Source: a virus. From it: a stretch of DNA of 39,635 bases. The notes beneath the pieces are model-generated. The model had not been told where the DNA came from, searched no databases, and worked only from the letters and a program-made list of their open reading frames with translations. The position numbers and the translations under genes are program-made. Every line of letters starts with the position of its first letter. Positions within the stretch are counted from its first letter, which is position 1. Where the stretch lies: positions 1 through 39,635 of IMG/VR virus record IMGVR_UViG_3300011116_001301. One strand, 5' to 3'. Of this stretch, positions 1 to 39,635 are shown piece by piece.

Positions 1-276
1 ATGAGAAGCATAAAAAATATTAGGGAGAAGATAACCTCCGTAGAAGGATTGGTTGTAGGTAATTGGTATATATTATATGGTGGGGATGATGAAAAGAGGT
101 TATTATTTAAGTTTAGAACTTGTAGTGGTAATGGTTATGTATATGATAGTTTTTGTTACATTTATTTCCGTGATAGATATGTGAATGGTAATGGGATAAC
201 ATTTGTTTTTGATGGTGAGTATAAGTATTGTGTGAGGGCTACTAATGAGGAAGTAAAGGAATATTTTAATGAATAA
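1..276 (+). CDS. Hypothetical 91-aa protein
   Basis: Not recognised. The first base of the window is the A of an ATG, so the true start could lie upstream. The product is small, rich in Tyr, Gly and aromatic residues, has no membrane segment and reads like a compact beta-rich domain. It points right, against the leftward run that follows, and converges on that run at a shared terminator. Its opening (MRSIKNI) resembles that of the 92-aa protein ending at 21443, but the similarity is too short to claim homology. Confidence 0.6.
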   Translation: MRSIKNIREKITSVEGLVVGNWYILYGGDDEKRLLFKFRTCSGNGYVYDSFCYIYFRDRYVNGNGITFVFDGEYKYCVRATNEEVKEYFNE

Positions 277-278
277 AA

Positions 279-300
279 AAACCCTCTTGTGGGAGGGTTT
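279..300. terminator. Bidirectional hairpin terminator
   Basis: AAACCCTC and GAGGGTTT flank a 6-base loop, with A- and T-runs on the two sides. It lies between the convergent stop codons at 276 and 305. Confidence 0.85.
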
Positions 301-304
301 AGTG

Positions 305-1300
305 TTATATTTTAGATGGGAAGAATAATTTTATTTCTTCCTGTGGTATTTGGTTTTCTATTTTTGATACTTCGCTACCGAAATGATAGCTTTTTATTCT
401 ACCATTTTGGAGGCTAAAATCTACCACATTATAACCTTTTGTTGGTTCTTTTTTATATTCCCAAGCCAGGACTTTATTTGCTGATTGGGGATTTCTTTTT
501 ACATAAACAGGGTAAGCATCGGCCCAAGTTGCGGGTTTCCAAGCACCATCTTTATATAACATTAGGACCAATTTACCATCATTATTTTTTGATAGTCCCA
601 AGTTTTTAAGGTTATAATAGTTCTGTATAAATTGAATTGAGTTTGCTTCTTTTTCATATTTTGGTTCAACGAAGAATGAGTTTTCTTGCCATCCGTGTAG
701 TCCCATATCTTCACCACCAGTATTTGCATGATTTGATTTCCATCTTCTCAATCTACCATCAGGTAATCTAATATATTTGCTTCCTTGTGAAGTTTCGAAG
801 TAAGTAATTGTTTTTAATAAGTCATCAACACCCTCTTTTAATTTTTTCTTTTTAACACAATTGGGATATCTTTTTCCGAACATTGTTTTCATTCCTTTTT
901 GTGTATAACCTTTCCAACATTTTTCGTTTAATAGTTCTTCCCTCAGTTTAATTGTTTTAAGTTTGGATTGTTCTTTTTTTAGGGTGATATAATCCAAACC
1001 TTTTTTTAATCTTTGTTTTGTTTCGGGATCTTTGGCGTTTTGGTGTGCTGCTCTTACCCTTTGGTGGATAAGGTTTATTATTTGAGATTGTCTTTTATGG
1101 GGTTTTGATTTAAAGCTTTGTTTGTTTAGGGTATCAATAATATCTTGTTTTGTTCTAAACTTTACTGAAACCGTGTCTTTTGGATTTTCATCAGTATATA
1201 ATCTTCTACCAGATCCTTTTGGTTTTTTCCCTGTTCCTGTTTTTGGATCGGCTTCTGATTGTATTTCTTCCCTTAGTATTTTTTTGATTAAATCTCTCAT
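305..1300 (-). CDS. Putative internal head protein with CWKGYxxKGM motif
   Basis: A 331-aa basic protein. It starts with an amphipathic helix, MRDLIKKILREE, resembling capsid-targeting peptides cut after (L/I)xE by T4-type prohead proteases. Further possible cut sites are LLNE (about residue 128) and KLKE (about 156). Between them lies a Cys-containing segment, CWKGYTQKGM...PNCVKKK, of a kind I recall from head-associated proteins of T4-like marine phages. The N-terminal third is Lys/Arg-rich, as expected of a DNA-packed internal protein. It has its own TATTTAT box 4 bases before the ATG and is flanked by terminators, so it is probably monocistronic and late. The precise function is unknown. 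Confidence 0.6.
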   Translation of the reverse strand: MRDLIKKILREEIQSEADPKTGTGKKPKGSGRRLYTDENPKDTVSVKFRTKQDIIDTLNKQSFKSKPHKRQSQIINLIHQRVRAAHQNAKDPETKQRLKKGLDYITLKKEQSKLKTIKLREELLNEKCWKGYTQKGMKTMFGKRYPNCVKKKKLKEGVDDLLKTITYFETSQGSKYIRLPDGRLRRWKSNHANTGGEDMGLHGWQENSFFVEPKYEKEANSIQFIQNYYNLKNLGLSKNNDGKLVLMLYKDGAWKPATWADAYPVYVKRNPQSANKVLAWEYKKEPTKGYNVVDFSLQNGRIKSYHFGSEVSKIENQIPQEEIKLFFPSKI

Positions 1301-1304
1301 AGAT

Positions 1305-1311
1305 ATAAATA
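1305..1311 (-). promoter_or_regulatory. TATTTAT box of the 305-1300 gene
   Basis: TATTTAT ends 4 bases before the ATG at 1300. It belongs to the recurrent second class of promoter-like box in this window. Confidence 0.5.
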
Positions 1312-1325
1312 CCTTATAAAATAAA

Positions 1326-1347
1326 AAACCCTCTATAACGAGGGTTT
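1326..1347 (-). terminator. Hairpin terminator
   Basis: AAACCCTC and GAGGGTTT are separated by 6 bases, followed on the minus strand by a T-run. The hairpin contains the stop codon of the 1333-1548 gene and insulates the next gene downstream. Confidence 0.8.
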
Positions 1348-1548
1348 AATATCTTGATAAAACTTATCATCTTTATTTGGTGGGATAAATGGATATCCAT
1401 AATCCGCAATCAGGTTTTCATCTTCTCCCTGATCATCTCCTTTACCTTGTCCGATATACCACTTGGTTTCAAAGCCATTATATATCTTCACAATTCCTAT
1501 TGTTCCATACCATACGGAATCAAATATTTTTCTCTTTGTTGTTTCCAT
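1333..1548 (-). CDS. Hypothetical 71-aa acidic protein
   Basis: Not assigned to a function. The sequence has an SVWYGTIGIVKI start and a conserved-looking KWYIGQGKG...DE..IADYGYPF core, which recalls small phage proteins of unknown role. No signal peptide or membrane segment. A TATTTAT box lies 4 bases upstream of its start (1553-1559) and a terminator overlaps its stop, so it looks like a single-gene unit. Confidence 0.7.
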   Translation of the reverse strand: METTKRKIFDSVWYGTIGIVKIYNGFETKWYIGQGKGDDQGEDENLIADYGYPFIPPNKDDKFYQDIKPSL

Positions 1549-1552
1549 TCTA

Positions 1553-1559
1553 ATAAATA
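1553..1559 (-). promoter_or_regulatory. TATTTAT box of the 1333-1548 gene
   Basis: TATTTAT with a 4-base spacer to the ATG at 1548. Confidence 0.5.
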
Positions 1560-1564
1560 TTTAG

Positions 1565-1855
1565 TTATTTAATAAAAACATAAGGGTATTGATTGGAGGT
1601 TTTTTCAATCCCACTAATGTAATCCCCAATATATTTCATTTGTTCATTTTTACTTAGATAATCTTTAAGATCACCCATTAAACTATCCACTTCAGTTTTA
1701 AGTGCCACTTGATTTGGATTTCCTTCCACCCTTGATGGTTTTGTTATCCTATAAGGTGTTTTAGTTCCAATCTCACAATCAATGAAAAATCTTCCATTGG
1801 TTGTATCTATAATTAAAGTTCCACCATCTAATAATGGTGTTATATTATTTATCAT
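1565..1855 (-). CDS. Hypothetical 96-aa protein
   Basis: Not recognised. A soluble protein with a beta-rich first half (TLIIDTTNGRFFIDCEIG) followed by a probable helix (VDSLMGDLKDYLSKNEQ). It starts 2 bases after the stop of the 1858-2094 gene and so belongs to the operon that begins with the DNA ligase. Confidence 0.65.
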   Translation of the reverse strand: MINNITPLLDGGTLIIDTTNGRFFIDCEIGTKTPYRITKPSRVEGNPNQVALKTEVDSLMGDLKDYLSKNEQMKYIGDYISGIEKTSNQYPYVFIK

Positions 1856-1857
1856 AT

Positions 1858-2094
1858 TTAGATATTTTGTAATTTATATATTTGTCCATCCGTTCCATCC
1901 AATTCAAGGGATATTCCAACCTCATTGATTATATACCATTTATCAAACATATACTTTTCATTTTGTGTAAGATGAAGTGTTGTTAAAGCTCTAACATTTC
2001 TAACAACACCAGTATTTATCCCACCATGTTTGGTGAAATGAATATATCTATCTCCAACCTTAAAGAGTGGTATTTTTTTGCTTATACTATTCAT
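1858..2094 (-). CDS. Hypothetical 78-aa protein of KVGDRYI type
   Basis: Not recognised. The opening, LFKVGDRYIHF, recalls the small single-domain proteins at 3209-3445 and 4082-4354 (FKIGETFFY, FKVGTEFRY), suggesting a family of small beta-barrel-like proteins. Its start overlaps the end of the ligase gene by 8 bases, so it is translated from the ligase mRNA. Unlike the two relatives it lacks the NGIPxxW tail. Confidence 0.65.
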   Translation of the reverse strand: MNSISKKIPLFKVGDRYIHFTKHGGINTGVVRNVRALTTLHLTQNEKYMFDKWYIINEVGISLELDGTDGQIYKLQNI

Positions 2095-3172
2095 AGTCCC
2101 TTATTCCTTTAACAAATGGGAATCTTGGAATACCATCAGGGGTTAAATTAAAGTATTTTACCGTTGCTTGTTTTCCGATTAGGTTATCCCTATCCTTCCA
2201 CATTTGGATACATACTTCCCAATTAAACTTTGGATTGGAATTAAATGTTTTTCCATCCTTAGTTTTTAAGATAAATGCTCCCAACATTCCTGTTTTATTT
2301 CCTGTTCCTTCTTCCACCCCAATAATCTCATATTCTTCATCAATGAATGATTTATGTTTCATTAAAGATTTTGTTCTCTTATTCTCATATTTCCCATCAA
2401 CCCTAATCATTTGTCCTTCATAACCAGCCATAATGTAATCCTCATAATATGCTGATACATCATTCATATTATCCAATTGTTCAGTTTTAACCAATACACA
2501 ACATTCAGGTAATTCAATGCTTGATAATTCCTTATATCTTTGTGTGAATGTTCCCTGATTGCTCGGTAAATCGTAAATGTGATACTGAAGTGATTTCTCA
2601 GATTCAATTAAATCTTTTTCTGTTGGTTTGGTTTTCTTTGCAAGGGAACAAATTGCGTTAAAGTCATTGGCGAATTTATCAGCATATAACTCACCATCAA
2701 AGATTAAATCTGGGTTTATATCAAATAATGGTTTAAGAGCATTGAAAATATGTGGAGCTGATACAATTGCTTTCCCATTTCTACTATACATTCCTTTAAT
2801 GGAAACAATACATCTAATACCATCCAATTTGGGTTGTGAAAATAATGGGAACTTTACCTTAGATTGTGCTTCCCAATCTTTGGCTAACATTGGCTTAAAG
2901 AATGTTTCATTATCAACACTATCCAATGTCTCAAAAAATCCACTCTCAATTTTCTTTTTATGTAAAGCTTGAGCTTCTTTAATTGCTTGTTCTTCACCTG
3001 ATGTTTCATTCTTTTTTCCAACATTTTTGGCTTGACAACAAGTCCATTCGGTAGTGGTTTTTTGTCCATCAATATAACCTGAAGTTGTCCTATAACAATT
3101 ACCTTGAACTTCAATTGTCCATTGTGTAGTTTTTCCGTTGGTTGCTCTTTTATATAATGTATTCATTTCCAT
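2087..3172 (-). CDS. ATP-dependent DNA ligase
   Basis: Seals nicks in duplex DNA through an enzyme-AMP intermediate, presumably in phage replication and repair. The nucleotidyltransferase motifs are in order: motif I QPKLDGIR with the AMP-accepting Lys (about residue 115), DGELY (motif III), GYEGQMIR (motif IV) and SLMKHKSF (motif V). An OB-fold-like tail carries VEEGTGNKTGMLGA and VKYFNLTPDG. The first 75 residues, with WTIEVQGN and a GxxTTTEW segment, look like an extra N-terminal module, perhaps WGR-like. The ATG at 3172 was chosen because a TATATTCG box ends 4 bases before it; an upstream ATG in the same frame would lie within or before that box. Confidence 0.93.
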   Translation of the reverse strand: MEMNTLYKRATNGKTTQWTIEVQGNCYRTTSGYIDGQKTTTEWTCCQAKNVGKKNETSGEEQAIKEAQALHKKKIESGFFETLDSVDNETFFKPMLAKDWEAQSKVKFPLFSQPKLDGIRCIVSIKGMYSRNGKAIVSAPHIFNALKPLFDINPDLIFDGELYADKFANDFNAICSLAKKTKPTEKDLIESEKSLQYHIYDLPSNQGTFTQRYKELSSIELPECCVLVKTEQLDNMNDVSAYYEDYIMAGYEGQMIRVDGKYENKRTKSLMKHKSFIDEEYEIIGVEEGTGNKTGMLGAFILKTKDGKTFNSNPKFNWEVCIQMWKDRDNLIGKQATVKYFNLTPDGIPRFPFVKGIRDYE

Positions 3173-3176
3173 AGCA

Positions 3177-3184
3177 CGAATATA
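3177..3184 (-). promoter_or_regulatory. TAnnTTTG-type box (TATATTCG) of the ligase operon
   Basis: TATATTCG followed by TGCT and then the ATG at 3172. The same variant TATATTCGTG precedes the phosphoesterase gene at 20977. Confidence 0.65.
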
Positions 3185-3208
3185 CAACAAATATTTTAAT
3201 CCACCAAA

Positions 3209-3445
3209 TTATATTTCCCAATTTTTCGGTATTCCGTTATCATATTCAACAATCCTTTCCTTAACGCAATCAAGGGAGTATTGTGAATGTAAGTGAAAAT
3301 GATTATATATCTTAGAATAATCTTGATTGACATACCTTGATGTAATCAATTTAATACCGCCAGGTTTATTCTGAACCTTAACCACAATTTGTGGCTCTGG
3401 TTCTATATCATAAAAAAATGTTTCTCCTATCTTAAAGTTTTCCAT
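3209..3445 (-). CDS. Hypothetical 78-aa protein with NGIPxxW tail
   Basis: Function unknown. A single small domain beginning FKIGETFFYDIE, related in layout to the 4082-4354 protein. It ends with YDNGIPKNWEI, the shared C-terminal tail found on seven proteins of this window. No signal peptide or membrane segment. It starts 3 bases before the stop of the upstream 3449-3871 gene and belongs to the same leftward operon. Confidence 0.7.
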   Translation of the reverse strand: MENFKIGETFFYDIEPEPQIVVKVQNKPGGIKLITSRYVNQDYSKIYNHFHLHSQYSLDCVKERIVEYDNGIPKNWEI

Positions 3446-3448
3446 ATT

Positions 3449-3871
3449 TTATTTTTTAATTAAATCCCAACTATGATCCCCTAATAATTTAACTGAAGCA
3501 ACATATTTCCCAATTGTTTTTGTTCTACCCCATTCATCAGGTCCGATTAAACTCAATTTATAATGATCGTCTTTTTCGTATAAATGATATATTTGTCCAA
3601 TCACAGGTGTAAATCTCATATCTGATTGATAAATCTTTTCTGATACCATCAATCTATTTTCAATTTCTCTTACTTGTTGAATGATTAAATCTGCTTGTTT
3701 TTTAAGCATCTTTATTTCTTGTTCGGCATAATGGTTCATTGCCAATACAGCGGTTGCCTTTATTTGGTTTTTATCTTCAGGTTTTATTATTGCTGAACCA
3801 ACACTTAAAGGTATTGGAGCTAAACTGGATGAACCAGAATAACCCCAATCCTCATTTATTTCTTGTCCCAT
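3449..3871 (-). CDS. Hypothetical 140-aa protein with central coiled coil
   Basis: Not recognised. After a Ser/Pro-rich N-terminus comes a helical stretch (about residues 45-80: YAEQEIKMLKKQADLIIQQV) with heptad character, then a short beta-rich domain (FTPVIGQIYHLYEK) that reads like a tudor or SH3-like fold. The start overlaps the end of the 3856-4074 gene by 16 bases, so translation is probably coupled. Confidence 0.7.
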   Translation of the reverse strand: MGQEINEDWGYSGSSSLAPIPLSVGSAIIKPEDKNQIKATAVLAMNHYAEQEIKMLKKQADLIIQQVREIENRLMVSEKIYQSDMRFTPVIGQIYHLYEKDDHYKLSLIGPDEWGRTKTIGKYVASVKLLGDHSWDLIKK

Positions 3872-4074
3872 AAACTAATAACCATTTTTTTAAGGTTGGG
3901 AACTAAATATTCGCTAAACTCAGCTTCTTTAATCATATGATTTAAGTCGCTTGTGGTATATGATGTGTAAAAATGCCAGTCATAGCCTGACCAAAAATAC
4001 TTCTTTTTATACTTTTGGATTTCTAAATGATACTTGTTTTCTTTTTTTTCTAATATTGCTTTATATGTTTTCAT
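3856..4074 (-). CDS. Hypothetical 72-aa basic protein
   Basis: Not recognised. Short, Lys- and aromatic-rich (KKKYFWSGYDWHFYTSY), with no signal peptide. It lies between two overlapping or abutting genes in the leftward operon 3209-5478 and has no box of its own. Confidence 0.65.
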   Translation of the reverse strand: MKTYKAILEKKENKYHLEIQKYKKKYFWSGYDWHFYTSYTTSDLNHMIKEAEFSEYLVPNLKKMVISLWDKK

Positions 4075-4081
4075 AAATCTT

Positions 4082-4354
4082 TTATTTTAATTCGTCCATT
4101 TCATCCCAAAACATCGGTATTCCATTATCAAGTTCAATGTCTAATGGAAAACAATGATAAGAGTATGATGTTTTATTATTTCTTATCTCGAAGATATGGA
4201 TATATTCATTGTCAAGGAACTTTGCTCTTACAGATTTCTCCCCATCAATTGTTAAAATATTTAGAACCCTTTGTGTTCTATTATATTCTTTGGGAAAGGA
4301 ATTACCCATATACCTAAACTCTGTTCCAACCTTAAACTCCACTATTTTTTTCAT
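4082..4354 (-). CDS. Hypothetical 90-aa protein with NGIPxxW tail
   Basis: Function unknown. It begins VEFKVGTEFRYMGNSF and is probably a small beta-barrel. It ends ELDNGIPMFWDEMDELK, the longest version of the shared tail. Its start overlaps the stop of the 4351-4662 membrane gene by 4 bases (ATGA), implying coupled translation. Confidence 0.7.
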   Translation of the reverse strand: MKKIVEFKVGTEFRYMGNSFPKEYNRTQRVLNILTIDGEKSVRAKFLDNEYIHIFEIRNNKTSYSYHCFPLDIELDNGIPMFWDEMDELK

Positions 4355-4662
4355 ATCTCATCTTGCCAATCTTCAGGTGCTCTCCAATTCTTTTTGCTCG
4401 GCTTAATTAGGTTTGGTTTGCTATCCAACCACTTAAAGAAATTGCTTACTGAACCGAATATTATTCGGAATATATTATATTTCGGTTCAATAGCACCATA
4501 CATACCATCACTATATTCAACTAAACATACGATTAAATAAGATAATAATAGTATGCTTAATCCCATAATTAAAATCTGAAACATAACAATAGGGTATAAA
4601 TAAGATAAAACACCAAATATTGATGCGATAAATAATATTATTAGTAATGTTGAGTTTTTCAT
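4351..4662 (-). CDS. Small membrane protein, two transmembrane helices
   Basis: A 103-aa protein with two hydrophobic helices (about residues 5-25 and 30-50), then a cytosolic tail ending KKNWRAPEDWQDEI. The last residues (APEDWQDE) faintly resemble the NGIPxxW tail. The ATG at 4662 was preferred to one 15 bases upstream because it overlaps the previous stop as ATGA. Probably placed in the inner membrane; role unknown. Confidence 0.65.
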   Translation of the reverse strand: MKNSTLLIILFIASIFGVLSYLYPIVMFQILIMGLSILLLSYLIVCLVEYSDGMYGAIEPKYNIFRIIFGSVSNFFKWLDSKPNLIKPSKKNWRAPEDWQDEI

Positions 4663-5267
4663 GTATTTTCCTCCCAATTTTTAGGTATTCCGTTATCCAT
4701 TATGGTTTTATCACCAAAACTAATTATTCCATCAATATACTCCTCAAAATCATATTTAGTATTAAACTCTGATAGTTTATCAAAAGGGATTGAACAAATC
4801 AATTTAATTGGGTAATATCCATCTTTATCACCCATACTGGCTTGAATATAATGGAATGGTTGATCTTCTAATAATGGTTCTTCCTGAAACCCCTTAAAAC
4901 AATCCAAACAATTTGTGTCCAGATTTATACACCAACCCCATTCACAGAATAAACTATCTGAAACAAAATTGATATGTGATATGACTTTTTTTACTTTATC
5001 TTTGTAAATAAAATTAAATATGTCTGAACCAGTATTTCTTAATAATTCAGGGCACATATCTCCATCAATATCCTCACCAATTTCTTCTTCTATCCATTGG
5101 GTTAGGTTATCAACTTTTGTCTTAAATAAACCTATATCAAAATATGGTTGATTGATAAACATAACTGTTCCGAACCCTTGTCCTGATGGATAACTATCAA
5201 ATTGTGAATATTGAGCAACCTTATATTCTCCGTTGCTTTTAACCATTAAAATACCTCTTGTTCCCAT
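4659..5267 (-). CDS. MGTRG-type conserved phage protein with NGIPxxW tail
   Basis: A 202-aa protein that begins MGTRGILMVKSNGEYKVAQY and continues SQFDSYPSGQGFG. This signature is widespread among phage and bacterial proteins of unknown function, in which a short Tyr/Asp motif (QFDSYP.G.G) is conserved. It ends with IMDNGIPKNWEENT. Homologues, as far as I recall, do not need this tail, which suggests it was added to an existing domain. It lies in the operon driven from 5483. Confidence 0.75.
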   Translation of the reverse strand: MGTRGILMVKSNGEYKVAQYSQFDSYPSGQGFGTVMFINQPYFDIGLFKTKVDNLTQWIEEEIGEDIDGDMCPELLRNTGSDIFNFIYKDKVKKVISHINFVSDSLFCEWGWCINLDTNCLDCFKGFQEEPLLEDQPFHYIQASMGDKDGYYPIKLICSIPFDKLSEFNTKYDFEEYIDGIISFGDKTIMDNGIPKNWEENT

Positions 5268-5268
5268 A

Positions 5269-5478
5269 TTACTCTACTACTACATTATTTAATTTACACA
5301 CCTTACAATTGGGTCTATGGATATATGGAACCGATCTATCAGCATCCCTATATAAAAACTCATGTCCCTCAATTACTTCAATTTTCCATTCTCTTTTCCT
5401 GTCAGATACAACAACCTCTTTAGGGTTAAAATCACTACAAGAACAAAATACCAATAATAAGATTACAATATATTTCAT
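5269..5478 (-). CDS. Small putative lipoprotein
   Basis: A 69-aa protein with a type II signal peptide: MKYIVILLLVFCSC, with Cys at 12 and 14 as candidate lipidation sites. The mature part is about 55 residues with a CKVC pair near the end. It leads the operon 3209-5478, so a secreted product is co-expressed with several NGIPxxW-tailed cytosolic proteins. Role unknown; phage lipoproteins often act in the envelope, for example in superinfection exclusion. Confidence 0.7.
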   Translation of the reverse strand: MKYIVILLLVFCSCSDFNPKEVVVSDRKREWKIEVIEGHEFLYRDADRSVPYIHRPNCKVCKLNNVVVE

Positions 5479-5482
5479 ACCA

Positions 5483-5490
5483 CAAAGATA
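5483..5490 (-). promoter_or_regulatory. TAnnTTTG box (TATCTTTG) of the 3209-5478 operon
   Basis: TATCTTTG, then TGGT, then the ATG at 5478. The spacer is 4 bases. Confidence 0.75.
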
Positions 5491-5501
5491 ATACCTTTAT
5501 T

Positions 5502-5831
5502 TTAATTTTCCAAATATATTTTATTGCTCGGATTATCAGGGTTTAACGAAGTCAATACCAGGTTGCTAAAACCACCCTTTAACTCATATTTTTCCTCCAT
5601 TGCCTTCATTACATCCTCCATCTTAAAACCATTTAGACTCGCCAATCCCAACGCAACTTGAATTAAATCAGCATATTCCATAACATCCTTATAATCAGAA
5701 CCCTTTATTTCTTCAATTTCTTCCTGCAATTTAAGAGCATATAAACCCATAAGCTCTTCTTTGTCAAGGCAATAATCCAACTCATCAGGATTTAAGTGGA
5801 ATGCCATTTTATCTCTTATCAACTTTTTCAT
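5502..5831 (-). CDS. MazG-like nucleotide pyrophosphohydrolase
   Basis: A 109-aa all-alpha NTP-PPase of the MazG/phosphoribosyl-ATP pyrophosphohydrolase type, expected to convert a (d)NTP to (d)NMP plus pyrophosphate. It begins KKLIRDKM, the usual start of this subfamily. The Mg-binding pattern is visible as EEIEEI (about residues 37-42) and EYAD (about 52-55), followed by EEKYELKGGFSNLVL, the usual end motif. The ATG at 5831 is used; an in-frame ATG 57 bases upstream would run into the next gene. Such enzymes in phages lower ppGpp or alarmone levels, clean nucleotide pools, or (MazZ) supply dGMP for diaminopurine synthesis; the substrate cannot be read here. Confidence 0.82.
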   Translation of the reverse strand: MKKLIRDKMAFHLNPDELDYCLDKEELMGLYALKLQEEIEEIKGSDYKDVMEYADLIQVALGLASLNGFKMEDVMKAMEEKYELKGGFSNLVLTSLNPDNPSNKIYLEN

Positions 5832-5838
5832 ATCTTTT

Positions 5839-6456
5839 TTAATTATCAAACCAAAATACAACTCTACTAACCATACCATTACTTTCAAGTGATTTCATTG
5901 CTGCCAACATTGCCTCATATTCAGGTAAAATACCTTCTTCAATTGGGTTATATTCAGGATCGTCTTTGTAAGCCTCCATACATTTTTCTTTATATATTTG
6001 TATGGCTTTTTCATATTCTTCAGTTGTAAGCCAAGAAGCCGAATGCCAATCAGGGCTACTCACCCAAGTAGGTTTATCATCTGTTGGGTTTCTATAATAT
6101 AATTCTGAACGATAATATTCACTTGAAGCCCATTTAATAGCCCTTTCTAAGGTAGTATATTTACCTTCATCATCTTCTTTATCACTAATGTAAAGGGTGT
6201 AATCATTTCTTGAAGCATAAGCTAAACTATGAAAGTCAGGAATACCTTTTGGCTCAAAAGCATTCTCAATATCAACCCTAACTCCTTTGGATAAAATACC
6301 AAACATCCAGTAATTTCTACCTGGATTTATTCTACCACCTAAATCTCTCCAATAGGCTTTAATTGGCTCACCTCTACCATTTAGTTTGCCATTTTTTTCT
6401 TCTTCTAATGTTTCTTTGTCTGTGTATTCAACGTAAAAATGGATATCGCATCCCAT
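5839..6456 (-). CDS. MGCDIH-type conserved phage protein
   Basis: A 205-aa protein beginning MGCDIHFYVEY, with GRNYWMFGILSKGVR (about residues 44-58) and GIPDFHSLAY further on. I recall this combination from a family common in phages and prophages, of unknown function. The ATG at 6456 was chosen because the family starts exactly at MGCDIH; an in-frame upstream ATG adds 16 unrelated hydrophobic residues. It lies 7 bases before the MazG-like gene in the same direction. Confidence 0.8.
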   Translation of the reverse strand: MGCDIHFYVEYTDKETLEEEKNGKLNGRGEPIKAYWRDLGGRINPGRNYWMFGILSKGVRVDIENAFEPKGIPDFHSLAYASRNDYTLYISDKEDDEGKYTTLERAIKWASSEYYRSELYYRNPTDDKPTWVSSPDWHSASWLTTEEYEKAIQIYKEKCMEAYKDDPEYNPIEEGILPEYEAMLAAMKSLESNGMVSRVVFWFDN

Positions 6457-6504
6457 AATTCTTATATTTTTAATAAGAATAAAAAATGGGGATGACAAAA
6501 TCAA

Positions 6505-6633
6505 TTACTTCAACTTAGTTGTTTCAGTATAGTTTGTTTTTTGTTGTTTAATCCAGAAGATATGTTCTAATGTTTGTCTGTGTGTTAAACTACCTTTTAA
6601 GTGTGGTTTTGGTTTAATTGTTGAATGTTTCAT
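6505..6633 (-). CDS. Small 42-aa basic protein
   Basis: A short open frame whose ATG overlaps the TGA of the MORN-repeat gene (ATGA), suggesting translational coupling. The product is basic and hydrophilic (MKHSTIKPKPHLKGSL...), with no recognisable motif. It may be a real small protein or only a chance frame; the overlap and absence of a competing gene in this gap favour the former. Confidence 0.5.
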   Translation of the reverse strand: MKHSTIKPKPHLKGSLTHRQTLEHIFWIKQQKTNYTETTKLK

Positions 6634-7964
6634 AGTTTAGATATGTATGATGTTGATCCTAATAATTTATAGTAGTAATCATCTAATTTATTGATTGCTG
6701 GGTCCAAATATCTTTTATTTAATAAAGCTCTTTTAGATGGTTTAATACCATTAGCTTCTTTATTTTTGCTAATATGGAATATGGTTATATTTTCAGGTTC
6801 GTATCTTTCAATAAAATCAAGAGTTATTTTGGTAAGGGTTTCCATTATATTATATACATCATTTGTATTTAACAAACCTAAACCTTTTTTAATTGTGCTA
6901 TATTCTCTTTCCCATTTATTATCACCTAAATTATAGAATATAACCTCAAATTGATAATCATCTTTACCTGTGAAATTATATATAATTCTTCTATTATTTG
7001 GATCTGAATGTGATGGATCTAATTTATATGAATAAACTTGTCCTTCATTTAAGTTCTTTCCTTCAGTTAGGGATAAGTTTTTAGATTTACCATTTTTATA
7101 TATTATTTTATTATATAATGAACCATCAGAATTATAGTATTTCCAAATACCAACAGGTATTCCGTTTTTATATAAACCCCTAAAATGTAATTGACCATTA
7201 TAATAATATTCCCAATAACCTTCAGCTACCCCATTTTTATATGAACCCTTATATTCTAAATTACCATCACGATCATAATATTCCCACGCACCATCTAACT
7301 CACCATTCTTATATGAAGATTTTATTTCTAAATTACCATCTTCATAATATTCTTCCCAAATACCTTCTTTTTTACCATCAAGCGTATATTGATTGATAGG
7401 CTTACCATTTTTAATTGGTTGCTCTTTATTCCATTTAGCGTATCTGCTATTCTCTCCAGATAAGCCTATCGGTCTAAATAATTTCTTTTTAGGTGTTTCA
7501 GCTTCAGTTAGGGGTAATTCTTTAATCACTTTACTATTTTTATATAATTCTTTACTATGTAATTTACCATTTTCATAATAATACTCCCATATCCCTTCTT
7601 TCTCACCATTTATATATGAACCCTTAGCGAATAATTTACCATCTTCATCATAAAACTCCCATATACCATCTTCTTTACCATTCTTATAATTCCCTTTACC
7701 TAATAATTCACCTGTACTTAAATACTCTTCCCACATACCTTGTTTTACCCCTTTAATAAAGAAACCTTTACCGGATACCATTTCATCGTCAATCCAATCA
7801 TCCCAATAACCTATTGGTTTTCCATCATGCGTATATTGATTTATCTGAACCCCATCAACTATTGGTTGTTCTTTATTCCATTGAAGCCATCTTGATTTCT
7901 CACCAGATAAACCAATAGGAGCGAAAAGCTTTTTCTTTTGTTCTTCGGTAATAATAATCTTCAT
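6630..7964 (-). CDS. MORN/YwqK-repeat protein with duplicated ITEEQKKKLF module
   Basis: A 444-aa protein. It begins MKIIITEEQKKKLFAPIGLS, then has about five MORN-like repeats of the pattern (K/E)(E/D)GxWExYxxxGxLxxKgxYkNG. Near residue 160 a second KKKLFRPIGLSGE module starts another set of about four repeats. A C-terminal domain of about 130 residues has no repeats. Cut-site-like sequences (ITEE, LTEAE, LTEG, LNEG) sit at the module borders, suggesting processing by a prohead protease. The ATG at 7964 was chosen because MKI(I/V)ITEEQ also begins the proteins at 37913 and 38301. The first half is closely similar to the MORN-lysozyme protein at 33455. Likely a packaged protein; target unknown. 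Confidence 0.72.
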   Translation of the reverse strand: MKIIITEEQKKKLFAPIGLSGEKSRWLQWNKEQPIVDGVQINQYTHDGKPIGYWDDWIDDEMVSGKGFFIKGVKQGMWEEYLSTGELLGKGNYKNGKEDGIWEFYDEDGKLFAKGSYINGEKEGIWEYYYENGKLHSKELYKNSKVIKELPLTEAETPKKKLFRPIGLSGENSRYAKWNKEQPIKNGKPINQYTLDGKKEGIWEEYYEDGNLEIKSSYKNGELDGAWEYYDRDGNLEYKGSYKNGVAEGYWEYYYNGQLHFRGLYKNGIPVGIWKYYNSDGSLYNKIIYKNGKSKNLSLTEGKNLNEGQVYSYKLDPSHSDPNNRRIIYNFTGKDDYQFEVIFYNLGDNKWEREYSTIKKGLGLLNTNDVYNIMETLTKITLDFIERYEPENITIFHISKNKEANGIKPSKRALLNKRYLDPAINKLDDYYYKLLGSTSYISKL

Positions 7965-7968
7965 ATTC

Positions 7969-9063
7969 TTATTTTGCCATTGCATATAATTTAGCTAATT
8001 TCTTGATAACAACATCAGCTTCCTTAGCATTATATTCTATTTCTTTTGAGAAGAAATCCTCATTATCTTTATACTTAAATATATTTTTCTGAACCTTTAA
8101 CATAAACTTCATTGGTTCTTGACTTTTTGTCATCATTACTTGGAGCGGTGATAAATCACCAAATACCATTGAAATCATCATACCCATTGTGTTCTTTTGT
8201 AGATTTTCTCTAATATCAGTTAAAAACAAATCCACAACTTCAGACATATCCATTTGTTCAATATCTTCATAACCTTTCATATTGAGATAATATTCAATAT
8301 CATCAATATAGTTGTATAAATCCCAATAGAACTTCTTATATGTCATATTTTTAATTTTATTTAAGTGAATATAAGTTTCATCACTCTTTAAGAAGGCTAA
8401 AAAATCTTTTTTAGTGATACGTTTTGATTGAATTAAAGCAGCAATTTCACTCGGTCTTACCAATGTTTCTGCTAACGAAACAAAGTATATTGAAAAACAA
8501 AACTTAGCTATTGGTTTTATAGGGAAATTGGCATATATAGAACTATTCTGATACTTTGCTACAGCCAATAAGTTATCATATTTACCTTTTGTGTTATCGT
8601 ATCCGTGTTTCAACTCGTGAGTTATTTTAGATACCATAAAATGTTTTTTATTTGTGAAATATTTTTTAATACCATCTCTAATATCTTTATCCGATATTGT
8701 AGGCTCTCCATCATCACCAGGACAATAAAAATTAAACATTAAAGTCAATACATCACTTTTGTTTTTTATTGCTTTAACCCCATCCATTCTAAATGAAGAT
8801 TTAATAGATAAACCAGCTAAAACAATTTCATCAGCCTCAGGATGTGGTTCTACTAATATATTATAAACAATTTCTTTATATACCTCATCACCTATCTTAA
8901 ATGTATCTTTAATCACATTAGGCGTATCCATTTCCTCATCCCTTTCATCCGTTATAATATAGTTAAACTTACCTGAAAGTATTTTGTTATAGATTTCATT
9001 AGCAGTTTCTATTATACCCAATGGAACTCCAAGCGCTTCATTTAATGTATCAATCAATTTCAT
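7969..9063 (-). CDS. HExxH metalloprotein, putative packaged metallopeptidase
   Basis: A 364-aa protein with an HELKH zincin motif (about residues 149-153, in the context KITHELKHGYDN), which fits a Zn-dependent peptidase: the two His bind metal and the Glu activates water. The third ligand is not obvious. It begins MKLIDTLNEALGV, a short helix ending LNE, like a capsid-targeting peptide. A TATTTAT box lies 7 bases before its ATG and a terminator lies just upstream, so it begins a late-type unit with the MORN gene (4 bases apart). A peptidase delivered with the DNA could cleave a host factor or cell-wall peptides. Family assignment beyond HExxH is not possible by eye. Confidence 0.6.
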   Translation of the reverse strand: MKLIDTLNEALGVPLGIIETANEIYNKILSGKFNYIITDERDEEMDTPNVIKDTFKIGDEVYKEIVYNILVEPHPEADEIVLAGLSIKSSFRMDGVKAIKNKSDVLTLMFNFYCPGDDGEPTISDKDIRDGIKKYFTNKKHFMVSKITHELKHGYDNTKGKYDNLLAVAKYQNSSIYANFPIKPIAKFCFSIYFVSLAETLVRPSEIAALIQSKRITKKDFLAFLKSDETYIHLNKIKNMTYKKFYWDLYNYIDDIEYYLNMKGYEDIEQMDMSEVVDLFLTDIRENLQKNTMGMMISMVFGDLSPLQVMMTKSQEPMKFMLKVQKNIFKYKDNEDFFSKEIEYNAKEADVVIKKLAKLYAMAK

Positions 9064-9070
9064 ATAATAT

Positions 9071-9077
9071 ATAAATA
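9071..9077 (-). promoter_or_regulatory. TATTTAT box of the HExxH gene
   Basis: CTATTTATA with a 7-base spacer to the ATG at 9063. Confidence 0.5.
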
Positions 9078-9092
9078 GAAGAGAACATAAAA

Positions 9093-9112
9093 AAACCCCA
9101 ATGAAGGGGTTT
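9093..9112 (-). terminator. Hairpin terminator
   Basis: AAACCCC and GGGGTTT around a 5-base loop, with a T-run on the minus strand. It ends the 9147-10700 transcript. Confidence 0.85.
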
Positions 9113-9146
9113 ATTTCTATCTATATTTTTCATATTCTTTAATGTT

Positions 9147-9482
9147 TTAATAAGTTAAAGTTGTGTCCATTGCAATTGTTTCTGAACGGGTTAAACCACT
9201 ATTTTTGTTATATTCTTCTTCTGTGATAACCGAAAAATGGGTTACATCAATGGCAATCCCATCATAACGATTTCTTGAATTGGAACACTCAAATTGAACC
9301 AAATCACCATATAATATCCCAAAATCAGAAGGTCCTTCAACCCTCATATAAACCACACCTTCTTTGTCTTTTAACCCAATTTTCAAGTAATTTACCCTAC
9401 TCGCGTTTGTTTTACAAGGTTCTTCACACCCACCAACTAATACAATGGATAAAATCCCAATTAAATAAATTATTTTTTTCAT
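9147..9482 (-). CDS. Putative lipoprotein sharing a domain with the HNH protein
   Basis: A 111-aa protein with a type II signal peptide (MKKIIYLIGILSIVLVGGC, Cys at 19). The mature domain, NYLKIGLKDKEG...IDVTHFSVITEEEY, matches the C-terminal domain of the neighbouring HNH protein (YIKVGCNFGIGG...TDVNYFTEITKDEY) in layout and many positions. One gene exports this domain, the other attaches it to a nuclease. Its ATG overlaps the TGA of the 9479-9649 gene. Function unknown. Confidence 0.72.
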   Translation of the reverse strand: MKKIIYLIGILSIVLVGGCEEPCKTNASRVNYLKIGLKDKEGVVYMRVEGPSDFGILYGDLVQFECSNSRNRYDGIAIDVTHFSVITEEEYNKNSGLTRSETIAMDTTLTY

Positions 9483-9649
9483 GTTCTATAAGTTTTTTTG
9501 TTATCAGGGTTTGTTGTTAAAACCCTATTTGATTTCGTTTTTAATGGTTTTCTTGGTTTTTCTTCAGGAATATCCACTTTGGGATACTTGAAACCAGGTG
9601 AGTTCTTAAATAACTCAATCCTGTATGATATATCTTCATTATTTTCCAT
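9479..9649 (-). CDS. Small 56-aa basic protein
   Basis: A short frame beginning MENNEDISYRIELFKNSPGF, rich in Lys, Pro and Asp. It is supported by a perfect TATCTTTG box 4 bases before its ATG and by a 4-base ATGA overlap with the following lipoprotein gene. No motif recognised. Confidence 0.7.
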   Translation of the reverse strand: MENNEDISYRIELFKNSPGFKYPKVDIPEEKPRKPLKTKSNRVLTTNPDNKKTYRT

Positions 9650-9653
9650 ACCA

Positions 9654-9661
9654 CAAAGATA
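9654..9661 (-). promoter_or_regulatory. TAnnTTTG box (TATCTTTG) before the 56-aa gene
   Basis: TATCTTTG, TGGT, then the ATG at 9649. It abuts the stop of the HNH gene. Confidence 0.75.
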
Positions 9662-10381
9662 CTAAATATTTTTCATAATTCCAAAATATTCATCTTTAGT
9701 TATTTCCGTAAAATAATTAACATCCGTAATTATAATTTCAGATTCATCAGATTTATTATTTTTCATTTGAATTAAATTATTATTACTAATTTTGAATATA
9801 CCAGAACCATTAACCCTTAAATGAATATCCCTCACTTCACCACCTATACCAAAATTGCAACCAACTTTAATATAATGTTCGTAGTTTTTAATTAAAACCT
9901 TTTTTGGTTTTTTTGTGGGTTTTTTCGGTTTATTTTCAGGGTTATCAACTAACCTTCGCACTATGGCGGCGGAAAAAGCACAACCTTTTCTTGTTTTGTA
10001 TCCGTTTTCATTTAGTTGTTTAGCTATTTCCGCTAAACTGATATATCCATTTTTTTTAAAGAAATCATCAATAAAGATTTTCGCTGCAATCCATTCAGGG
10101 TTTTCCACCCTATTATTTTTAACACTTTCCCTTCCTTTTAACCTATATTCTTCTGTTAGATTTTGAGGATTACCAAGTTTAACGCCCCTCATTTTAGCAT
10201 TTTTTAACCCTTCTTTAGTTAGTTTTTTATGATTTAAAAAATCCCTATTATGGACTTTACCATGACAAATAACACATAATGGAATAGTTTTAGTTCCACC
10301 TAAACTTCTTGGAACAACATGATGATTATGTATTTCGTAGTCAGATTCACACTCAAAACATTTTATTTTTTTATCACTCAT
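9662..10381 (-). CDS. HNH endonuclease with recombinase-like helical domain
   Basis: A 239-aa protein. Residues 9-50 hold a zinc-bound HNH domain: CFEC...HNHHVVPRSLGG...CVICHGKVH, with two Cys pairs and the His-His catalytic start. Residues 60-150 resemble the helical linker and DNA-binding part of large serine recombinases or of HNH homing enzymes (GYISLAEIAKQLNENGYKTR). The last 75 residues form a domain shared with the adjacent lipoprotein. It probably cuts DNA as a free-standing homing or defence-type nuclease. It follows the 10383-10700 gene by 1 base in the same operon. Confidence 0.78.
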   Translation of the reverse strand: MSDKKIKCFECESDYEIHNHHVVPRSLGGTKTIPLCVICHGKVHNRDFLNHKKLTKEGLKNAKMRGVKLGNPQNLTEEYRLKGRESVKNNRVENPEWIAAKIFIDDFFKKNGYISLAEIAKQLNENGYKTRKGCAFSAAIVRRLVDNPENKPKKPTKKPKKVLIKNYEHYIKVGCNFGIGGEVRDIHLRVNGSGIFKISNNNLIQMKNNKSDESEIIITDVNYFTEITKDEYFGIMKNI

Positions 10382-10382
10382 A

Positions 10383-10700
10383 TTATTTAATTTCTCCTAT
10401 TTTAACCAATTTATCGTAAGAGTTTTGCCAACGCTTTAATGGAATATTTTCCATAGGAACATCCCTATTAGGTTTCTCACCCCTTTTCAGAATATTCACC
10501 ATTACCTGATCTGTCTTACCCATTACAACTTTAACTGATGGCTTCTCTTTATATTTACCAACAGCCTTTAACATTCGTGTCCAAGGCTTTATCACACCCC
10601 TTTCATCAAACATTCTACCATCCAATAAGTATTCCCTACCATCAATCATAACAGCTTGAATATCTTTACCATCCACCTTAACAATTCTTACACTATCCAT
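10383..10700 (-). CDS. Hypothetical 105-aa protein
   Basis: Not recognised. It starts with a beta-rich MDSVRIVKVDGKDIQAVMIDGR and ends with a basic helix region (PLKRWQNSYDKLVKI). It has a perfect TAnnTTTG box and leads the HNH operon; no export signal. Confidence 0.65.
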   Translation of the reverse strand: MDSVRIVKVDGKDIQAVMIDGREYLLDGRMFDERGVIKPWTRMLKAVGKYKEKPSVKVVMGKTDQVMVNILKRGEKPNRDVPMENIPLKRWQNSYDKLVKIGEIK

Positions 10701-10704
10701 ATTA

Positions 10705-10712
10705 CAAAGATA
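10705..10712 (-). promoter_or_regulatory. TAnnTTTG box (TATCTTTG) of the HNH operon
   Basis: TATCTTTG, TAAT, then the ATG at 10700. Confidence 0.75.
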
Positions 10713-10736
10713 AAGAATTATTCTGATAATACCAAA

Positions 10737-10880
10737 TTATTTACGATTTTTAGTGAAACTAATAAATCCCCTGATAATTGAGAGGATGTTACGTTTAGTT
10801 TTAATATTCTTGGTTTTAGGAAATCTACCTTGATTTCCCATTCCATCGTAATCTGTGCAGATAATTTTATTATTTTTCAT
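10737..10880 (-). CDS. Small 47-aa basic protein
   Basis: A Lys/Arg-rich product beginning MKNNKIICTDYDGMGN and ending FISFTKNRK. The ATG at 10880 overlaps the upstream gene's end by 11 bases; longer in-frame starts would lie well inside that gene. It might be a nucleic-acid-binding peptide; no family recognised. Confidence 0.5.
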   Translation of the reverse strand: MKNNKIICTDYDGMGNQGRFPKTKNIKTKRNILSIIRGFISFTKNRK

Positions 10881-11226
10881 TGCAATATATTTCGTCATAA
10901 ACCCTGTCAAATATGGTATCAATTTCTTCCTTATATTTGGGGTCATTTTCAATTAGTTTAGAGATTTCGTCATACATTTTATATCCAAACTTTAAGTCAT
11001 TTAAGTATGTTTGGCAATATGAACCATTTGGATCTTGACTACAATTCAGAGGGGAACAACAACCTTCATTACCACATCCTGAACATACAGGACAATATGG
11101 GGTCTCATCATCCTCATCAAATAAATCCTTACCTTTATAATGTGGGTATTCACGCTCCATCTTATCAATTCCTTCAACCCAAAAGAAACAAACTAAAAGT
11201 AATGTAAGTAATAATAAAGGTATCAT
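10870..11226 (-). CDS. Membrane-anchored Cys-rich protein (CPVCSGCGxxGCC)
   Basis: A 118-aa protein with one N-terminal hydrophobic helix (residues 2-20), then an acidic outer part with YCPVCSGCGNEGCCSPLNC (about residues 50-68). This Cys cluster looks like a metal-binding knuckle and resembles a motif I recall in several phage hypothetical proteins. The ATG at 11226 lies 2 bases after the preceding stop and was chosen over an upstream start inside the neighbour. Probably anchored in the inner membrane; role unknown. Confidence 0.65.
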   Translation of the reverse strand: MIPLLLLTLLLVCFFWVEGIDKMEREYPHYKGKDLFDEDDETPYCPVCSGCGNEGCCSPLNCSQDPNGSYCQTYLNDLKFGYKMYDEISKLIENDPKYKEEIDTIFDRVYDEIYCNEK

Positions 11227-11228
11227 AA

Positions 11229-11399
11229 TTATTTTTTTAATAGAAAATATAAAATTGTTATTAAGGTTGAAACTATTAGTATTGGCATCCAATAAGCCAC
11301 GATAAACTCATATATTGCATAACCAATTACGAATAATATTAAATAAAAACATCCAGCACCATCACCTGAAGGTGGCTCAGGACAACAACAATCTCCCAT
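11229..11399 (-). CDS. Small membrane protein with CCC N-terminus
   Basis: A 56-aa protein starting MGDCCCPEPPSGDGAGCF and followed by two hydrophobic helices (about 18-35 and 37-53). The N-terminal Cys cluster precedes the membrane part, unlike a lipobox. The ATG at 11399 starts just after the stop of the 11401-12000 gene. Function unknown; it may partner the Cys-rich neighbour. Confidence 0.6.
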   Translation of the reverse strand: MGDCCCPEPPSGDGAGCFYLILFVIGYAIYEFIVAYWMPILIVSTLITILYFLLKK

Positions 11400-11400
11400 A

Positions 11401-12000
11401 TTAGAAATGATAACCAAAATTAAAGTTTAAGTCAATGAATGAACCGGGTCCAATAAGATAGAATAACTCTCTAAATCTTGGGTTTCTATTAGGAAATAGA
11501 ACCGGTAATTTCATTCCTTCAGTTATATCCAATGAAAACTTATTACTTTCCCCCAAATAAAACTTTTGTCCTGTTGCAAGTCCAATGAATAAGTATAATG
11601 TTTTATTTTCATCGTAATAATTGTTATTTATATTACCGATACCACCCTTAAAAGTATAAAATGTCTCAAACTTATTTGGAGGCCACCCATAAGGTGTTCT
11701 ATATTTGCGAGATTCAATTGATAGTTGATTACCTCTCCAAGGCAAAAAATAATTCTCATCAGTAAAATAACTTGTAAATGAAAGTAATACTGATTTATTT
11801 TCAGAATAACGCTTTTCAACCCTTACTCTTATTTTACCACCATAGACAATACCTATTGGTTGATTGACGTATAGGGTATAACCTAATTTAGAACTTGAGG
11901 TTGTAGTATCAGGGGTGTTGATAGGTGTAATAACCTTTTCTTGTGCTGATGCAATACCTAACGTGAGGGTAAATAAAATAGCTAAAATTATATTTTTCAT
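11401..12000 (-). CDS. Exported outer-membrane-type protein
   Basis: A 199-aa protein with a signal peptide ending in AsA-QE (MKNIILAILFTLTLGIASAQ). The mature sequence is rich in alternating aromatic strands (YTLYVNQPIGIVYGGKIRVRVEKRY) and ends FNFGYHF with a C-terminal Phe. This is the usual look of a small outer-membrane beta-barrel. A phage product placed in the host outer membrane could alter receptor exposure. It heads a leftward run to 10737 and lies just 17 bases from the tRNA-Met gene. Confidence 0.65.
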   Translation of the reverse strand: MKNIILAILFTLTLGIASAQEKVITPINTPDTTTSSSKLGYTLYVNQPIGIVYGGKIRVRVEKRYSENKSVLLSFTSYFTDENYFLPWRGNQLSIESRKYRTPYGWPPNKFETFYTFKGGIGNINNNYYDENKTLYLFIGLATGQKFYLGESNKFSLDITEGMKLPVLFPNRNPRFRELFYLIGPGSFIDLNFNFGYHF

Positions 12001-12016
12001 AGTTTTTAATATTTTG

Positions 12017-12090
12017 TGGGCCCACTTGGGATCGAACCAAGCACCTACTGATTATGAGTCAGTTGCTCTAACCTAATGAGCTATAGGCCC
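12017..12090 (-). tRNA. tRNA-Met or tRNA-Ile2, anticodon CAT
   Basis: A full cloverleaf can be read on the minus strand: acceptor GGGCCTA/TGGGCCC, D arm with GCTC...GAGC, anticodon arm CTGACTCATAATCAG and T arm CTTGG-TTCGATC-CCAAG. The CCA end is not encoded. CAT could be elongator Met or, if the C is modified to lysidine, Ile. Confidence 0.93.
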
Positions 12091-12095
12091 TTATG

Positions 12096-12167
12096 TAGTC
12101 CCACCAAGAATCGAACTTGGATTACTGGTTTAGAAAACCAGGGCTTTATCCGTTAAGCTATAGGACC
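12096..12167 (-). tRNA. tRNA-Arg, anticodon TCT
   Basis: Acceptor GGTCCTA/TGGGACT (first pair G-U), anticodon stem CTGGT/ACCAG with loop TTTCTAA, and T arm CCAAG-TTCGATT-CTTGG. It reads AGA codons, which are common in AT-rich phage genes. CCA is not encoded. It shares a transcript with tRNA-Met, 5 bases away. Confidence 0.93.
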
Positions 12168-12180
12168 AAATTACTTTTTA

Positions 12181-12209
12181 AGTATATGTATTTTATTTAT
12201 ATTTGTCAA
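12181..12209 (-). promoter_or_regulatory. Sigma70-like promoter of the tRNA pair
   Basis: TTGACA (12209-12204), a 17-base spacer, then TATACT (12186-12181), all on the minus strand. Transcription would begin a few bases before the tRNA-Arg 5' end at 12167. This classical -35/-10 form differs from the TAnnTTTG boxes used by protein genes here. Confidence 0.6.
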
Positions 12210-12301
12210 TTAAAAAACTACATATACACCCAACCGTTATGTGTAAGTGTTAAGTTCATCGTTCTAATCAACATCTCAGTTGAAAATTTTAAAAGAAAAA
12301 C

Positions 12302-12697
12302 CTACCCTAATATATTTTGAACATCTTCTGGTAAATTACTAAACTTAATCAATTTCGCTTTTACTGTTGGTAGGTTATATTTAATAGATTTTTGAATCCT
12401 ATGATTCCCATCCAATATATATTTAATCGTATTATCATCGTTCATAAGAATTAACACTGGATATTGTATATCAGACTTTTCTATCTTCTCAATTTCCTCA
12501 GTATTACCATCCCAACTTAAAACTATCTTTTTGAGTTTTTCAGTATCTATTTCTTGAACTTTAATATCTTTTGTAAAGTCTAATATTTGTCTTAGTGTAA
12601 CCGTTTCTCCATTATGACCAGTCCAAGATGTATCATCCAAACCTTCGTTCAAAAACTCTCGTATGGTTGTTTTAATAATTTTTCTCAAATCTTTCAT
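12302..12697 (-). CDS. ParB/sulfiredoxin-like protein with capsid-targeting-like N-terminus
   Basis: A 131-aa protein. Residues 1-19 (MKDLRKIIKTTIREFLNEG) form a basic amphipathic helix ending LNE-G, like a prohead-protease propeptide. The rest resembles a ParB/Srx fold: IQYPVLILMND then YILDGNHRIQKS (about residues 93-112), the GNHR signature used for nucleotide binding in this superfamily, then VKAKLIKF. It might be a CTP- or ATP-binding or nuclease-like protein ejected with DNA. It lies downstream of the 12709-12918 gene with a TATTTAT box in that gene's end. Confidence 0.6.
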   Translation of the reverse strand: MKDLRKIIKTTIREFLNEGLDDTSWTGHNGETVTLRQILDFTKDIKVQEIDTEKLKKIVLSWDGNTEEIEKIEKSDIQYPVLILMNDDNTIKYILDGNHRIQKSIKYNLPTVKAKLIKFSNLPEDVQNILG

Positions 12698-12708
12698 TGT
12701 TTTATTTT

Positions 12709-12918
12709 TTACATAAATAGTTCATCCAATGTTTTATCACTAATTCTATCTTTAACACTTTCTAATTTTGATATATGTTCATACATTTCTTCTTGCATCA
12801 TATAATCCATAAATTTTTCATAATATCCTTTAGGTAACACTAATATTTTTTCAGGATTAACTAATATTGTTTCAAATACAGGTTTTTCACAACCAATTTC
12901 TAATTCTATTATTTTCAT
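12709..12918 (-). CDS. Hypothetical 69-aa protein
   Basis: Not recognised. It begins MKIIELEIGCEKPVFETI and continues with a helix rich in Met and Glu (YEKFMDYMMQEEMYEHI). An upstream in-frame ATG would read through the end of a tRNA-like element, so the ATG at 12918 is preferred. It is the first coding region after the structured RNA array and may share its transcript. Confidence 0.6.
   Translation of the reverse strand: MKIIELEIGCEKPVFETILVNPEKILVLPKGYYEKFMDYMMQEEMYEHISKLESVKDRISDKTLDELFM
12713..12719 (-). promoter_or_regulatory. TATTTAT box upstream of the ParB-like gene
   Basis: ACTATTTATG lies 15 bases before the ATG at 12697. The spacer is longer than in the other TATTTAT units, so the call is weaker. 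Confidence 0.35.
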
Positions 12919-12944
12919 AACATATTTTTCTTTTAAAATTTTTG

Positions 12945-13045
12945 TAGTCAGAACAGGATTCGAACCTGTAATGGAATCTTGCTTCCAAACCAAGTATTGT
13001 GCGTTACCGAAGGGTTGCTTGGCATCCCTATTCCGCCACCTGACT
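12945..13045 (-). ncRNA. tRNA-like element A (no canonical anticodon arm)
   Basis: On the minus strand: acceptor AGTCAGG/TCTGACT, discriminator A, T arm ACAGG-TTCGAAT-CCTGT directly joined to the acceptor as in tRNA. D arm GCG...CGC with GAAT and GGTAA in the loop, but the loop carries an inserted hairpin (AGGG at 13029-13026 with CCCT at 13014-13011, inner TGC/GCA). The anticodon arm is replaced by two crossing helices: CTTG (12994-12991) with CAAG (12981-12978), and TGGAA (12987-12983) with TTCCA (12976-12972). The second helix alone could also be read as a long variable arm, but no 5-7-5 anticodon arm is then left. Confidence 0.7.
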
Positions 13046-13225
13046 ATTTAATTATTAGCTCTTTAGCATTCTGGTTCCAGCTCCGAGAAAATCCATCTTA
13101 CTTAGCCCACCTCACCGCTGTATGGGAACTAAAGCTTACTAATAATTGAGGATGAGAAATCCCCCGTGTTGTGAGCCAAACCTTGCCATCCTAACTGACC
13201 CCTTTCTCAAGGGAACAACACTTAG
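13046..13225 (-). ncRNA. Structured RNA spacer between elements B and A, with crossing helices
   Basis: The first part (13225-13145) directly follows element B and starts CTAAGTGTTGTTCCC. GTGTTG (13221-13216) can pair with CAACAC (13171-13166), and TGAGAAA (13209-13203) with TTTCTCA (13159-13153), in the order a-b-a'-b', a pseudoknot. The same sequences recur after element E. The second part (about 13144-13050) folds as a hairpin with TTATTAG/CTAATAA, CTTTAG/CTAAAG and TTCC/GGAA helices. No open frame is convincing here. Confidence 0.5.
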
Positions 13226-13328
13226 TAGTTAGGACAGGGTTCGAACCTGTAAGCAGAGGCGGAATCCCATCTTCTGCGAGACTTTTCTAAGTGGGGCGCC
13301 AGCGGTTCCAGATTCCCGCCACCTAACT
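13226..13328 (-). ncRNA. tRNA-like element B (pseudoknot in place of anticodon arm)
   Basis: Acceptor AGTTAGG/CCTAACT (a C-to-T change matched by G-to-A on the other strand relative to the other elements, so the stem covaries), T arm ACAGG-TTCGAAC-CCTGT, D arm GCGG/CCGC with loop GAATCTGGAA. Between D and T arms: GGCG (13300-13297) pairs CGCC (13261-13258), and GCAGA (13277-13273) pairs TCTGC (13257-13253), crossing and abutting without a gap. The loop contains a small ACTT/AAGT hairpin. No normal anticodon arm. Confidence 0.72.
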
Positions 13329-13459
13329 ATGTCACTTTACAATCCAAAGTGTAAGCAGGTTTAGTTGCGGACTTTCCTTCCTGATGGGGGCTCTTTTTTT
13401 ACTCCTATGTAGGGGCAGGTATCCATCATTTTAACACGAAGCCACCGTGTAGCTCATCG
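13329..13459 (-). ncRNA. Structured RNA spacer between elements C and B
   Basis: Three helices can be read on the minus strand: ACACG/CGTGT around a 7-base loop just after element C, TGATGG/CCATCA enclosing a C-rich and A-rich segment, and CACTTT/AAAGTG around GGATTGT near element B. It also contains GGAAAGTCCG, identical to the core of a conserved RNase P RNA block, but the remaining RNase P consensus is absent. No coding frame seen. Confidence 0.4.
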
Positions 13460-13544
13460 TAGTCAGGACAGGACTTGAACCTGTATTCAGGGACTTAAAG
13501 TAAGTAACCCTCTAAGTTTGTATGACAATCAACGTCACCTGACT
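13460..13544 (-). ncRNA. tRNA-like element C (pseudoknot in place of anticodon arm)
   Basis: The shortest copy, 85 bases, close to normal tRNA size. Acceptor AGTCAGG/CCTGACT, D arm TGAC/GTCA with a 7-base loop, T arm ACAGG-TTCAAGT-CCTGT. ACTTA (13517-13513) pairs TAAGT (13497-13493), leaving a 15-base loop in which AGGG (13511-13508) can pair with CCCT (13492-13489), directly abutting the first helix. Without the second helix it would be an anticodon stem with a loop more than twice the usual size. Confidence 0.7.
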
Positions 13545-13609
13545 ATGTTCTAATTCTATGACATTCCCACTTTCTTCAGGTGCTATGAATTAGTAACAAT
13601 CTGCCTTTG
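13545..13609 (-). ncRNA. Structured RNA spacer between elements D and C
   Basis: A 65-base spacer in which CTAATTC and GAATTAG can close a hairpin of about 44 bases. It does not resemble the spacers after B and E. No gene seen. Confidence 0.35.
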
Positions 13610-13703
13610 TAGTCAGGATAGGAATTGAACCTATTCCACAGTTCGGATCTACTGAAAATACCAGCGACTACCTCCCCGAGTGCTACCATTACACCACCTG
13701 ACT
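13610..13703 (-). ncRNA. tRNA-like element D (pseudoknot in place of anticodon arm)
   Basis: Acceptor AGTCAGG/CCTGACT, D arm GTG-TAATGGTAG-CAC of ordinary tRNA form, T arm ATAGG-TTCAATT-CCTAT (T stem covaries with the other copies). TCGG (13679-13676) pairs CCGA (13646-13643), and CAGT (13654-13651) pairs ACTG (13642-13639), crossing with no gap. A weaker reading (GCTG/CAGT around GTATTTT) gives only a 4-pair stem with a U after the anticodon, so it is not favoured. Confidence 0.68.
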
Positions 13704-13792
13704 ATATTGAGGTTGAGAAATCCTCTGTGTTGGTGAATTTCTTATCTACTTACCACTTTGAAGCATTCCTTTCTCAAGGGAACAACACTTAG
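13704..13792 (-). ncRNA. Structured RNA spacer after element E, repeat of the B spacer
   Basis: It begins CTAAGTGTTGTTCCCTTGAG directly after element E, as the spacer after B does. GTGTTG (13788-13783) pairs CAACAC (13732-13727) and TTGAGAAA (13777-13770) pairs TTTCTCAA (13720-13713), crossing. The roughly 35 bases between the conserved ends differ from those of the B spacer, while both pairing segments are kept. Confidence 0.5.
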
Positions 13793-13905
13793 TAGTCAGG
13801 ACAGGAATCGAACCTGCATGTGGGTCTTATGTGTATCTCAACTATATTGCGACTTATTCCACTCCGTTTAACTATTCAGTGCGTTTACCATTCCGCCACC
13901 TGACT
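13793..13905 (-). ncRNA. tRNA-like element E (long central insert)
   Basis: Acceptor AGTCAGG/CCTGACT, D arm GCG-GAATGGTAAA-CGC, T arm GCAGG-TTCGATT-CCTGT. The region between D and T arms is 63 bases, against about 17 for anticodon arm plus short variable loop. GTGG (13862-13859) can pair with CCAC (13823-13820), matching the second helix of the other copies, but the first helix is weak (GTT/GAC only). It is the first element of the array and follows the 32-aa membrane protein gene by 6 bases. Confidence 0.6.
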
Positions 13906-13911
13906 ATTTTT

Positions 13912-14010
13912 TTACAATACCAAAAATACCCCTAAACCAACTACTATCGCGAAATATACTAACAAAGCAATTGTCGCAATTATCTCATTTCTTCTTTCCT
14001 TGTTTTCCAT
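13912..14010 (-). CDS. 32-aa single-pass membrane peptide
   Basis: A very short frame: MENKERRNEIIATIALLVYF, then a continuing hydrophobic helix to the C-terminus. Charged start, one transmembrane segment, no tail. It is supported by a perfect TATATTTG box 4 bases before the ATG. It ends 6 bases before tRNA-like element E, so its promoter probably also drives the structured RNA array. Confidence 0.68.
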   Translation of the reverse strand: MENKERRNEIIATIALLVYFAIVVGLGVFLVL

Positions 14011-14014
14011 AATA

Positions 14015-14022
14015 CAAATATA
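14015..14022 (-). promoter_or_regulatory. TAnnTTTG box (TATATTTG) before the 32-aa gene and RNA array
   Basis: TATATTTG, TATT, then the ATG at 14010. It is the nearest promoter-like site upstream of the tRNA-like array. Confidence 0.7.
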
Positions 14023-14053
14023 ATTAAAAGTTTTTATAATTCCAAATATTTTT

Positions 14054-14440
14054 TTATTTTACCCCCATAGATACATACCAACAACTATACTCCGTATCAT
14101 AAGCAATCTTAGCAACATATCTATCTTTGTAATACAAACCATCAGAATACTTAGTATAACCAATCATAAATAGACCTTGTTCGTAATCCCTAAAAGTTGC
14201 TCCGTTTATTGTATAAACATATGATGCACAAATGTTATTCTTTGTGAAATAATACACCTTAAACTCTGTTGATGAGGATGCCGATAAGTAATAATCACCA
14301 TCTTTATCATAAGCCTCACGAAGGACATAACCCTTTCTATCCATCTCACCTTTCACATCCCTAAAAGAATAACCTACGAAGTTCTGTGCTTGTGCCGATA
14401 ATCCAATCATCAACATCAATAATAATACTATTTTTTTCAT
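14054..14440 (-). CDS. Small secreted protein
   Basis: A 128-aa protein with a Sec signal peptide, MKKIVLLLMLMIGLSAQAQN, cut after AQA. The mature part starts VGYSFRDVKGEMDRKGYVL and is rich in Tyr, a pattern seen in small Bacteroidetes periplasmic domains. It starts 2 bases after the stop of the 14443-14823 gene, which is also exported. Function unknown. Confidence 0.7.
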   Translation of the reverse strand: MKKIVLLLMLMIGLSAQAQNFVGYSFRDVKGEMDRKGYVLREAYDKDGDYYLSASSSTEFKVYYFTKNNICASYVYTINGATFRDYEQGLFMIGYTKYSDGLYYKDRYVAKIAYDTEYSCWYVSMGVK

Positions 14441-14442
14441 TT

Positions 14443-14823
14443 TTATTTAATTTTTTCTATCTCAATTACCTCTATCTTACCAGTCAAATAACTCAAATGA
14501 AGTGTGAAATATCTTACAATCTCAAACTTATTGAATTGTCCTATTACAATCATATAACCCTTATTATAACTCTCAATATACTTTGTTATTAAAGTTGAAT
14601 CTGAGTACTTATTTACTAAGTATTTATGAGCCTCTTTCTTACTATGTTTTACCTTATCCCAAGAAACTCCAGGTGTTATTATACTTACCTCATTAGAGAG
14701 AAGATTTCCCACCTTAAACCCCTTAAAAGCCTCAACATATACCTTTACATCAATATCCCTCTGAACTTTTTTTGTTTGTCCAAAACCAATTAAAGGGAAT
14801 AATATAAAGATTAAATACCTCAT
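14443..14823 (-). CDS. Small secreted protein
   Basis: A 126-aa protein with signal peptide MRYLIFILFPLIGFGQ, whose FGQ end is typical of flavobacterial Sec signals. The mature region shows no known motif (KVYVEAFKGFKVGNLL, then YNKGYMIVIGQFNKFE). It heads a two-gene exported operon with its own box. Confidence 0.68.
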   Translation of the reverse strand: MRYLIFILFPLIGFGQTKKVQRDIDVKVYVEAFKGFKVGNLLSNEVSIITPGVSWDKVKHSKKEAHKYLVNKYSDSTLITKYIESYNKGYMIVIGQFNKFEIVRYFTLHLSYLTGKIEVIEIEKIK

Positions 14824-14827
14824 CCAA

Positions 14828-14835
14828 CAAAGGTA
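14828..14835 (-). promoter_or_regulatory. TAnnTTTG box (TACCTTTG)
   Basis: TACCTTTG, TTGG, then the ATG at 14823. Confidence 0.7.
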
Positions 14836-14859
14836 ATGGATTTATTTTTAATTACCAAA

Positions 14860-15420
14860 TTATATTTCATTTTCCCAATCACTCGGAATACCATTACCAA
14901 TATCCTTCACACCTGTTGCCATCAAACCATCACTAATAGAACCACCAGCGATTGCGTGAATACTTCCCCAATCATCAGAACTAATATAACCTGTTGCCAA
15001 ACTACCATTACCAATAGTAGAAGGTGTATTAAACCGACCTTCACGAATATCATACCACTCCACATAACCCATTGGCACTATACCTTCAACCCTATTTCTT
15101 TCCATATCCTTTATAAGTTTTTCATATGCCTTATATATTGTGAGCCTTGAAGGTCTTCCCTCAGATTTATTAAATCCATTGGTAAAACTTGCGTAAGGGT
15201 GATTGGCAATCCATATTTCTTCATTACCCAAAATAGCACTACAACCAGTATTTCCTAAATCCCTGAAAGTATGTTCTTTCATTAAACCCCTCAATTTCTT
15301 ATCCCATTCAGAGGAATAAGATTCGTTCATACTCCAATATTGGGGATTGAATATGATTTTAATCCAAATAAAAAAATCTGAGATCCAACTTAAATCAATT
15401 GTTATTGTTTCTTTTTTCAT
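14860..15420 (-). CDS. Conserved phage protein with NGIPxxW tail
   Basis: A 186-aa protein. The region NPQYWSMNESYSSEWDKKL...HTFRDL...IWIANHPYASF recalls a phage hypothetical family of unknown function. The C-terminal 40 residues are Gly/Ser/Ile-rich and end DIGNGIPSDWENEI, with the shared tail. It overlaps the 3' end of the PurA-family gene by 4 bases (ATGA), so the two are co-translated. Confidence 0.72.
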   Translation of the reverse strand: MKKETITIDLSWISDFFIWIKIIFNPQYWSMNESYSSEWDKKLRGLMKEHTFRDLGNTGCSAILGNEEIWIANHPYASFTNGFNKSEGRPSRLTIYKAYEKLIKDMERNRVEGIVPMGYVEWYDIREGRFNTPSTIGNGSLATGYISSDDWGSIHAIAGGSISDGLMATGVKDIGNGIPSDWENEI

Positions 15421-16400
15421 ATACTTAACGCTGTTTTACTAAATACACATCTTACTTTTAATACATTCTCAATATAATTACAAAACTCATCAATGGTTTC
15501 TATTTCCATTAAAATACCTCTATGGTATAATTTATATACACCAACACTCTCCAACACATCTAATTTATTGAATACTATCTCACTACACCCATTTATATTA
15601 GATGCCATCAAAATATTATCCAAATCAATCCAATTCACTTGTCTTGCTCTACCTGTGGTTGAACCGTACTCATTCCCAACCTCTCTTATCTTATTGAATA
15701 CCAAATCATTACTCTCAAATTGTTTTGCTCCAACATATGTATTATATGCTTTAGCGATACCAATTACTTTTCTTATTTTTTGTGGTGGGACACCGTTCAT
15801 AATTGCTCCACCGACTGTACAATGTGAAGATGTTACATAAGGATAATCACCCCAATCAATATCCAATTCAAATCCCTGAGCACCTTCAAATAATATTCTA
15901 CACTCATCTTCGTTATGTAATTCTTCATATATATCAATTACATTTGCTTTCATATAATCTGAAAACCTCACACCTTTTCTCCAATACTTATCCCTGTAAG
16001 CTGGACCATTACCTGTTTTTGTTGTTCCAATTTTACTTTCACCTTCCTCTTCTTTAAGATGTTTAGGTGTGATAACATGAACCCTTTTATCAACAAATAA
16101 AAAATCTTTAACATTAATACCTTCTTTTTCAAGCCCCTCAATTTCTTCAATAAGTTTAATTGGATTTACAACACAACCAGGTCCAATAATTGATTTAATA
16201 CCATAAAAAACACCAACAGGTATAAAATGTGTAACAAACTTCTTTTCATTGTGAAAGAATGTATGTCCAGCATTTCCACCACCATTATATCTAATAACGT
16301 GTGTATATTCATTAGGGGTTGCGGCTAAGTGATGTGCCACTTTACCTTTACCTGTGTCTCCAGCTTGGAGATCTACAATAACATCTGCGTATTTAATCAT
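15417..16400 (-). CDS. Short PurA-family adenylosuccinate synthetase (PurA or PurZ0-like)
   Basis: The family couples a 6-oxopurine nucleotide with aspartate, driven by GTP (PurA, PurZ0) or ATP (PurZ). At 327 aa it is much shorter than bacterial PurA (about 430) and matches the archaeal and phage PurA/PurZ size. Visible: LQAGDTGKGK phosphate loop with the Asp of PurA kept (D15), while the usual Glu next to it is Thr; GGGNAGHT with catalytic His (H46); GTTKTGNGPAYRDK; WGDYPYVTSSHCT; the aspartate-binding loop STTGRARQVNW; and NKLDVL, the base-recognition motif of GTP users. PurZ enzymes lose the Asp, so this copy looks more like PurA or a PurZ0-type intermediate. It follows a lipoprotein gene with no gap. 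Confidence 0.85.
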   Translation of the reverse strand: MIKYADVIVDLQAGDTGKGKVAHHLAATPNEYTHVIRYNGGGNAGHTFFHNEKKFVTHFIPVGVFYGIKSIIGPGCVVNPIKLIEEIEGLEKEGINVKDFLFVDKRVHVITPKHLKEEEGESKIGTTKTGNGPAYRDKYWRKGVRFSDYMKANVIDIYEELHNEDECRILFEGAQGFELDIDWGDYPYVTSSHCTVGGAIMNGVPPQKIRKVIGIAKAYNTYVGAKQFESNDLVFNKIREVGNEYGSTTGRARQVNWIDLDNILMASNINGCSEIVFNKLDVLESVGVYKLYHRGILMEIETIDEFCNYIENVLKVRCVFSKTALSI

Positions 16401-16712
16401 TTATTTTACTTTTACTTCAATTTTAGAGTGTGGGTGTTGATAATGAAGATATTTCATCAACATTTGTGTTGTGTCATTAAATCCACCTGAGAATTGACTT
16501 ACAGATATTTCTACCACACAATTCTTTTCCAAACATTCCAATTCCATATTGGTATATGCTGCGATTGGTTGTCCAAAATAATAAAACGTATCACTCTTAA
16601 CATTGATATCGTTAAAACTACCTTCAAGTCTATTTACCTTAAAATGTGCTGGGTGCTCAGTATTGCAGGCAACCATACCTACTAAACCTAAAATAACTAA
16701 TAATTTTTTCAT
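16401..16712 (-). CDS. Small putative lipoprotein
   Basis: A 103-aa protein with a lipobox signal, MKKLLVILGLVGMVAC (Cys 16). The mature part includes FGQPIAAYTNMELECLEKNC and has no recognised fold. It leads the operon that includes the PurA-family enzyme, an unusual pairing of an exported and a metabolic product. Confidence 0.7.
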   Translation of the reverse strand: MKKLLVILGLVGMVACNTEHPAHFKVNRLEGSFNDINVKSDTFYYFGQPIAAYTNMELECLEKNCVVEISVSQFSGGFNDTTQMLMKYLHYQHPHSKIEVKVK

Positions 16713-16716
16713 ATCA

Positions 16717-16724
16717 CAAAGATA
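16717..16724 (-). promoter_or_regulatory. TAnnTTTG box (TATCTTTG) of the PurA operon
   Basis: TATCTTTG, TGAT, then the ATG at 16712. The box lies just downstream of the 16731-16880 gene. Confidence 0.75.
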
Positions 16725-16730
16725 CGAAAT

Positions 16731-16880
16731 CTAATCCAATATTTCAACACCTATTTTAACATATTCTTTTTCATATTCCAATAATTCTTTTGCCTTGAAA
16801 TATACATCAGCAACGTCAATAGCTTTGTTCGTGTTTTGTTCAACAATCCATTTCATTAGGATTTCCAAAGGTGTTTCCAT
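16731..16880 (-). CDS. Small 49-aa acidic helical protein
   Basis: A short frame beginning METPLEILMKWIVEQNTNKA, predicted as two amphipathic helices. It fills the gap between the PurA operon promoter and the divergent FkbM gene, with a TATTTAT box 11 bases upstream. No function assigned. Confidence 0.6.
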   Translation of the reverse strand: METPLEILMKWIVEQNTNKAIDVADVYFKAKELLEYEKEYVKIGVEILD

Positions 16881-16891
16881 ATATTAAAATA

Positions 16892-16898
16892 ATAAATA
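16892..16898 (-). promoter_or_regulatory. TATTTAT box upstream of the 49-aa gene
   Basis: GTATTTATT with an 11-base spacer to the ATG at 16880; a weaker member of the class. Confidence 0.35.
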
Positions 16899-16939
16899 CT
16901 GACTATTTAAAAATCAATTAAAATGGTTATTATTTGCTT

Positions 16940-17671
16940 ATGAATAATAATCCATTATCAGTAATTGAGGGTAGGTGGGGTTTGATAACTTACTTAAATA
17001 CTGATATATACATAGGTCAAAGTTTATTAAATTATGGTGAATATAATCCAGATGAAACTGAATTTTTAATTAAAATAACAGGTAATGGTTTATTTATTGA
17101 TGTTGGTGCGAATATCGGAACAATATCACAAGCCCTGATAGCATCAAATAAAAATGTGGTATCATTTGAACCTCAATCATATCTTTATAAGATATTAAAT
17201 TATAATTGTAAAAATCAATCATATCAAGTAGCTTTGGGTTCTTATAATGGTATTACATCAATACCAAAAGTTAATTATAGTTCAATGTTTAATTTTGGTG
17301 GGGTATCAATAAAACACAAAGCTTTATTAAGAGAAGAAATTGAAATTAAAACTTTAGATAGTTATAATTTTAATGATGTAGATGTTATAAAGATTGATGT
17401 TGAAGGGTATGAAGAAGAAGTATTAAAAGGTTCTATTGAAACAATAAAAAGGTGTAAACCTATACTTTATATTGAGAATGATAGGGTTGAATACTCTGAA
17501 TCAATATATGAAATACTTAGATCTTTAGGTTATGAATGGACTAAACATGAACCAAATTTATTTAGAAGTAATAATTTTTTTAATAATCAAAAATTGATTT
17601 GGGATAAAAATTACATATCCGAAAATATTGTTTGTTGGTGTAATGAAAAACAAAAGGAGTTAATTTCTTAA
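16940..17671 (+). CDS. FkbM-family SAM-dependent methyltransferase
   Basis: A 243-aa protein with the class I methyltransferase core: FIDVGANIGTIS (motif I, SAM loop), VVSFEPQS (motif II, acidic residue that binds the ribose), then DVIKIDVEGYEEEVLKGS, the signature of the FkbM family. FkbM enzymes mostly O-methylate sugars of glycans or small molecules, so a phage copy could modify surface polysaccharide or a phage glycan. It is one of few rightward genes in a leftward region and has its own terminator, which looks like a moron. The ATG at 16940 is used; a TTG two codons upstream is possible. Confidence 0.88.
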   Translation: MNNNPLSVIEGRWGLITYLNTDIYIGQSLLNYGEYNPDETEFLIKITGNGLFIDVGANIGTISQALIASNKNVVSFEPQSYLYKILNYNCKNQSYQVALGSYNGITSIPKVNYSSMFNFGGVSIKHKALLREEIEIKTLDSYNFNDVDVIKIDVEGYEEEVLKGSIETIKRCKPILYIENDRVEYSESIYEILRSLGYEWTKHEPNLFRSNNFFNNQKLIWDKNYISENIVCWCNEKQKELIS

Positions 17672-17678
17672 CTCCTTT
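17653..17678 (+). terminator. Hairpin at the end of the FkbM gene
   Basis: AAAGGAGTTAA and TTAACTCCTTT face each other around a very short loop and include the stop codon. The T-run is weak, so efficiency is uncertain. Confidence 0.6.
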
Positions 17679-17699
17679 CATTAATTGTTTAATTGTTTT

Positions 17700-18116
17700 T
17701 TAACTACCTAAAGTACTTGACATAGAGTTTCCATCCTCTTCATCTACTTTTTGGATTAACATTTTGTCTCTATCTTCTGAATTGAACCAGTAATCAATTA
17801 CTTTGTTAAGATTACCTACGAAAGCTCCTAATAAGATTAAAAGCATTTCTTTCCAAGATTCATTGATTAAAACACCAAAAAATACTGCTGAGTTTATTCC
17901 TGCAATAATAAAGAAGAATAAGAATAATACTATTAAAGTAATTCTCCATCTGTTATTTTGCATTCCTTGTAGCATGTAGTAGAATCTGTTTTTGTCATCC
18001 ACTTTAACGAAGTCAGATTTTCCTAAACCTAAAAACTTCTTTACTTTGTTTTCTTTTTGTTCCATAACTTGTTCTGTTGGTTGAGCGATTGGCTCTTGGT
18101 CTTTATTGTTTTTCAT
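17700..18116 (-). CDS. Two-helix membrane protein, holin candidate
   Basis: A 138-aa protein. A Gln/Glu-rich cytosolic N-terminus (about 55 residues) is followed by two hydrophobic helices (about 58-80 and 87-105) and the segment GAFVGNLNKVIDYWFNSEDRDK. The combination of a GAF(V/I)G helix end and YWF followed by charges resembles several phage holins. It has a TATTTAT box 4 bases before the start, shared in type with the lysis genes at 24-25 kb, but it is not next to them. Could instead be a virion- or membrane-associated protein. Confidence 0.45.
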   Translation of the reverse strand: MKNNKDQEPIAQPTEQVMEQKENKVKKFLGLGKSDFVKVDDKNRFYYMLQGMQNNRWRITLIVLFLFFFIIAGINSAVFFGVLINESWKEMLLILLGAFVGNLNKVIDYWFNSEDRDKMLIQKVDEEDGNSMSSTLGS

Positions 18117-18120
18117 ACCA

Positions 18121-18127
18121 ATAAATA
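18121..18127 (-). promoter_or_regulatory. TATTTAT box of the 17700-18116 gene
   Basis: ACTATTTATTGGTATG: the spacer is 4 bases. The identical string precedes the kinase-like gene at 19803. Confidence 0.55.
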
Positions 18128-18136
18128 GTTTAATTT

Positions 18137-18754
18137 TTAATATTGGTTTATATCAACCCCAAACTTAGCTTTGAACTCATCAGGTGTAATTTGCTTACCT
18201 TCAGGCTTACTTGTATTTGTATATAACATAATACTTACCCATTTACCACTTGATAAAGATTTAACACCTTTAACACAATATGTAGGAATGTGTAAGCTCT
18301 TTTCTGGTTTATTACAACTTGAAAAGTCATTGAAACAAAATACCAATAAACTATCTGTTTGCGACATTGCTCTAATTGTAGTTTCTTGTTGCTTCCAAAT
18401 ACCTCTGTTTAATTCTTTTGTCTGTGGAACACAATTGTAATATCTGAATGTCAATTCATCATACATACAATTATTGGCGAAATCCTCAGCATTTGCTAAA
18501 TGTCCTTTGTCATAACCTGATTTAAGATACTCAGCGTCAGTTTGACAAGAAATAGGTAAATCATTCTTAAATCTAAATCCTGCTCTTGAACAATCTCCTC
18601 CACCTTTGTATAGTTTATAGGTAACGATAATAGGATTTTTGTGCGACTTGCTAAAATAACAAGTGTAATTTGACATGTAAATTGTTGTGTCAATCTTGTT
18701 TTGCCCAAATACCAATAAGGGCAACATAAATAATAATGTGATTAGTTTTTTCAT
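18137..18754 (-). CDS. Exported DNA/RNA non-specific endonuclease
   Basis: A 205-aa protein of the NUC/beta-beta-alpha-metal nuclease family, which cuts DNA and RNA without sequence preference. The signal peptide is MKKLITLLFMLPLLVFGQ. The catalytic motif is YDKGHLANAEDF (DKGH in place of the common DRGH, with the general-base His), followed by YYNCVPQTKELNRGIWK, where the Asn and Gln ligand region is kept. Several Cys suggest disulfides in the periplasm. The ATG at 18754 is used because the TATTTAT box ends exactly 4 bases before it. It may digest DNA or RNA outside the cytoplasm, or block incoming DNA of rival phages. Confidence 0.85.
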   Translation of the reverse strand: MKKLITLLFMLPLLVFGQNKIDTTIYMSNYTCYFSKSHKNPIIVTYKLYKGGGDCSRAGFRFKNDLPISCQTDAEYLKSGYDKGHLANAEDFANNCMYDELTFRYYNCVPQTKELNRGIWKQQETTIRAMSQTDSLLVFCFNDFSSCNKPEKSLHIPTYCVKGVKSLSSGKWVSIMLYTNTSKPEGKQITPDEFKAKFGVDINQY

Positions 18755-18758
18755 ATCC

Positions 18759-18765
18759 ATAAATA
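18759..18765 (-). promoter_or_regulatory. TATTTAT box of the nuclease gene
   Basis: AATATTTATGGATATG: 4-base spacer to the ATG at 18754. Confidence 0.55.
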
Positions 18766-18771
18766 TTTGTT

Positions 18772-19803
18772 TTACGCAAACATATCAAAAAAAACAAAAT
18801 CACCATTTCCTTTCACACCAATATTACCATCGTGTGTGTCAAAATCAAAAGGTTTGTAAGGACCACTCCAAAGTTCTCCAAGAGAGTTTACTAATTTATT
18901 TAATGTTTCTTTAAAATAAGTAATTTCTGGGTAGTGTTTATATTCATAATCCATACTATTCGGTTTTGATTTTTTTCTTAGTGTTTCATAATAAAATTTT
19001 TTAATTTTATCATCATTCATATAAACTGATTTTATCACACCAATTGGTTTTATACCTCTGATTTCATTTTTTGTTGAAGGTCTGTCTTTCCATTGTAACC
19101 ACCAAGTATATTCAAAAGCTAAACGAACAACATCTTTTTCTTCAGGTGTTAAAGATCTAATTTTTTCTAAACAAATAATATATAATTTCTCCAATTTAAC
19201 CTCATCTTTTTTTATTTTTCTTTTAATAAAGTTTTTAACTATTTTTTCTTTTTCCTTTTCTATTTTTGCAGGAGAATAATTATCAGGGGCTTTCCACCAA
19301 TCCATTTCCTTAAACTTTTTAATCCTATCAGATTTTACCATATTTTTATCATCATTAGATGGAGGTCCAATAGTTGAACTAAATTGTTTCTCAGAAGGAA
19401 GATCAACCTCTTTAATAAAATAGTATTTAGCACTTGATGGTATTATACCTTTATGATTTTGTATAATATCTTTTATTTTTTTATACTCACCGATATTAGT
19501 AGTCACTTTTATTACAACATCGCTTCCTTGAGGTGGTAATTCACCAATAAAACCATTACTCATAAAGTTTGATGGTATTTTTAAGCCACCACTAACATTA
19601 AACGCAATACCAAATGCACCAGCACCTAAATATTTTAAGTTTTGATTTGGTAATACTTTTTGGATTATGTTTCTAAGTTGTAATGTGTCCCCTAAAAATG
19701 TATTTTTAACAACATTATCTTTATCAGTCACACCACTTAAATCAATATATTCTTTCAATATATTTTTAATAATCTTATTCAACTCTTGTTCATTTATATT
19801 CAT
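18772..19803 (-). CDS. Kinase-like protein with capsid-targeting-like N-terminus
   Basis: A 343-aa protein. Residues 1-20 (NINEQELNKIIKNILKEY) form a helix ending ILKE, similar to prohead-protease propeptides. A kinase-like fold follows: a Gly-rich loop LKYLGAGAFGIAFNV (about 55-70), VVIKVT with the ATP-anchoring Lys, and near the end FDFDTHDGNIG...FVFFDMFA, which fits the catalytic-loop Asp/Asn and the DFG-like Asp of the APH/protein-kinase superfamily. The chain stops right after the DFG-like Asp, so activation segment and C-lobe helices are missing or lie earlier in the chain. If active and ejected, it could phosphorylate host proteins at the start of infection. Confidence 0.55.
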   Translation of the reverse strand: MNINEQELNKIIKNILKEYIDLSGVTDKDNVVKNTFLGDTLQLRNIIQKVLPNQNLKYLGAGAFGIAFNVSGGLKIPSNFMSNGFIGELPPQGSDVVIKVTTNIGEYKKIKDIIQNHKGIIPSSAKYYFIKEVDLPSEKQFSSTIGPPSNDDKNMVKSDRIKKFKEMDWWKAPDNYSPAKIEKEKEKIVKNFIKRKIKKDEVKLEKLYIICLEKIRSLTPEEKDVVRLAFEYTWWLQWKDRPSTKNEIRGIKPIGVIKSVYMNDDKIKKFYYETLRKKSKPNSMDYEYKHYPEITYFKETLNKLVNSLGELWSGPYKPFDFDTHDGNIGVKGNGDFVFFDMFA

Positions 19804-19807
19804 ACCA

Positions 19808-19814
19808 ATAAATA
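19808..19814 (-). promoter_or_regulatory. TATTTAT box of the kinase-like gene
   Basis: ACTATTTATTGGTATG, 4-base spacer to the ATG at 19803. Confidence 0.55.
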
Positions 19815-19824
19815 GTCAAAAAAA

Positions 19825-19844
19825 AAGTCCCATTACTGAGACCT
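19825..19844 (-). terminator. Hairpin terminator
   Basis: AGGTCTC and GGGACTT (7 pairs including two G-U) with a T-run downstream on the minus strand. It overlaps the stop of the 19833-20282 gene. Confidence 0.65.
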
Positions 19845-20282
19845 TTTTTTCTTTTTATCAAATAACTTTCTTAAATCTTGTCGGAACTCCGAATACCACT
19901 CATAATAGAAAAAGTTTTTCCACTTAAAATGTTCATCCACATCCTTAATAAATAATTCCAAATAACCCTTTAACTCATTGAGTTCTTCAGTTGTTGGATT
20001 TTTAGCCTCAAATGTTGTATCTCCGTATGTCATTTCACCATTATCAGAAAACCCCTTGAACATTTGTCCGTTATGTGTCTTAGAAAAGAAATCTTCAATC
20101 TCTTTAACTACCCCATCAATACCTTTGGCTTTAATCGTCCCATAACTAACCATATATGAAGGGAAATCACAAATCTCGAACAATTGTTTATCCTTTAATT
20201 CCTTTGTAGGAAACCCATACTTCTTTTCTGATGCTAACCAGAAACAATACCAAATACTACCACCCCATCTTGAATATGCCAT
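19833..20282 (-). CDS. MAYSRWG-type conserved phage protein
   Basis: A 149-aa protein starting MAYSRWGGSIWYCFW. This start (MAY(S/T)RW...WY.(F/Y)W) recurs in small phage proteins of unknown function. The rest is helical and charged, with a basic KKKKRS end. Terminator directly at its stop and TATTTAT box at its start make it a separate unit. Confidence 0.7.
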   Translation of the reverse strand: MAYSRWGGSIWYCFWLASEKKYGFPTKELKDKQLFEICDFPSYMVSYGTIKAKGIDGVVKEIEDFFSKTHNGQMFKGFSDNGEMTYGDTTFEAKNPTTEELNELKGYLELFIKDVDEHFKWKNFFYYEWYSEFRQDLRKLFDKKKKRSQ

Positions 20283-20286
20283 ATCT

Positions 20287-20293
20287 ATAAATA
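20287..20293 (-). promoter_or_regulatory. TATTTAT box of the 19833-20282 gene
   Basis: AATATTTATAGATATGG, 4-base spacer to the ATG at 20282. Confidence 0.5.
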
Positions 20294-20977
20294 TTATGAT
20301 TTTAATCTTTCTTCGTGGTGATCTGAAGGCAATGACAACTTCCTTATTGGTTGGTTTTTCATTATTGAAATAACTTCACCCAATTCAATCGGATCCATAC
20401 CATTACCATCTACACCAACATCCATTGCTTTACCCTCTGAAATCCTCTTATTTGCTCCCAAATGAACGTGTCCGTGCAAGTGCATAACACCCTCATTCAT
20501 ATTCTTCCAAGAAGCAATTGGATAGTGTGATAACTCAAATGTATAACCAACTTTAGGATCTTTCTTGTTCTCCCTATACATTTCAACGTGAAGGGTTAAA
20601 ATATCATTTACTGACTTGAAATAATCCCTTACACCACCTTTATTACGTTCTATATGGTGATCGTGGTTTCCAAGAATTAAATGTATGTTCTTACAAACAA
20701 TTCTATTACGGAATATCTCAATATTATCAAATCCACCAAATGAGAAATCCCCCAAGTGAAATAATATATCATCCTGTCCAACCAAAGCATTCAACCCTGC
20801 TACAATTCTGGCGTTCATCTGTTCAAGTGTATCAAATGGACGTGTCTGATTTACTGGTATCTCACCATTTTCAGTCCTCCAATTTGTCACACCACGGCAA
20901 ATATTGCCGTGCCCGTAGTGCGAATCAGATGTTATAAAGAGTTTCTGTCCTTTTTCTAATTTTATTTTCATTTCCAT
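20294..20977 (-). CDS. Calcineurin-like metallophosphoesterase
   Basis: A 227-aa two-metal phosphoesterase. The motifs are in order: ITSDSHYGHGNI (D.H), LFHLGDFSFGG (GD), LGNHDHH (GNHD) and LHGHVHLGA (GHxH). A His-His pair after GNHD and a short insert match the phage phosphoesterase group that acts on phosphodiesters or nucleotides. Substrate unknown; PNKP-type 3' repair or signal-nucleotide cleavage are options. The ATG at 20977 follows a TATATTCG box by 4 bases; an in-frame ATG upstream of that box is unlikely to be used. Confidence 0.88.
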   Translation of the reverse strand: MEMKIKLEKGQKLFITSDSHYGHGNICRGVTNWRTENGEIPVNQTRPFDTLEQMNARIVAGLNALVGQDDILFHLGDFSFGGFDNIEIFRNRIVCKNIHLILGNHDHHIERNKGGVRDYFKSVNDILTLHVEMYRENKKDPKVGYTFELSHYPIASWKNMNEGVMHLHGHVHLGANKRISEGKAMDVGVDGNGMDPIELGEVISIMKNQPIRKLSLPSDHHEERLKS

Positions 20978-20981
20978 ACCA

Positions 20982-20989
20982 CGAATATA
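20982..20989 (-). promoter_or_regulatory. TAnnTTTG-type box (TATATTCG) of the phosphoesterase
   Basis: TATATTCG, TGGT, then the ATG. The upstream terminator T-run directly precedes the box. Confidence 0.65.
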
Positions 20990-20996
20990 CAAAAAA

Positions 20997-21017
20997 AGGT
21001 TTGCATTACCAAACCTT
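20997..21017. terminator. Bidirectional hairpin terminator
   Basis: AAGGTTTG and CAAACCTT around a 6-base loop with A/T-runs on both sides. It ends the 21029-21385 gene and abuts the promoter of the phosphoesterase. Confidence 0.8.
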
Positions 21018-21028
21018 TTTTAATTTTT

Positions 21029-21385
21029 TTACCATTCTGCATTTTCATCGTCATCACCATCATAGAAATACCCTTGATATTCACAATCTTCAGGTTTTTC
21101 ATCAATCCATTCCCAATTTGGATCCTCTGATAAGTTGGGGGTGATAAATGGTTTTTCTGAATATGCCAAGTCAATACCAGCAACTCTATCTGAACCCAAA
21201 CCATTCATTTCGGCTAATAGTTCAAAGTAATCTTTACCACCGAACTCTCCATAACCCTCATAATTTTCTTCTTTCCAACTATTTCCCTGATTGTCTGTCA
21301 TATAGACAGGGAATGTAGGTTGAGAACTGTAATTGTTAGCAATACTTCTGTTTGTGTCTTGTGTTTTCCAACTAAAAAATCCCAT
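21029..21385 (-). CDS. MGFFSWKTQDT-type conserved phage protein
   Basis: A 118-aa acidic protein starting MGFFSWKTQDTNRSI, followed by VYMTDNQGNSWKEENYEGYGEFGGKDYFELLAEMNG. This start is shared by a widespread phage and prophage family of unknown function. It ends in a run of Asp/Glu. A TATCTTTG box lies 21 bases upstream, so unlike its neighbours this gene has a short leader. Confidence 0.8.
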   Translation of the reverse strand: MGFFSWKTQDTNRSIANNYSSQPTFPVYMTDNQGNSWKEENYEGYGEFGGKDYFELLAEMNGLGSDRVAGIDLAYSEKPFITPNLSEDPNWEWIDEKPEDCEYQGYFYDGDDDENAEW

Positions 21386-21406
21386 ATGTTTTGTTATTTA
21401 TTGATA

Positions 21407-21414
21407 CAAAGATA
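21407..21414 (-). promoter_or_regulatory. TAnnTTTG box (TATCTTTG) with a leader
   Basis: TATCTTTG with 21 bases to the ATG at 21385, an exception to the usual 4-base spacing. Confidence 0.6.
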
Positions 21415-21442
21415 ACCCTTTTTTTTAATATACCAAATTATT

Positions 21443-21721
21443 TTATACTAATTTTTTAATTTCTTCAAACTTTCTCTTACTTATTTTACTATCCTCTACC
21501 CTATAATCATTAGAGAATACATATCTTGTAGGGTTCATATGATCAGGTTCTAATAAATAATACTTACCTATAATATTATTGGCTCTAATATAAGGACCTT
21601 CTACCAACCATTTACGTTCAATATCTTCAATAACACCAATCACCTTAAAGTAATCGGTATCACCATCAATCCAAACCCTTTTAATGTAAAAAGTTTTATT
21701 TATATTACTTATACTTCTCAT
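21443..21721 (-). CDS. Hypothetical 92-aa protein
   Basis: Not recognised. Begins MRSISNINKTFYIKRVWIDG, beta-rich, then a short basic C-terminal helix (KRKFEEIKKLV). It is the third gene of the leftward unit starting at 22240. No export signal. Confidence 0.65.
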   Translation of the reverse strand: MRSISNINKTFYIKRVWIDGDTDYFKVIGVIEDIERKWLVEGPYIRANNIIGKYYLLEPDHMNPTRYVFSNDYRVEDSKISKRKFEEIKKLV

Positions 21722-21725
21722 AACT

Positions 21726-21917
21726 TTAACTTACTATCCAAGCAATCAATACAATTACCAATACCAATAAAATAGGTATCCATATTGGGGAAAATACCCA
21801 CCACCAACTCCAAGTGGCTACAACTCCCCATCCACCCAATTTAAGAGTTAAAAATATTAGGGTTAAAATTGTCCCCAATCCAAGCCCTGAACTTGATGTT
21901 TTATTCTTATCTGACAT
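21726..21917 (-). CDS. Small membrane protein, 63 aa
   Basis: Two hydrophobic helices (about residues 11-30 and 37-62) with many Trp (GGWGVVATWSWWWVF) and a polar Ser/Thr N-terminus. It sits between a lipoprotein gene and a soluble protein gene in one operon, suggesting an envelope function. No family recognised. Confidence 0.65.
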   Translation of the reverse strand: MSDKNKTSSSGLGLGTILTLIFLTLKLGGWGVVATWSWWWVFSPIWIPILLVLVIVLIAWIVS

Positions 21918-21925
21918 AATTTTAT

Positions 21926-22240
21926 TTAATAAATGGTTGTATCAATTGGTGTTGTTTCAGTATGATTAAATGATGTTTGTTCATTTTCCATAATTTGTGT
22001 AATAGCCACACCATGACTTGTTTCACAATAAATAAATCTCTTACCATCAGGAGTTGTGATGATTGATATACCTTCAGGTGTATCGTTATATGTAAAGACA
22101 CGTTCAATTTTAACTTTACCCCCATCAATTACATTAGTAGATGATTGAATTGGTTGTTGATTTTGCTGTTGATTTCGCGGTTGATTACTACAAGCAACCA
22201 AACCCATTAGGATTACTCCCACTAATAATATTCTTTTCAT
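21926..22240 (-). CDS. Small putative lipoprotein
   Basis: A 104-aa protein with a lipobox signal, MKRILLVGVILMGLVAC (Cys 17), then a Gln/Asn-rich linker (SNQPRNQQQNQQPIQS) and a small beta domain (FTYNDTPEGISIITTPDGKR). The long polar linker suits a lipoprotein that reaches into the periplasm. It leads a three-gene unit. Confidence 0.75.
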   Translation of the reverse strand: MKRILLVGVILMGLVACSNQPRNQQQNQQPIQSSTNVIDGGKVKIERVFTYNDTPEGISIITTPDGKRFIYCETSHGVAITQIMENEQTSFNHTETTPIDTTIY

Positions 22241-22244
22241 ATCA

Positions 22245-22252
22245 CAAATATA
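22245..22252 (-). promoter_or_regulatory. TAnnTTTG box (TATATTTG)
   Basis: TATATTTG, TGAT, then the ATG at 22240. Confidence 0.75.
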
Positions 22253-22287
22253 AATGTTCTTTTTTATATTTCCAAATATTTATTTGT

Positions 22288-22659
22288 ATGATTTCACTTA
22301 TTTTTATAATTTTGGCTGGAATATTTAACGCCACTATGGATGTCGTGACTTACAGATGGGACAAATCTTTCTTTAAGAAAAGATTAAACAAATATTCACA
22401 ATTTTTTAATCCAAAAAAATCTTGGACAAATAAATATAAAAGTGGTGTGGCTGGCTTGGGTGAAAAGTTCCCATTCTCAACATCAGCACTTGTATTCCTT
22501 ACTGATTGGTGGCACTTAGCTAAATGTCTTATGATACTTTGCATATCACTTGCAATTATATTCTATTCACCAATAATAGGTATCTTAGATTTCCTTATCT
22601 ATTATATCCTATTCAGTGCTTCTTTCCACACTTTCTTTGTTTGGATCCTTGTTGATTAA
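22288..22659 (+). CDS. Integral membrane protein, 123 aa
   Basis: An N-terminal hydrophobic helix (ISLIFIILAGIFNATMDVV), a polar middle with DVVTYRWDKSFF, and two or three further helices at residues 70-120. DWWHLAKCLMI, with His and Trp at the helix start, recalls membrane proteins seen in Bacteroidetes phages and prophages. Rightward, divergent from the lipoprotein operon. The ATG at 22288 is preferred; upstream frame belongs to the opposite gene's coding region. Function unknown. Confidence 0.7.
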   Translation: MISLIFIILAGIFNATMDVVTYRWDKSFFKKRLNKYSQFFNPKKSWTNKYKSGVAGLGEKFPFSTSALVFLTDWWHLAKCLMILCISLAIIFYSPIIGILDFLIYYILFSASFHTFFVWILVD

Positions 22660-22874
22660 AGATTTTCGTCATCCCAATTATTAGGTAATCCGTTTTTCAA
22701 TGTGGTTGGTTTCTCAATATTACCCACTCGTAGTTTAGGCAAACCACCAAAAAGTGTCTCATAATCAATATTATATTCCGAATAATTATTCGCCAAGTAA
22801 TCTCTAATTGAGTTTTGTAAGAAAGAACTTCCGTATAATTGTTCAGTCAATTTAATTATATCTTCTTGTTCCAT
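22656..22874 (-). CDS. Hypothetical 72-aa protein with NGLPxxW tail
   Basis: A small helical protein (MEQEDIIKLTEQLYGSSFLQ) that ends TTLKNGLPNNWDDENL, the Leu version of the shared tail. It converges with the rightward membrane gene with a 4-base overlap at their ends. No known domain. Confidence 0.7.
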   Translation of the reverse strand: MEQEDIIKLTEQLYGSSFLQNSIRDYLANNYSEYNIDYETLFGGLPKLRVGNIEKPTTLKNGLPNNWDDENL

Positions 22875-22875
22875 A

Positions 22876-23040
22876 TTACTTCTTTTTCACCTCTTTAACA
22901 TCGTATATTTTAACAAACTCATCAACAGGTAAGTTCTTTATCTTGGCAAAAAACTCAATAGCTTTTTCCAATGATTTTGGCACTTCAGATAATCCAATTA
23001 CCTCATTACCACCTTTATTGGTGAATACAAACTTTTTCAT
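22876..23040 (-). CDS. Small 54-aa protein
   Basis: A short frame, MKKFVFTNKGGNEVIGLSEV followed by a helix (LEKAIEFFAKIKNL) and a Lys-rich end. Its stop lies 1 base before the ATG of the 22656-22874 gene, which supports a two-gene operon. No motif recognised. Confidence 0.62.
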   Translation of the reverse strand: MKKFVFTNKGGNEVIGLSEVPKSLEKAIEFFAKIKNLPVDEFVKIYDVKEVKKK

Positions 23041-23063
23041 ATTATAATTATATTAAACTTTTA

Positions 23064-23642
23064 TCAATAAAACAACAATGTTGGTGAGTTTTTTTTTACC
23101 TCCACATCTGGATACTTTTCCCTAAATTGAACAATATTAAATGGTTTTGTTATTAAATGACAACCATTTACAGTTCTTATAACACCCATAATCTTATTAC
23201 CATAAGGCTTACAATTATGATCAATATGTGCCATCATTAAAGGGCTTGGAAACTCCATATCATCCACATCAATCAACCATTTCTTTTCCTTATCGCTTGA
23301 ATGTGATGAAGCAACACTATCAAATACCTTCTTTGCCGATACAAAACTCTTAGCCAATATCACATCAGTTAGCTTCTTCATTGAATGATAAGCACACCTC
23401 TCAAAACTCCTCTTATTCAAGTTGATATAAGCCCTTGCATTATGTAATTTACAAAGGGTAATAATCTCTTCCTTTTTTAAGTCAAGATAGTCAATAGATT
23501 TTATGGTATATGATTTAATCATATAATTATTGACTTTAAGATCAGGGTTTTCTTTTCTACGCTTAATTATTTGGACATAGTAAAAAACATCTGAACTCTC
23601 AAAATCTAAATAACTCTTTATTTGCTCAAAATTGTCTATCAT
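23064..23642 (-). CDS. Conserved phage protein, possible primase-like fold
   Basis: A 192-aa protein with NARAYINLNKRSFERCAYHS (about residues 68-87) and KKWLIDVDDMEFP (about 123-135). I recall this pairing from T4-like phage proteins, and the hydrophobic-DxDD strand resembles the metal-binding strand of archaeo-eukaryotic primases. The primase reading is a guess; no zinc motif or second catalytic region is clear. It is a single-gene unit with its own box, and a terminator lies upstream. Confidence 0.55.
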   Translation of the reverse strand: MIDNFEQIKSYLDFESSDVFYYVQIIKRRKENPDLKVNNYMIKSYTIKSIDYLDLKKEEIITLCKLHNARAYINLNKRSFERCAYHSMKKLTDVILAKSFVSAKKVFDSVASSHSSDKEKKWLIDVDDMEFPSPLMMAHIDHNCKPYGNKIMGVIRTVNGCHLITKPFNIVQFREKYPDVEVKKNSPTLLFY

Positions 23643-23647
23643 ATCTA

Positions 23648-23655
23648 CAAAGATA
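23648..23655 (-). promoter_or_regulatory. TAnnTTTG box (TATCTTTG), 5-base spacer
   Basis: TATCTTTG, TAGAT, then the ATG at 23642. Confidence 0.7.
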
Positions 23656-23660
23656 AAAAA

Positions 23661-23690
23661 AATACCCGACTAAACAAATAATCGGGTATC
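23661..23690. terminator. Bidirectional hairpin terminator
   Basis: AATACCCGA and TCGGGTATC around a 12-base loop, with A- and T-runs on either side. It ends the 23702-23992 gene. Confidence 0.85.
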
Positions 23691-23701
23691 TTTTTTTTAA
23701 T

Positions 23702-23992
23702 TTATTGATTACCAATGGGTAATTTCTTTAGTTTTTCAATGGAAATTACACGTTTTCCACCATCATTCACATCTGCCAACATATCAAAAACACCTTGATT
23801 TTGTATGTTCATAAAGACATAATATAAATAATCAGGGACTAATACATCGGTTCTAATTACTTTTACACCAATGTTTTCAGGTGAGAATGTTTTAACTGGC
23901 TTACCAATTTCACTTCTACTACCTTTTTTAACTAACCAAAAGTCCGCATCAGGGAAATTGGTCTTGAACTCACATAAATCTCCTATTGTCAT
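23702..23992 (-). CDS. HsdS-like target-recognition-domain fragment
   Basis: A 96-aa protein. FWLVKKGSRSEIGKPVKTFS, then IGVKVIRTDVLVPDYLYYVF and RVISIEKLKKLPI, looks like half a target recognition domain of type I restriction specificity subunits (xxPxYLYYxF...(I/L)xxLxxLPIP). A complete HsdS has about 400 residues, so this is a free-standing mini-TRD. It could bind DNA, or mimic HsdS to interfere with a host restriction system. The similarity is by eye. Confidence 0.5.
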   Translation of the reverse strand: MTIGDLCEFKTNFPDADFWLVKKGSRSEIGKPVKTFSPENIGVKVIRTDVLVPDYLYYVFMNIQNQGVFDMLADVNDGGKRVISIEKLKKLPIGNQ

Positions 23993-23996
23993 ACTA

Positions 23997-24004
23997 CAAA
24001 GATA
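23997..24004 (-). promoter_or_regulatory. TAnnTTTG box (TATCTTTG)
   Basis: TATCTTTG, TAGT, then the ATG at 23992. Confidence 0.75.
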
Positions 24005-24014
24005 TATAATTTAT

Positions 24015-24845
24015 TTATGATAACAAAGCATAATATTCTTTGAAGTGTTTTAATCTGTCTGCAAGTCCGATTGTTCCACCATTTACTCTTTTAGTTACAG
24101 CTGTCACAGTCGCTTCATCAGCACCTTTATCACATATTTCCCATAATTTGTTAGAATTGAAGAAATATGCTGCCGAAGCCAATGGATATTTAGTTGCAAC
24201 CAAATCAGGGTTTGCAATACAATCTTCACCAATGAACTTTGTAAATCCTTGATAGTTAGCTTTACCTGTCAATTGTATAAAACCTCTACCTCTGAACTTA
24301 TATCCTTCACCTGAAGCTTCATCACCATTACCCATTCTTGAAGCATATACCTTAGAAGCGATTTTTTGTGGGTTTCTTGCATAACCCTCAGCCAATGTTC
24401 CTGGGAAATATTTAGGGAATATCTTTTTCAATCCATCAGCTGAATAGTTTAAGTTTTCTTGTGTTGCTTTAAATCCACCGCTTTCGTGTCCGCATTGTGC
24501 CAAGAAATGAGCCAATCTTAAATTGTTTGTAATATTAAACTTAGCCGCTGTATCTGGTATCTGAGCCAATACTGAATCAGGAACATGTCCTTTTAATTTA
24601 TCCAACTTAAATCCTGATGCCGGAATTGCAGTTGTTGTAGGTGCCGCTGTTGGTGCTGCTACTTCACCGAACATTGCTTTCCAAGTTCCATCACCGACAA
24701 TACCATCAGCAGTTAAATTATTCTTTGCTTGCCATTCTTTAACAAGTTTCTCTGTCCCTGCACCGAATACACCATCCGCCGCTGTTCCTAATTTTGCTTG
24801 GAGTTTTTTTACATCTTCTCCTTTAGATCCTACTTTTAATAACAT
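24015..24845 (-). CDS. Endolysin: peptidoglycan-binding domain plus GH19 lysozyme/chitinase
   Basis: A 276-aa cell-wall hydrolase. Residues 1-65 are a PG_binding_1 domain (VGSKGEDVKKLQAKLG, ADGVFGAGTEKLVKEWQ, ADGIVGDGTWKAM). An Ala/Thr/Pro linker follows. Residues 85-276 are a GH19 domain: LAHFLAQCGHESGGF with the catalytic Glu, then GYKFRGRGFIQLTGKANY, the family signature, and VTKRVNGGT. GH19 enzymes cut the glycan strands of murein. There is no signal peptide, so export would need a holin. It lies 28 bases after the M15 peptidase gene, forming a lysis pair that attacks glycan and peptide bonds. Confidence 0.93.
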   Translation of the reverse strand: MLLKVGSKGEDVKKLQAKLGTAADGVFGAGTEKLVKEWQAKNNLTADGIVGDGTWKAMFGEVAAPTAAPTTTAIPASGFKLDKLKGHVPDSVLAQIPDTAAKFNITNNLRLAHFLAQCGHESGGFKATQENLNYSADGLKKIFPKYFPGTLAEGYARNPQKIASKVYASRMGNGDEASGEGYKFRGRGFIQLTGKANYQGFTKFIGEDCIANPDLVATKYPLASAAYFFNSNKLWEICDKGADEATVTAVTKRVNGGTIGLADRLKHFKEYYALLS

Positions 24846-24873
24846 AGTTTGTTAGTTTTTATTTATTAGTTTA

Positions 24874-25383
24874 TTATATATTTACATATCTTGTTCCAGG
24901 TATGAAATCACCAGCATTATATTTAGCAAGTAATGTTCTCCAATCATACCCTGTTTTTTCTAAGTGTGGGGAATCCTTAAACTTCCAATCACCACCCCAA
25001 GTATATCCATGTCTTTTATAGATATTTATAACTTCCATCCAATCAGGTTTTCCATCCTTATCAAAATCTTTTACTTCATCCCAACTAGCACCACCATTTA
25101 CCAATAAAACAATATCAAAAGCCAATCCGTAATTATGGATTGATTGCCCACCTTTTGCTTTGGTAACAATTCCTAATTTACTTCCATTGGTATCATATAA
25201 TTTTGTTCTACCTTGTGCGTATAAAGCATCTTGTTCCTGAAATGTTCTAAGTGTATAAGCAAACCTACAAGTAATATTGGTTAAAGCCGGAACGACTTCA
25301 TTGAGGTATATGTCTTTAACTTCTTGTCTAATTTTTGGATGAAGAGTATCAATCCTGCTTAGTGTTATATTATCTATCGCCAT
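24874..25383 (-). CDS. M15-family peptidoglycan L-Ala-D-Glu/D,D-peptidase
   Basis: A 169-aa zinc peptidase of the VanY/CwlK/L5 endolysin type. Visible: YTLRTFQEQDALYAQGRT (the R-T/S-xxxQ part), GGQSIHNYGLAFDIVLL with the SxHxxGxAxD zinc ligands His and Asp, and GYTWGGDWKFKDSPHLEK with the third His ligand. It cleaves stem-peptide bonds in murein. No signal peptide. It leads the lysis pair with the GH19 endolysin. Confidence 0.92.
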   Translation of the reverse strand: MAIDNITLSRIDTLHPKIRQEVKDIYLNEVVPALTNITCRFAYTLRTFQEQDALYAQGRTKLYDTNGSKLGIVTKAKGGQSIHNYGLAFDIVLLVNGGASWDEVKDFDKDGKPDWMEVINIYKRHGYTWGGDWKFKDSPHLEKTGYDWRTLLAKYNAGDFIPGTRYVNI

Positions 25384-25399
25384 ATTATATATTCCTTCA

Positions 25400-25406
25400 A
25401 TAAATA
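25400..25406 (-). promoter_or_regulatory. TATTTAT box upstream of the lysis pair
   Basis: ACTATTTATTG lies 16 bases before the ATG at 25383. The longer spacer lowers confidence. Confidence 0.35.
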
Positions 25407-25429
25407 GTTTATATTTTTATTTTAGGTTA

Positions 25430-25436
25430 TATTTAT
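25430..25436 (+). promoter_or_regulatory. TATTTAT box of the 25442 gene
   Basis: ATATTTATATAGTATG on the plus strand: 5-base spacer to the ATG at 25442. Divergent from the lysis pair. Confidence 0.5.
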
Positions 25437-25441
25437 ATAGT

Positions 25442-26887
25442 ATGAGTTTAAGAACACTAATTGAAAGTATATTGCTTGAAGGTGAAATAGATAACATCAT
25501 CAAGAACAGAAAAGAAAAGATGATTAAAAAATATTCAGGTGAGTCATTATTTTTTGATTTAGAGGATTTTGAGAATGATTTTAATAGATACACTAAATTA
25601 TTTATTGATAATATACCTACACCAAAAAAATACATATCTAAATATTATGATTTGGTTGAGAAATGGTATGAATATTCGGCTTTAGATATTGATGAGGTTT
25701 TTCAATCAATGTATGAGTATTTCAATAAGTGGATGATATATAAAGCAAAAAACCTTATTACTAAAGATATTTTAGCACAAACACCAGAATCTTTAATTGA
25801 TATAGTTGATGAGGCAGAAGAAAAGGAAATCACAAGAAAGGCTGAAAAAGAAATCAATAAGATATATGAGGACAATAGGTGGTTAGTAATAAGAGTTAAA
25901 AGCCAAGAAGCTTCTTGTAAGTATGGTTCTGAAACTAGATGGTGTATATCAGCAACTGAAGGTGGTAATAGATATACAGGATATGGTTATTCTGAAAACA
26001 ATTTTATTTATTTTATTATTGATAAGAAAAATAGAATGGATGATGCTGATGTTTTATATAAGATGGCAGTATTGGTAAATAAAAAAACAGGAAGTATTCA
26101 AGTTTGGGATGCTGCAGATAAAGAACTAACACCAAATCAAGAAAGTATTGTTAAAAGATTTATACCTGATATATTTGAAGCAATTAGTAAAGATAGTAAA
26201 ATCGCAATGGATGAAATTACTGAAGATTATATTAGATTTGTATTAAACGATGATTATTCACTTAAAAATATTAAGGATTATAAAAGAACAGCATTAAAAT
26301 ATAATACGGATTATTCTATGTTGGAATTAAAGTTCCAATTTGGGGAATCTAGACACTTTGTAGAAGTTATTGTAGATGTTAAAAATAACAACATATCAGC
26401 AACATTTTATCGTTACGAACTAATAAATAACGAAGAAACAGGTGAAAGATATTATAGTTTTACCCCAACAAGTATTATATCTAAGGTATCAAATGAAAGG
26501 ATAACAAAAAGTAATTTCGTTAAACTAATAAAAGAATTAGTAATTGATTTACTCAATTCACCTGAAGTTAAAAAGTATTTTATTGACAACCCTAAAGAGT
26601 ATTTTTCTAATGTAAATCTATATAAAGACATTGAAACTATGGGAACTAAAAAAGTCCCTCAAGAAGCGTTTATTACAGCAATTAAATTATTAAAAGAAAA
26701 GGGTGAGCAAAATATTACAGCGATAAGAAGAATTGTTGATCCAAAATTACAATCATCACATAATGTAAAACCATTACTTAGTTCTCTTTATTCATTTGGT
26801 TTAATTAAATTAGAAAAAAGGGGTAGAAACGTAATAGTTGTCCCTACCCCTAAATTGGTTAAAACTCCTTTGGATAAACTTATTTAA
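25442..26887 (+). CDS. WC-motif family protein 1, candidate packaged protein
   Basis: A 481-aa protein. MSLRTLIESILLEGE is an N-terminal helix ending LLE-G, like a prohead propeptide. The WC module is at about residues 145-225: DNRWLVIRVKSQEASCKYGS, then TRWCISA with W167-C168, YFIIDKK, and a strand pair ending SIQVWDAADKELTP. The C-terminal 75 residues (AIKLLKEKGEQNITAIRRIV, then HNVKPLLSSLYSFGLIKLEK) look like a winged helix, so it may bind DNA. Family function unknown. It is a lone rightward gene between lysis and synthetase genes. Confidence 0.6.
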   Translation: MSLRTLIESILLEGEIDNIIKNRKEKMIKKYSGESLFFDLEDFENDFNRYTKLFIDNIPTPKKYISKYYDLVEKWYEYSALDIDEVFQSMYEYFNKWMIYKAKNLITKDILAQTPESLIDIVDEAEEKEITRKAEKEINKIYEDNRWLVIRVKSQEASCKYGSETRWCISATEGGNRYTGYGYSENNFIYFIIDKKNRMDDADVLYKMAVLVNKKTGSIQVWDAADKELTPNQESIVKRFIPDIFEAISKDSKIAMDEITEDYIRFVLNDDYSLKNIKDYKRTALKYNTDYSMLELKFQFGESRHFVEVIVDVKNNNISATFYRYELINNEETGERYYSFTPTSIISKVSNERITKSNFVKLIKELVIDLLNSPEVKKYFIDNPKEYFSNVNLYKDIETMGTKKVPQEAFITAIKLLKEKGEQNITAIRRIVDPKLQSSHNVKPLLSSLYSFGLIKLEKRGRNVIVVPTPKLVKTPLDKLI

Positions 26888-27710
26888 CCTCAGCTAATTC
26901 AAGTTCTTTCATCATTTTATAAGCTCTGGCTAATCTTGTGAGGCCTATCCCGCCACCGAATCTTGGAAAGAAGTCATATGATAAGAATTGTTCTAATTCC
27001 TTTTCAACTCTTTCTTTACCGAATAGTTCAAATAATTTCTTAGCGTAATTACCATTCTCAATAGTATAGAAAGTATTTCTCATTTGTTCTACATTTGTGC
27101 TTCTTTCAGCTGAACCAATTGTTTCCTGTCCAAATAAGATAACATCAATTTTATTATATAAATCACTTCTATCGTGTTTCATATTCCAAAATGGATTTGT
27201 TCTTTCTGGGAAGTGCTCCAATGATACACAATGTCCGAAATCTTGCCACATTTTAGTTTCTTCTCTGTTTTCCAAAATCTGAACATCATATTTATCACAC
27301 ATAGAATTATAGAACACTCTATCAGGTGCTCCGAAACCTAAATGGATAAGCAATTCTTCTTCCATATTTCTTAAATCATTCATATCACCTTTAGATTCAA
27401 ACTCAAACATTGGGAAAATAAGTTCGTGTCTGCCAGGGATTGGATCTTTTTCTTGTCTGTATGAAGTTGAGATACAGAATACACCATTCCAATCTGGGTT
27501 TTCTAATAACTCGTGTTCCAACCACATTTGTCCTGTTTGTGGTAGAGGCCAAACTTCACCTGAGTAATTGAATTGTGTAATTGAGTGCGGATTTTCGCAT
27601 GCTGCCAAGATAGATAATCTTGATTGTGTAGGGACTTCTAAGAAGCCTTTTGCTAGGAAAAACTCCCTGAGTTTTTGCACTAGTTCGTGATATGTTTTTG
27701 TGTCTTTCAT
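26880..27710 (-). CDS. Class IIb aminoacyl-tRNA-synthetase-like catalytic core
   Basis: A 276-aa protein with the AspRS/AsnRS/LysRS-type catalytic domain. Visible: FLEVPTQSRLS (motif 1 region), PLPQTGQMWLEHELL (the substrate-binding SPQL-type segment), FCISTSYRQEKDPIPGRHEL (motif 2 with the ATP-binding Arg and flipping loop), FEFES, and FGGGIGLTRLARAYKM (motif 3 with its Arg). The N-terminal OB anticodon-binding domain of true AspRS/AsnRS is absent. Such cores activate an amino acid but act on other acceptors: asparagine synthesis (archaeal AS-AR), EF-P lysylation (EpmA), or unknown. It overlaps the end of the 25442 gene by 8 bases on the opposite strand. Confidence 0.85.
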   Translation of the reverse strand: MKDTKTYHELVQKLREFFLAKGFLEVPTQSRLSILAACENPHSITQFNYSGEVWPLPQTGQMWLEHELLENPDWNGVFCISTSYRQEKDPIPGRHELIFPMFEFESKGDMNDLRNMEEELLIHLGFGAPDRVFYNSMCDKYDVQILENREETKMWQDFGHCVSLEHFPERTNPFWNMKHDRSDLYNKIDVILFGQETIGSAERSTNVEQMRNTFYTIENGNYAKKLFELFGKERVEKELEQFLSYDFFPRFGGGIGLTRLARAYKMMKELELAEVK

Positions 27711-27736
27711 AATTTTCTTTTAAGTGTAAGCAAAAA

Positions 27737-27762
27737 AAAACCCAATAGAAATATTGGGTTTT
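27737..27762 (-). terminator. Hairpin terminator
   Basis: AAAACCCAAT and ATTGGGTTTT around a 6-base loop, with a T-run on the minus strand. It separates the 27767 gene from the synthetase-like gene. Confidence 0.85.
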
Positions 27763-27766
27763 AATT

Positions 27767-28006
27767 TTAATAATTTTCGTCTAAATCTTCATCGTCAAAA
27801 TTGTCAAATAAATCGTTTTCCTCTTCAAATGACTCATTAAAATCATCTTCTTCAGGTTGTTCTTCAAACTCATCTGTGACTTCATACATCAATTCGGTAA
27901 ATTGTTCTACCGTGATTTTGTTTTCAACGATTGCTTCATACATCAATAAACAAACCGTGTCAAAATCTTCAGTTTTAATCTTATTTTTTAATTCTGCTAA
28001 TTTCAT
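27767..28006 (-). CDS. Small acidic protein, 79 aa
   Basis: About half the residues in the second part are Asp or Glu (EEQPEEDDFNESFEEEND). The first part is a short helical domain (MKLAELKNKIKTEDFDTVCL). The acidic tail suggests DNA mimicry or binding to a basic partner, but there is no direct evidence. A TATTTAT string lies 18 bases upstream, too far to count with confidence. Confidence 0.62.
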   Translation of the reverse strand: MKLAELKNKIKTEDFDTVCLLMYEAIVENKITVEQFTELMYEVTDEFEEQPEEDDFNESFEEENDLFDNFDDEDLDENY

Positions 28007-28041
28007 AATTTTAATAATTTTAAGATAAATAGTCAGTTTTA

Positions 28042-28296
28042 TTAAAATGAAATTGGATTGTTATGTTTTTTCCAATTTTTACCATAACAAGCTTGCATCG
28101 CTGCTTTCCATTTAGATTTTGCTACTGATAAGTCCAACTTTTCTTTTACAGATTTTTTATAAACCTCAAAACTATATTTAGATGGGTCATAACCTGTTGC
28201 TCTGTTGTTGATGATTTTTCCGTGAGCATCCGTTGCGAATTGTCCAGTCTCATCAAACTTTTTGTAAATCTGTTTTTTTGTGTTTTTATTTTCCAT
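28042..28296 (-). CDS. Small basic protein, 84 aa
   Basis: Not recognised. Lys-rich at both ends (MENKNTKKQIYKKFDE, ACYGKNWKKHNN), with a DAHGKIINNRATGYDPSKYS middle. It lies directly before the acidic 79-aa gene in the same direction; opposite charges hint at a binding pair, which is only a guess. Confidence 0.62.
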   Translation of the reverse strand: MENKNTKKQIYKKFDETGQFATDAHGKIINNRATGYDPSKYSFEVYKKSVKEKLDLSVAKSKWKAAMQACYGKNWKKHNNPISF

Positions 28297-28343
28297 ATTC
28301 TAATTGTATTTAATTTATACTAAATTGTCAATTCTTTTTTTAA

Positions 28344-28598
28344 TTACTTAAATGTTATATATCCAACCGATCTCAATTCCTTTGAGTATTCTAATACATT
28401 TCTGTATGAGTAATACAAATCTCCGTGACAATTCCTGTAATCAAATTGACTGATGAATAACTCATAAGTAATCATTTCAACCACTCTTGGTAATCCTGGT
28501 GTGTGAGTTTCAATGAAAACTCTGTAAGTTTGTTCCTGCCCTACAAATTGGGCTAATCTTAAAATATCCTTCTCAAATTGTTCTTTTGTGATAATCAT
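28344..28598 (-). CDS. Hypothetical 84-aa protein
   Basis: Not recognised. Begins MIITKEQFEKDILRLAQFVG and ends in short strands (VLEYSKELRSVGYITFK). It starts 6 bases after the smpB stop, so it is probably translated from the smpB mRNA. Confidence 0.62.
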   Translation of the reverse strand: MIITKEQFEKDILRLAQFVGQEQTYRVFIETHTPGLPRVVEMITYELFISQFDYRNCHGDLYYSYRNVLEYSKELRSVGYITFK

Positions 28599-28604
28599 AC
28601 TATA

Positions 28605-29030
28605 TTATTTATAATTTTTAAGTTCTCTTTTTGTATCTCTTTCAATATCTTTGGTTTTAATGCTATCTTTTTTATCAAAAGATTTCTTACCTTTTCCCAC
28701 ACCAATAACTACTTTAGCCAATCCTTTTACAAAGATTAGTTCCAAAGGGATTAAAGCATATCCTTTTTGGATAAACTTATTGCGGATTTTGGTTATTTCT
28801 TTCTTATTCAATAACAAGGTTTTATCTCTTTTCTCATCAGGTGAAAAAGGATTGTTTTTATTCACATATAAACCTTTAAGAATAATTGAATTGGATGTGA
28901 TTATGCAGAAAGCATCGGTGAAGTTAGATTTACCATTTCTGATAGATTTAACTTCATCCCCTTTAAGAATAATACCTGCCGTGTATTGTTCCTCAATATT
29001 GTAATCATAAAATGCTTTCCTGTTTTTCAT
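28605..29030 (-). CDS. smpB: SmpB, SsrA (tmRNA)-binding protein
   Basis: A 141-aa protein that aligns by eye along the full SmpB length: NRKAFYDYNIEEQYTAGI, LKGDEVKSIRNGKSNFTDAF (the EVKS(L/I)R.G..N..D.. signature), TLLLNKKEITKI, then KGYALIPLELIFVKGLAKVV, and a basic C-terminal tail VGKGKKSFDKKDSIKTKDIE...R. The body binds the tRNA-like domain of tmRNA and mimics the missing anticodon arm; the tail reaches into the ribosome decoding centre. Phage-encoded SmpB is unusual. No tmRNA gene was found in the window, but five tRNA-like RNAs lie 15 kb away. It has a TATCTTTG box 4 bases before the ATG. Confidence 0.92.
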   Translation of the reverse strand: MKNRKAFYDYNIEEQYTAGIILKGDEVKSIRNGKSNFTDAFCIITSNSIILKGLYVNKNNPFSPDEKRDKTLLLNKKEITKIRNKFIQKGYALIPLELIFVKGLAKVVIGVGKGKKSFDKKDSIKTKDIERDTKRELKNYK

Positions 29031-29034
29031 CCCA

Positions 29035-29042
29035 CAAAGATA
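29035..29042 (-). promoter_or_regulatory. TAnnTTTG box (TATCTTTG) of smpB
   Basis: TATCTTTG, TGGG, then the ATG at 29030. It touches the stop codon of the next gene upstream. Confidence 0.75.
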
Positions 29043-29438
29043 TTATTTATTTTTAACAATTCCAATCAATTTTCTTAAACATTCCAATTCGGCTTGTTCA
29101 TAAGTTTCATATTCCCAATCACCGGTGGGTCTATTTTTAGGCATTGTCCAGTGTTCTTCACCTGTCTTATAATTCCATATCCAATAGTTATAACCTAATT
29201 GATGTGAATGTTGATCGGTAGTTGGATCTATTGAATGTTGCCAATCATATTTCTCCCTTAGAAATCTGAAACATTGAGAAAATGTGGGAGCAACAATACC
29301 ATCTTTAATTAAATCTGATTGAATTGCTTTCCCAATCTCTAATCCGTAATCCTCAGATACATACAAAGCCAAACAAGGTTCGTTAAAACCAAGTTCTATT
29401 ACAGCCAACGCCTCTTTATATGGTGCAAAATCTTTCAT
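29043..29438 (-). CDS. DFxPYxExxxLKELGF-type protein, copy 2
   Basis: A 131-aa protein of a family I recall as common in Bacteroidetes phages and prophages. Features: DFAPYKEALAVIELGFNEPC at the start, APTFSQCFRFLREKY in the middle, and YEQAELECLRKLIGIVK at the end. Function unknown. It is a tandem paralogue of the next gene upstream, whose stop it follows by 1 base. The ATG at 29438 matches the start of that paralogue better than an upstream in-frame ATG. Confidence 0.82.
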   Translation of the reverse strand: MKDFAPYKEALAVIELGFNEPCLALYVSEDYGLEIGKAIQSDLIKDGIVAPTFSQCFRFLREKYDWQHSIDPTTDQHSHQLGYNYWIWNYKTGEEHWTMPKNRPTGDWEYETYEQAELECLRKLIGIVKNK

Positions 29439-29439
29439 A

Positions 29440-29844
29440 TTATTTTTGTTTAACAATTTCAATTAGTTTTCTAAGACAAGCAAGTTCTGCTTCTTCGTAG
29501 GTAGTAAAGTTTCCTTTTGATATATTTTCTTGGCGTTTACCATTTATATGATATGCGTGTATTTCTCCACCATAACTATATTCTGATAATACTCCACTAA
29601 ATAAAATATACTTCTCTCGAAACCAACGGAAGGCTTGTGAGAATGTTGGAGCTGAAATACAATCTCCTCCACTATCTGAGTGGCTTTCTTTATTAGTTTT
29701 TAACTTTGGATGACCCCAAATACTCGTACAAAATATAAGTTCAGGGGTATAAGTCCATTGCTTTATACAAGGTTCATCAAACCCTAATTCCTTTAATTCC
29801 ATACTTTCTGAATATGGGACAAAATCTTTTTCTAAATTATTCAT
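29440..29844 (-). CDS. DFxPYxExxxLKELGF-type protein, copy 1
   Basis: A 134-aa paralogue of the downstream gene: DFVPYSESMELKELGFDEPC, APTFSQAFRWFREKY and YEEAELACLRKLIEIVK. The middle has diverged strongly, so the duplication is old or the core is under diversifying selection. It leads the pair with a TAATTTTG box. Confidence 0.82.
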   Translation of the reverse strand: MNNLEKDFVPYSESMELKELGFDEPCIKQWTYTPELIFCTSIWGHPKLKTNKESHSDSGGDCISAPTFSQAFRWFREKYILFSGVLSEYSYGGEIHAYHINGKRQENISKGNFTTYEEAELACLRKLIEIVKQK

Positions 29845-29848
29845 ATCA

Positions 29849-29856
29849 CAAAATTA
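29849..29856 (-). promoter_or_regulatory. TAnnTTTG box (TAATTTTG)
   Basis: TAATTTTG, TGAT, then the ATG at 29844. It overlaps the stop of the 29854-30066 gene. Confidence 0.65.
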
Positions 29857-30066
29857 TTTTTCCTGAAAACAATAACTAACCTTACCCTCAGTAAATGGTT
29901 TATAGATTTCAATCTGTTTCTTAGCAAACTCTTCCTTTACTTCCTTTGCTACATCACTTGAAAATGGACAATCCATAGCCCAATTATTACCAAATCTTCC
30001 CATTTTGGTATTACCTGTGTCTGAAATTATCAATAAAACTTGATTGATTGGTTTTTTTTTCTTCAT
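29854..30066 (-). CDS. Hypothetical 70-aa protein
   Basis: Not recognised. Basic start (MKKKKPINQVLLIISDTG), then a small alpha/beta domain (VAKEVKEEFAKKQIEIYKPF). The ATG at 30066 was chosen because a TATATTTG box ends 4 bases before it; an in-frame ATG at 30081 lies upstream of that box. Confidence 0.68.
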   Translation of the reverse strand: MKKKKPINQVLLIISDTGNTKMGRFGNNWAMDCPFSSDVAKEVKEEFAKKQIEIYKPFTEGKVSYCFQEK

Positions 30067-30070
30067 CCCA

Positions 30071-30078
30071 CAAATATA
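30071..30078 (-). promoter_or_regulatory. TAnnTTTG box (TATATTTG)
   Basis: TATATTTG, TGGG, then the ATG at 30066. Confidence 0.75.
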
Positions 30079-30085
30079 CAAAAAA

Positions 30086-31339
30086 TTATCTATTCCCCAA
30101 AATAGTTATCATATTTTCTATAACTCCTTGATGTTCAGATATGTCTTTCAATTTAATTGTTCCAACCGATAATCTAAACCATCCTTTATTATCTGTTGAG
30201 CCAAAATACTCAAATGGAACTAATCCCACTTTACATTCATCAATAAGGAAATCTAACATTTGTTCCAAACTATTAAACTTATCCACATAACCCAAATAAA
30301 CAGATATGTAAATAGCCCCATCAGGTTTTTTGTAGTCAATATTATAACCCTCAGATTTCATCTTCTCTAATACATCACAAATACCATTACATATTTGTCC
30401 AAAAGTATTATTTCTCCCCGATAAAATCGTTTCAATACCATAATAAGGATCATCTCTATCCATTGATAGGTATTGCCCAACCGCAATCTGTTCAGGTTTA
30501 TTAGCCCAAGCCCCAATATGACTGAATATCTCACCAGCCTTTTTAATTAAATGCTCAGGTCCAAACATCCATCCAACCCTTACACCTGTCGCAGCCAATG
30601 ACTTAGATATACCATCAACACATACCAAAAAATCTTTGATCTGAGGAACCAATTTAATTGGATGATGTGTTTGTATTCTTGATAAATCTGAATAAATCTG
30701 GTCAAAGAAAAGATATACTGGTTTGTAATTATTGCTCACTTCCAACCTTCTTTTATTTTCATCCACTATAATTTGGCATATTTCCTTTAATACATCAGGA
30801 TTGATTATTTTTCCTGTTGGATTTTGGGGTGAGCAAAGACATATCATTCTTGCTGTCTTGATATTATCTTTAATTTGTTTTGCCGTTGGAAAGAAATCAT
30901 TTTGGGGTGAGCATTCAATTTTAACCGCCCTTCCATCGTGTAAGAAGGTATAATGGTTATTATTCCAACTTGGAACTGGGAATATAATTTCATCACCTTT
31001 ATCAATGATTGTCTTGAAAATTGTGTAGATAAGAGGTCTAACACCAGCACCAATAAGTATTTGGTTCGGTGAATAATCTATAAAATGAGTTTTTCTAAGA
31101 TGTGATGAAACAGCTTCTCTAAGTGATAACTCACCAACAGGTGTTGGATAATTCGTATTGGATTGATTGAAGTTTAATTGAATATAATTATTCAATTTTT
31201 GTGGTATAGGATACAATTGAGAATCAAAATCCCCAATCGTATAGTTATATACCTTTTCAGTTTTAGCCTTTATTTTGCTTGATATTTTTAGTATCTCAGA
31301 ACCAATAATATCTTCTCCGTATTTAGATAGTTGTCCCAT
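30086..31339 (-). CDS. Class I PLP-dependent aminotransferase (aspartate aminotransferase fold)
   Basis: A 417-aa enzyme with a complete class I/II active site: NYPTPVGELSLREAV (substrate and PLP entry), CLCSPQNPTGKI with the PLP-contacting Asn, FFDQIYSDL with the Asp that pairs with the pyridine N and the Tyr, DGISKSLAATGVRVGW with the Schiff-base Lys (about residue 250), and WFRLSVGT with the Arg that binds the substrate carboxylate. It should move an amino group between an amino acid and a 2-oxo acid; the substrate cannot be read. Aminotransferases are rare in phages. The ATG at 31339 follows the stop of the 31341-32330 gene by 1 base; an earlier ATG would overlap that gene. Confidence 0.9.
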   Translation of the reverse strand: MGQLSKYGEDIIGSEILKISSKIKAKTEKVYNYTIGDFDSQLYPIPQKLNNYIQLNFNQSNTNYPTPVGELSLREAVSSHLRKTHFIDYSPNQILIGAGVRPLIYTIFKTIIDKGDEIIFPVPSWNNNHYTFLHDGRAVKIECSPQNDFFPTAKQIKDNIKTARMICLCSPQNPTGKIINPDVLKEICQIIVDENKRRLEVSNNYKPVYLFFDQIYSDLSRIQTHHPIKLVPQIKDFLVCVDGISKSLAATGVRVGWMFGPEHLIKKAGEIFSHIGAWANKPEQIAVGQYLSMDRDDPYYGIETILSGRNNTFGQICNGICDVLEKMKSEGYNIDYKKPDGAIYISVYLGYVDKFNSLEQMLDFLIDECKVGLVPFEYFGSTDNKGWFRLSVGTIKLKDISEHQGVIENMITILGNR

Positions 31340-31340
31340 A

Positions 31341-32330
31341 TTACGCCATTGTTTCTCCCATATCCATTGCTTCATTCATACCCATTGCTTCATTTTCATA
31401 ATATGTATTCATTGGCATTTCTGCCATATCCATCGCCTCACCTGCCATCATAGCCACTGGTTCTTCCATAGTTGGTTCTGGTGTTGATCTCATAGTTTCA
31501 TATTCATAATAACTGATAAGATTTTTGGTTTCAACCTCATCCAATAAAGAAGCATTTTGGATATTGTTTTCTCTACAATAGCTGATGAATAATTCTTTAA
31601 GGTGTAAAGGGATTGGAACAAACATCATTTCCATTCTACTATCCCAATCAGTCCAACAAGAAAACTTGGTTGAGAAATTATATATTTCCATTAGTTCAGC
31701 ATCATAAGCAACTGATTCCTCATCATCATATGATTTTTTAATTGGACCTCCTACTAAATCCTGATGAGTTCTGGGTTTTAATGTTTCATGGTAATATGAT
31801 TTTTCCATATCATAATACAAACCAATTTTTCTATTCACACCTTTTTCAATGAAGTAAGCTAAAATACCTTTATCGGTATATCTGTAAAAATATTCAGATT
31901 GAGTGACACACCATTTAGTTCCTCTACCATAAACAGAAGCTGCATCATATGAAAGAGGTAAGAATAACATATAGTTATCATCTTCATAAAGGACTTTAAT
32001 TTCCTTTTTAGCCTTACCAACTGATTTTGTTAAAGTAGCTTCTTTAATTGCTTTTTTAATTGATGCCATATTTTTATACTGATTTAAGTCAGCATTTTCA
32101 ATCATACCATTTTTCGCCAATTGGTCAAATGTTTTTAATTTTTGCATAATGTATTCCATTTCATTTATTGCCGTAAGCTCAAAATCATTGGATAGATTAT
32201 TTGTAAAACGAAGTATGTGCTCCGCATATTTTTTTGTTTTGGAATTGTCAATATTATTCGCCAATTCAATAAAATCAATAGGTTTTATTTTACCCTTAAA
32301 CTTTTCCCTAATTAAATCAATTTTAGCCAT
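31341..32330 (-). CDS. WC-motif family protein 2 with Met-rich tail
   Basis: A 329-aa protein. The WC module is at about residues 115-165: DDNYMLFLPLSYDAASVYGR, then TKWCVTQ (W140-C141), YFYRYTDKGILAYFIEKG. The N-terminus (MAKIDLIREKFKGKIKPIDF) is helical but lacks a clear (L/I)xE end. The last 50 residues hold 13 Met, in repeats such as EAMDMAE, EAMGMNE and EAMDMGE. It lies between a short gene (8-base overlap at its start) and the aminotransferase (1 base). Confidence 0.62.
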   Translation of the reverse strand: MAKIDLIREKFKGKIKPIDFIELANNIDNSKTKKYAEHILRFTNNLSNDFELTAINEMEYIMQKLKTFDQLAKNGMIENADLNQYKNMASIKKAIKEATLTKSVGKAKKEIKVLYEDDNYMLFLPLSYDAASVYGRGTKWCVTQSEYFYRYTDKGILAYFIEKGVNRKIGLYYDMEKSYYHETLKPRTHQDLVGGPIKKSYDDEESVAYDAELMEIYNFSTKFSCWTDWDSRMEMMFVPIPLHLKELFISYCRENNIQNASLLDEVETKNLISYYEYETMRSTPEPTMEEPVAMMAGEAMDMAEMPMNTYYENEAMGMNEAMDMGETMA

Positions 32331-32601
32331 TTGTTTCTAAGTTATATTGTGTGTTTATTTGTATTTTGTTATTCTTAAAATCTTTCATTAGCGGATCTCC
32401 GAATTCATCCACCCATTTATCATAATCAATAAGTTTTTGTTGTTCCTTGAATATGATTTTTAATTTCCCATTATCACCAAGAATTGTAATTTTCTCTTCT
32501 CCTTGTGTAATATCAATGGGTGAAAAGTTTATTAGTTGTGCCATTGTGGCAAAAAACTCAAACTTTGCTTTATCTTTCAATGTATCTCTTAAATCTGTCA
32601 T
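32323..32601 (-). CDS. Hypothetical 92-aa protein
   Basis: Not recognised. An amphipathic N-terminal helix (MTDLRDTLKDKAKFEFFA) is followed by a small beta domain (ITQGEEKITILGDNGKLKII). It overlaps the 31341-32330 gene by 8 bases and the upstream lipoprotein gene by 4, in a tightly packed operon. Confidence 0.62.
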   Translation of the reverse strand: MTDLRDTLKDKAKFEFFATMAQLINFSPIDITQGEEKITILGDNGKLKIIFKEQQKLIDYDKWVDEFGDPLMKDFKNNKIQINTQYNLETNG

Positions 32602-32801
32602 TGCTCTATCGTATATTCGTTATGTTTAATAATCCATTTAATTTCACCATCTTTATATAATAATAATTGTCCTTCATCGGTTATTATTACTTTATCACAA
32701 ACATAAGTTGTATCGGTAATAACTTTTGTTTGTTTATGGGTTTCAATATTACAAGATAAGATACTAAATATCGTTATCATTCCAATTATACGGAATACCA
32801 T
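32598..32801 (-). CDS. Small putative lipoprotein
   Basis: A 67-aa protein, MVFRIIGMITIFSILSC with a lipobox Cys at 17, then a small domain with YVCDKVIITDEGQLLLY. The start lies inside the preceding gene and two other ATG codons are near, so the exact start is uncertain. Confidence 0.58.
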   Translation of the reverse strand: MVFRIIGMITIFSILSCNIETHKQTKVITDTTYVCDKVIITDEGQLLLYKDGEIKWIIKHNEYTIEQ

Positions 32802-33132
32802 TGTCATAATCAATCGTCTTAAATGATTTTATTAAATTATCTATTTCTGTTAAATCTTTACTTTTTGGATCAATCTTTAATAAATGTTTTTGGTAGTTTT
32901 TAATCAACTTAAACATACCATCAAACCCATTTACAGCATTTAATATGAATACAGCATCTTTCCTGGTATCAATAATATTTTGTTCGTCCCTATGCTCTTC
33001 AACTTCAGCTGTTATCGTGCCAACAAACAAATTAGTTTCATCAATTAAATCAATTGAACCGAACGTATCCATATCATCAGTATCAGTCCTTTCTTCCATT
33101 CTTAGAGGAAGTTTCATACTTCTATCAAACAT
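32764..33132 (-). CDS. Hypothetical protein with NGIPxxW tail
   Basis: A 122-aa acidic protein (MEERTDTDDMDTFGSIDLID), then VGTITAEVEEHRDEQNIIDT and a helical part, ending TIDYDNGIPYNWNDNDI. Its start codon overlaps the stop of the next gene (TAATG). The segment encoding the tail overlaps the start of the lipoprotein gene in another frame. Confidence 0.68.
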   Translation of the reverse strand: MFDRSMKLPLRMEERTDTDDMDTFGSIDLIDETNLFVGTITAEVEEHRDEQNIIDTRKDAVFILNAVNGFDGMFKLIKNYQKHLLKIDPKSKDLTEIDNLIKSFKTIDYDNGIPYNWNDNDI

Positions 33133-33404
33133 TACCATTTTTCAGGGACCCCATTCCCAATATCATTTTTTCTCACCTTAAATAATAACCAAACATAATA
33201 ACATAATAAAGGTGCATTTACACATAAACCGAAAATCACACCAACTGTAAAACTACCAATACCAAAAAAAGGTAATGAGCTCAGCATTAAAGATATTAAA
33301 ACCCAAGTAAATCCAAAGAAATAAAGACCCTTACCTCTTTTTGCAGAAAAAGTTAAACTTTTTAACCTTCTTTCAGGAAACCATTCAATCATATAATTTT
33401 TCAT
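33132..33404 (-). CDS. Small membrane protein with NGVPxxW tail
   Basis: A 90-aa protein: a basic N-terminus (FPERRLKSLTFSAKRGKG), two hydrophobic helices (about residues 25-45 and 52-75), and the end KNDIGNGVPEKW, where the tail is the very C-terminus. It shows that the shared tail also occurs on a membrane protein, on a terminus that probably faces the cytosol. The ATG at 33404 was chosen because it opens with a charged segment before the helices. Confidence 0.62.
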   Translation of the reverse strand: MKNYMIEWFPERRLKSLTFSAKRGKGLYFFGFTWVLISLMLSSLPFFGIGSFTVGVIFGLCVNAPLLCYYVWLLFKVRKNDIGNGVPEKW

Positions 33405-33441
33405 ATTATGAAGTATATTAAATAAAAACCAAAAAAGAAAA

Positions 33442-33448
33442 TATTTAT
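33442..33448 (+). promoter_or_regulatory. TATTTAT box of the MORN-lysozyme gene
   Basis: AATATTTATGATAATATG, 6-base spacer to the ATG at 33455. Confidence 0.5.
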
Positions 33449-33454
33449 GATAAT

Positions 33455-35050
33455 ATGAGCGATACAAAAAAGAAAAAGTTATTCACACCTATTGGTTTAT
33501 CCGGTGAAAAATCTAGATGGATACAATGGAATAAAGATCAACCAATTAAAGATGGGATAAGGATAAATCAATACACACATGATGGTAAAAAAACTGGTTA
33601 TTGGGAAAGTTATTGGGCTAATGATAAATTAGAGAGTAAGGGTTCATATATAAATGATAAAAAAGATGGTTATTGGGAGTGGTATTGGATGAATGGTAAT
33701 TTATGGTCTAAAGGTTCATATATAAATGATAAGCAGTATGGTTTATGGGAGGGTTATAATAAACAAAGTGGCGAGTTAGAATATAGGTATATATGGAAAA
33801 ATGGTAAATTAGTTGAAAAATTACCTATAGCCGAAGCTGAAACGCCTAAAAAGAAGTTATTTAGGCCTATTGGCTTATCCGGTGAAGATAGTAGATATGA
33901 TAAATGGAACAAGGAACAACCTATTAAAGATGGAGTAAGAATAAACCAATATACAAATGATGGAAAGAAAGAGGGTTATTGGGAGGAATATCGTAATGGT
34001 TATTTATATTCTAAGGGTTTATATATAAATGATAAAAAAGAAGGTAATTGGGAGAATTATTATGAAAATGGTGGATTAGCCACCAAAGTTCCATATAAGA
34101 ATGATAAAATGAATGGTATGTGGGAACAGTATTTCCATGAAGGTCAATTACGAGCTAAAGGTTTATATAAGGATGGTAAGGAAGATGGTGTATGGGAACA
34201 TTATTTCCCTAATGGTGATTTGTATAGTAGATACTTATATGATAATGGTGAAGTAGTTGAACAATTGTTTATGGTTGAATCTAAAACCCCTTCATTTTTA
34301 TTAAAAGAAGAAATGGTTTTAATAAGAGAAGGAAATGTTCAGGATTATATTGAAAATATCCTATCCAAAATTAAAAACTTACCATATGAAACAAAAAAGA
34401 AGTATCTTACAATCGCAATTTCAACCCTATTAGGTTATACATCTTACCCTGTTATTCAATCAATTATTGATAAATCACCAGATAAAGAAGCAAGAGAAAT
34501 AACCCATAGAGTGTTGAATAAAAAAGATAATTTATCTATGTTTAACGATGGAACAAAACTTCACCTATCTAAGAAAGGACTTCAACATATAGTAGATGAA
34601 GAAAAACCAAAACTAATAGCATACGCATTGGGTGATGGTAAGATAACAGTCGGTTATGGACACGCTGAACCTATTGGAACAACAAAACTTAAAGTGGGAC
34701 AAAAAATAAGCAAAGAACAAGCAAAACAATATCTTAAACAAGATCTTAAAGTAGCTGCCGATGGAGTTAGAAGAATGTTTAGCGAATGGAAAGAACAAAA
34801 CAAAAACTATAAAGTCACTCAAGATATGTTTGATGCTTTGGTTTCAATGGCTTTTAATATAGGCGTATCAGGTTTAAGACAATCAGAAATGGTTAGACAT
34901 CTTAAATTAGGTGATTATAAAACAGCAGGACAACTCATTAAACAAACAAATATAAATCCAGATACATTCCCAGGTCTTGAAAAAAGAAGGGATAGGGAAT
35001 CTAATATGTTTTTATCATATTTATCAAAACCAACTGACGTAAATACATAA
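33455..35050 (+). CDS. MORN-repeat protein fused to GH24 lysozyme
   Basis: A 531-aa fusion. Residues 5-130 are KKKLFTPIGLSGEKSRW plus three MORN-like repeats; a second KKKLFRPIGLSGE module at about residue 130 leads four more repeats. A spacer with LLKEEMVLIREGN (possible cut site) is followed, from about residue 360, by a T4-lysozyme-like GH24 domain: LQHIVDEEKPKLIAYALGDG with the catalytic Glu, KITVGYGHAEP with the active-site Thr region, and FDALVSMAFNIGVSGLRQSE near the end. It should cut murein glycan strands. Processing at LIRE would free the lysozyme. A virion-borne lysozyme would help DNA entry; the MORN part may bind membrane or protein partners. Confidence 0.82.
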   Translation: MSDTKKKKLFTPIGLSGEKSRWIQWNKDQPIKDGIRINQYTHDGKKTGYWESYWANDKLESKGSYINDKKDGYWEWYWMNGNLWSKGSYINDKQYGLWEGYNKQSGELEYRYIWKNGKLVEKLPIAEAETPKKKLFRPIGLSGEDSRYDKWNKEQPIKDGVRINQYTNDGKKEGYWEEYRNGYLYSKGLYINDKKEGNWENYYENGGLATKVPYKNDKMNGMWEQYFHEGQLRAKGLYKDGKEDGVWEHYFPNGDLYSRYLYDNGEVVEQLFMVESKTPSFLLKEEMVLIREGNVQDYIENILSKIKNLPYETKKKYLTIAISTLLGYTSYPVIQSIIDKSPDKEAREITHRVLNKKDNLSMFNDGTKLHLSKKGLQHIVDEEKPKLIAYALGDGKITVGYGHAEPIGTTKLKVGQKISKEQAKQYLKQDLKVAADGVRRMFSEWKEQNKNYKVTQDMFDALVSMAFNIGVSGLRQSEMVRHLKLGDYKTAGQLIKQTNINPDTFPGLEKRRDRESNMFLSYLSKPTDVNT

Positions 35051-35057
35051 AACACGA

Positions 35058-35064
35058 TATTTAT
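35058..35064 (+). promoter_or_regulatory. TATTTAT box of the 35071 gene
   Basis: GATATTTATACTAATATG, 6-base spacer to the ATG at 35071. Confidence 0.5.
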
Positions 35065-35070
35065 ACTAAT

Positions 35071-36891
35071 ATGGGATTTTTACAATTTTTATTCGAAGGA
35101 AAAGTCGAGGACTTTAAAAAAATATTCAAGGACAAATATACAACCCCTGAACAAATGGACGCTATTGTCAGAGTTTCATCTGAAGTAGAACCTAAACACA
35201 AATATTTAATTTGGTTAGCTAAATCACTTACCAAACCAACAACCGATGAAGCCGCATTTGCCGAAGAATTAGCAAACGCACAAGAACTTTTAATGAGGTT
35301 TAATACAATTGGTTCTAATCTACCTATTAAAGATATTTCACAATACAAAAGTATATCTGAATTAGCAGAAGCAATTAAAACTTATGAGAATAGACAAAGA
35401 AGAACAATTAAAAAGGTTGATGGAGCTGATATAATCTACGATGATGATGATTATACAATTGTTCATCCAAAAGAATATAAAGCATCTTGTTTCTATGGTA
35501 AAGGTTCTAAGTGGTGCACAGCTTCTGAAGATAGTGATAGTAATTGGAGAAGATATAATGAAGATGCTAAATTATTTTATTTCTTATCAAAGAAATTACC
35601 TACAAGTGATAGATTCTATAAAGTAGCTATATTACAAAATTACAATGGGGAAAGAACATTTTGGGATGCACCTGATAAACCTTTCACTAGTGGTTGGATA
35701 ATAGGGACTGATTACTTGAATGATTTACTTAAAATTGTAGATCAATACATGAAAGATAATTATTCAAGGGAAGTTGAAATATTCTCAGATAAACAAAAAG
35801 CACAAGCCGAAAGAGAAAGATTGAGAAGAATTGAAGCTCAAGAAAGATTAAATAGAAAAAGACAAGAAGCCGAAAGTAGAAGAGAAAATAATGAATGGGA
35901 TCCTGAAGAAATTACACATGGTGAAGTTGGAGCGAAAGCTTGGGCTTTATTTACTTTTTTAACTCAGTATGATGATCTTGAAGCAAAACAACCAGGAGAT
36001 ACTGAAAGAATTGAAACTATTGAATCAGAATTGGAAAGATTGGGTGAATTACAAAGTCAATATGAAGCTGAAGGTAGAGATTTAACTGAAATTAACGAAC
36101 AAATATCAGAATTAGAAGAAGAAAAAGAAGGTTTAGAAAAAAGAATTGATGTGTATGATATGATACCCGAACACAATAATTATGGTATGACAGTATTTAG
36201 TATCGCAAGCATTGATCGTCAAGGTTACGAATATACTGTCGGTGATGAAGAACAAGTTGAACAAGCCGCATATGAATATGAAAAAGATTTAATTAGAGAT
36301 ACAGGTTATGATAGTTTTAATCCGAATTATATTAAAAAATTTATTAATGCTGACGCTGTAGCTGATGAAGCAAGAGAAAATTATAATTATTGGCTCTATG
36401 ATGAACCAAGTTCATATTTAGATGATAATCAAAGATCTTTAAGTAAAGAACAAGAAAAAGAAATTGCTGAATACCAAGAAAAGATTGATAAATATAAAAG
36501 ATTTCTTAAAAAGGCTGAAGATCGTCAAGTAGAGTTTGATTCCGATAGTAGTCAATATAAAGCAATACAAAAAGGTTTAGATAAGTTAAATGATTTAATA
36601 ACTGACCTTGAGTATGATATTGAAAATATTAAAGATGACCCTCAAGGTGATTTTAGTGAGGATTTAATTGAAGAAAAAATTGATGAGTTAGTTGATGATG
36701 TAAGAAATAACCCTTTAGATTGGTTAGAGGAAATGGGTAGTAATATTGCGGATTATATTGATGAAGATGAAATAATTAAAGATATTATTAGTGATAATGG
36801 TTATTACAATATATTAAATGGTTATAGTGGTGAAGGTGACGAAATAACATGGGATGGTGAAACATACCATATAATGAATACTGATCGATAA
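35071..36891 (+). CDS. WC-motif family protein 3, candidate packaged protein with coiled coils
   Basis: A 606-aa acidic protein. It opens MGFLQFLFEGKVEDF, a very short hydrophobic helix ending LFE-G. The WC module is at about residues 125-200: DDDYTIVHPKEYKASCFYGK, then SKWCTAS (W148-C149), LFYFLSKK, TFWDAPDKPF. Residues 240-355 and 455-520 are long charged helices with coiled-coil character (QAERERLRRIEAQERLNRKR; ELEEEKEGLEKRID). No enzymatic signature was recognised. It forms a three-gene rightward series with similar boxes. Confidence 0.6.
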   Translation: MGFLQFLFEGKVEDFKKIFKDKYTTPEQMDAIVRVSSEVEPKHKYLIWLAKSLTKPTTDEAAFAEELANAQELLMRFNTIGSNLPIKDISQYKSISELAEAIKTYENRQRRTIKKVDGADIIYDDDDYTIVHPKEYKASCFYGKGSKWCTASEDSDSNWRRYNEDAKLFYFLSKKLPTSDRFYKVAILQNYNGERTFWDAPDKPFTSGWIIGTDYLNDLLKIVDQYMKDNYSREVEIFSDKQKAQAERERLRRIEAQERLNRKRQEAESRRENNEWDPEEITHGEVGAKAWALFTFLTQYDDLEAKQPGDTERIETIESELERLGELQSQYEAEGRDLTEINEQISELEEEKEGLEKRIDVYDMIPEHNNYGMTVFSIASIDRQGYEYTVGDEEQVEQAAYEYEKDLIRDTGYDSFNPNYIKKFINADAVADEARENYNYWLYDEPSSYLDDNQRSLSKEQEKEIAEYQEKIDKYKRFLKKAEDRQVEFDSDSSQYKAIQKGLDKLNDLITDLEYDIENIKDDPQGDFSEDLIEEKIDELVDDVRNNPLDWLEEMGSNIADYIDEDEIIKDIISDNGYYNILNGYSGEGDEITWDGETYHIMNTDR

Positions 36892-36913
36892 TTAAAAAAG
36901 ATAAAAATTGAGA

Positions 36914-36920
36914 TATTTAT
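36914..36920 (+). promoter_or_regulatory. TATTTAT box of the 36925 gene
   Basis: GATATTTATAGATATG, 4-base spacer to the ATG at 36925. Confidence 0.5.
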
Positions 36921-36924
36921 AGAT

Positions 36925-37908
36925 ATGACAAAAAATGAAGCAAAAAGAGCCTTTTTAGATAGGGGTATATTAAAGAAAGACGCATTTGATAGGTTCTTAA
37001 ATGAAGATCCAACAACACAGAAAAAGTATGTGTTTTATATGATTAAAGAATATTTAAAACAAGCCGACAATGAAGGTAATAAAGTATCTGATTTATCTTT
37101 AGATGATTTAGATATGGGTATTTTATCACCAATATTTTCATATGTGACAGAATATAATGCTTTACTTGGTAGAGTTCCGCAAGATAAAAAAGATATTTAT
37201 AAATTACCTTTTGATGAATTGGTTGATGTTGTAGATACATTAAATAATGTTGAGGGTGAAAGTGAAAGATCTTCTTTAAGAAAAAGAGCCCGTGAAAACT
37301 CTTACAATTTTAATGAAATGGGTATTGTAGATGTTCCAGGTGTATCAGTTGTTGCACCAATGAACCACGATGCTATTTGTTATTACGGACAAGGAACTAG
37401 ATGGTGTGTTGCTATGGATACACCTACGCATTGGGTAGGTTACTTCTTTAACTCAAGAAATACATTTTTTATTATAAGTGCTACAAGTGATGCGGTTAAA
37501 AAGAAAATTAGAAATCATTACAAAGATAAGTGGCAATCAATGGGTTTAGGTAGAGTCCCTCTTAACGGTAAAAAAATGAAATGGGTATTAGTTAAAAACG
37601 ATAAAGATGTTGATGAAGTAGCGGCTGAAAATGAAAATAACGCAGCTGAATTATTTAAACAAAGATTAGGTTTAGATTCATTAAAAGGTTATACCGTTGA
37701 AAATTATGGTTATAGAAACTTATATAAAGTAGCATTTTTAATCCCACCAATGAAAAATAGGTCTGGGGAAGAAATAAAAGATGAGAATGGGGAATATATA
37801 TCTGATTGGAAACATGCCCATATCTATTCATCAGATGATATCTCATTCAACAATGGTTGGAGAGAATATTTTAAGGTAATTGGTTTAGATAAGTTTATTG
37901 AGGAATAA
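36925..37908 (+). CDS. WC-motif family protein 4
   Basis: A 327-aa protein. The N-terminus (MTKNEAKRAFLDRGILKKDA) is helical but unlike the (L/I)xE peptides. The WC module is at about residues 135-185: VVAPMNHDAICYYGQ, then TRWCVAM (W160-C161), YFFNSRNTFFIISA. Unlike the other members it has a long insert before the final strand (YGYRNLYKVAFLIPPMKN...). The stop lies 4 bases before the next gene, so 36925-38798 form an operon. Confidence 0.6.
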   Translation: MTKNEAKRAFLDRGILKKDAFDRFLNEDPTTQKKYVFYMIKEYLKQADNEGNKVSDLSLDDLDMGILSPIFSYVTEYNALLGRVPQDKKDIYKLPFDELVDVVDTLNNVEGESERSSLRKRARENSYNFNEMGIVDVPGVSVVAPMNHDAICYYGQGTRWCVAMDTPTHWVGYFFNSRNTFFIISATSDAVKKKIRNHYKDKWQSMGLGRVPLNGKKMKWVLVKNDKDVDEVAAENENNAAELFKQRLGLDSLKGYTVENYGYRNLYKVAFLIPPMKNRSGEEIKDENGEYISDWKHAHIYSSDDISFNNGWREYFKVIGLDKFIEE

Positions 37909-37912
37909 AACT

Positions 37913-38296
37913 ATGAAAATTGTAATAACTGAAGAACAAAAAAAGAAATTATTCGCTCCATTGGATCTTGATAAAAGGGCTGAAGAATATAAAGGTATCA
38001 TTAAAAAAAGATTGGATGATATTAGAAATACTCCTTTAGGTAAATTATCAAAAGAATCTATATTTGAATGGATACAGGAAAATAATCTAGATCAAAAATT
38101 AAAATTATCTTATAAAGGTCCTGCTTTGGGTGAAGTAATTGGGACATCATATAATAAATCAACTGGTCAGGTTAGTTTATTTATTTACGATAATACCGAT
38201 AAAAAAATAATGATAAGGTTTAAGATATCGGATATAGAAATAGGGACTTATGATACGCCAGATGATGGTGATGAAATTTTTTACCCATTAGATTAA
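37913..38296 (+). CDS. ITEEQKKKLF protein, 127 aa
   Basis: Starts MKIVITEEQKKKLFAPLDLD, nearly the same as the MORN protein at 6630-7964 and the next gene, then a small unrelated domain (RLDDIRNTPLGKLSKESIFE, KISDIEIGTYDTPDDGDEIF). A TEE sequence at residues 6-8 could be a processing site. An in-frame ATG 15 bases upstream exists, but the shared start fixes this one. Function unknown. Confidence 0.66.
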   Translation: MKIVITEEQKKKLFAPLDLDKRAEEYKGIIKKRLDDIRNTPLGKLSKESIFEWIQENNLDQKLKLSYKGPALGEVIGTSYNKSTGQVSLFIYDNTDKKIMIRFKISDIEIGTYDTPDDGDEIFYPLD

Positions 38297-38300
38297 AATT

Positions 38301-38798
38301 ATGAAAATAGTAATAACTGAAGAACAAAAAAAGAAATTGTTTGTTCCCTTAGATTTAGACAAAAGAAATAAACAATTTAAGGATGAGTTCGCTAAAAAAA
38401 CCAAAGAGCTTTTATCACGTTTTAATATAACTGAAATAATGAATCATGGTAGAGTTAATGATATTTTTGAAATAACTGCTGAGGATACTTTAGATGGTGC
38501 TTACGAAAAAGTAATAATGGACGGTAAAAACTATCACGGATTTCCAAGATTTGATGATTTTCCAAGATTTGATAATGACGAGGATGAAGAAATAATATCA
38601 GAATGGGAAGATATGTTAGCAACATACTTAAATATGCTTATACCCCAACCAACAGAAGAAAGTTTATCTAAATCAGAACCAAGTGTTGTTGGTAGGATGT
38701 ATAGAGTTGATATTACACCAAAAAAAATAGATGTTAGTTTCTATTACGCAATTGTAGAATATACAGAAAAAGAAGGTAAAGAAAGTATTACTCTTTAA
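38301..38798 (+). CDS. ITEEQKKKLF protein, 165 aa
   Basis: Starts MKIVITEEQKKKLFVPLDLD, then a different domain from that of its neighbour. It includes a short internal duplication (FPRFDDFPRFDN) and ends VDVSFYYAIVEYTEKEGKES-type strands. The DNA for the first 14 codons is almost identical to that at 37913, while the rest is unrelated, which points to an exchangeable leader module. Its end overlaps the convergent gene by 11 bases. Confidence 0.66.
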   Translation: MKIVITEEQKKKLFVPLDLDKRNKQFKDEFAKKTKELLSRFNITEIMNHGRVNDIFEITAEDTLDGAYEKVIMDGKNYHGFPRFDDFPRFDNDEDEEIISEWEDMLATYLNMLIPQPTEESLSKSEPSVVGRMYRVDITPKKIDVSFYYAIVEYTEKEGKESITL

Positions 38799-39030
38799 TA
38801 TCATCACACCAAATAGGGGTTTTTTCCCCCATATAAGCCCCTGAAACATTATACTCAAAGTATTCAATCGCTTCTAACTCACTCATATCCTTTATAAGGA
38901 TACCAATACATTTAGATACAGAATAAATCAATCTCATAGATTTCATATCAACCCCAATGATAGCTTCATCAAAACCATCGGCTTTAAGGAAACTCTCATC
39001 AGGGTATCTATCAATAATAGTATCAATCAT
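38788..39030 (-). CDS. FLKADGFDEAIIG-type conserved phage protein
   Basis: An 80-aa protein: ESFLKADGFDEAIIGVD, then RLIYSVSKCIGILIKDM, and YMGEKTPIWCDD. I recall this pattern from a family found in many unrelated phages, function unknown. It starts where the next gene ends (overlapping TAA/ATG by 1 base) and is probably translated from the same mRNA. Confidence 0.82.
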   Translation of the reverse strand: MIDTIIDRYPDESFLKADGFDEAIIGVDMKSMRLIYSVSKCIGILIKDMSELEAIEYFEYNVSGAYMGEKTPIWCDDIKE

Positions 39031-39635
39031 TAGTTGCTATTTTTAGTTTTGATATTAGGTCGGTTTGAGATGTGCTCAATAACCGCTTCGTAAAGCTTAA
39101 TAAACATCTCTTTTGTTCTACCACCAAACACAACATCTTTTACTTCATTTCTTGTGTCTTGCACATTCCAGAATTCAATGTGTTTCTGAATAGATGTAAA
39201 CTTCTTACCTTTACTATCTAAATTACTGAAATCAGAACCCAATTTATCAGGTTGTAAATACACACCAAAGGTTTCTTTCTGATGATTTTTCTTAGAGATA
39301 AAGTAAATCAACACACCTTTAGAATAAGAATAGAAATGGGTTGAGGTGTCTTTTGAAGCTGTACACCATTTGGTATTAGAACCATAAGTTAAAGAAGCCT
39401 CATAGGTTAAAGGTGTTCCAATCATATACTCATCATCCTCAAAATACTTATGGAACTCTTTTTCTCTACGTTTTAATTCGCGTTGTTGCTTTGCCGACTC
39501 CAACACTTTATTAAACTCTTCAACTGATTTAAACTTAAAGATATCCGAATCAGCACCTTTAATGAAACCTTCTTTTACTAACTCATCAAAAGTTGCACAA
39601 TCTTTATTGAAATCATTTTCTAACCAATCAGTAAA
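39030..39635 (-). CDS. WC-motif family protein 5, 5' end outside the window
   Basis: An open frame that continues past the right edge of the window; 201 residues are visible. The WC module is intact: FEDDEYMIGTPLTYEASLTY, then NTKWCTAS (W at visible residue 90), FYSYSKGVLIYFISKKN. It is preceded by a basic helix (SAKQQRELKRREKEFHKYFE) resembling the helices before the module in proteins 2 and 3. The start and any N-terminal targeting peptide are not visible. Confidence 0.62.
   Translation of the reverse strand, partial: FTDWLENDFNKDCATFDELVKEGFIKGADSDIFKFKSVEEFNKVLESAKQQRELKRREKEFHKYFEDDEYMIGTPLTYEASLTYGSNTKWCTASKDTSTHFYSYSKGVLIYFISKKNHQKETFGVYLQPDKLGSDFSNLDSKGKKFTSIQKHIEFWNVQDTRNEVKDVVFGGRTKEMFIKLYEAVIEHISNRPNIKTKNSN

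Follow-up and report, generated by a model that had tools for sequence, protein, structure and literature searches.

Why do unrelated proteins of one phage begin with short amphipathic helices that end alike? Detailed knowledge of injected head proteins comes from T4 and a handful of giant phages, and predicting such proteins is difficult. The window analysed here, 39,635 nucleotides long, is part of a T4-like myovirus of freshwater origin, the same-clade contig G005 carrying the homologs of gp17, gp20, gp25 and gp6 that meet the criterion for such a virus; the host is probably a member of the Bacteroidota. An initial annotation had singled out six proteins with N-terminal helices ending in (L/I)xE and proposed, by comparison with T4 internal proteins and Alt, that they are packaged in the capsid and delivered with the DNA. 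In T4, gp21 cuts after L/I-X-E, and the propeptides of the internal proteins measure 10-19 residues (PMC9026906). All six ORFs were found with the N-termini ascribed to them, the leaders being 9-18 residues long (a slash marks the putative cleavage position):

305..1300, minus strand: gene 305, 331 aa; class B tag MRDLIKKILRE/E, at 1268-1300
1305..1311, minus strand: TATTTAT box of gene 305
7969..9063, minus strand: gene 7969, 364-aa HELKH zincin-like protein; putative propeptide MKLIDTLNE/A, at 9037-9063
9071..9077, minus strand: TATTTAT box of gene 7969
12302..12697, minus strand: gene 12302, 131 aa, DGNHR motif; tag MKDLRKIIKTTIREFLNE/G, at 12644-12697
12713..12719, minus strand: TATTTAT box of gene 12302
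18772..19803, minus strand: gene 18772, 343 aa, kinase resemblance unconfirmed; class A tag MNINEQELNKIIKNILKE/Y, at 19750-19803
19808..19814, minus strand: TATTTAT box of gene 18772
25442..26887, plus strand: gene 25442, 481-aa WC-family protein; class B tag MSLRTLIESILLE/G, at 25442-25480
25430..25436, plus strand: TATTTAT box of gene 25442
35071..36891, plus strand: gene 35071, 606-aa WC-family protein; putative propeptide MGFLQFLFE/G, at 35071-35097
35058..35064, plus strand: TATTTAT box of gene 35071

Across eight related T4-like genomes or fragments, the same N-termini were found on non-homologous proteins in 365 pairs (score at least 60) versus none in an internal control window, and in 691 versus 2 at a score of at least 50. 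HMMs of the tags matched 251 of 1539 N-termini versus 10 of 1539 internal segments. As a positive control, the same method applied to T4 returned the IPII/IPIII targeting sequence MKTYQEFIAE/A as a joint top-scoring pair. Within the window, 6 of the 53 proteins of at least 90 aa were matched (binomial 1e-6 over the background of 10/1539), a test that is slightly circular because window members had been used to train the HMM; only three of the six listed genes (305, 18772 and 25442) are among these matches. The tags of genes 305 and 18772 have 11 and 15 partners, respectively, at a score of at least 40, on unrelated bodies in other genomes, and the gene 12302 product is 83% identical to G005_33236-33904, a protein with an unrelated body, over residues 1-18 only (E 5e-4). 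For genes 7969 and 35071, the support comes from conserved family junctions, not from shared-tag partners. The list of six was incomplete, genes 6630, 37913 and 38301 bearing a second tag type (MKIIITEEQKKKLF); the further tagged or related genes of the window are:

6630..7985, minus strand: gene 6630, 451-aa MORN-repeat protein; class D/F tag (M)KIIITEEQKKKLF; translation probably starts at an internal ATG
33455..35050, plus strand: gene 33455, 531-aa MORN and phage lysozyme protein; N-terminus related to the class F region (KKKLFTPIGLSGE)
33442-33448: TATTTAT box of gene 33455
36925..37908, plus strand: gene 36925, 327-aa WC-family protein; possible late [LI]xE site, RFLNE/D, at residue 27
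36914-36920: TATTTAT box of gene 36925
37913..38296, plus strand: gene 37913, 127 aa; class D/F tag MKIVITEEQKKKLF
38301..38798, plus strand: gene 38301, 165 aa; class D/F tag MKIVITEEQKKKLF

The classes are unrelated in sequence, with the [LI]xE end in common, and can replace one another on a given body: in 58 homologous pairs the two members differ in class, in some merely across the fuzzy D/F boundary. The ortholog of gene 37913 in G005 has a class A tag in front, that of gene 305 (G029_184021-184506) another class B leader, MTLQESIRRILREELLNE, and that of gene 25442 in L014 (G001) the leader MSLRTLIENILLE/G, while the C-terminal region of gene 35071 recurs in proteins of G015, G023 and G026 that bear class A/B tags. 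Among sampled stretches of T4-like phages that have the protease but are more distant, classes A-E were found in only 3 of 356 cases; the tags therefore do not simply track the protease. A tblastn search of isolates with a 22-residue tag gave no match, the query probably being too short.

Conservation of the tags ends at [LIV]xE, the cleavage motif of T4 gp21. By itself, the bare (L/I)xE motif proves little because it is common by chance, [LIVMF]xE lying within residues 7-24 of 32% of untagged proteins; the positional enrichment of bare [LI]xE, only 1.5-2.5 fold, was rejected as sufficient evidence. Within the tags of classes A and B and of LR756508, [LIVMF]xE reaches 98-100%, versus 32-44% of untagged proteins. 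Glu is present in 38 of 48 class A tags, the following column falling to 0.68 bits, and class B has Leu in 39 and Glu in 41 of 44. Class E tags have a variable linker after the helix and then a conserved [LVI]xE/Q; in class D, a clear [LI]xE end is frequently missing. The four members of the HELKH family differ in the length and sequence of their leaders, the [LI]xE/ALGVP junction being invariant; the WC family likewise keeps a constant junction, xE/G[KR], behind different leaders (MNLSKVLLE/GR, MIIIE/GK, MKFITLLLE/GK and MDILLE/GK in relatives of gene 35071, whose own leader ends in F-x-E (LFE), not L/I-X-E). Comparison with T4 places the capsid-protein propeptide site at LINE/A or LINE/S in G015, G026 and G032, at LIRE/A in G044 and at LLKE/A in LR756508, and, as far as sequence can tell, the tag ends match the type of these inferred sites.

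The TATTTAT box that the initial annotation had reported for most of the six genes is present at all of them, 4-15 nt upstream of the start codon. The box goes with the tags (127/221 tagged genes versus 313/1414; OR 4.75, p 4e-25), also precedes terminase, portal, core, protease and tail genes, and is missing from 14 of 14 replication or metabolism genes. From this sharing we infer that it is a late promoter and that the tagged genes are expressed with the late head genes.

Relatives have the gene order gp20-core-gp21-gp22-gp23, the same as in T4. The gp21-type head maturation protease (phrog_207, chosen as probe because PF03420 matched nowhere; PF04586 gave no match either) was detected in the relatives for which a head locus is sequenced (G015, G023, G026, G029, G032, G044, G048, LR756508 and immuto). 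Neither this protease nor a full capsid gene was found in the window or in same-clade contigs, all of them incomplete fragments, and a viral scan for the capsid gene of this clade returned only capsid-segment mini-genes and more distant relatives. Correlating tags with protease over unrelated T4-like contigs is uninformative, because the protease-negatives are fragments and the stretches are regions around PurA. Tagged genes crowd around the head genes of a 484-kb relative, and the portal-protease-capsid interval is crowded with them in two relatives; in LR756508, 27 of 91 genes near the head locus are tagged versus 2 of 203 elsewhere (p 2e-13), and in G044, 7 of 17 versus 2 of 46. They are spread genome-wide with no concentration at the head locus in G015, G026 and G032, and some adjoin tail genes in G009. 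The gene between portal and protease, which occupies the slot of T4 gp67/gp68, is tagged in this clade and in related ones and is predicted to encode a prohead-core protein. Tagged head-locus genes are also seen in the T4-like Flavobacterium phage immuto, for example MRTLQEKYNAIQEGKFSKEHFIAE/A.

What do the tags carry? The HExxH motif attributed to gene 7969 (HELKH) is kept in each of the four proteins found for this family (HELKH, HEVFH, HEIFH), and the WC family is real and larger than first described (25442, 31341, 35071, 36925 and 39030); the structure model of the WC domain is moderate (core pLDDT about 70-84), with no significant PDB match. Behind the ParB-like label of gene 12302 stand the DGNHR motif and membership in phrog_17560, whose function is unknown. 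The kinase-like reading of gene 18772 remains unconfirmed: motif-like residues are present, without Pfam or PDB sequence support, the single PHROG match is weak (E 0.015), and structure prediction without an alignment (pLDDT 34) gave no usable fold for it. No close relatives of genes 7969 and 18772 were found in viral contigs. The body of gene 305 contains GTGKKPKG and CWKGY...PNCVKK motifs, and several tagged bodies share recurrent motifs with head-locus genes (CWKGY..PNCV, STTGxVAGYxTPxAF). Many bodies resemble enzymes (metallopeptidase, lysozyme, transglycosylase, PPK2); relatives differ in their tagged repertoire. Tagged cell-wall hydrolases occur (SLT+PG_binding, M23, lysozyme+PPK2); as a counterpoint to head packaging, several of them could also be tail proteins.

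Given how common the bare motif is in untagged proteins, the six N-termini could have been a chance pick of (L/I)xE among helical N-termini, a reading already contradicted by the excess of shared-tag pairs, the HMM counts and the box at six of six genes, and to which we give practically no credence. We find it very improbable, too, that the shared N-termini merely serve translation or expression, as a conserved 5' coding sequence beside the TATTTAT box with no role for the peptide. Tags and box are indeed statistically linked, but identical tag residues are encoded by differing codons (the same codon in 57%, versus 49% expected from codon usage), on which nucleotide-level conservation was rejected as the cause, and classes of unrelated sequence nevertheless share the [LI]xE end.

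The tags might also be amphipathic helices that bring proteins to a different part of the virion, such as the tail tube or baseplate, or anchor them at the assembly site or the inner membrane, with the Glu serving merely as a helix cap and no cut taking place. The tagged hydrolases and the tail-gene neighbours in G009 would suit this reading, which we hold to be unlikely: conservation stops at the gp21 motif, even past the variable linker of class E, the [LI]xE/A junction is invariant behind divergent leaders, the portal-protease-capsid interval of two relatives is dense with tagged genes, and the predicted prohead-core protein is tagged too. That same core protein, and the head-locus motifs in tagged bodies, would fit head-assembly factors (scaffold or core, DNA-condensing) that undergo packaging and cleavage yet work solely within the head, without being host-directed effectors; T4 IPIII may act in head assembly (PMC9026906). 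The many enzymatic-looking bodies and the varying repertoire speak against this possibility, which we rate low without dismissing it, and our confidence in it overlaps with that in the best explanation because it is a sub-case of the packaged-and-cut reading.

Taken together, modular tags, a gp21-motif junction, a box in common with head genes, clustering at head genes in some relatives, a tagged predicted prohead-core protein and a protease in relatives support the packaging proposal as the best explanation, still an inference in the absence of virion or cleavage data: the tags are quite likely T4-type capsid-targeting propeptides, and their bearers would be packaged, cut by a gp21-type protease and probably ejected. 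On the best reading, about 10-20% of the genes per genome bear them. A large late gene set would encode propeptides of ~9-25 residues, amphipathic helices ending in [L/I]xE, that would bind the prohead scaffold core and so recruit unrelated proteins into the assembling head; during head maturation, the gp21-type protease would cut after Glu and leave the proteins free inside the capsid, from which they would probably exit together with the DNA when the next cell is infected. Binding to the scaffold, cleavage, location in the virion, ejection and what each cargo does are all inferred; that the proteins reach the host is an extrapolation by analogy with T4.

The likeness to IPI/IPII/IPIII and Alt of T4 (Straboviridae) lies in a short N-terminal peptide common to unrelated bodies, the L/I-X-E junction and a gp21-type protease, here in relatives. 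T4 has a single such pair, few targeted proteins and one tag class, whereas the group studied here has several unrelated tag classes on about 10-20% of its genes, and other cargo families. In phiKZ and SPN3US, a gp21-related protease cuts head proteins after Glu, and many inner-body and ejection proteins are packaged and ejected (PMC9026906, PMC10052503); the phiKZ cleavage motif is, however, S/A-X-E, and these proteins are not described as a set with interchangeable short helical tags. The polyvalent proteins of phages and conjugative elements are likewise predicted early effectors injected with DNA, with zincin metallopeptidases, ParB-like and peptidoglycan-directed domains, but they are multidomain and were found by domain linkage (PMC5512222). 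The window proteins, mostly one or two recognised domains behind a targeting tag, do not meet that criterion of multiple domains with disparate activities.

The broadest form of the proposal is one for which we see equal grounds for belief and doubt: that, in a widespread freshwater T4-like lineage, about 10-20% of genes encode packaged, protease-released effectors with at least five interchangeable tag classes, each virion bringing dozens of different proteins (metallopeptidases, cell-wall hydrolases, a polyphosphate kinase, WC-family proteins) into the cell as infection begins. Should the tags prove to be capsid-targeting propeptides, sequence would reveal what a large and abundant phage group injects, yielding hundreds of candidate early effectors, possibly including anti-defence proteins, and natural targeting peptides for the study of cargo entry into phage heads. 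In evolutionary terms, capsid targeting would then be a module open to exchange, reached by several unrelated routes that converge on one protease motif.

The initial annotation had read the N-termini of six window genes (305, 7969, 12302, 18772, 25442 and 35071, named by first coordinate) as capsid-targeting propeptides, here termed tags, that end in (L/I)xE. All six N-termini are exact and the motif is present, but the bare motif is weak evidence, since (L/I)xE near an N-terminus is frequent by chance: [LIVMF]xE lies within residues 7-24 of 32% of untagged proteins, and its enrichment by position is merely 1.5-2.5 fold. It is comparison with relatives that makes the sequence-based case for tags strong.

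The 39,635-base window is the entire IMG/VR viral record, itself a fragment. A search with the 35071 protein brought up six contigs of the window's clade (69-73% identity). Gene order is conserved where the longest of them, G005 (98 kb), overlaps the right end of the window. G005 codes for homologs of the T4-like terminase, portal, gp25 and gp6; when its terminase was compared with isolates by tblastn, the best matches were T4-like myoviruses, including immuto of Flavobacterium. More distant long-genome relatives, with terminases 37-49% identical, are G015 (261 kb), G023 (294 kb), G026 (209 kb), G029 (196 kb) and G032 (270 kb). We infer a Bacteroidota host from the immuto relationship, general knowledge of promoters in Bacteroidota and upstream TAnnTTTG sites that look promoter-like.

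We took 1,635 proteins of eight genomes or fragments and compared their first 30 residues, retaining only pairs with non-homologous bodies (residue 36 onward), with an internal window as control. At scores of at least 60, 365 N-terminal pairs were obtained versus 0 internal ones, and 691 versus 2 at scores of at least 50. Clustering of the N-termini yielded classes A-F.

Tag classes, and capsid-protein sites of relatives placed by eye alignment to T4 (vertical bar, predicted cut)
Class A tag: MKKIVRLTESDLVRLVKRVISE
Class B tag: MNLQENIRRILREE / MKDLIKKILREE
Class C tag: MNKNILNEVNRMRQIMGLNE
Class D tag: MKYIITESQLDKII
Class E tag: MKKFVITEEEKKRILSLYEQ
Class F tag: MKIIITEEQKKKLFIPRRIDE
G015 capsid protein: QASFLINE|ASS
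G026 and G032 capsid protein: HLINE|S/A
G044 capsid protein: QLIRE|A
LR756508 capsid protein: QLLKE|A

HMMs of classes A-E matched 251/1539 N-termini versus 10/1539 internal segments (G015, 58/285 proteins; G029, 43/208; G026, 45/250; G023, 52/308; G032, 23/238; window, 6/53). Run on T4, the shared-N-terminus test recovered the targeting peptide of the internal proteins IPII and IPIII, MKTYQEFIAE|A, as one of two pairs tied for the top score; the second tied pair is apparently two GIY-YIG endonucleases, and T4 gave no other comparable pair.

Homologous bodies bear different tag classes in different phages. A body containing RYMFFSNLEQM has a class A tag in G015 and class B tags in G026 and G023, and the same distribution is seen for a body that is related to the 35071 C-terminal part; a script counted 58 class-swapped pairs, some of them fuzzy D/F splits. 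Conversely, 12302 and G005_33236-33904 share 15 of their first 18 residues, with no detectable likeness beyond. Identical tag residues use the same codon in 57% of cases versus 49% expected, and those with differing codons argue for selection on the peptide.

The tag ends resemble sites of the T4 prohead protease, which cleaves after L/I-X-E and removes propeptides of 10-19 residues from internal proteins (PMC9026906). Glu is conserved in 38/48 class A tags (the following column holds 0.68 bits), and class B has Leu in 39/44 and Glu in 41/44. In class E a variable linker separates the helix from [LVI]xE|Q, so this end is conserved independently of the helix. The relatives' capsid proteins carry a matching motif at the position homologous to the T4 cut. 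The strongest single case for a junction site, as judged from sequence, is the window's HELKH protein, which bears out the earlier call of an HExxH domain: among four family members the leader varies in length and sequence (MKLIDTLNE, MVKFTKDVLLE, MIDQRIQVLLNE and a longer leader with RIINE at its end), while the ALGVP that follows is invariant. The junctions of 35071 and its relatives read MGFLQFLFE|GK, MNLSKVLLE|GR, MIIIE|GK, MKFITLLLE|GK and MDILLE|GK.

In T4, the prohead-core proteins gp67 and gp68 are encoded between gp20 (portal) and gp21 (protease). A gene in this interval is tagged in G015 (MVKFGILKTKIETLLLE|S), G044 (MKKSELKQIIKEELKKAL..), LR756508 (MNKEKLKDVIRKEVKSALNE|I) and immuto (MKKSQIVKAVQEVLEE), and in own-clade contigs a tagged gene adjoins the portal gene (MTFGKIKQDINNILFE|S). 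G015, G023, G026, G029, G032, G044, G048, LR756508 and immuto have a head maturation protease of the phrog_207 family. Neither the window nor the same-clade contigs yielded one; a full capsid gene is likewise missing from all of these, and the absence is not counted as negative. In the parts of LR756508 (484 kb) that were read, 27/91 genes at 140-222 kb are tagged versus 2/203 elsewhere (p 2e-13), around a head locus with terminase at 142 kb, protease at 156-158 kb and capsid at 172 kb; in G044 the counts are 7/17 head-locus genes versus 2/46 others (p 9e-4). Tagged genes are dispersed in G015, G026 and G032, so head-locus clustering is not general.

A TATTTAT box, claimed for most of the six genes, precedes all of them, 4-15 nt before the start codon; the window has 13 such genes, including 33455 and 36925. 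TATTTAT is the top enriched upstream 7-mer in 7/8 genomes or fragments, ranking fourth in the small window, where the overlapping CTATTTA is first. It lies upstream of 127/221 tagged versus 313/1414 untagged genes (OR 4.75, p 4e-25). With gene names partly read off translations and family searches not made for all, boxes were found before the terminase, portal and core genes of G005, the scaffold, protease, core and portal genes of G015 and G026, gp25, and a number of large tail genes. In G015 and G026 the capsid gene has no box of its own and lies downstream of the boxed scaffold gene. None was found before ligase, PurA, AsnRS-like, SmpB, aminotransferase, exonuclease, peptidase, PhoH, ClpA, sigma, SbcC, DnaB or dUTPase genes, similarly named. 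We infer that TATTTAT is a late promoter. Promoter-like sequences in the window and its relatives fall into two classes: virion and tagged genes have TATTTAT at 4-6 or 13-17 nt ahead of their start, and many other genes have Bacteroidota-type TAnnTTTG immediately in front; leaders in both would be very short or absent.

Domains recognized on tagged proteins comprise HExxH metallopeptidase, MORN repeats, phage lysozyme, M23 peptidase, SLT transglycosylase with peptidoglycan-binding and GDSL domains, the WC family and DGNHR/ParB-like motifs; the proposed kinase-like nature of 18772 stayed unconfirmed. At least five WC-family proteins (Y-G-x-x-T-x-W-C; 25442, 31341, 35071, 36925, 39030) are encoded within a 15-kb part of the window; the family has weak PHROG matches to families of unknown function, distant matches in Pseudomonas jumbo phages (Paride group) and no fold match in PDB. 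Further genes were seen alongside:
L186:6125-8074(-), class C tagged polyphosphate kinase 2 (PPK2) fused to phage lysozyme
L012:4930-5175(-), capsid-segment mini-genes of the window's clade
L166:15773-16493(+), the same
L200:1104-1845(+), the same
L196:11086-11849(+), the same
L011:17683-18870(-), TnpB/OrfB-like gene (by eye) flanked by two capsid-segment mini-genes, G005 only
Window 1-276 and 21443-21721, small proteins with similar MRSI N-termini and different bodies
Window 15417-16400(-), PurA/adenylosuccinate-synthetase-like gene with viral relatives in hundreds; a base-modification (PurZ-like) role is possible
Window 28605-29030(-), SmpB-like phage protein (by eye from translation)

The mini-genes are tandem, encode 70-115 aa beginning MR[ST][IL]K and are conserved in six contigs. 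They resemble excised segments of T4-like major capsid proteins (residues ~366-428, E 1e-14 to 1e-18; a second segment, residues ~555-605, E to 1e-8); whether they are decoys or assembly regulators is unexplained. The MRSI proteins of the window are a further short N-terminal family, without the [LI]xE end.

A literature search, which left most subscription journals and preprints uncovered, found no such tagged set described for this phage group, only weak evidence of novelty. At the sequence level the set shows every feature of T4-type membership, except a protease and a capsid-protein site from its own genome, on which the fragmentary window cannot decide. The window gene set would work like the capsid-targeted internal proteins of T4, and we consider targeting to the capsid and release by the protease quite probable. 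The wider reading, that the tagged proteins are also ejected into the host, may be right or wrong with about equal probability, because ejection adds a further inference from T4.

Follow-up and report, generated by a model that had tools for sequence, protein, structure and literature searches.

Arrayed viral RNAs on a tRNA-Leu frame: a candidate class of non-decoding RNAs with variable central domains

The five tRNA-like elements arrayed in the viral DNA analysed here appear to belong to an extensive class of RNAs that has gone undescribed, in which a tRNA frame is kept but decoding is not. Our best explanation, which we consider an even call, is that they are virus-encoded, non-decoding derivatives of tRNA-Leu that are processed as tRNAs, can probably be leucylated and carry a variable structured payload. 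This payload stands where the anticodon and variable arms would be, and it differs between nearly all copies. The first-pass annotation of the array had proposed a family of structured, non-decoding RNAs from five copies, with a pseudoknot in place of the anticodon arm; the family is supported and proves far bigger than five copies, but the pseudoknot is not its defining trait. No description of the elements was found in Rfam 15, in the annotations of named phages or in the open literature (a scope that leaves aside bioRxiv and subscription journals).

The array and its surroundings

The window, i.e., the whole stretch of DNA that was analysed, comprises positions 1 to 39,635 (39,635 bases) of the viral IMG/VR record IMGVR_UViG_3300011116_001301. 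Its features are collected in Table 1. The array lies on the minus strand and runs, in the order of transcription, E, D, C, B, A, followed by an ordinary tRNA-Arg and an ordinary tRNA-Met.

Table 1. Features of the window discussed in the text
Feature	Positions	Strand	Remarks
MORN-variant repeat protein	6630-7985	-	
Ordinary tRNA-Met (CAT)	12016-12090	-	Downstream of array; ARAGORN, Rfam
Ordinary tRNA-Arg (TCT)	12095-12167	-	Downstream of array; ARAGORN, Rfam
Element A	12945-13045	-	tRNA-like, 101 nt; Rfam tRNA 32.1 bits; R1 62.3 bits
Spacer RNA AB2	13048-13149	-	23-bp consensus; double-sided changes in 15 pairs, 18 sequences
Spacer RNA DE, copy 2	13143-13225	-	
Element B	13226-13328	-	tRNA-like, 103 nt; R1 50.2 bits; acceptor AGTTAGG/CCTAACT
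Spacer C-B	13329-13459	-	Resembles L062 (two copies)
Element C	13460-13544	-	tRNA-like, 85 nt; R1 51.5 bits; D arm without GG
Spacer D-C	13545-13609	-	Resembles one other locus, L089
Element D	13610-13703	-	tRNA-like, 94 nt; R1 54.6 bits; nested central helices backed by homologues
Spacer RNA DE, copy 1	13704-13792	-	GTGTTG/CAACAC stem, GAGG/CCTC hairpin, possible loop-loop TGAGAA/TTCTCA
Element E	13793-13905	-	tRNA-like, 113 nt; first of array; A14, A15, GG, U48, A73 kept; Rfam tRNA 41.7 bits; R1 77.7 bits
Possible 32-aa hydrophobic ORF	13912-14010	-	Candidate small protein between promoter and array
Bacteroidota-type promoter match	14015-14046	-	TTTG-N20-TAnnTTTG; upstream of array
PurZ (2-aminoadenylosuccinate synthetase)	15417-16400	-	
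Class II aminoacyl-tRNA synthetase catalytic domain (Asp/Asn/Lys type)	26880-27710	-	276 aa; without anticodon-binding domain
PLP-dependent class I/II aminotransferase	30086-31375	-	

The five elements, as first delimited on one strand, are real, and the seven-pair acceptor stem and five-pair T arm, with the tRNA-like joint between them, are seen in all five; the acceptor reads AGTTAGG in B and AGTCAGG in the others. The covariation read into the acceptor stem of B and the T stem of D (ATAGG/CCTAT) was confirmed, both being compensatory variants. A D arm, which had been assigned to each element, is generally present, but that of C is atypical in lacking G18G19 and the D loop of A accommodates an extra hairpin. 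Element E has homologues at six other loci (L023, L130, L134, L136, L137 and L272), with a compensatory change of GTC/GAC to ACC/GGT.

The absence of a 5-7-5 anticodon arm was borne out for the family at large: among 359 representatives such arms numbered 25, as compared with 20.8 in shuffled sequences, and 6 as compared with 5.2 when U33 was also required. ARAGORN, which could have revealed normal anticodon arms, called none of the five elements; in the wider collection it called 63 of 465, and the calls that were inspected mostly had implausible or undetermined anticodons. A covariance model, R1, was built from 40 diverse viral elements, with the window excluded from its training alignment (A1), and it recovers all five elements with E-values of 1.3e-15 to 4.9e-9. 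In the window, as in 17 array loci, RF00005 (tRNA) was the only Rfam family above the gathering threshold; among the five elements it matched E and A alone. The elements share with it the 7-bp acceptor stem and the 5-bp T arm with a 7-nt loop and lack its 5-7-5 anticodon arm.

Promoters of the Bacteroidota type (TTTG-N19-21-TAnnTTTG) are matched 12 times in the window, where 1.7 matches are expected, and nearly all of the matches are on the minus strand. Between the match upstream of the array and position 10736, the minus strand contains no further match of this type.

Size and distribution of the family

IMG/VR was scanned with patterns derived from the frame or from individual families. Among the matches listed, the scans yielded at least 712 elements, at least 601 of them unique, in at least 420 viral loci. 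A matching 5' acceptor strand was located upstream of 712 of the 724 3' anchors, at distances of 64-330 nt (median 104, among the matches listed), which excludes chance. The elements themselves range from 64 to 190 nt and have a hypervariable centre. Clustering of the unique elements gave about 400 unrelated central-sequence families, again among the matches listed; 290 of these are singletons, and sampling of the diversity is thus far from complete. With model R1, between 1 and 20 matches were obtained in each of 40 records (31-311 kb), some few of which may be ordinary tRNAs.

In loci with more than one element, all elements reside on a single strand (139 of 139 loci) and belong exclusively to different families (130 of 132), at a median spacing of 192 nt. 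Related payloads recur across otherwise different contigs, and this patchy spread among phages suggests that they are accessory cassettes.

The family is virus-restricted. Among 84,980 cellular genomes, a gapped pattern for long elements matched a single contig; it belongs to a Chitinophagaceae MAG, is 7 kb in length and contains several elements. A host-encoded origin was rejected on the basis of 395 Bacteroidota genomes, in which the R1 matches outside one MAG were all below 60 bits, and all seven of those checked were tRNA-Leu. Searches of 50,697 named phage records with a representative element and with both spacer RNAs were negative.

The constant frame

Judged from sequence, the constant frame is the body of a tRNA-Leu, comprising the acceptor stem, a Leu-type D arm, the T arm, the A15-U48 Levitt pair and A73. 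The D arm TGGCGGAATTGGTAGACGC is of a type that many phage tRNA-Leu share. This Leu-type arm was counted in 250 of the 601 elements and 23 of 67 phage tRNA-Leu, and in only 2 among all other phage tRNAs. Conservation across 400 family representatives is 96% for U8, 89% for A14, 88% for A15, 93% for G18G19, 84% for U48 and 89% for A73. Of 53 ordinary tRNA-Leu genes from these loci, 52 possess A14, A15, U48, U8 and A73. As a point against the leucine reading, A15, U48 and A73 are frequent in the tRNA-Gln and tRNA-Arg of phages as well.

The E. coli leucyl-tRNA synthetase (LeuRS) requires A73, A15-U48, G18G19 and A20a, and it still charges tRNA-Leu from which the anticodon and long variable arms have been removed (PMC9976931). 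All six positions of the leucine identity set are present in 64% of the families, the rules applied being those of E. coli and not of Bacteroidota. Within the window, elements A and E possess the full set and B and D part of it, and C departs from it. The one third of families that miss at least one of the six positions would argue against leucylation.

The acceptor stem is preserved in a manner that points to selection. In the main collection, the search patterns themselves bias which acceptor is found; in loci retrieved with the spacer as bait, 28 elements were 93-150 nt long and 20 of them had AGTCAGG or GGTCAGG. These loci, fetched without an acceptor bait, also include two compensatory variants, AGTCTTG/CAGGACT and, joined to a family 2 centre, AGTGGTA/TGCCGCT, which mark the acceptor as a selected helix. 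The D and T stems of the family also covary. Gene conversion within genomes was considered as a source of the constancy and rejected, as scaffolds are no more alike inside a contig than elsewhere (2.68 differences per 32 nt within contigs vs 2.45 between contigs or at random). Selection, rather than gene conversion, would thus maintain the frame, and the largely constant AGTCAGG of hundreds of unrelated RNAs suggests a specific recogniser.

The flanks resemble those of the ordinary tRNAs in these loci: at the 3' end, C74 is present in 392 of 397 elements, compared with 514 of 524 tRNAs, and on the 5' side T(-1) in 83% and 67%, respectively. The elements of the window end in ACAA, ACTA or ACGA.

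Some further features of these loci may be mentioned. In array-bearing loci, ordinary tRNAs usually continue after C74 with AA, TA or similar instead of CA, hence most are without an encoded CCA. Ordinary tRNAs that bear the AGTCAGG acceptor occur in a few loci, including a tRNA-Lys in L044. A D-loop hairpin and a central payload are combined in the same element at L078 (4212-4392), L110, L069 (5005-4837) and the window (13045-12945).

The central domain

Examination of the payloads shows a preferred helix whose 3' strand lies exactly 2 nt 5' of the T stem. Stability peaks sharply at this offset (mean best dG of -5.7 vs -4.0 in shuffles), and 52.6% of the families have such a helix at dG <= -5, compared with 30.0% in shuffled sequences. 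Compensatory pairs are concentrated at offsets 2-3 before the T stem, where a covarying helix (stems of at least 5 bp) was detected in 14 of the 62 testable families, as opposed to 0.4 in column-shuffled alignments. The last of the two nucleotides between helix and T stem is a pyrimidine and corresponds to position 48. The offset-2 helix can form in elements A, B and E of the window. A second and weaker enrichment is located 1-3 nt beyond the D stem. As read from these alignments, the payloads are selected for structure.

The first-pass annotation had described, in elements A to D, two crossing helices with abutting 3' strands. Such helices can be drawn, for example CUUG/CAAG with UGGAA/UUCCA in A, GGCG/CGCC with GCAGA/UCUGC in B, and ACUUA/UAAGU with AGGG/CCCU in C, but they surpass those of shuffled sequences only to a modest extent (p of 0.03, 0.07, 0.065 and 0.15 for A, B, C and D, respectively). 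The same test gives p = 0.24 for element E. Elements A, B and C, which permit the abutting geometry at p values of 0.03-0.07 each, are without close homologues. In D, the homologues contradict the crossing helices, which pair in 58% and 41% of cells with covariation not above that of shuffles. Nested helices at 25-28/64-68 and 36-38/56-58 (alignment A2) are kept, at 82% and 100% paired, and exhibit compensatory changes in 5 of 7 pairs.

Abutting 3' strands are not enriched in the family as a whole (27.4% vs 24.8% in shuffles), and in none of the 62 testable families do both helices covary in this geometry. A universal pseudoknot was likewise rejected when its energy was compared with dinucleotide shuffles and with the mirror geometry (z of -0.39 vs -0.46). 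Pseudoknots do exist within the family, since crossing helices in which both members show compensatory changes were found in three families (23, 46 and 93), where 0.1 would be expected. Replacement of the anticodon arm by a pseudoknot, put forward as the hallmark of these RNAs, is not general: few families covary in this way, and for D it was refuted.

Rfam recognised only tRNA inside the central domains. The possibility that payloads are antisense to their own locus or genome was rejected, with 55 matches among 197, vs 51 in the reversed control. As a separate observation, T-arm-like hairpins are nested in the payload of 8 families (e.g., L490, 269-367), where 0.3 are expected.

The spacer RNAs

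The spacers between the elements include what appear from covariation and conservation to be two further conserved RNA families, AB2 and DE, neither of which matches a family in Rfam. AB2 is about 100 nt long and has 23 pairs, of which 15 show changes on both sides across 18 viral sequences; its covariation score is 0.51, compared with 0.17 in shuffles. AB2 may well represent a new RNA family in its own right, for which it is a strong candidate. DE, which occurs twice in the window, is characterised by a near-invariant 22-nt block, GTGTTGTTCCCTTGAGAAAGGA, together with the GTGTTG/CAACAC stem, and the loop of its GAGG/CCTC hairpin could pair with the 5' loop, possibly as kissing loops. DE was found in at least 120 viral stretches and often lies elsewhere than beside the arrays, as 31 of the 83 copies examined (37%) have a tRNA-like element no more than 500 nt away.

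Proposed working and alternative explanations

In the proposed working, the array and the two ordinary tRNAs would form one transcript, initiated at the Bacteroidota-type promoter suggested by the upstream motif. RNase P and the host 3' processing and CCA-adding enzymes would excise the elements, as their tRNA body and shared flanks imply. The host LeuRS would then charge most of them, their sequence supplying the identity positions. The tRNA body would confer stability and protein binding, and the payload might bind or titrate host factors, its likeliest role.

The elements should engage the tRNA-handling machinery, as had been suggested at the outset. The parts read by RNase P, by the 3' processing and CCA-adding enzymes and by LeuRS are kept and the part read by the ribosome is dropped, from which we infer processed, CCA-tailed and mostly leucylatable RNAs. 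That they constitute a non-decoding RNA class processed as tRNA is very probable; their leucylation we place somewhat on the doubtful side. Different payloads in each phage, their location on one strand and their recurrence across contigs fit accessory cassettes aimed at host factors; binding of such factors by the payload we consider rather less likely than not. More broadly, and tentatively, a virus-specific system can be envisaged in which a leucine-chargeable frame carries an open-ended repertoire of payloads, several different ones per phage and exchanged as cassettes; these would be effectors, charged or carried by the host tRNA machinery and never decoding.

Several other explanations bear on the same observations. 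The elements could be decoys against host defence, their tRNA ends and elbow absorbing effectors that attack tRNA (e.g., toxins that modify the acceptor end) or their missing anticodon loop offering anticodon nucleases nothing to cut, with payload diversity the outcome of an arms race. Phage tRNAs do evade anticodon nucleases and retron effectors, according to PMC10264068 and PMC11555353, and patchy accessory repertoires with a different set in each phage would suit such a race. Attack on the acceptor end, however, does not call for hundreds of different selected payloads, and bait for anticodon nucleases would retain the anticodon loop that is absent here; we regard decoys as unlikely. Even less likely is that the elements serve as punctuation, marking cuts by RNase P and 3' enzymes that release the spacer RNAs, in which case the centres would matter little. 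The two conserved spacer families between elements and the spacing of elements along one strand agree with this proposal, but compensatory evolution in the central domains indicates that the centres do matter, DE is frequently remote from any element, and ordinary tRNAs would do equally well.

The elements could also be degenerate tRNA genes without function, or the footprint of a mobile element, and ordinary tRNAs with an AGTCAGG acceptor do exist in a few loci. Against this stand the acceptor and T helices kept through compensatory changes, the covarying payloads and the conservation of C74 and of the elbow positions, which together make such an origin very improbable. We attach the lowest probability, close to nil, to decoding tRNAs with a small intron or with halves joined in trans, in which splicing would restore the anticodon arm: an intact tRNA body and the presence of ordinary tRNAs beside the arrays speak for it, but many elements (66-85 nt) are too short to contain an intron, anticodon arms occur at the level of chance, lengths vary continuously and covarying helices occupy the region near the T stem.

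If the elements are indeed non-decoding tRNA-Leu derivatives, many uncultured phages, probably of Bacteroidota, would carry RNAs of tRNA shape that escape annotation tools or are mislabelled by them. These would retain what LeuRS, the processing enzymes and the readers of the elbow need, and would have dropped what the ribosome needs. The old question of the purpose of phage tRNA clusters would then become directly testable, and several hundred natural payloads would be tolerated on a tRNA scaffold of the kind that RNA engineering uses artificially.

Comparison with known RNAs

The closest cellular matches of R1 are to tRNA-Leu (class II, RF00005), with which the elements share acceptor, D and T arms, U8, A14, A15-U48, G18G19 and A73. 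Unlike tRNA-Leu, they are without an anticodon arm and a standard variable arm, the AGTCAGG acceptor predominates, and their length and centre vary as described above. The same reduced architecture characterises the minimal tRNA-Leu of Larkin et al. 2002, as reported in PMC9976931, which the E. coli LeuRS charges in vitro; that RNA is a laboratory construct without a payload, whereas the elements are natural and known from sequence. Another bacterial tRNA-like RNA of non-translational nature, the pseudo-tRNA tRNA-Other of Bacillus cereus (PMC3399842), is poorly charged in vitro. In contrast to the elements, it is of cellular and not viral origin, exists as a single RNA, bears a Trp anticodon and has no variable payload.

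Like the elements, tmRNA combines tRNA-like ends with a non-tRNA centre, which in tmRNA contains pseudoknots. It is about 350 nt in length, with a tag reading frame, a stemless D region and alanine identity. ARAGORN detects a tmRNA at L013; in the window, ARAGORN and the Rfam tmRNA models found none, and the elements fall outside the tmRNA class. Phage T4 produces two small stable RNAs of unknown role, C and D, from within its tRNA cluster, and we know of no AGTCAGG frame shared with them. The tRNA-like structures of plant viruses, some of them pseudoknotted and some chargeable, are situated at the 3' ends of RNA genomes and have their pseudoknot in the acceptor arm. They are not known as arrays in DNA phages. 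PMC5723415 presents them as viral RNAs with a tRNA fold. GOLLD and ROOL, according to PMC12286853, are also structured RNAs associated with bacteria and phages; as described there, they are large ornate multimers without a tRNA body, and neither was matched by Rfam in the window or in the array loci.

Other genes in the window

Among the remaining genes of the window (Table 1), the presence of PurZ suggests that the virus may have 2-aminoadenine (Z) DNA. The class II synthetase paralogue was considered as an obligate charging partner of the elements and rejected, as it is found in 4 of 40 array-bearing records. Compared with phage proteins annotated as "tRNA ligase", it is 55% identical to one from Prochlorococcus phage P-SSM2 and roughly 50% identical to one from a 735-kb phage.

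What the first reader, a model, noticed from the sequence alone, without database searches (positions are those of the whole stretch)
25442..39635. Five-member WC-motif protein family of unknown function
Proteins at 25442, 31341, 35071, 36925 and 39030 share a module of about 60-80 residues: acidic start, (A/C)xxYGxx(T/S)(K/R)WC(T/V/I)(A/S), a Y-rich segment, then a (I/L)xYF(I/L)x(K) strand. Flanking parts are unrelated. Five copies within 14 kb, an invariant Trp-Cys pair, and packaging-like N-termini suggest a diversified effector family. The layout (Gly ... x-Cys ... Tyr ... hydrophobic strand) loosely recalls the PcfJ-like module.
Basis: partly seen in the sequence, partly recalled or inferred. 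Interest (0 to 1): 0.75.

Follow-up and report, generated by a model that had tools for sequence, protein, structure and literature searches.

The report
Giant-phage WC protein family, partly virion-packaged
Five genes in this giant-phage fragment belong to one large, uncharacterised protein family found so far only in viruses; some members carry what looks like a removable tag that loads them into the virus head, so they are probably injected into the host cell at infection.

Summary
Five window proteins (WC1-WC5) share one homologous domain: a profile built without window sequences finds all five (E 1e-12 to 1e-27) and no other of 156 window ORFs. 'Flanks unrelated' is only partly right: an N-terminal helical domain of about 100 residues is shared too; the C-terminal parts differ.

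All five fall in PHROG 17056 (unknown function). IMG/VR holds over 544 relatives. Among 50,697 phage records only 14 match, all 284-440 kb. The searches found none in 84,980 prokaryote species or 72,556 plasmids. Giant-phage records carry 1-8 copies. Cys is invariant (138/138), Trp nearly so (137/138).

The family has two tiers. Long members (including WC1, WC3) carry an N-terminal LxE|G tag like T4 capsid-targeting propeptides; short members (WC2, WC4, WC5) lack it and start where the tag would be cut off. A T4-type prohead protease is present in all six searched records over 230 kb. The PA5oct member is annotated as mass-spectrometry-detected in the virion.

Most likely, long members are packaged, injected host-takeover or anti-defence effectors built on a PcfJ-like alpha/beta core; short members act in the cell. 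PcfJ kinship is borderline; formal membership fails. The biochemical activity is unknown.

The parts
25442..26887 (+). WC1, 481 aa, long tagged form: N-terminus MSLRTLIESILLE|GEIDN; WC motif ASCKYGSETRWCIS; possible winged-helix-like C-terminus (sub-threshold)
   Evidence: orthologues L105-L107
31341..32330 (-). WC2, 329 aa, short untagged form; motif AASVYGRGTKWCVT; AlphaFold model pLDDT 81, over 90 through most of the module
35071..36891 (+). WC3, 606 aa, long tagged form: MGFLQFLFE|GKVEDF; motif ASCFYGKGSKWCTA; long charged/coiled-coil C-terminus
36925..37908 (+). WC4, 327 aa, untagged and most divergent member; motif AICYYGQGTRWCVA
39030..39635 (-). WC5, 201 aa held (truncated at window end; orthologues 259 aa), short untagged form; motif ASLTYGSNTKWCTA
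25442..25480 (+). predicted capsid-targeting propeptide of WC1 (MSLRTLIESILLE)
   Evidence: inference from T4 cleavage logo LxE, PMC9026906
35071..35097 (+). predicted capsid-targeting propeptide of WC3 (MGFLQFLFE)

Best explanation
The five genes are ancient paralogues of a giant-phage protein family (PHROG 17056). Shown: the members share an N-terminal helical domain plus an alpha/beta 'WC' domain with an invariant Cys and near-invariant Asp, Gly, Trp, Lys and Asp, followed by a C-terminal part that differs between members. Inferred: long members (WC1, WC3) carry a T4-style capsid-targeting propeptide, are loaded into the prohead core, trimmed by the gp21-type prohead protease after LxE, and ejected with the DNA; short members (WC2, WC4, WC5) start at the position of the trimmed form and act in the infected cell. 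Inferred and weaker: the WC domain is a distant PcfJ-like domain serving as a common catalytic or ligand-binding core, and the variable C-termini direct it to different host or defence targets, so the family works like T4's packaged Alt/IP proteins.
For: Homology of all five. Core conservation in 138 profile hits: Cys 138/138, Trp 137/138, Gly 137/137, Asp98 137/139, Lys188 127/135, Asp208 127/130; the same pattern holds in 73 sequences under 60% identical. Two-tier N-terminus: 27 of 34 long members have [LIVFMY]xE[GSAN] near the N-terminus against 5.4 expected by shuffling, short ones 9 of 57 against 7.2. Median distance from Met1 to the conserved Lys is 44 (long) versus 31 (short), but 31 from the predicted cut site in long ones (Mann-Whitney P 4e-11 before, 0.76 after). 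Peptidase S77 (gp21) present in 6 of 6 searched records over 230 kb. PA5oct gp279, a WC protein (MKLFEVFTLYE|DKAEL), is annotated 'structural protein, ESI-MS/MS' next to the large terminase. T4 precedent for CTS, LxE logo, injected Alt and IPI: PMC9026906. Paralogues spread over the tree. Virus-restricted in these searches: 14 of 50,697 phage records, all 284-440 kb; none found in prokaryote genomes or plasmids.
Against: No cleavage, ejection or activity has been shown. In PA5oct a crude LxE test does not separate MS-detected from undetected proteins (15/44 vs 13/46; many detected proteins are tail proteins). The PA5oct/Paride copy is single and sits in the head-tail gene cluster, which also fits a structural role. 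The PcfJ link is below threshold. No conserved gene neighbourhood and no defence family match.
Confidence: 0.5

Rival explanations
1. The long members are internal head-core or scaffold-associated structural proteins, and the WC domain is a non-catalytic interaction module; multiple copies tune a very large capsid or DNA packaging.
For: PA5oct gp279 is MS-detected and lies between the terminase and a virion structural gene, with the same position in Paride; all 14 matching isolate records are 284-440 kb; T4-type protease present.
Against: Most short members lack the tag (9 of 57 with motif, 7.2 expected), so not all members can be head proteins by this route; copies lie scattered without a fixed neighbourhood; near-invariant polar residues (Asp98, Lys188, Asp208, Cys158) look more like a functional pocket than a packing surface.
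Confidence: 0.25
2. The WC domain is an intracellular regulatory or nucleic-acid-associated domain of giant phages unrelated to packaging; the N-terminal similarity to capsid-targeting sequences is incidental.
For: The short clade is widespread; WC1 C-terminus weakly resembles a winged-helix-type family (HVO_A0114, E 0.03); PcfJ relatives sit on conjugative plasmids and phages of Firmicutes.
Against: Tag enrichment 27/34 vs 5.4 expected, with cut-site register matching the short-form start; MS annotation of the PA5oct member.
Confidence: 0.15
3. The WC domain is a degenerate or divergent GNAT-type acyltransferase.
For: Most of the top 26 structure rows for the WC2 model are GNAT folds, best Z 5.7, rmsd 4.5 over 93 residues.
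Against: Z under 8 is common by chance per the tool's own note; not reproduced with the lower-confidence WC4 model; no conserved Q/RxxGxG/A acetyl-CoA loop in the family consensus.
Confidence: 0.07

Closest known systems
PHROG 17056 / PHROG 28193 (unknown function)
   Same: All 65 members of the alignment match PHROG 17056 and 60 match PHROG 28193; the same WC region is covered
   Different: Only a catalogue entry; no function, no two-tier N-terminus or copy-number pattern given there
PcfJ-like proteins (Pfam PF14284; pCF10 PcfJ)
   Same: Order P ... G xx x(H/W)C ... Y ... hydrophobic strand plus basic residue; Cys on Cys in hhalign; next-best named family by Foldseek
   Different: Below Pfam cut-off; PcfJ invariants Glu, His, Arg and Thr-x-Glu are not conserved in WC; the WC Asp98/Lys188/Asp208 are not in the PcfJ set; no shared N-terminal domain seen
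T4 internal head proteins with capsid-targeting sequence (IPI, IPII, IPIII, Alt)
   Same: Short hydrophobic N-terminal propeptide ending LxE, gp21-type protease in the genome
   Different: Different bodies; here tagged and untagged paralogues share the same body; packaging supported only by the MS annotation of one relative
GNAT acyltransferase fold
   Same: Weak topological resemblance of the WC2 model
   Different: No acetyl-CoA loop motif, low Z, not reproduced with WC4

Membership tests
PHROG 17056 | profile match | tested here: met
   all five window proteins E 3e-10 to 2e-5; 65 of 65 relatives
PcfJ-like (PF14284) | score above Pfam gathering cut-off (25 bits) | tested here: not met
   WC5 16.0 bits, E 0.011; 3 of 65 members at E 0.05 or better, best 0.0019
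PcfJ-like (PF14284) | invariant Glu-Gly, His-Cys-Val, Tyr, Arg, Thr-x-Glu (set from nine PcfJ sequences) | tested here: not met
   only Gly, Cys and Tyr are kept in the WC family
PcfJ-like (PF14284) | distant homology by profile-profile and fold comparison | tested here: inconclusive
   hhalign P 0.008-0.028, 1 of 200 column shuffles reaches it; Foldseek E 0.01-0.2 to PcfJ models
T4-type CTS-packaged internal proteins | short N-terminal propeptide ending (L/I)xE | tested here: met
   27 of 34 long members vs 5.4 expected; WC1 and WC3 have it, WC2, WC4 and WC5 do not
T4-type CTS-packaged internal proteins | gp21-type prohead protease (Peptidase S77) in the same genome | tested here: met
   6 of 6 searched records over 230 kb; not testable in the 39.6 kb window itself
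T4-type CTS-packaged internal proteins | present in the virion | tested here: inconclusive
   PA5oct gp279 record note ESI-MS/MS; no data for the window phage
T4-type CTS-packaged internal proteins | cleaved in the head and ejected into the host | not testable with these tools
   needs N-terminomics and an ejection assay
GNAT acyltransferase | acetyl-CoA loop Q/RxxGxG/A after strand 4 | tested here: not met
   family consensus after the last strand is fWNxxD without conserved glycines
GNAT acyltransferase | GNAT fold | tested here: inconclusive
   WC2 model Z 5.7, 93 residues, rmsd 4.5; no such match listed for the WC4 model
Cys-His(-Asp) peptidase or zinc site | conserved His, or at least one more conserved Cys | tested here: not met
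   best His column 32%, second Cys column 55%

The most novel reading that the evidence does not exclude
The WC domain is a new Cys-dependent enzyme or ligand-binding superfamily, sharing a fold with PcfJ of conjugative elements and with proteins of marseillevirus-like eukaryotic giant viruses (Foldseek E about 1e-6, one annotated as ankyrin repeat protein). Giant phages would deploy it in two forms: pre-packaged copies injected at time zero through a removable tag, and tagless paralogues made in the cell, with variable C-termini choosing the targets.
Probability: 0.2. Interest if true: 0.8.

Novelty: new variant of a known kind. Interest (0 to 1): 0.48.

Why it matters
Giant phages carry thousands of uncharacterised genes. 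A multi-copy family restricted, as far as searched, to viruses, with an invariant pocket-like residue set and a packaged/unpackaged split, points directly at what giant phages may inject and gives a short list of testable proteins, including one in isolated Pseudomonas phages (PA5oct, Paride, MIJ3, Callisto).

Tried and rejected
Chance motif: rejected. Known trivial domain: Pfam, NCBIfam and PADLOC give nothing above cut-off over the WC region. Solved structures: none by sequence, none by Foldseek at E 0.001. Classical Cys protease or zinc site: no conserved His or second Cys. GNAT: see rivals. Gene neighbourhood as a clue: at most 11 of 61 loci share a neighbour family. PA5oct-wide LxE enrichment among MS-detected proteins: not significant (15/44 vs 13/46). 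Cellular homologues: none confirmed in two scans of 84,980 species and none in plasmids; both genome scans used narrow patterns, so distant cellular relatives are not excluded. First genome contigs attempt with the five-sequence alignment could not be run. Paper searches for PcfJ function gave nothing useful; the PA5oct omics paper is not held.

Full report
What was checked. The window is a 39,635-base virus record from IMG/VR. WC5 as a tblastn query finds the other four at E 3e-21, 2e-15, 3e-13 and 2e-5. An HMM of the 72-residue module built from relatives outside the window scores the five proteins at roughly 1e-12 to 1e-27 and none of the other window ORFs, 156 scanned in all. A second HMM of the preceding 100-130 residues is significant for WC2, WC3 and WC4 on its own. 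So the shared unit is a two-domain body, not just a 60-80 residue module, and only the C-terminal parts differ.

How large the family is. A scan of IMG/VR with the motif-derived pattern gave at least 599 stretches, of which 544 encode relatives. Among annotated phages only 14 of 50,697 records match: SCTP-2 (440 kb, seven places), eleven PA5oct/Paride-type Pseudomonas phage records (about 285-288 kb) and two records of CcrBL9 (322 kb). A profile search of 14 giant-phage or fragment records gave 1 to 8 copies each. Two pattern scans of 84,980 prokaryote species genomes found no relative, and plasmids gave none; the genome patterns are narrow, so this shows rarity rather than absence. All 65 sequences of the alignment match PHROG 17056, unknown function.

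Conservation. Because the IMG/VR scan selects for the motif, I rebuilt the statistics from profile hits, which include members found without it. Cys is present in 138 of 138, Trp in 137 of 138 (one Phe), Gly in 137 of 137. Asp98, Pro142, Tyr151, Tyr171, Lys188 and Asp208 (HMM numbering) are each about 92-99% conserved. The pattern holds in 73 sequences below 60% identity. No His column exceeds 32% and no second Cys column exceeds 55%, which argues against a Cys-His protease or a zinc site. Most of the profile hits still derive from loci that were fetched through the motif, so the Trp/Cys figures are somewhat flattered.

Two tiers. Full-length members fall into long (400 aa or more) and short classes. 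Of 34 long ones, 27 have [LIVFMY]xE[GSAN] close to the N-terminus against 5.4 expected from shuffling; short ones have 9 of 57 against 7.2 expected. Typical tags are MKFISILLKE|GRKEDL, MSLGKVLLE|GRREDF, MKIKHITQYLFE|SYKDAQ. The median distance from Met1 to the first conserved Lys is 44 residues in long members and 31 in short ones, but 31 from the predicted cut in long ones. The tag therefore looks like an added, removable piece. The choice of cut site (last motif) is a simple rule and scatters, so this is support, not proof. In T4, such N-terminal propeptides target IPIII and others into the prohead core and are cut by gp21, and Alt and IPs are ejected into the host (PMC9026906). A Peptidase S77 of the gp21 type is present in all six searched records larger than 230 kb. 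PA5oct gp279, a WC protein with MKLFEVFTLYE|DKAEL, is annotated as a structural protein by ESI-MS/MS and lies next to the large terminase. A crude whole-proteome check in PA5oct did not separate detected from undetected proteins (15/44 versus 13/46).

In the window. WC1 and WC3 are tagged; WC2, WC4 and WC5 are not. In the tree the five are spread over distinct clades, each with relatives in other phages, so they are old paralogues, not a recent local expansion; deep nodes of that tree are weakly supported.

Structure. AlphaFold models: WC2 mean pLDDT 81, over 90 through most of the module; WC4 mean pLDDT 70. Both retrieve the same relatives from BFVD, including the PA5oct and CcrBL9 proteins and marseillevirus LCMAC201/202 proteins, so the most divergent window member appears to share the fold. 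No solved structure matches at E 0.001. VIA-align ranks GNAT folds first for WC2 (Z 5.7, rmsd 4.5, 93 residues), not for WC4; at this Z it may be only a common arrangement.

PcfJ. Formal membership fails: scores are below Pfam's cut-off, and PcfJ's own invariant residues other than Gly, Cys and Tyr are not kept. Distant kinship is open: hhalign aligns Cys with Cys at P 0.008-0.028, and 1 of 200 column-shuffled PcfJ profiles scored as high; after the WC family itself, PcfJ-like proteins are the next named family in Foldseek's list. One giant phage with five WC copies also encodes a genuine PcfJ-domain protein.

Mechanism. Shown: homology, conservation, two-tier N-termini, presence of the protease in larger relatives, MS annotation of one relative. 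Inferred: packaging, cleavage and ejection of long members. Weaker inference: a shared catalytic or binding core aimed at host or defence targets by variable C-termini. I put packaging of long members at about 0.75, an effector role at about 0.5, PcfJ kinship at about 0.5.

Noticed in passing
28605-29030 (-): Phage-encoded SmpB (PF01668, E 1e-44), the tmRNA partner of trans-translation; no tmRNA found in the window.
   Followed up: partly
26880-27710 (-): 276-aa class II (D/K/N) tRNA-synthetase-like protein (E 6e-14), next to WC1; short for a full synthetase.
   Followed up: partly
6630-7985 (-), 37898-38296 (+), 38301-38798 (+): Recurrent N-terminus MKI(V/I)ITEEQKKKLFxPxxL on otherwise different proteins, possibly a second type of packaging tag; MORN repeats follow it at 6630 and are fused to a phage lysozyme at 33455-35050.
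   Followed up: no
18772-19803 (-) and 7969-9063 (-): Proteins with tag-like N-termini and, by eye, kinase-like (GAGAFG, HDGN, FFDMF) and HELKH metallopeptidase-like motifs; no Pfam match.
   Followed up: partly
30086-31375 (-), 15417-16400 (-): Phage-encoded aminotransferase class I/II and adenylosuccinate synthetase.
   Followed up: no
BFVD A0A481YZT2, A0A481Z016, A0A481YW50: Marseillevirus LCMAC201/202 proteins match the WC fold (Foldseek E 1e-6 to 1e-5), one annotated as an ankyrin repeat protein: the domain may occur in eukaryotic giant viruses.
   Followed up: no
L149 (G008 about 200016-200432): A giant phage with five WC copies also encodes a genuine PcfJ-domain protein above the Pfam cut-off.
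   Followed up: no

Follow-up and report, generated by a model that had tools for sequence, protein, structure and literature searches.

A diverged SmpB gene of a large phage, probably of a Bacteroidota host, and its possible part in ribosome rescue

Components of trans-translation are already known from phages. The genes listed for huge phages include both tmRNA and SmpB (Al-Shayeb et al. 2020, PMC7162821), and tmRNAs without SmpB are reported from the phage Melnitz (PMC9004378) and from mycobacteriophages (PMC4131195). No study of phage SmpB function was found in the literature searched, most subscription journals and bioRxiv lying outside its scope. The SmpB considered here is encoded in an IMG/VR virus record of 39,635 bases, the whole of which is referred to as the window. 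It resembles the huge-phage case in that a large phage encodes SmpB alongside tRNAs and further translation genes but, unlike the tmRNA and SmpB combination listed there (PMC7162821), is accompanied by no tmRNA found in the available sequence. As in Melnitz and the mycobacteriophages, one half of the pair is supplied by the phage; the window phage supplies the protein half instead. Its SmpB clade is a separate one, with 40–46% identity to the LR7565xx, LR745206, and Lak SmpBs. Bacterial SmpB (PF01668, TIGR00086) has the same fold, length, and tail, and the closest bacterial protein shows 53% tblastn identity (L310, among the best 80 of at least 588); the phage protein differs from bacterial SmpB in its shorter central loop, in DKK instead of the usual DKR, and in its own viral clade.

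The initial annotation had called a complete SmpB unusual in a phage. This claim could not be maintained: relatives are encoded by 312 IMG/VR viral contigs, some of which are prophage flanks, and since huge phages with both SmpB and tmRNA are published (PMC7162821), existing knowledge is not overturned. The window clade is a compact case: its SmpB is diverged, a signal points to a Bacteroidota host, and its cousins have the tmRNA instead. The reading preferred here, with a probability of about 0.62, is that the phage SmpB takes part in trans-translation, most likely with the host tmRNA, rescuing ribosomes for phage proteins.

The smpB gene, its neighbourhood, and the host

The boundaries initially given for the gene proved exact, stop codon included, and the coding strand is the minus strand (Table 1), the plus strand of the same interval being interrupted by stops. 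The product scored 152.4 bits (E 1e-44; cut-off 27) against the Pfam SmpB model PF01668, 153.3 bits (cut-off 130) against NCBIfam PRK05422, and 145.8 bits (cut-off 119.1) against TIGR00086, thus exceeding the equivalog cut-offs, and it was assigned to PHROG 6791, a PHROG listed without function. These family scores are far beyond chance. With the basic C-terminal tail, KGKKSFDKKDSIKTKDIERDTKRELKNYK, also present, the description of the protein as a complete SmpB was borne out, and the ORF is confirmed as a bona fide SmpB gene.

Table 1 Positions in the window of smpB, the surrounding features, and the tRNA-like array
Feature	Position	Strand	Details
tRNA-like array	12944..13905	minus	five tRNA-like units
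Class II aminoacyl-tRNA-synthetase-like core, 276 aa	26880..27710	minus	Pfam tRNA-synt_2 E 6.4e-14; PHROG 29758 E 1e-98
ORF, 84 aa, no assigned function	28344..28598	minus	6 nt downstream of smpB
smpB	28605..29030	minus	141 aa SsrA-binding protein; ATG 29030-29028, stop 28607-28605
TATCTTTG, Bacteroidota sigma-A-type -7 box	29035..29042	minus	4 nt before smpB ATG
ORF, 139 aa, fast-evolving, no assigned function	29043..29462	minus	directly upstream of smpB
TTG, likely -33 element	29063..29065	minus	20 nt upstream of -7 box
PLP aminotransferase class I/II, 429 aa	30086..31375	minus	Pfam Aminotran_1_2 E 1.8e-34

Same-clade smpB genes were found in seven other viral contigs at 84–89% identity. In all seven relatives (six distinct sequences), the dN/dS of smpB was 0.051–0.111, with underlying dS values partly near saturation (0.8–1.4), which points to strong purifying selection. 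The two small genes upstream of smpB show only 32–43% identity among relatives; the 139 aa ORF has no family match, PHROG included, and is 33–43% identical in three relatives, and the 84 aa ORF downstream of smpB, searched against PHROG and Pfam, gave no match and has relatives in three contigs at 68–73% identity. The block around smpB is kept in the compared contigs, with the fast-evolving small gene pair and the aminotransferase on one flank and, where the contig extends far enough, small genes and the synthetase-like core on the other, downstream side, within the same gene run. The aminotransferase is the conserved neighbour of smpB in the window clade, and 49 viral loci carry relatives of it. 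The synthetase-like core, whose 276 aa leave little room for an anticodon-binding domain, has relatives in at least 594 viral stretches, including those of the cyanophages P-SSM2 and P-SSM7, where they are annotated as “tRNA ligase”.

A 98-kb contig (G005) is syntenic with the window from 30.1 to 39.6 kb and encodes a portal, a terminase (TerL), a DnaB-type helicase, and a ClpA/B-like ATPase; a second contig, G051, whose name assigns it to the sample of G005, overlaps the window from 8 to 30 kb. The window and its relatives are interpreted as fragments of a large tailed phage, and the initial placement of the gene in a phage, which a bacterial contig would have overturned, is supported by the virus record and by the structural and replication genes on the syntenic contig. 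The ClpA/B-like double AAA unfoldase of G005 (L297:6674-8680) might cooperate in the breakdown of tagged proteins, and the same contig also encodes an OrfB/TnpB-like protein and a DruA-domain protein (L299:13683-14870 and L296:7518-8693).

The SmpB tree comprised 60 of 80 viral loci, 80 bacterial loci (the best 80 of at least 588 from a profile scan, a set biased towards the query), six named phages, three relatives, and the window; 20 viral loci, including L229 (internal stop) and near-duplicates, were left out by hand. The window fell into a seven-row, viral-only clade with full support. This clade sits in a part composed of phage and Bacteroidota rows, with weakly supported deeper branches, a placement that agrees in a general way with a Bacteroidota host. 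A close bacterial donor of smpB was not found by a single-sequence scan of genome contigs, and the tree, whose bacterial rows are the best 80 of at least 588, also had none near the window.

That smpB might be bacterial DNA, or the host flank of a prophage adjoining ssrA, is suggested by StauST398-5, in which smpB stands at the very end and is followed by tmRNA, and by eight viral rows that the tree places within bacterial clades. The window gene, by contrast, lies internally, in a gene run conserved across viral contigs and in the viral-only clade; the syntenic contig carries the portal, TerL, and helicase genes; no tmRNA adjoins smpB or was found in the record; no integrase was found among the neighbours by PHROG and Pfam, and no ssrA, attachment site, or bacterial housekeeping genes were found beside smpB. 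This origin was rejected, its probability being close to nil.

The box TAnnTTTG is the -7 box of flavobacterial sigma-A, located at -12 to -5 (PMC9723704). In the window, TAnnTTTG followed by four nucleotides and ATG occurs 14 times against 1.2 expected, a count reached in none of 100 shuffles, and before smpB the box stands at the identical 4-nt spacing in six of six contigs (the window, L196, L197, L198, L200, and L202). The TTG upstream of it is presumably the -33 motif; such -33/-7 pairs number 24 in the window against 11.9 expected. With this spacing, transcription is predicted to start from the A of the ATG and to yield a leaderless smpB mRNA, and the sigma-A type of the box predicts a Bacteroidota host, so that the phage probably infects a member of this phylum. 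Leaderless mRNAs are predicted for many window genes (14 boxed ATGs). The 4-nt spacing is also dominant in G001, G005, G013, G051, and stretches of G008 and G031, and does not dominate in the G017 and G036 stretches. Leaderless messages make up only 5.5% of the mRNAs examined in Flavobacterium psychrophilum (PMC9723704).

Predicted fold, key residues, and central loop

An AlphaFold2 model built from 35 aligned sequences had a mean pLDDT of 78.7, with low confidence at the tail base (below 50 at residues 117–119), and comprised the beta-barrel core strands and a C-terminal helix (120–139). In Foldseek, all 21 PDB chains matching the model at E ≤ 0.001 were SmpB, free or ribosome-bound, as were all 15 matches of a PDB sequence search. 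The SmpB identity, which a structure prediction lacking the beta-barrel would have undermined, is therefore upheld by the model.

Alignment with E. coli K-12 SmpB gave the correspondences Y24 to Y10, Y55 to F41, L91/L92 to L73/L74, G132 to G114, K134 to K116, and H136 to the aromatic F118. E. coli D137-K138-R139 corresponds to D119-K120-K121, with D and K kept and R139 replaced by K, H22 corresponds to Y8, and T17 occupies the position of E31. The E. coli positions Y24, Y55, L91/L92, G132, K134, H136, and D137-K138-R139 contact G530, C1397, A1196, C1054, or tmRNA, or form the tail pivot (PMC4151336, PMC8363625), and residue 136 is described as broadly conserved as an aromatic (PMC4151336). By the alignment, the published key positions are retained or conservatively changed in the phage protein. 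At the tail base, the aromatic residue followed by the D-K-R stretch (E. coli 136–139) takes the form F118-D119-K120-K121; this FDKK class was also found in one bacterial row (among the best 80 of at least 588) and seven viral rows.

The central loop touches the tRNA-like domain of tmRNA (PMC4131195). Its length was taken as the spacing between the GxE(V/I)KS and xLLL motifs, which could not be measured in seven bacterial, three viral, and one host-like row. The spacing is 47 in the window SmpB and its six relatives, the loop thus being present and shortened, compared with 50 (66 rows) or 51 (seven rows) in the 73 measurable bacterial SmpBs (among the best 80 of at least 588), all of which have a loop three to four residues longer. 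Among the 52 viral rows that are not host-like, a spacing of 47 was found in seven (six of them in the window clade), 48 in four, 49 in two, and 50 or 51 in 36, with three unmeasurable. The shortened loop is an unusual point of the phage SmpB and may be an adaptation to a particular tmRNA.

The same loop can be read in another way, namely, that it yields dead tmRNA or ribosome complexes and that the protein, as a competitor of host SmpB, blocks trans-translation. The shortening is seen in all seven clade rows and some other viral SmpBs and in none of the measurable bacterial ones (within the best 80 of at least 588), no tmRNA of the phage's own is in view, and an inhibitor of tmRNA is described in DS6A, whose phage RNA is little more than a tRNA-like domain (PMC4131195, PMC11915505). 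On the other hand, the aromatic residue, the D-K pair, and the tail lysines are kept, the protein is under purifying selection, and several phages keep SmpB together with tmRNA, which argues for use of the pathway. Such a competitor is improbable. Because the tail residues needed to enter the ribosome are kept and selection is purifying, the protein is more probably a functional rescue factor than a poison.

Still less probable is a tmRNA-independent RNA-binding or regulatory role: SmpB has been reported as a transcription factor in Aeromonas (PMC7270562), but such a role would not need the ribosome-contact residues of the tail, which the phage SmpB retains.

Partner tmRNA and the proposed role

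The initial statement that no tmRNA gene is in view held for every search. None was detected in the window by ARAGORN, intron mode included, in the window and four related loci by all Rfam families at the gathering threshold, or in the complete records of the window and of its relatives by RF00023; nhmmer with filters off and a model of 27 distinct tmRNAs (25 phage-borne, two host-like) found none in the window clade, the best match having an E value of 6.2. No tmRNA was found in the window, G001–G005 (the 98-kb contig included), G013, G050, and G051, the genome being incomplete.

Among the 49 records sharing the aminotransferase, all of which were taken into the SmpB and tmRNA tests and which are related and fragmentary, 27 carry a tmRNA over the Rfam cut-off, 10 carry SmpB, and one, the 310-kb G017, carries both, 5 kb apart. 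The long-record test took in 25 of the 80 viral SmpB loci, those with contigs of at least 80 kb, together with two short clade contigs, G017, and G036; a tmRNA over the cut-off is present in 8 of the 27 SmpB-bearing viral records of at least 80 kb. Both genes, far apart in the genome, are found in LR756504, Lak-A2, and Lak-B5, and SmpB without a tmRNA over the cut-off in LR756501, LR745206, and LR756502. In large phages, SmpB without detected tmRNA, tmRNA without detected SmpB, and both together all occur, most of the records being fragments. A strict swap of halves, with SmpB or tmRNA and never both, is not a rule, given the eight long records with both.

All 27 distinct tmRNAs checked (25 phage-borne, two host-like) have G3-U70, the alanine determinant of tmRNA, and should thus be alanylated; the phage tmRNAs bearing this pair in relatives indicate that trans-translation matters to the phage group. 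The phage tmRNAs L176-L195 and L276-L283 are mostly missed by ARAGORN, and in many of them the tag frame is long (~20 aa, as in GNVLDKMALLGLVKQDELVAVA) and terminates in VA or AA. In two viral records (G006 and G007; L192 and L194), a group I intron splits the tmRNA T-loop (RF00028, 98–102 bits), an arrangement for which bacterial cases are known (PMC11915505).

These distributions bear on the possibility that the phage carries the whole trans-translation pair and that its SmpB works with a phage tmRNA in the unassembled part of the genome. The tmRNAs of the aminotransferase records, the neighbouring genes of G017, the eight long records with both genes, and the Lak-A2, Lak-B5, and LR756504 genomes, in which the two genes lie far apart, all speak for it. 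At the same time, the usual place of the tmRNA is 4.5–5.8 kb from the aminotransferase (11 of 12 placed records, 12 of the 27 tmRNA records being placed), and the window clade has none there, nor was one found elsewhere in its contigs. We regard this as a secondary possibility, clearly less probable than the use of host tmRNA.

With no phage tmRNA seen, the host tmRNA is the simplest partner for ribosome rescue, the preferred reading. From the gene, its predicted fold and conserved tail, purifying selection, the promoter-like box, and the viral context, we infer tmRNA binding, use of the host tmRNA, timing, and benefit to the phage as follows. The smpB gene would be expressed during infection from its own Bacteroidota-type promoter, and the protein would bind the tRNA-like part of tmRNA, most likely that of the host; its basic tail would enter the empty mRNA channel of stalled ribosomes, which would be rescued and then reused for phage proteins. 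In a cell whose mRNAs are cut, the expected effect of extra SmpB would be to free ribosomes for phage messages. The points against rescue are the shortened loop, the replacements of R139 by K, H22 by Y8, and E31 by T17, the low model confidence at the tail base, and the failure to find a tmRNA. Of the three roles initially proposed, rescue is thus the best supported, redirection of host tmRNA is a sub-case of it, and poisoning is disfavoured by the kept entry and accommodation residues and by purifying selection. Where phages carry rescue components of their own, the implication is that phage output is limited by ribosome stalling or that defence targets the rescue pathway of the host.

A hypervariable tRNA-like array and other genes of the window

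The array of five tRNA-like units (Table 1) is a surprising side finding and an unusual point of the window. The units combine a constant acceptor (AGTCAGG/CCTGACTA), a leucine-type D-arm, and a T-arm with a hypervariable insert that replaces the anticodon arm; letter conservation in the acceptor and T-loop follows from the way the search pattern was built, but in the D-arm and in the 5' half of the T-stem it is not imposed in this way. Similar units occur in L306 and in many of L044-L085 and L391-L470, and a pattern scan of viral contigs gave at least 120 stretches with such units. They are held by 149 of 430 scanned loci, some of which had been fetched by the same pattern, with 228 distinct units of a median length of 99 nt, and 209 inserts fell into 162 clusters, 133 of them single. 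ARAGORN called 9 of 40 tested units, and Rfam scored two as tRNA. The units are surrounded by tRNA genes, with the aminotransferase and tmRNA nearby. They were rejected as tmRNA proper, the third acceptor pair being U-A and not G-U and Rfam calling two of them tRNA.

No description of such units was found in the literature searched; they could be decoys, processing marks, or guide-like RNAs. The overall layout with an insert is shared with the tRNA-like domain of tmRNA, and it is conceivable, at a probability lower than that of the regulatory role, that the phage SmpB would bind the array units and not tmRNA, and that the two would form a rescue or decoy system operating without tmRNA in large phages of Bacteroidota. 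G3-U70 is missing from the units, and their D-arm remains of the leucine type.

Additionally, the window encodes an adenylosuccinate synthetase of the PurA/PurZ kind (15417-16400), which lies under the cut-off of both NCBIfam models and is possibly tied to modified DNA bases. MORN-repeat proteins are encoded at 6630-7985 and 33455-35050, one of them fused to a phage lysozyme, and their repeats cross-match within and between contigs.
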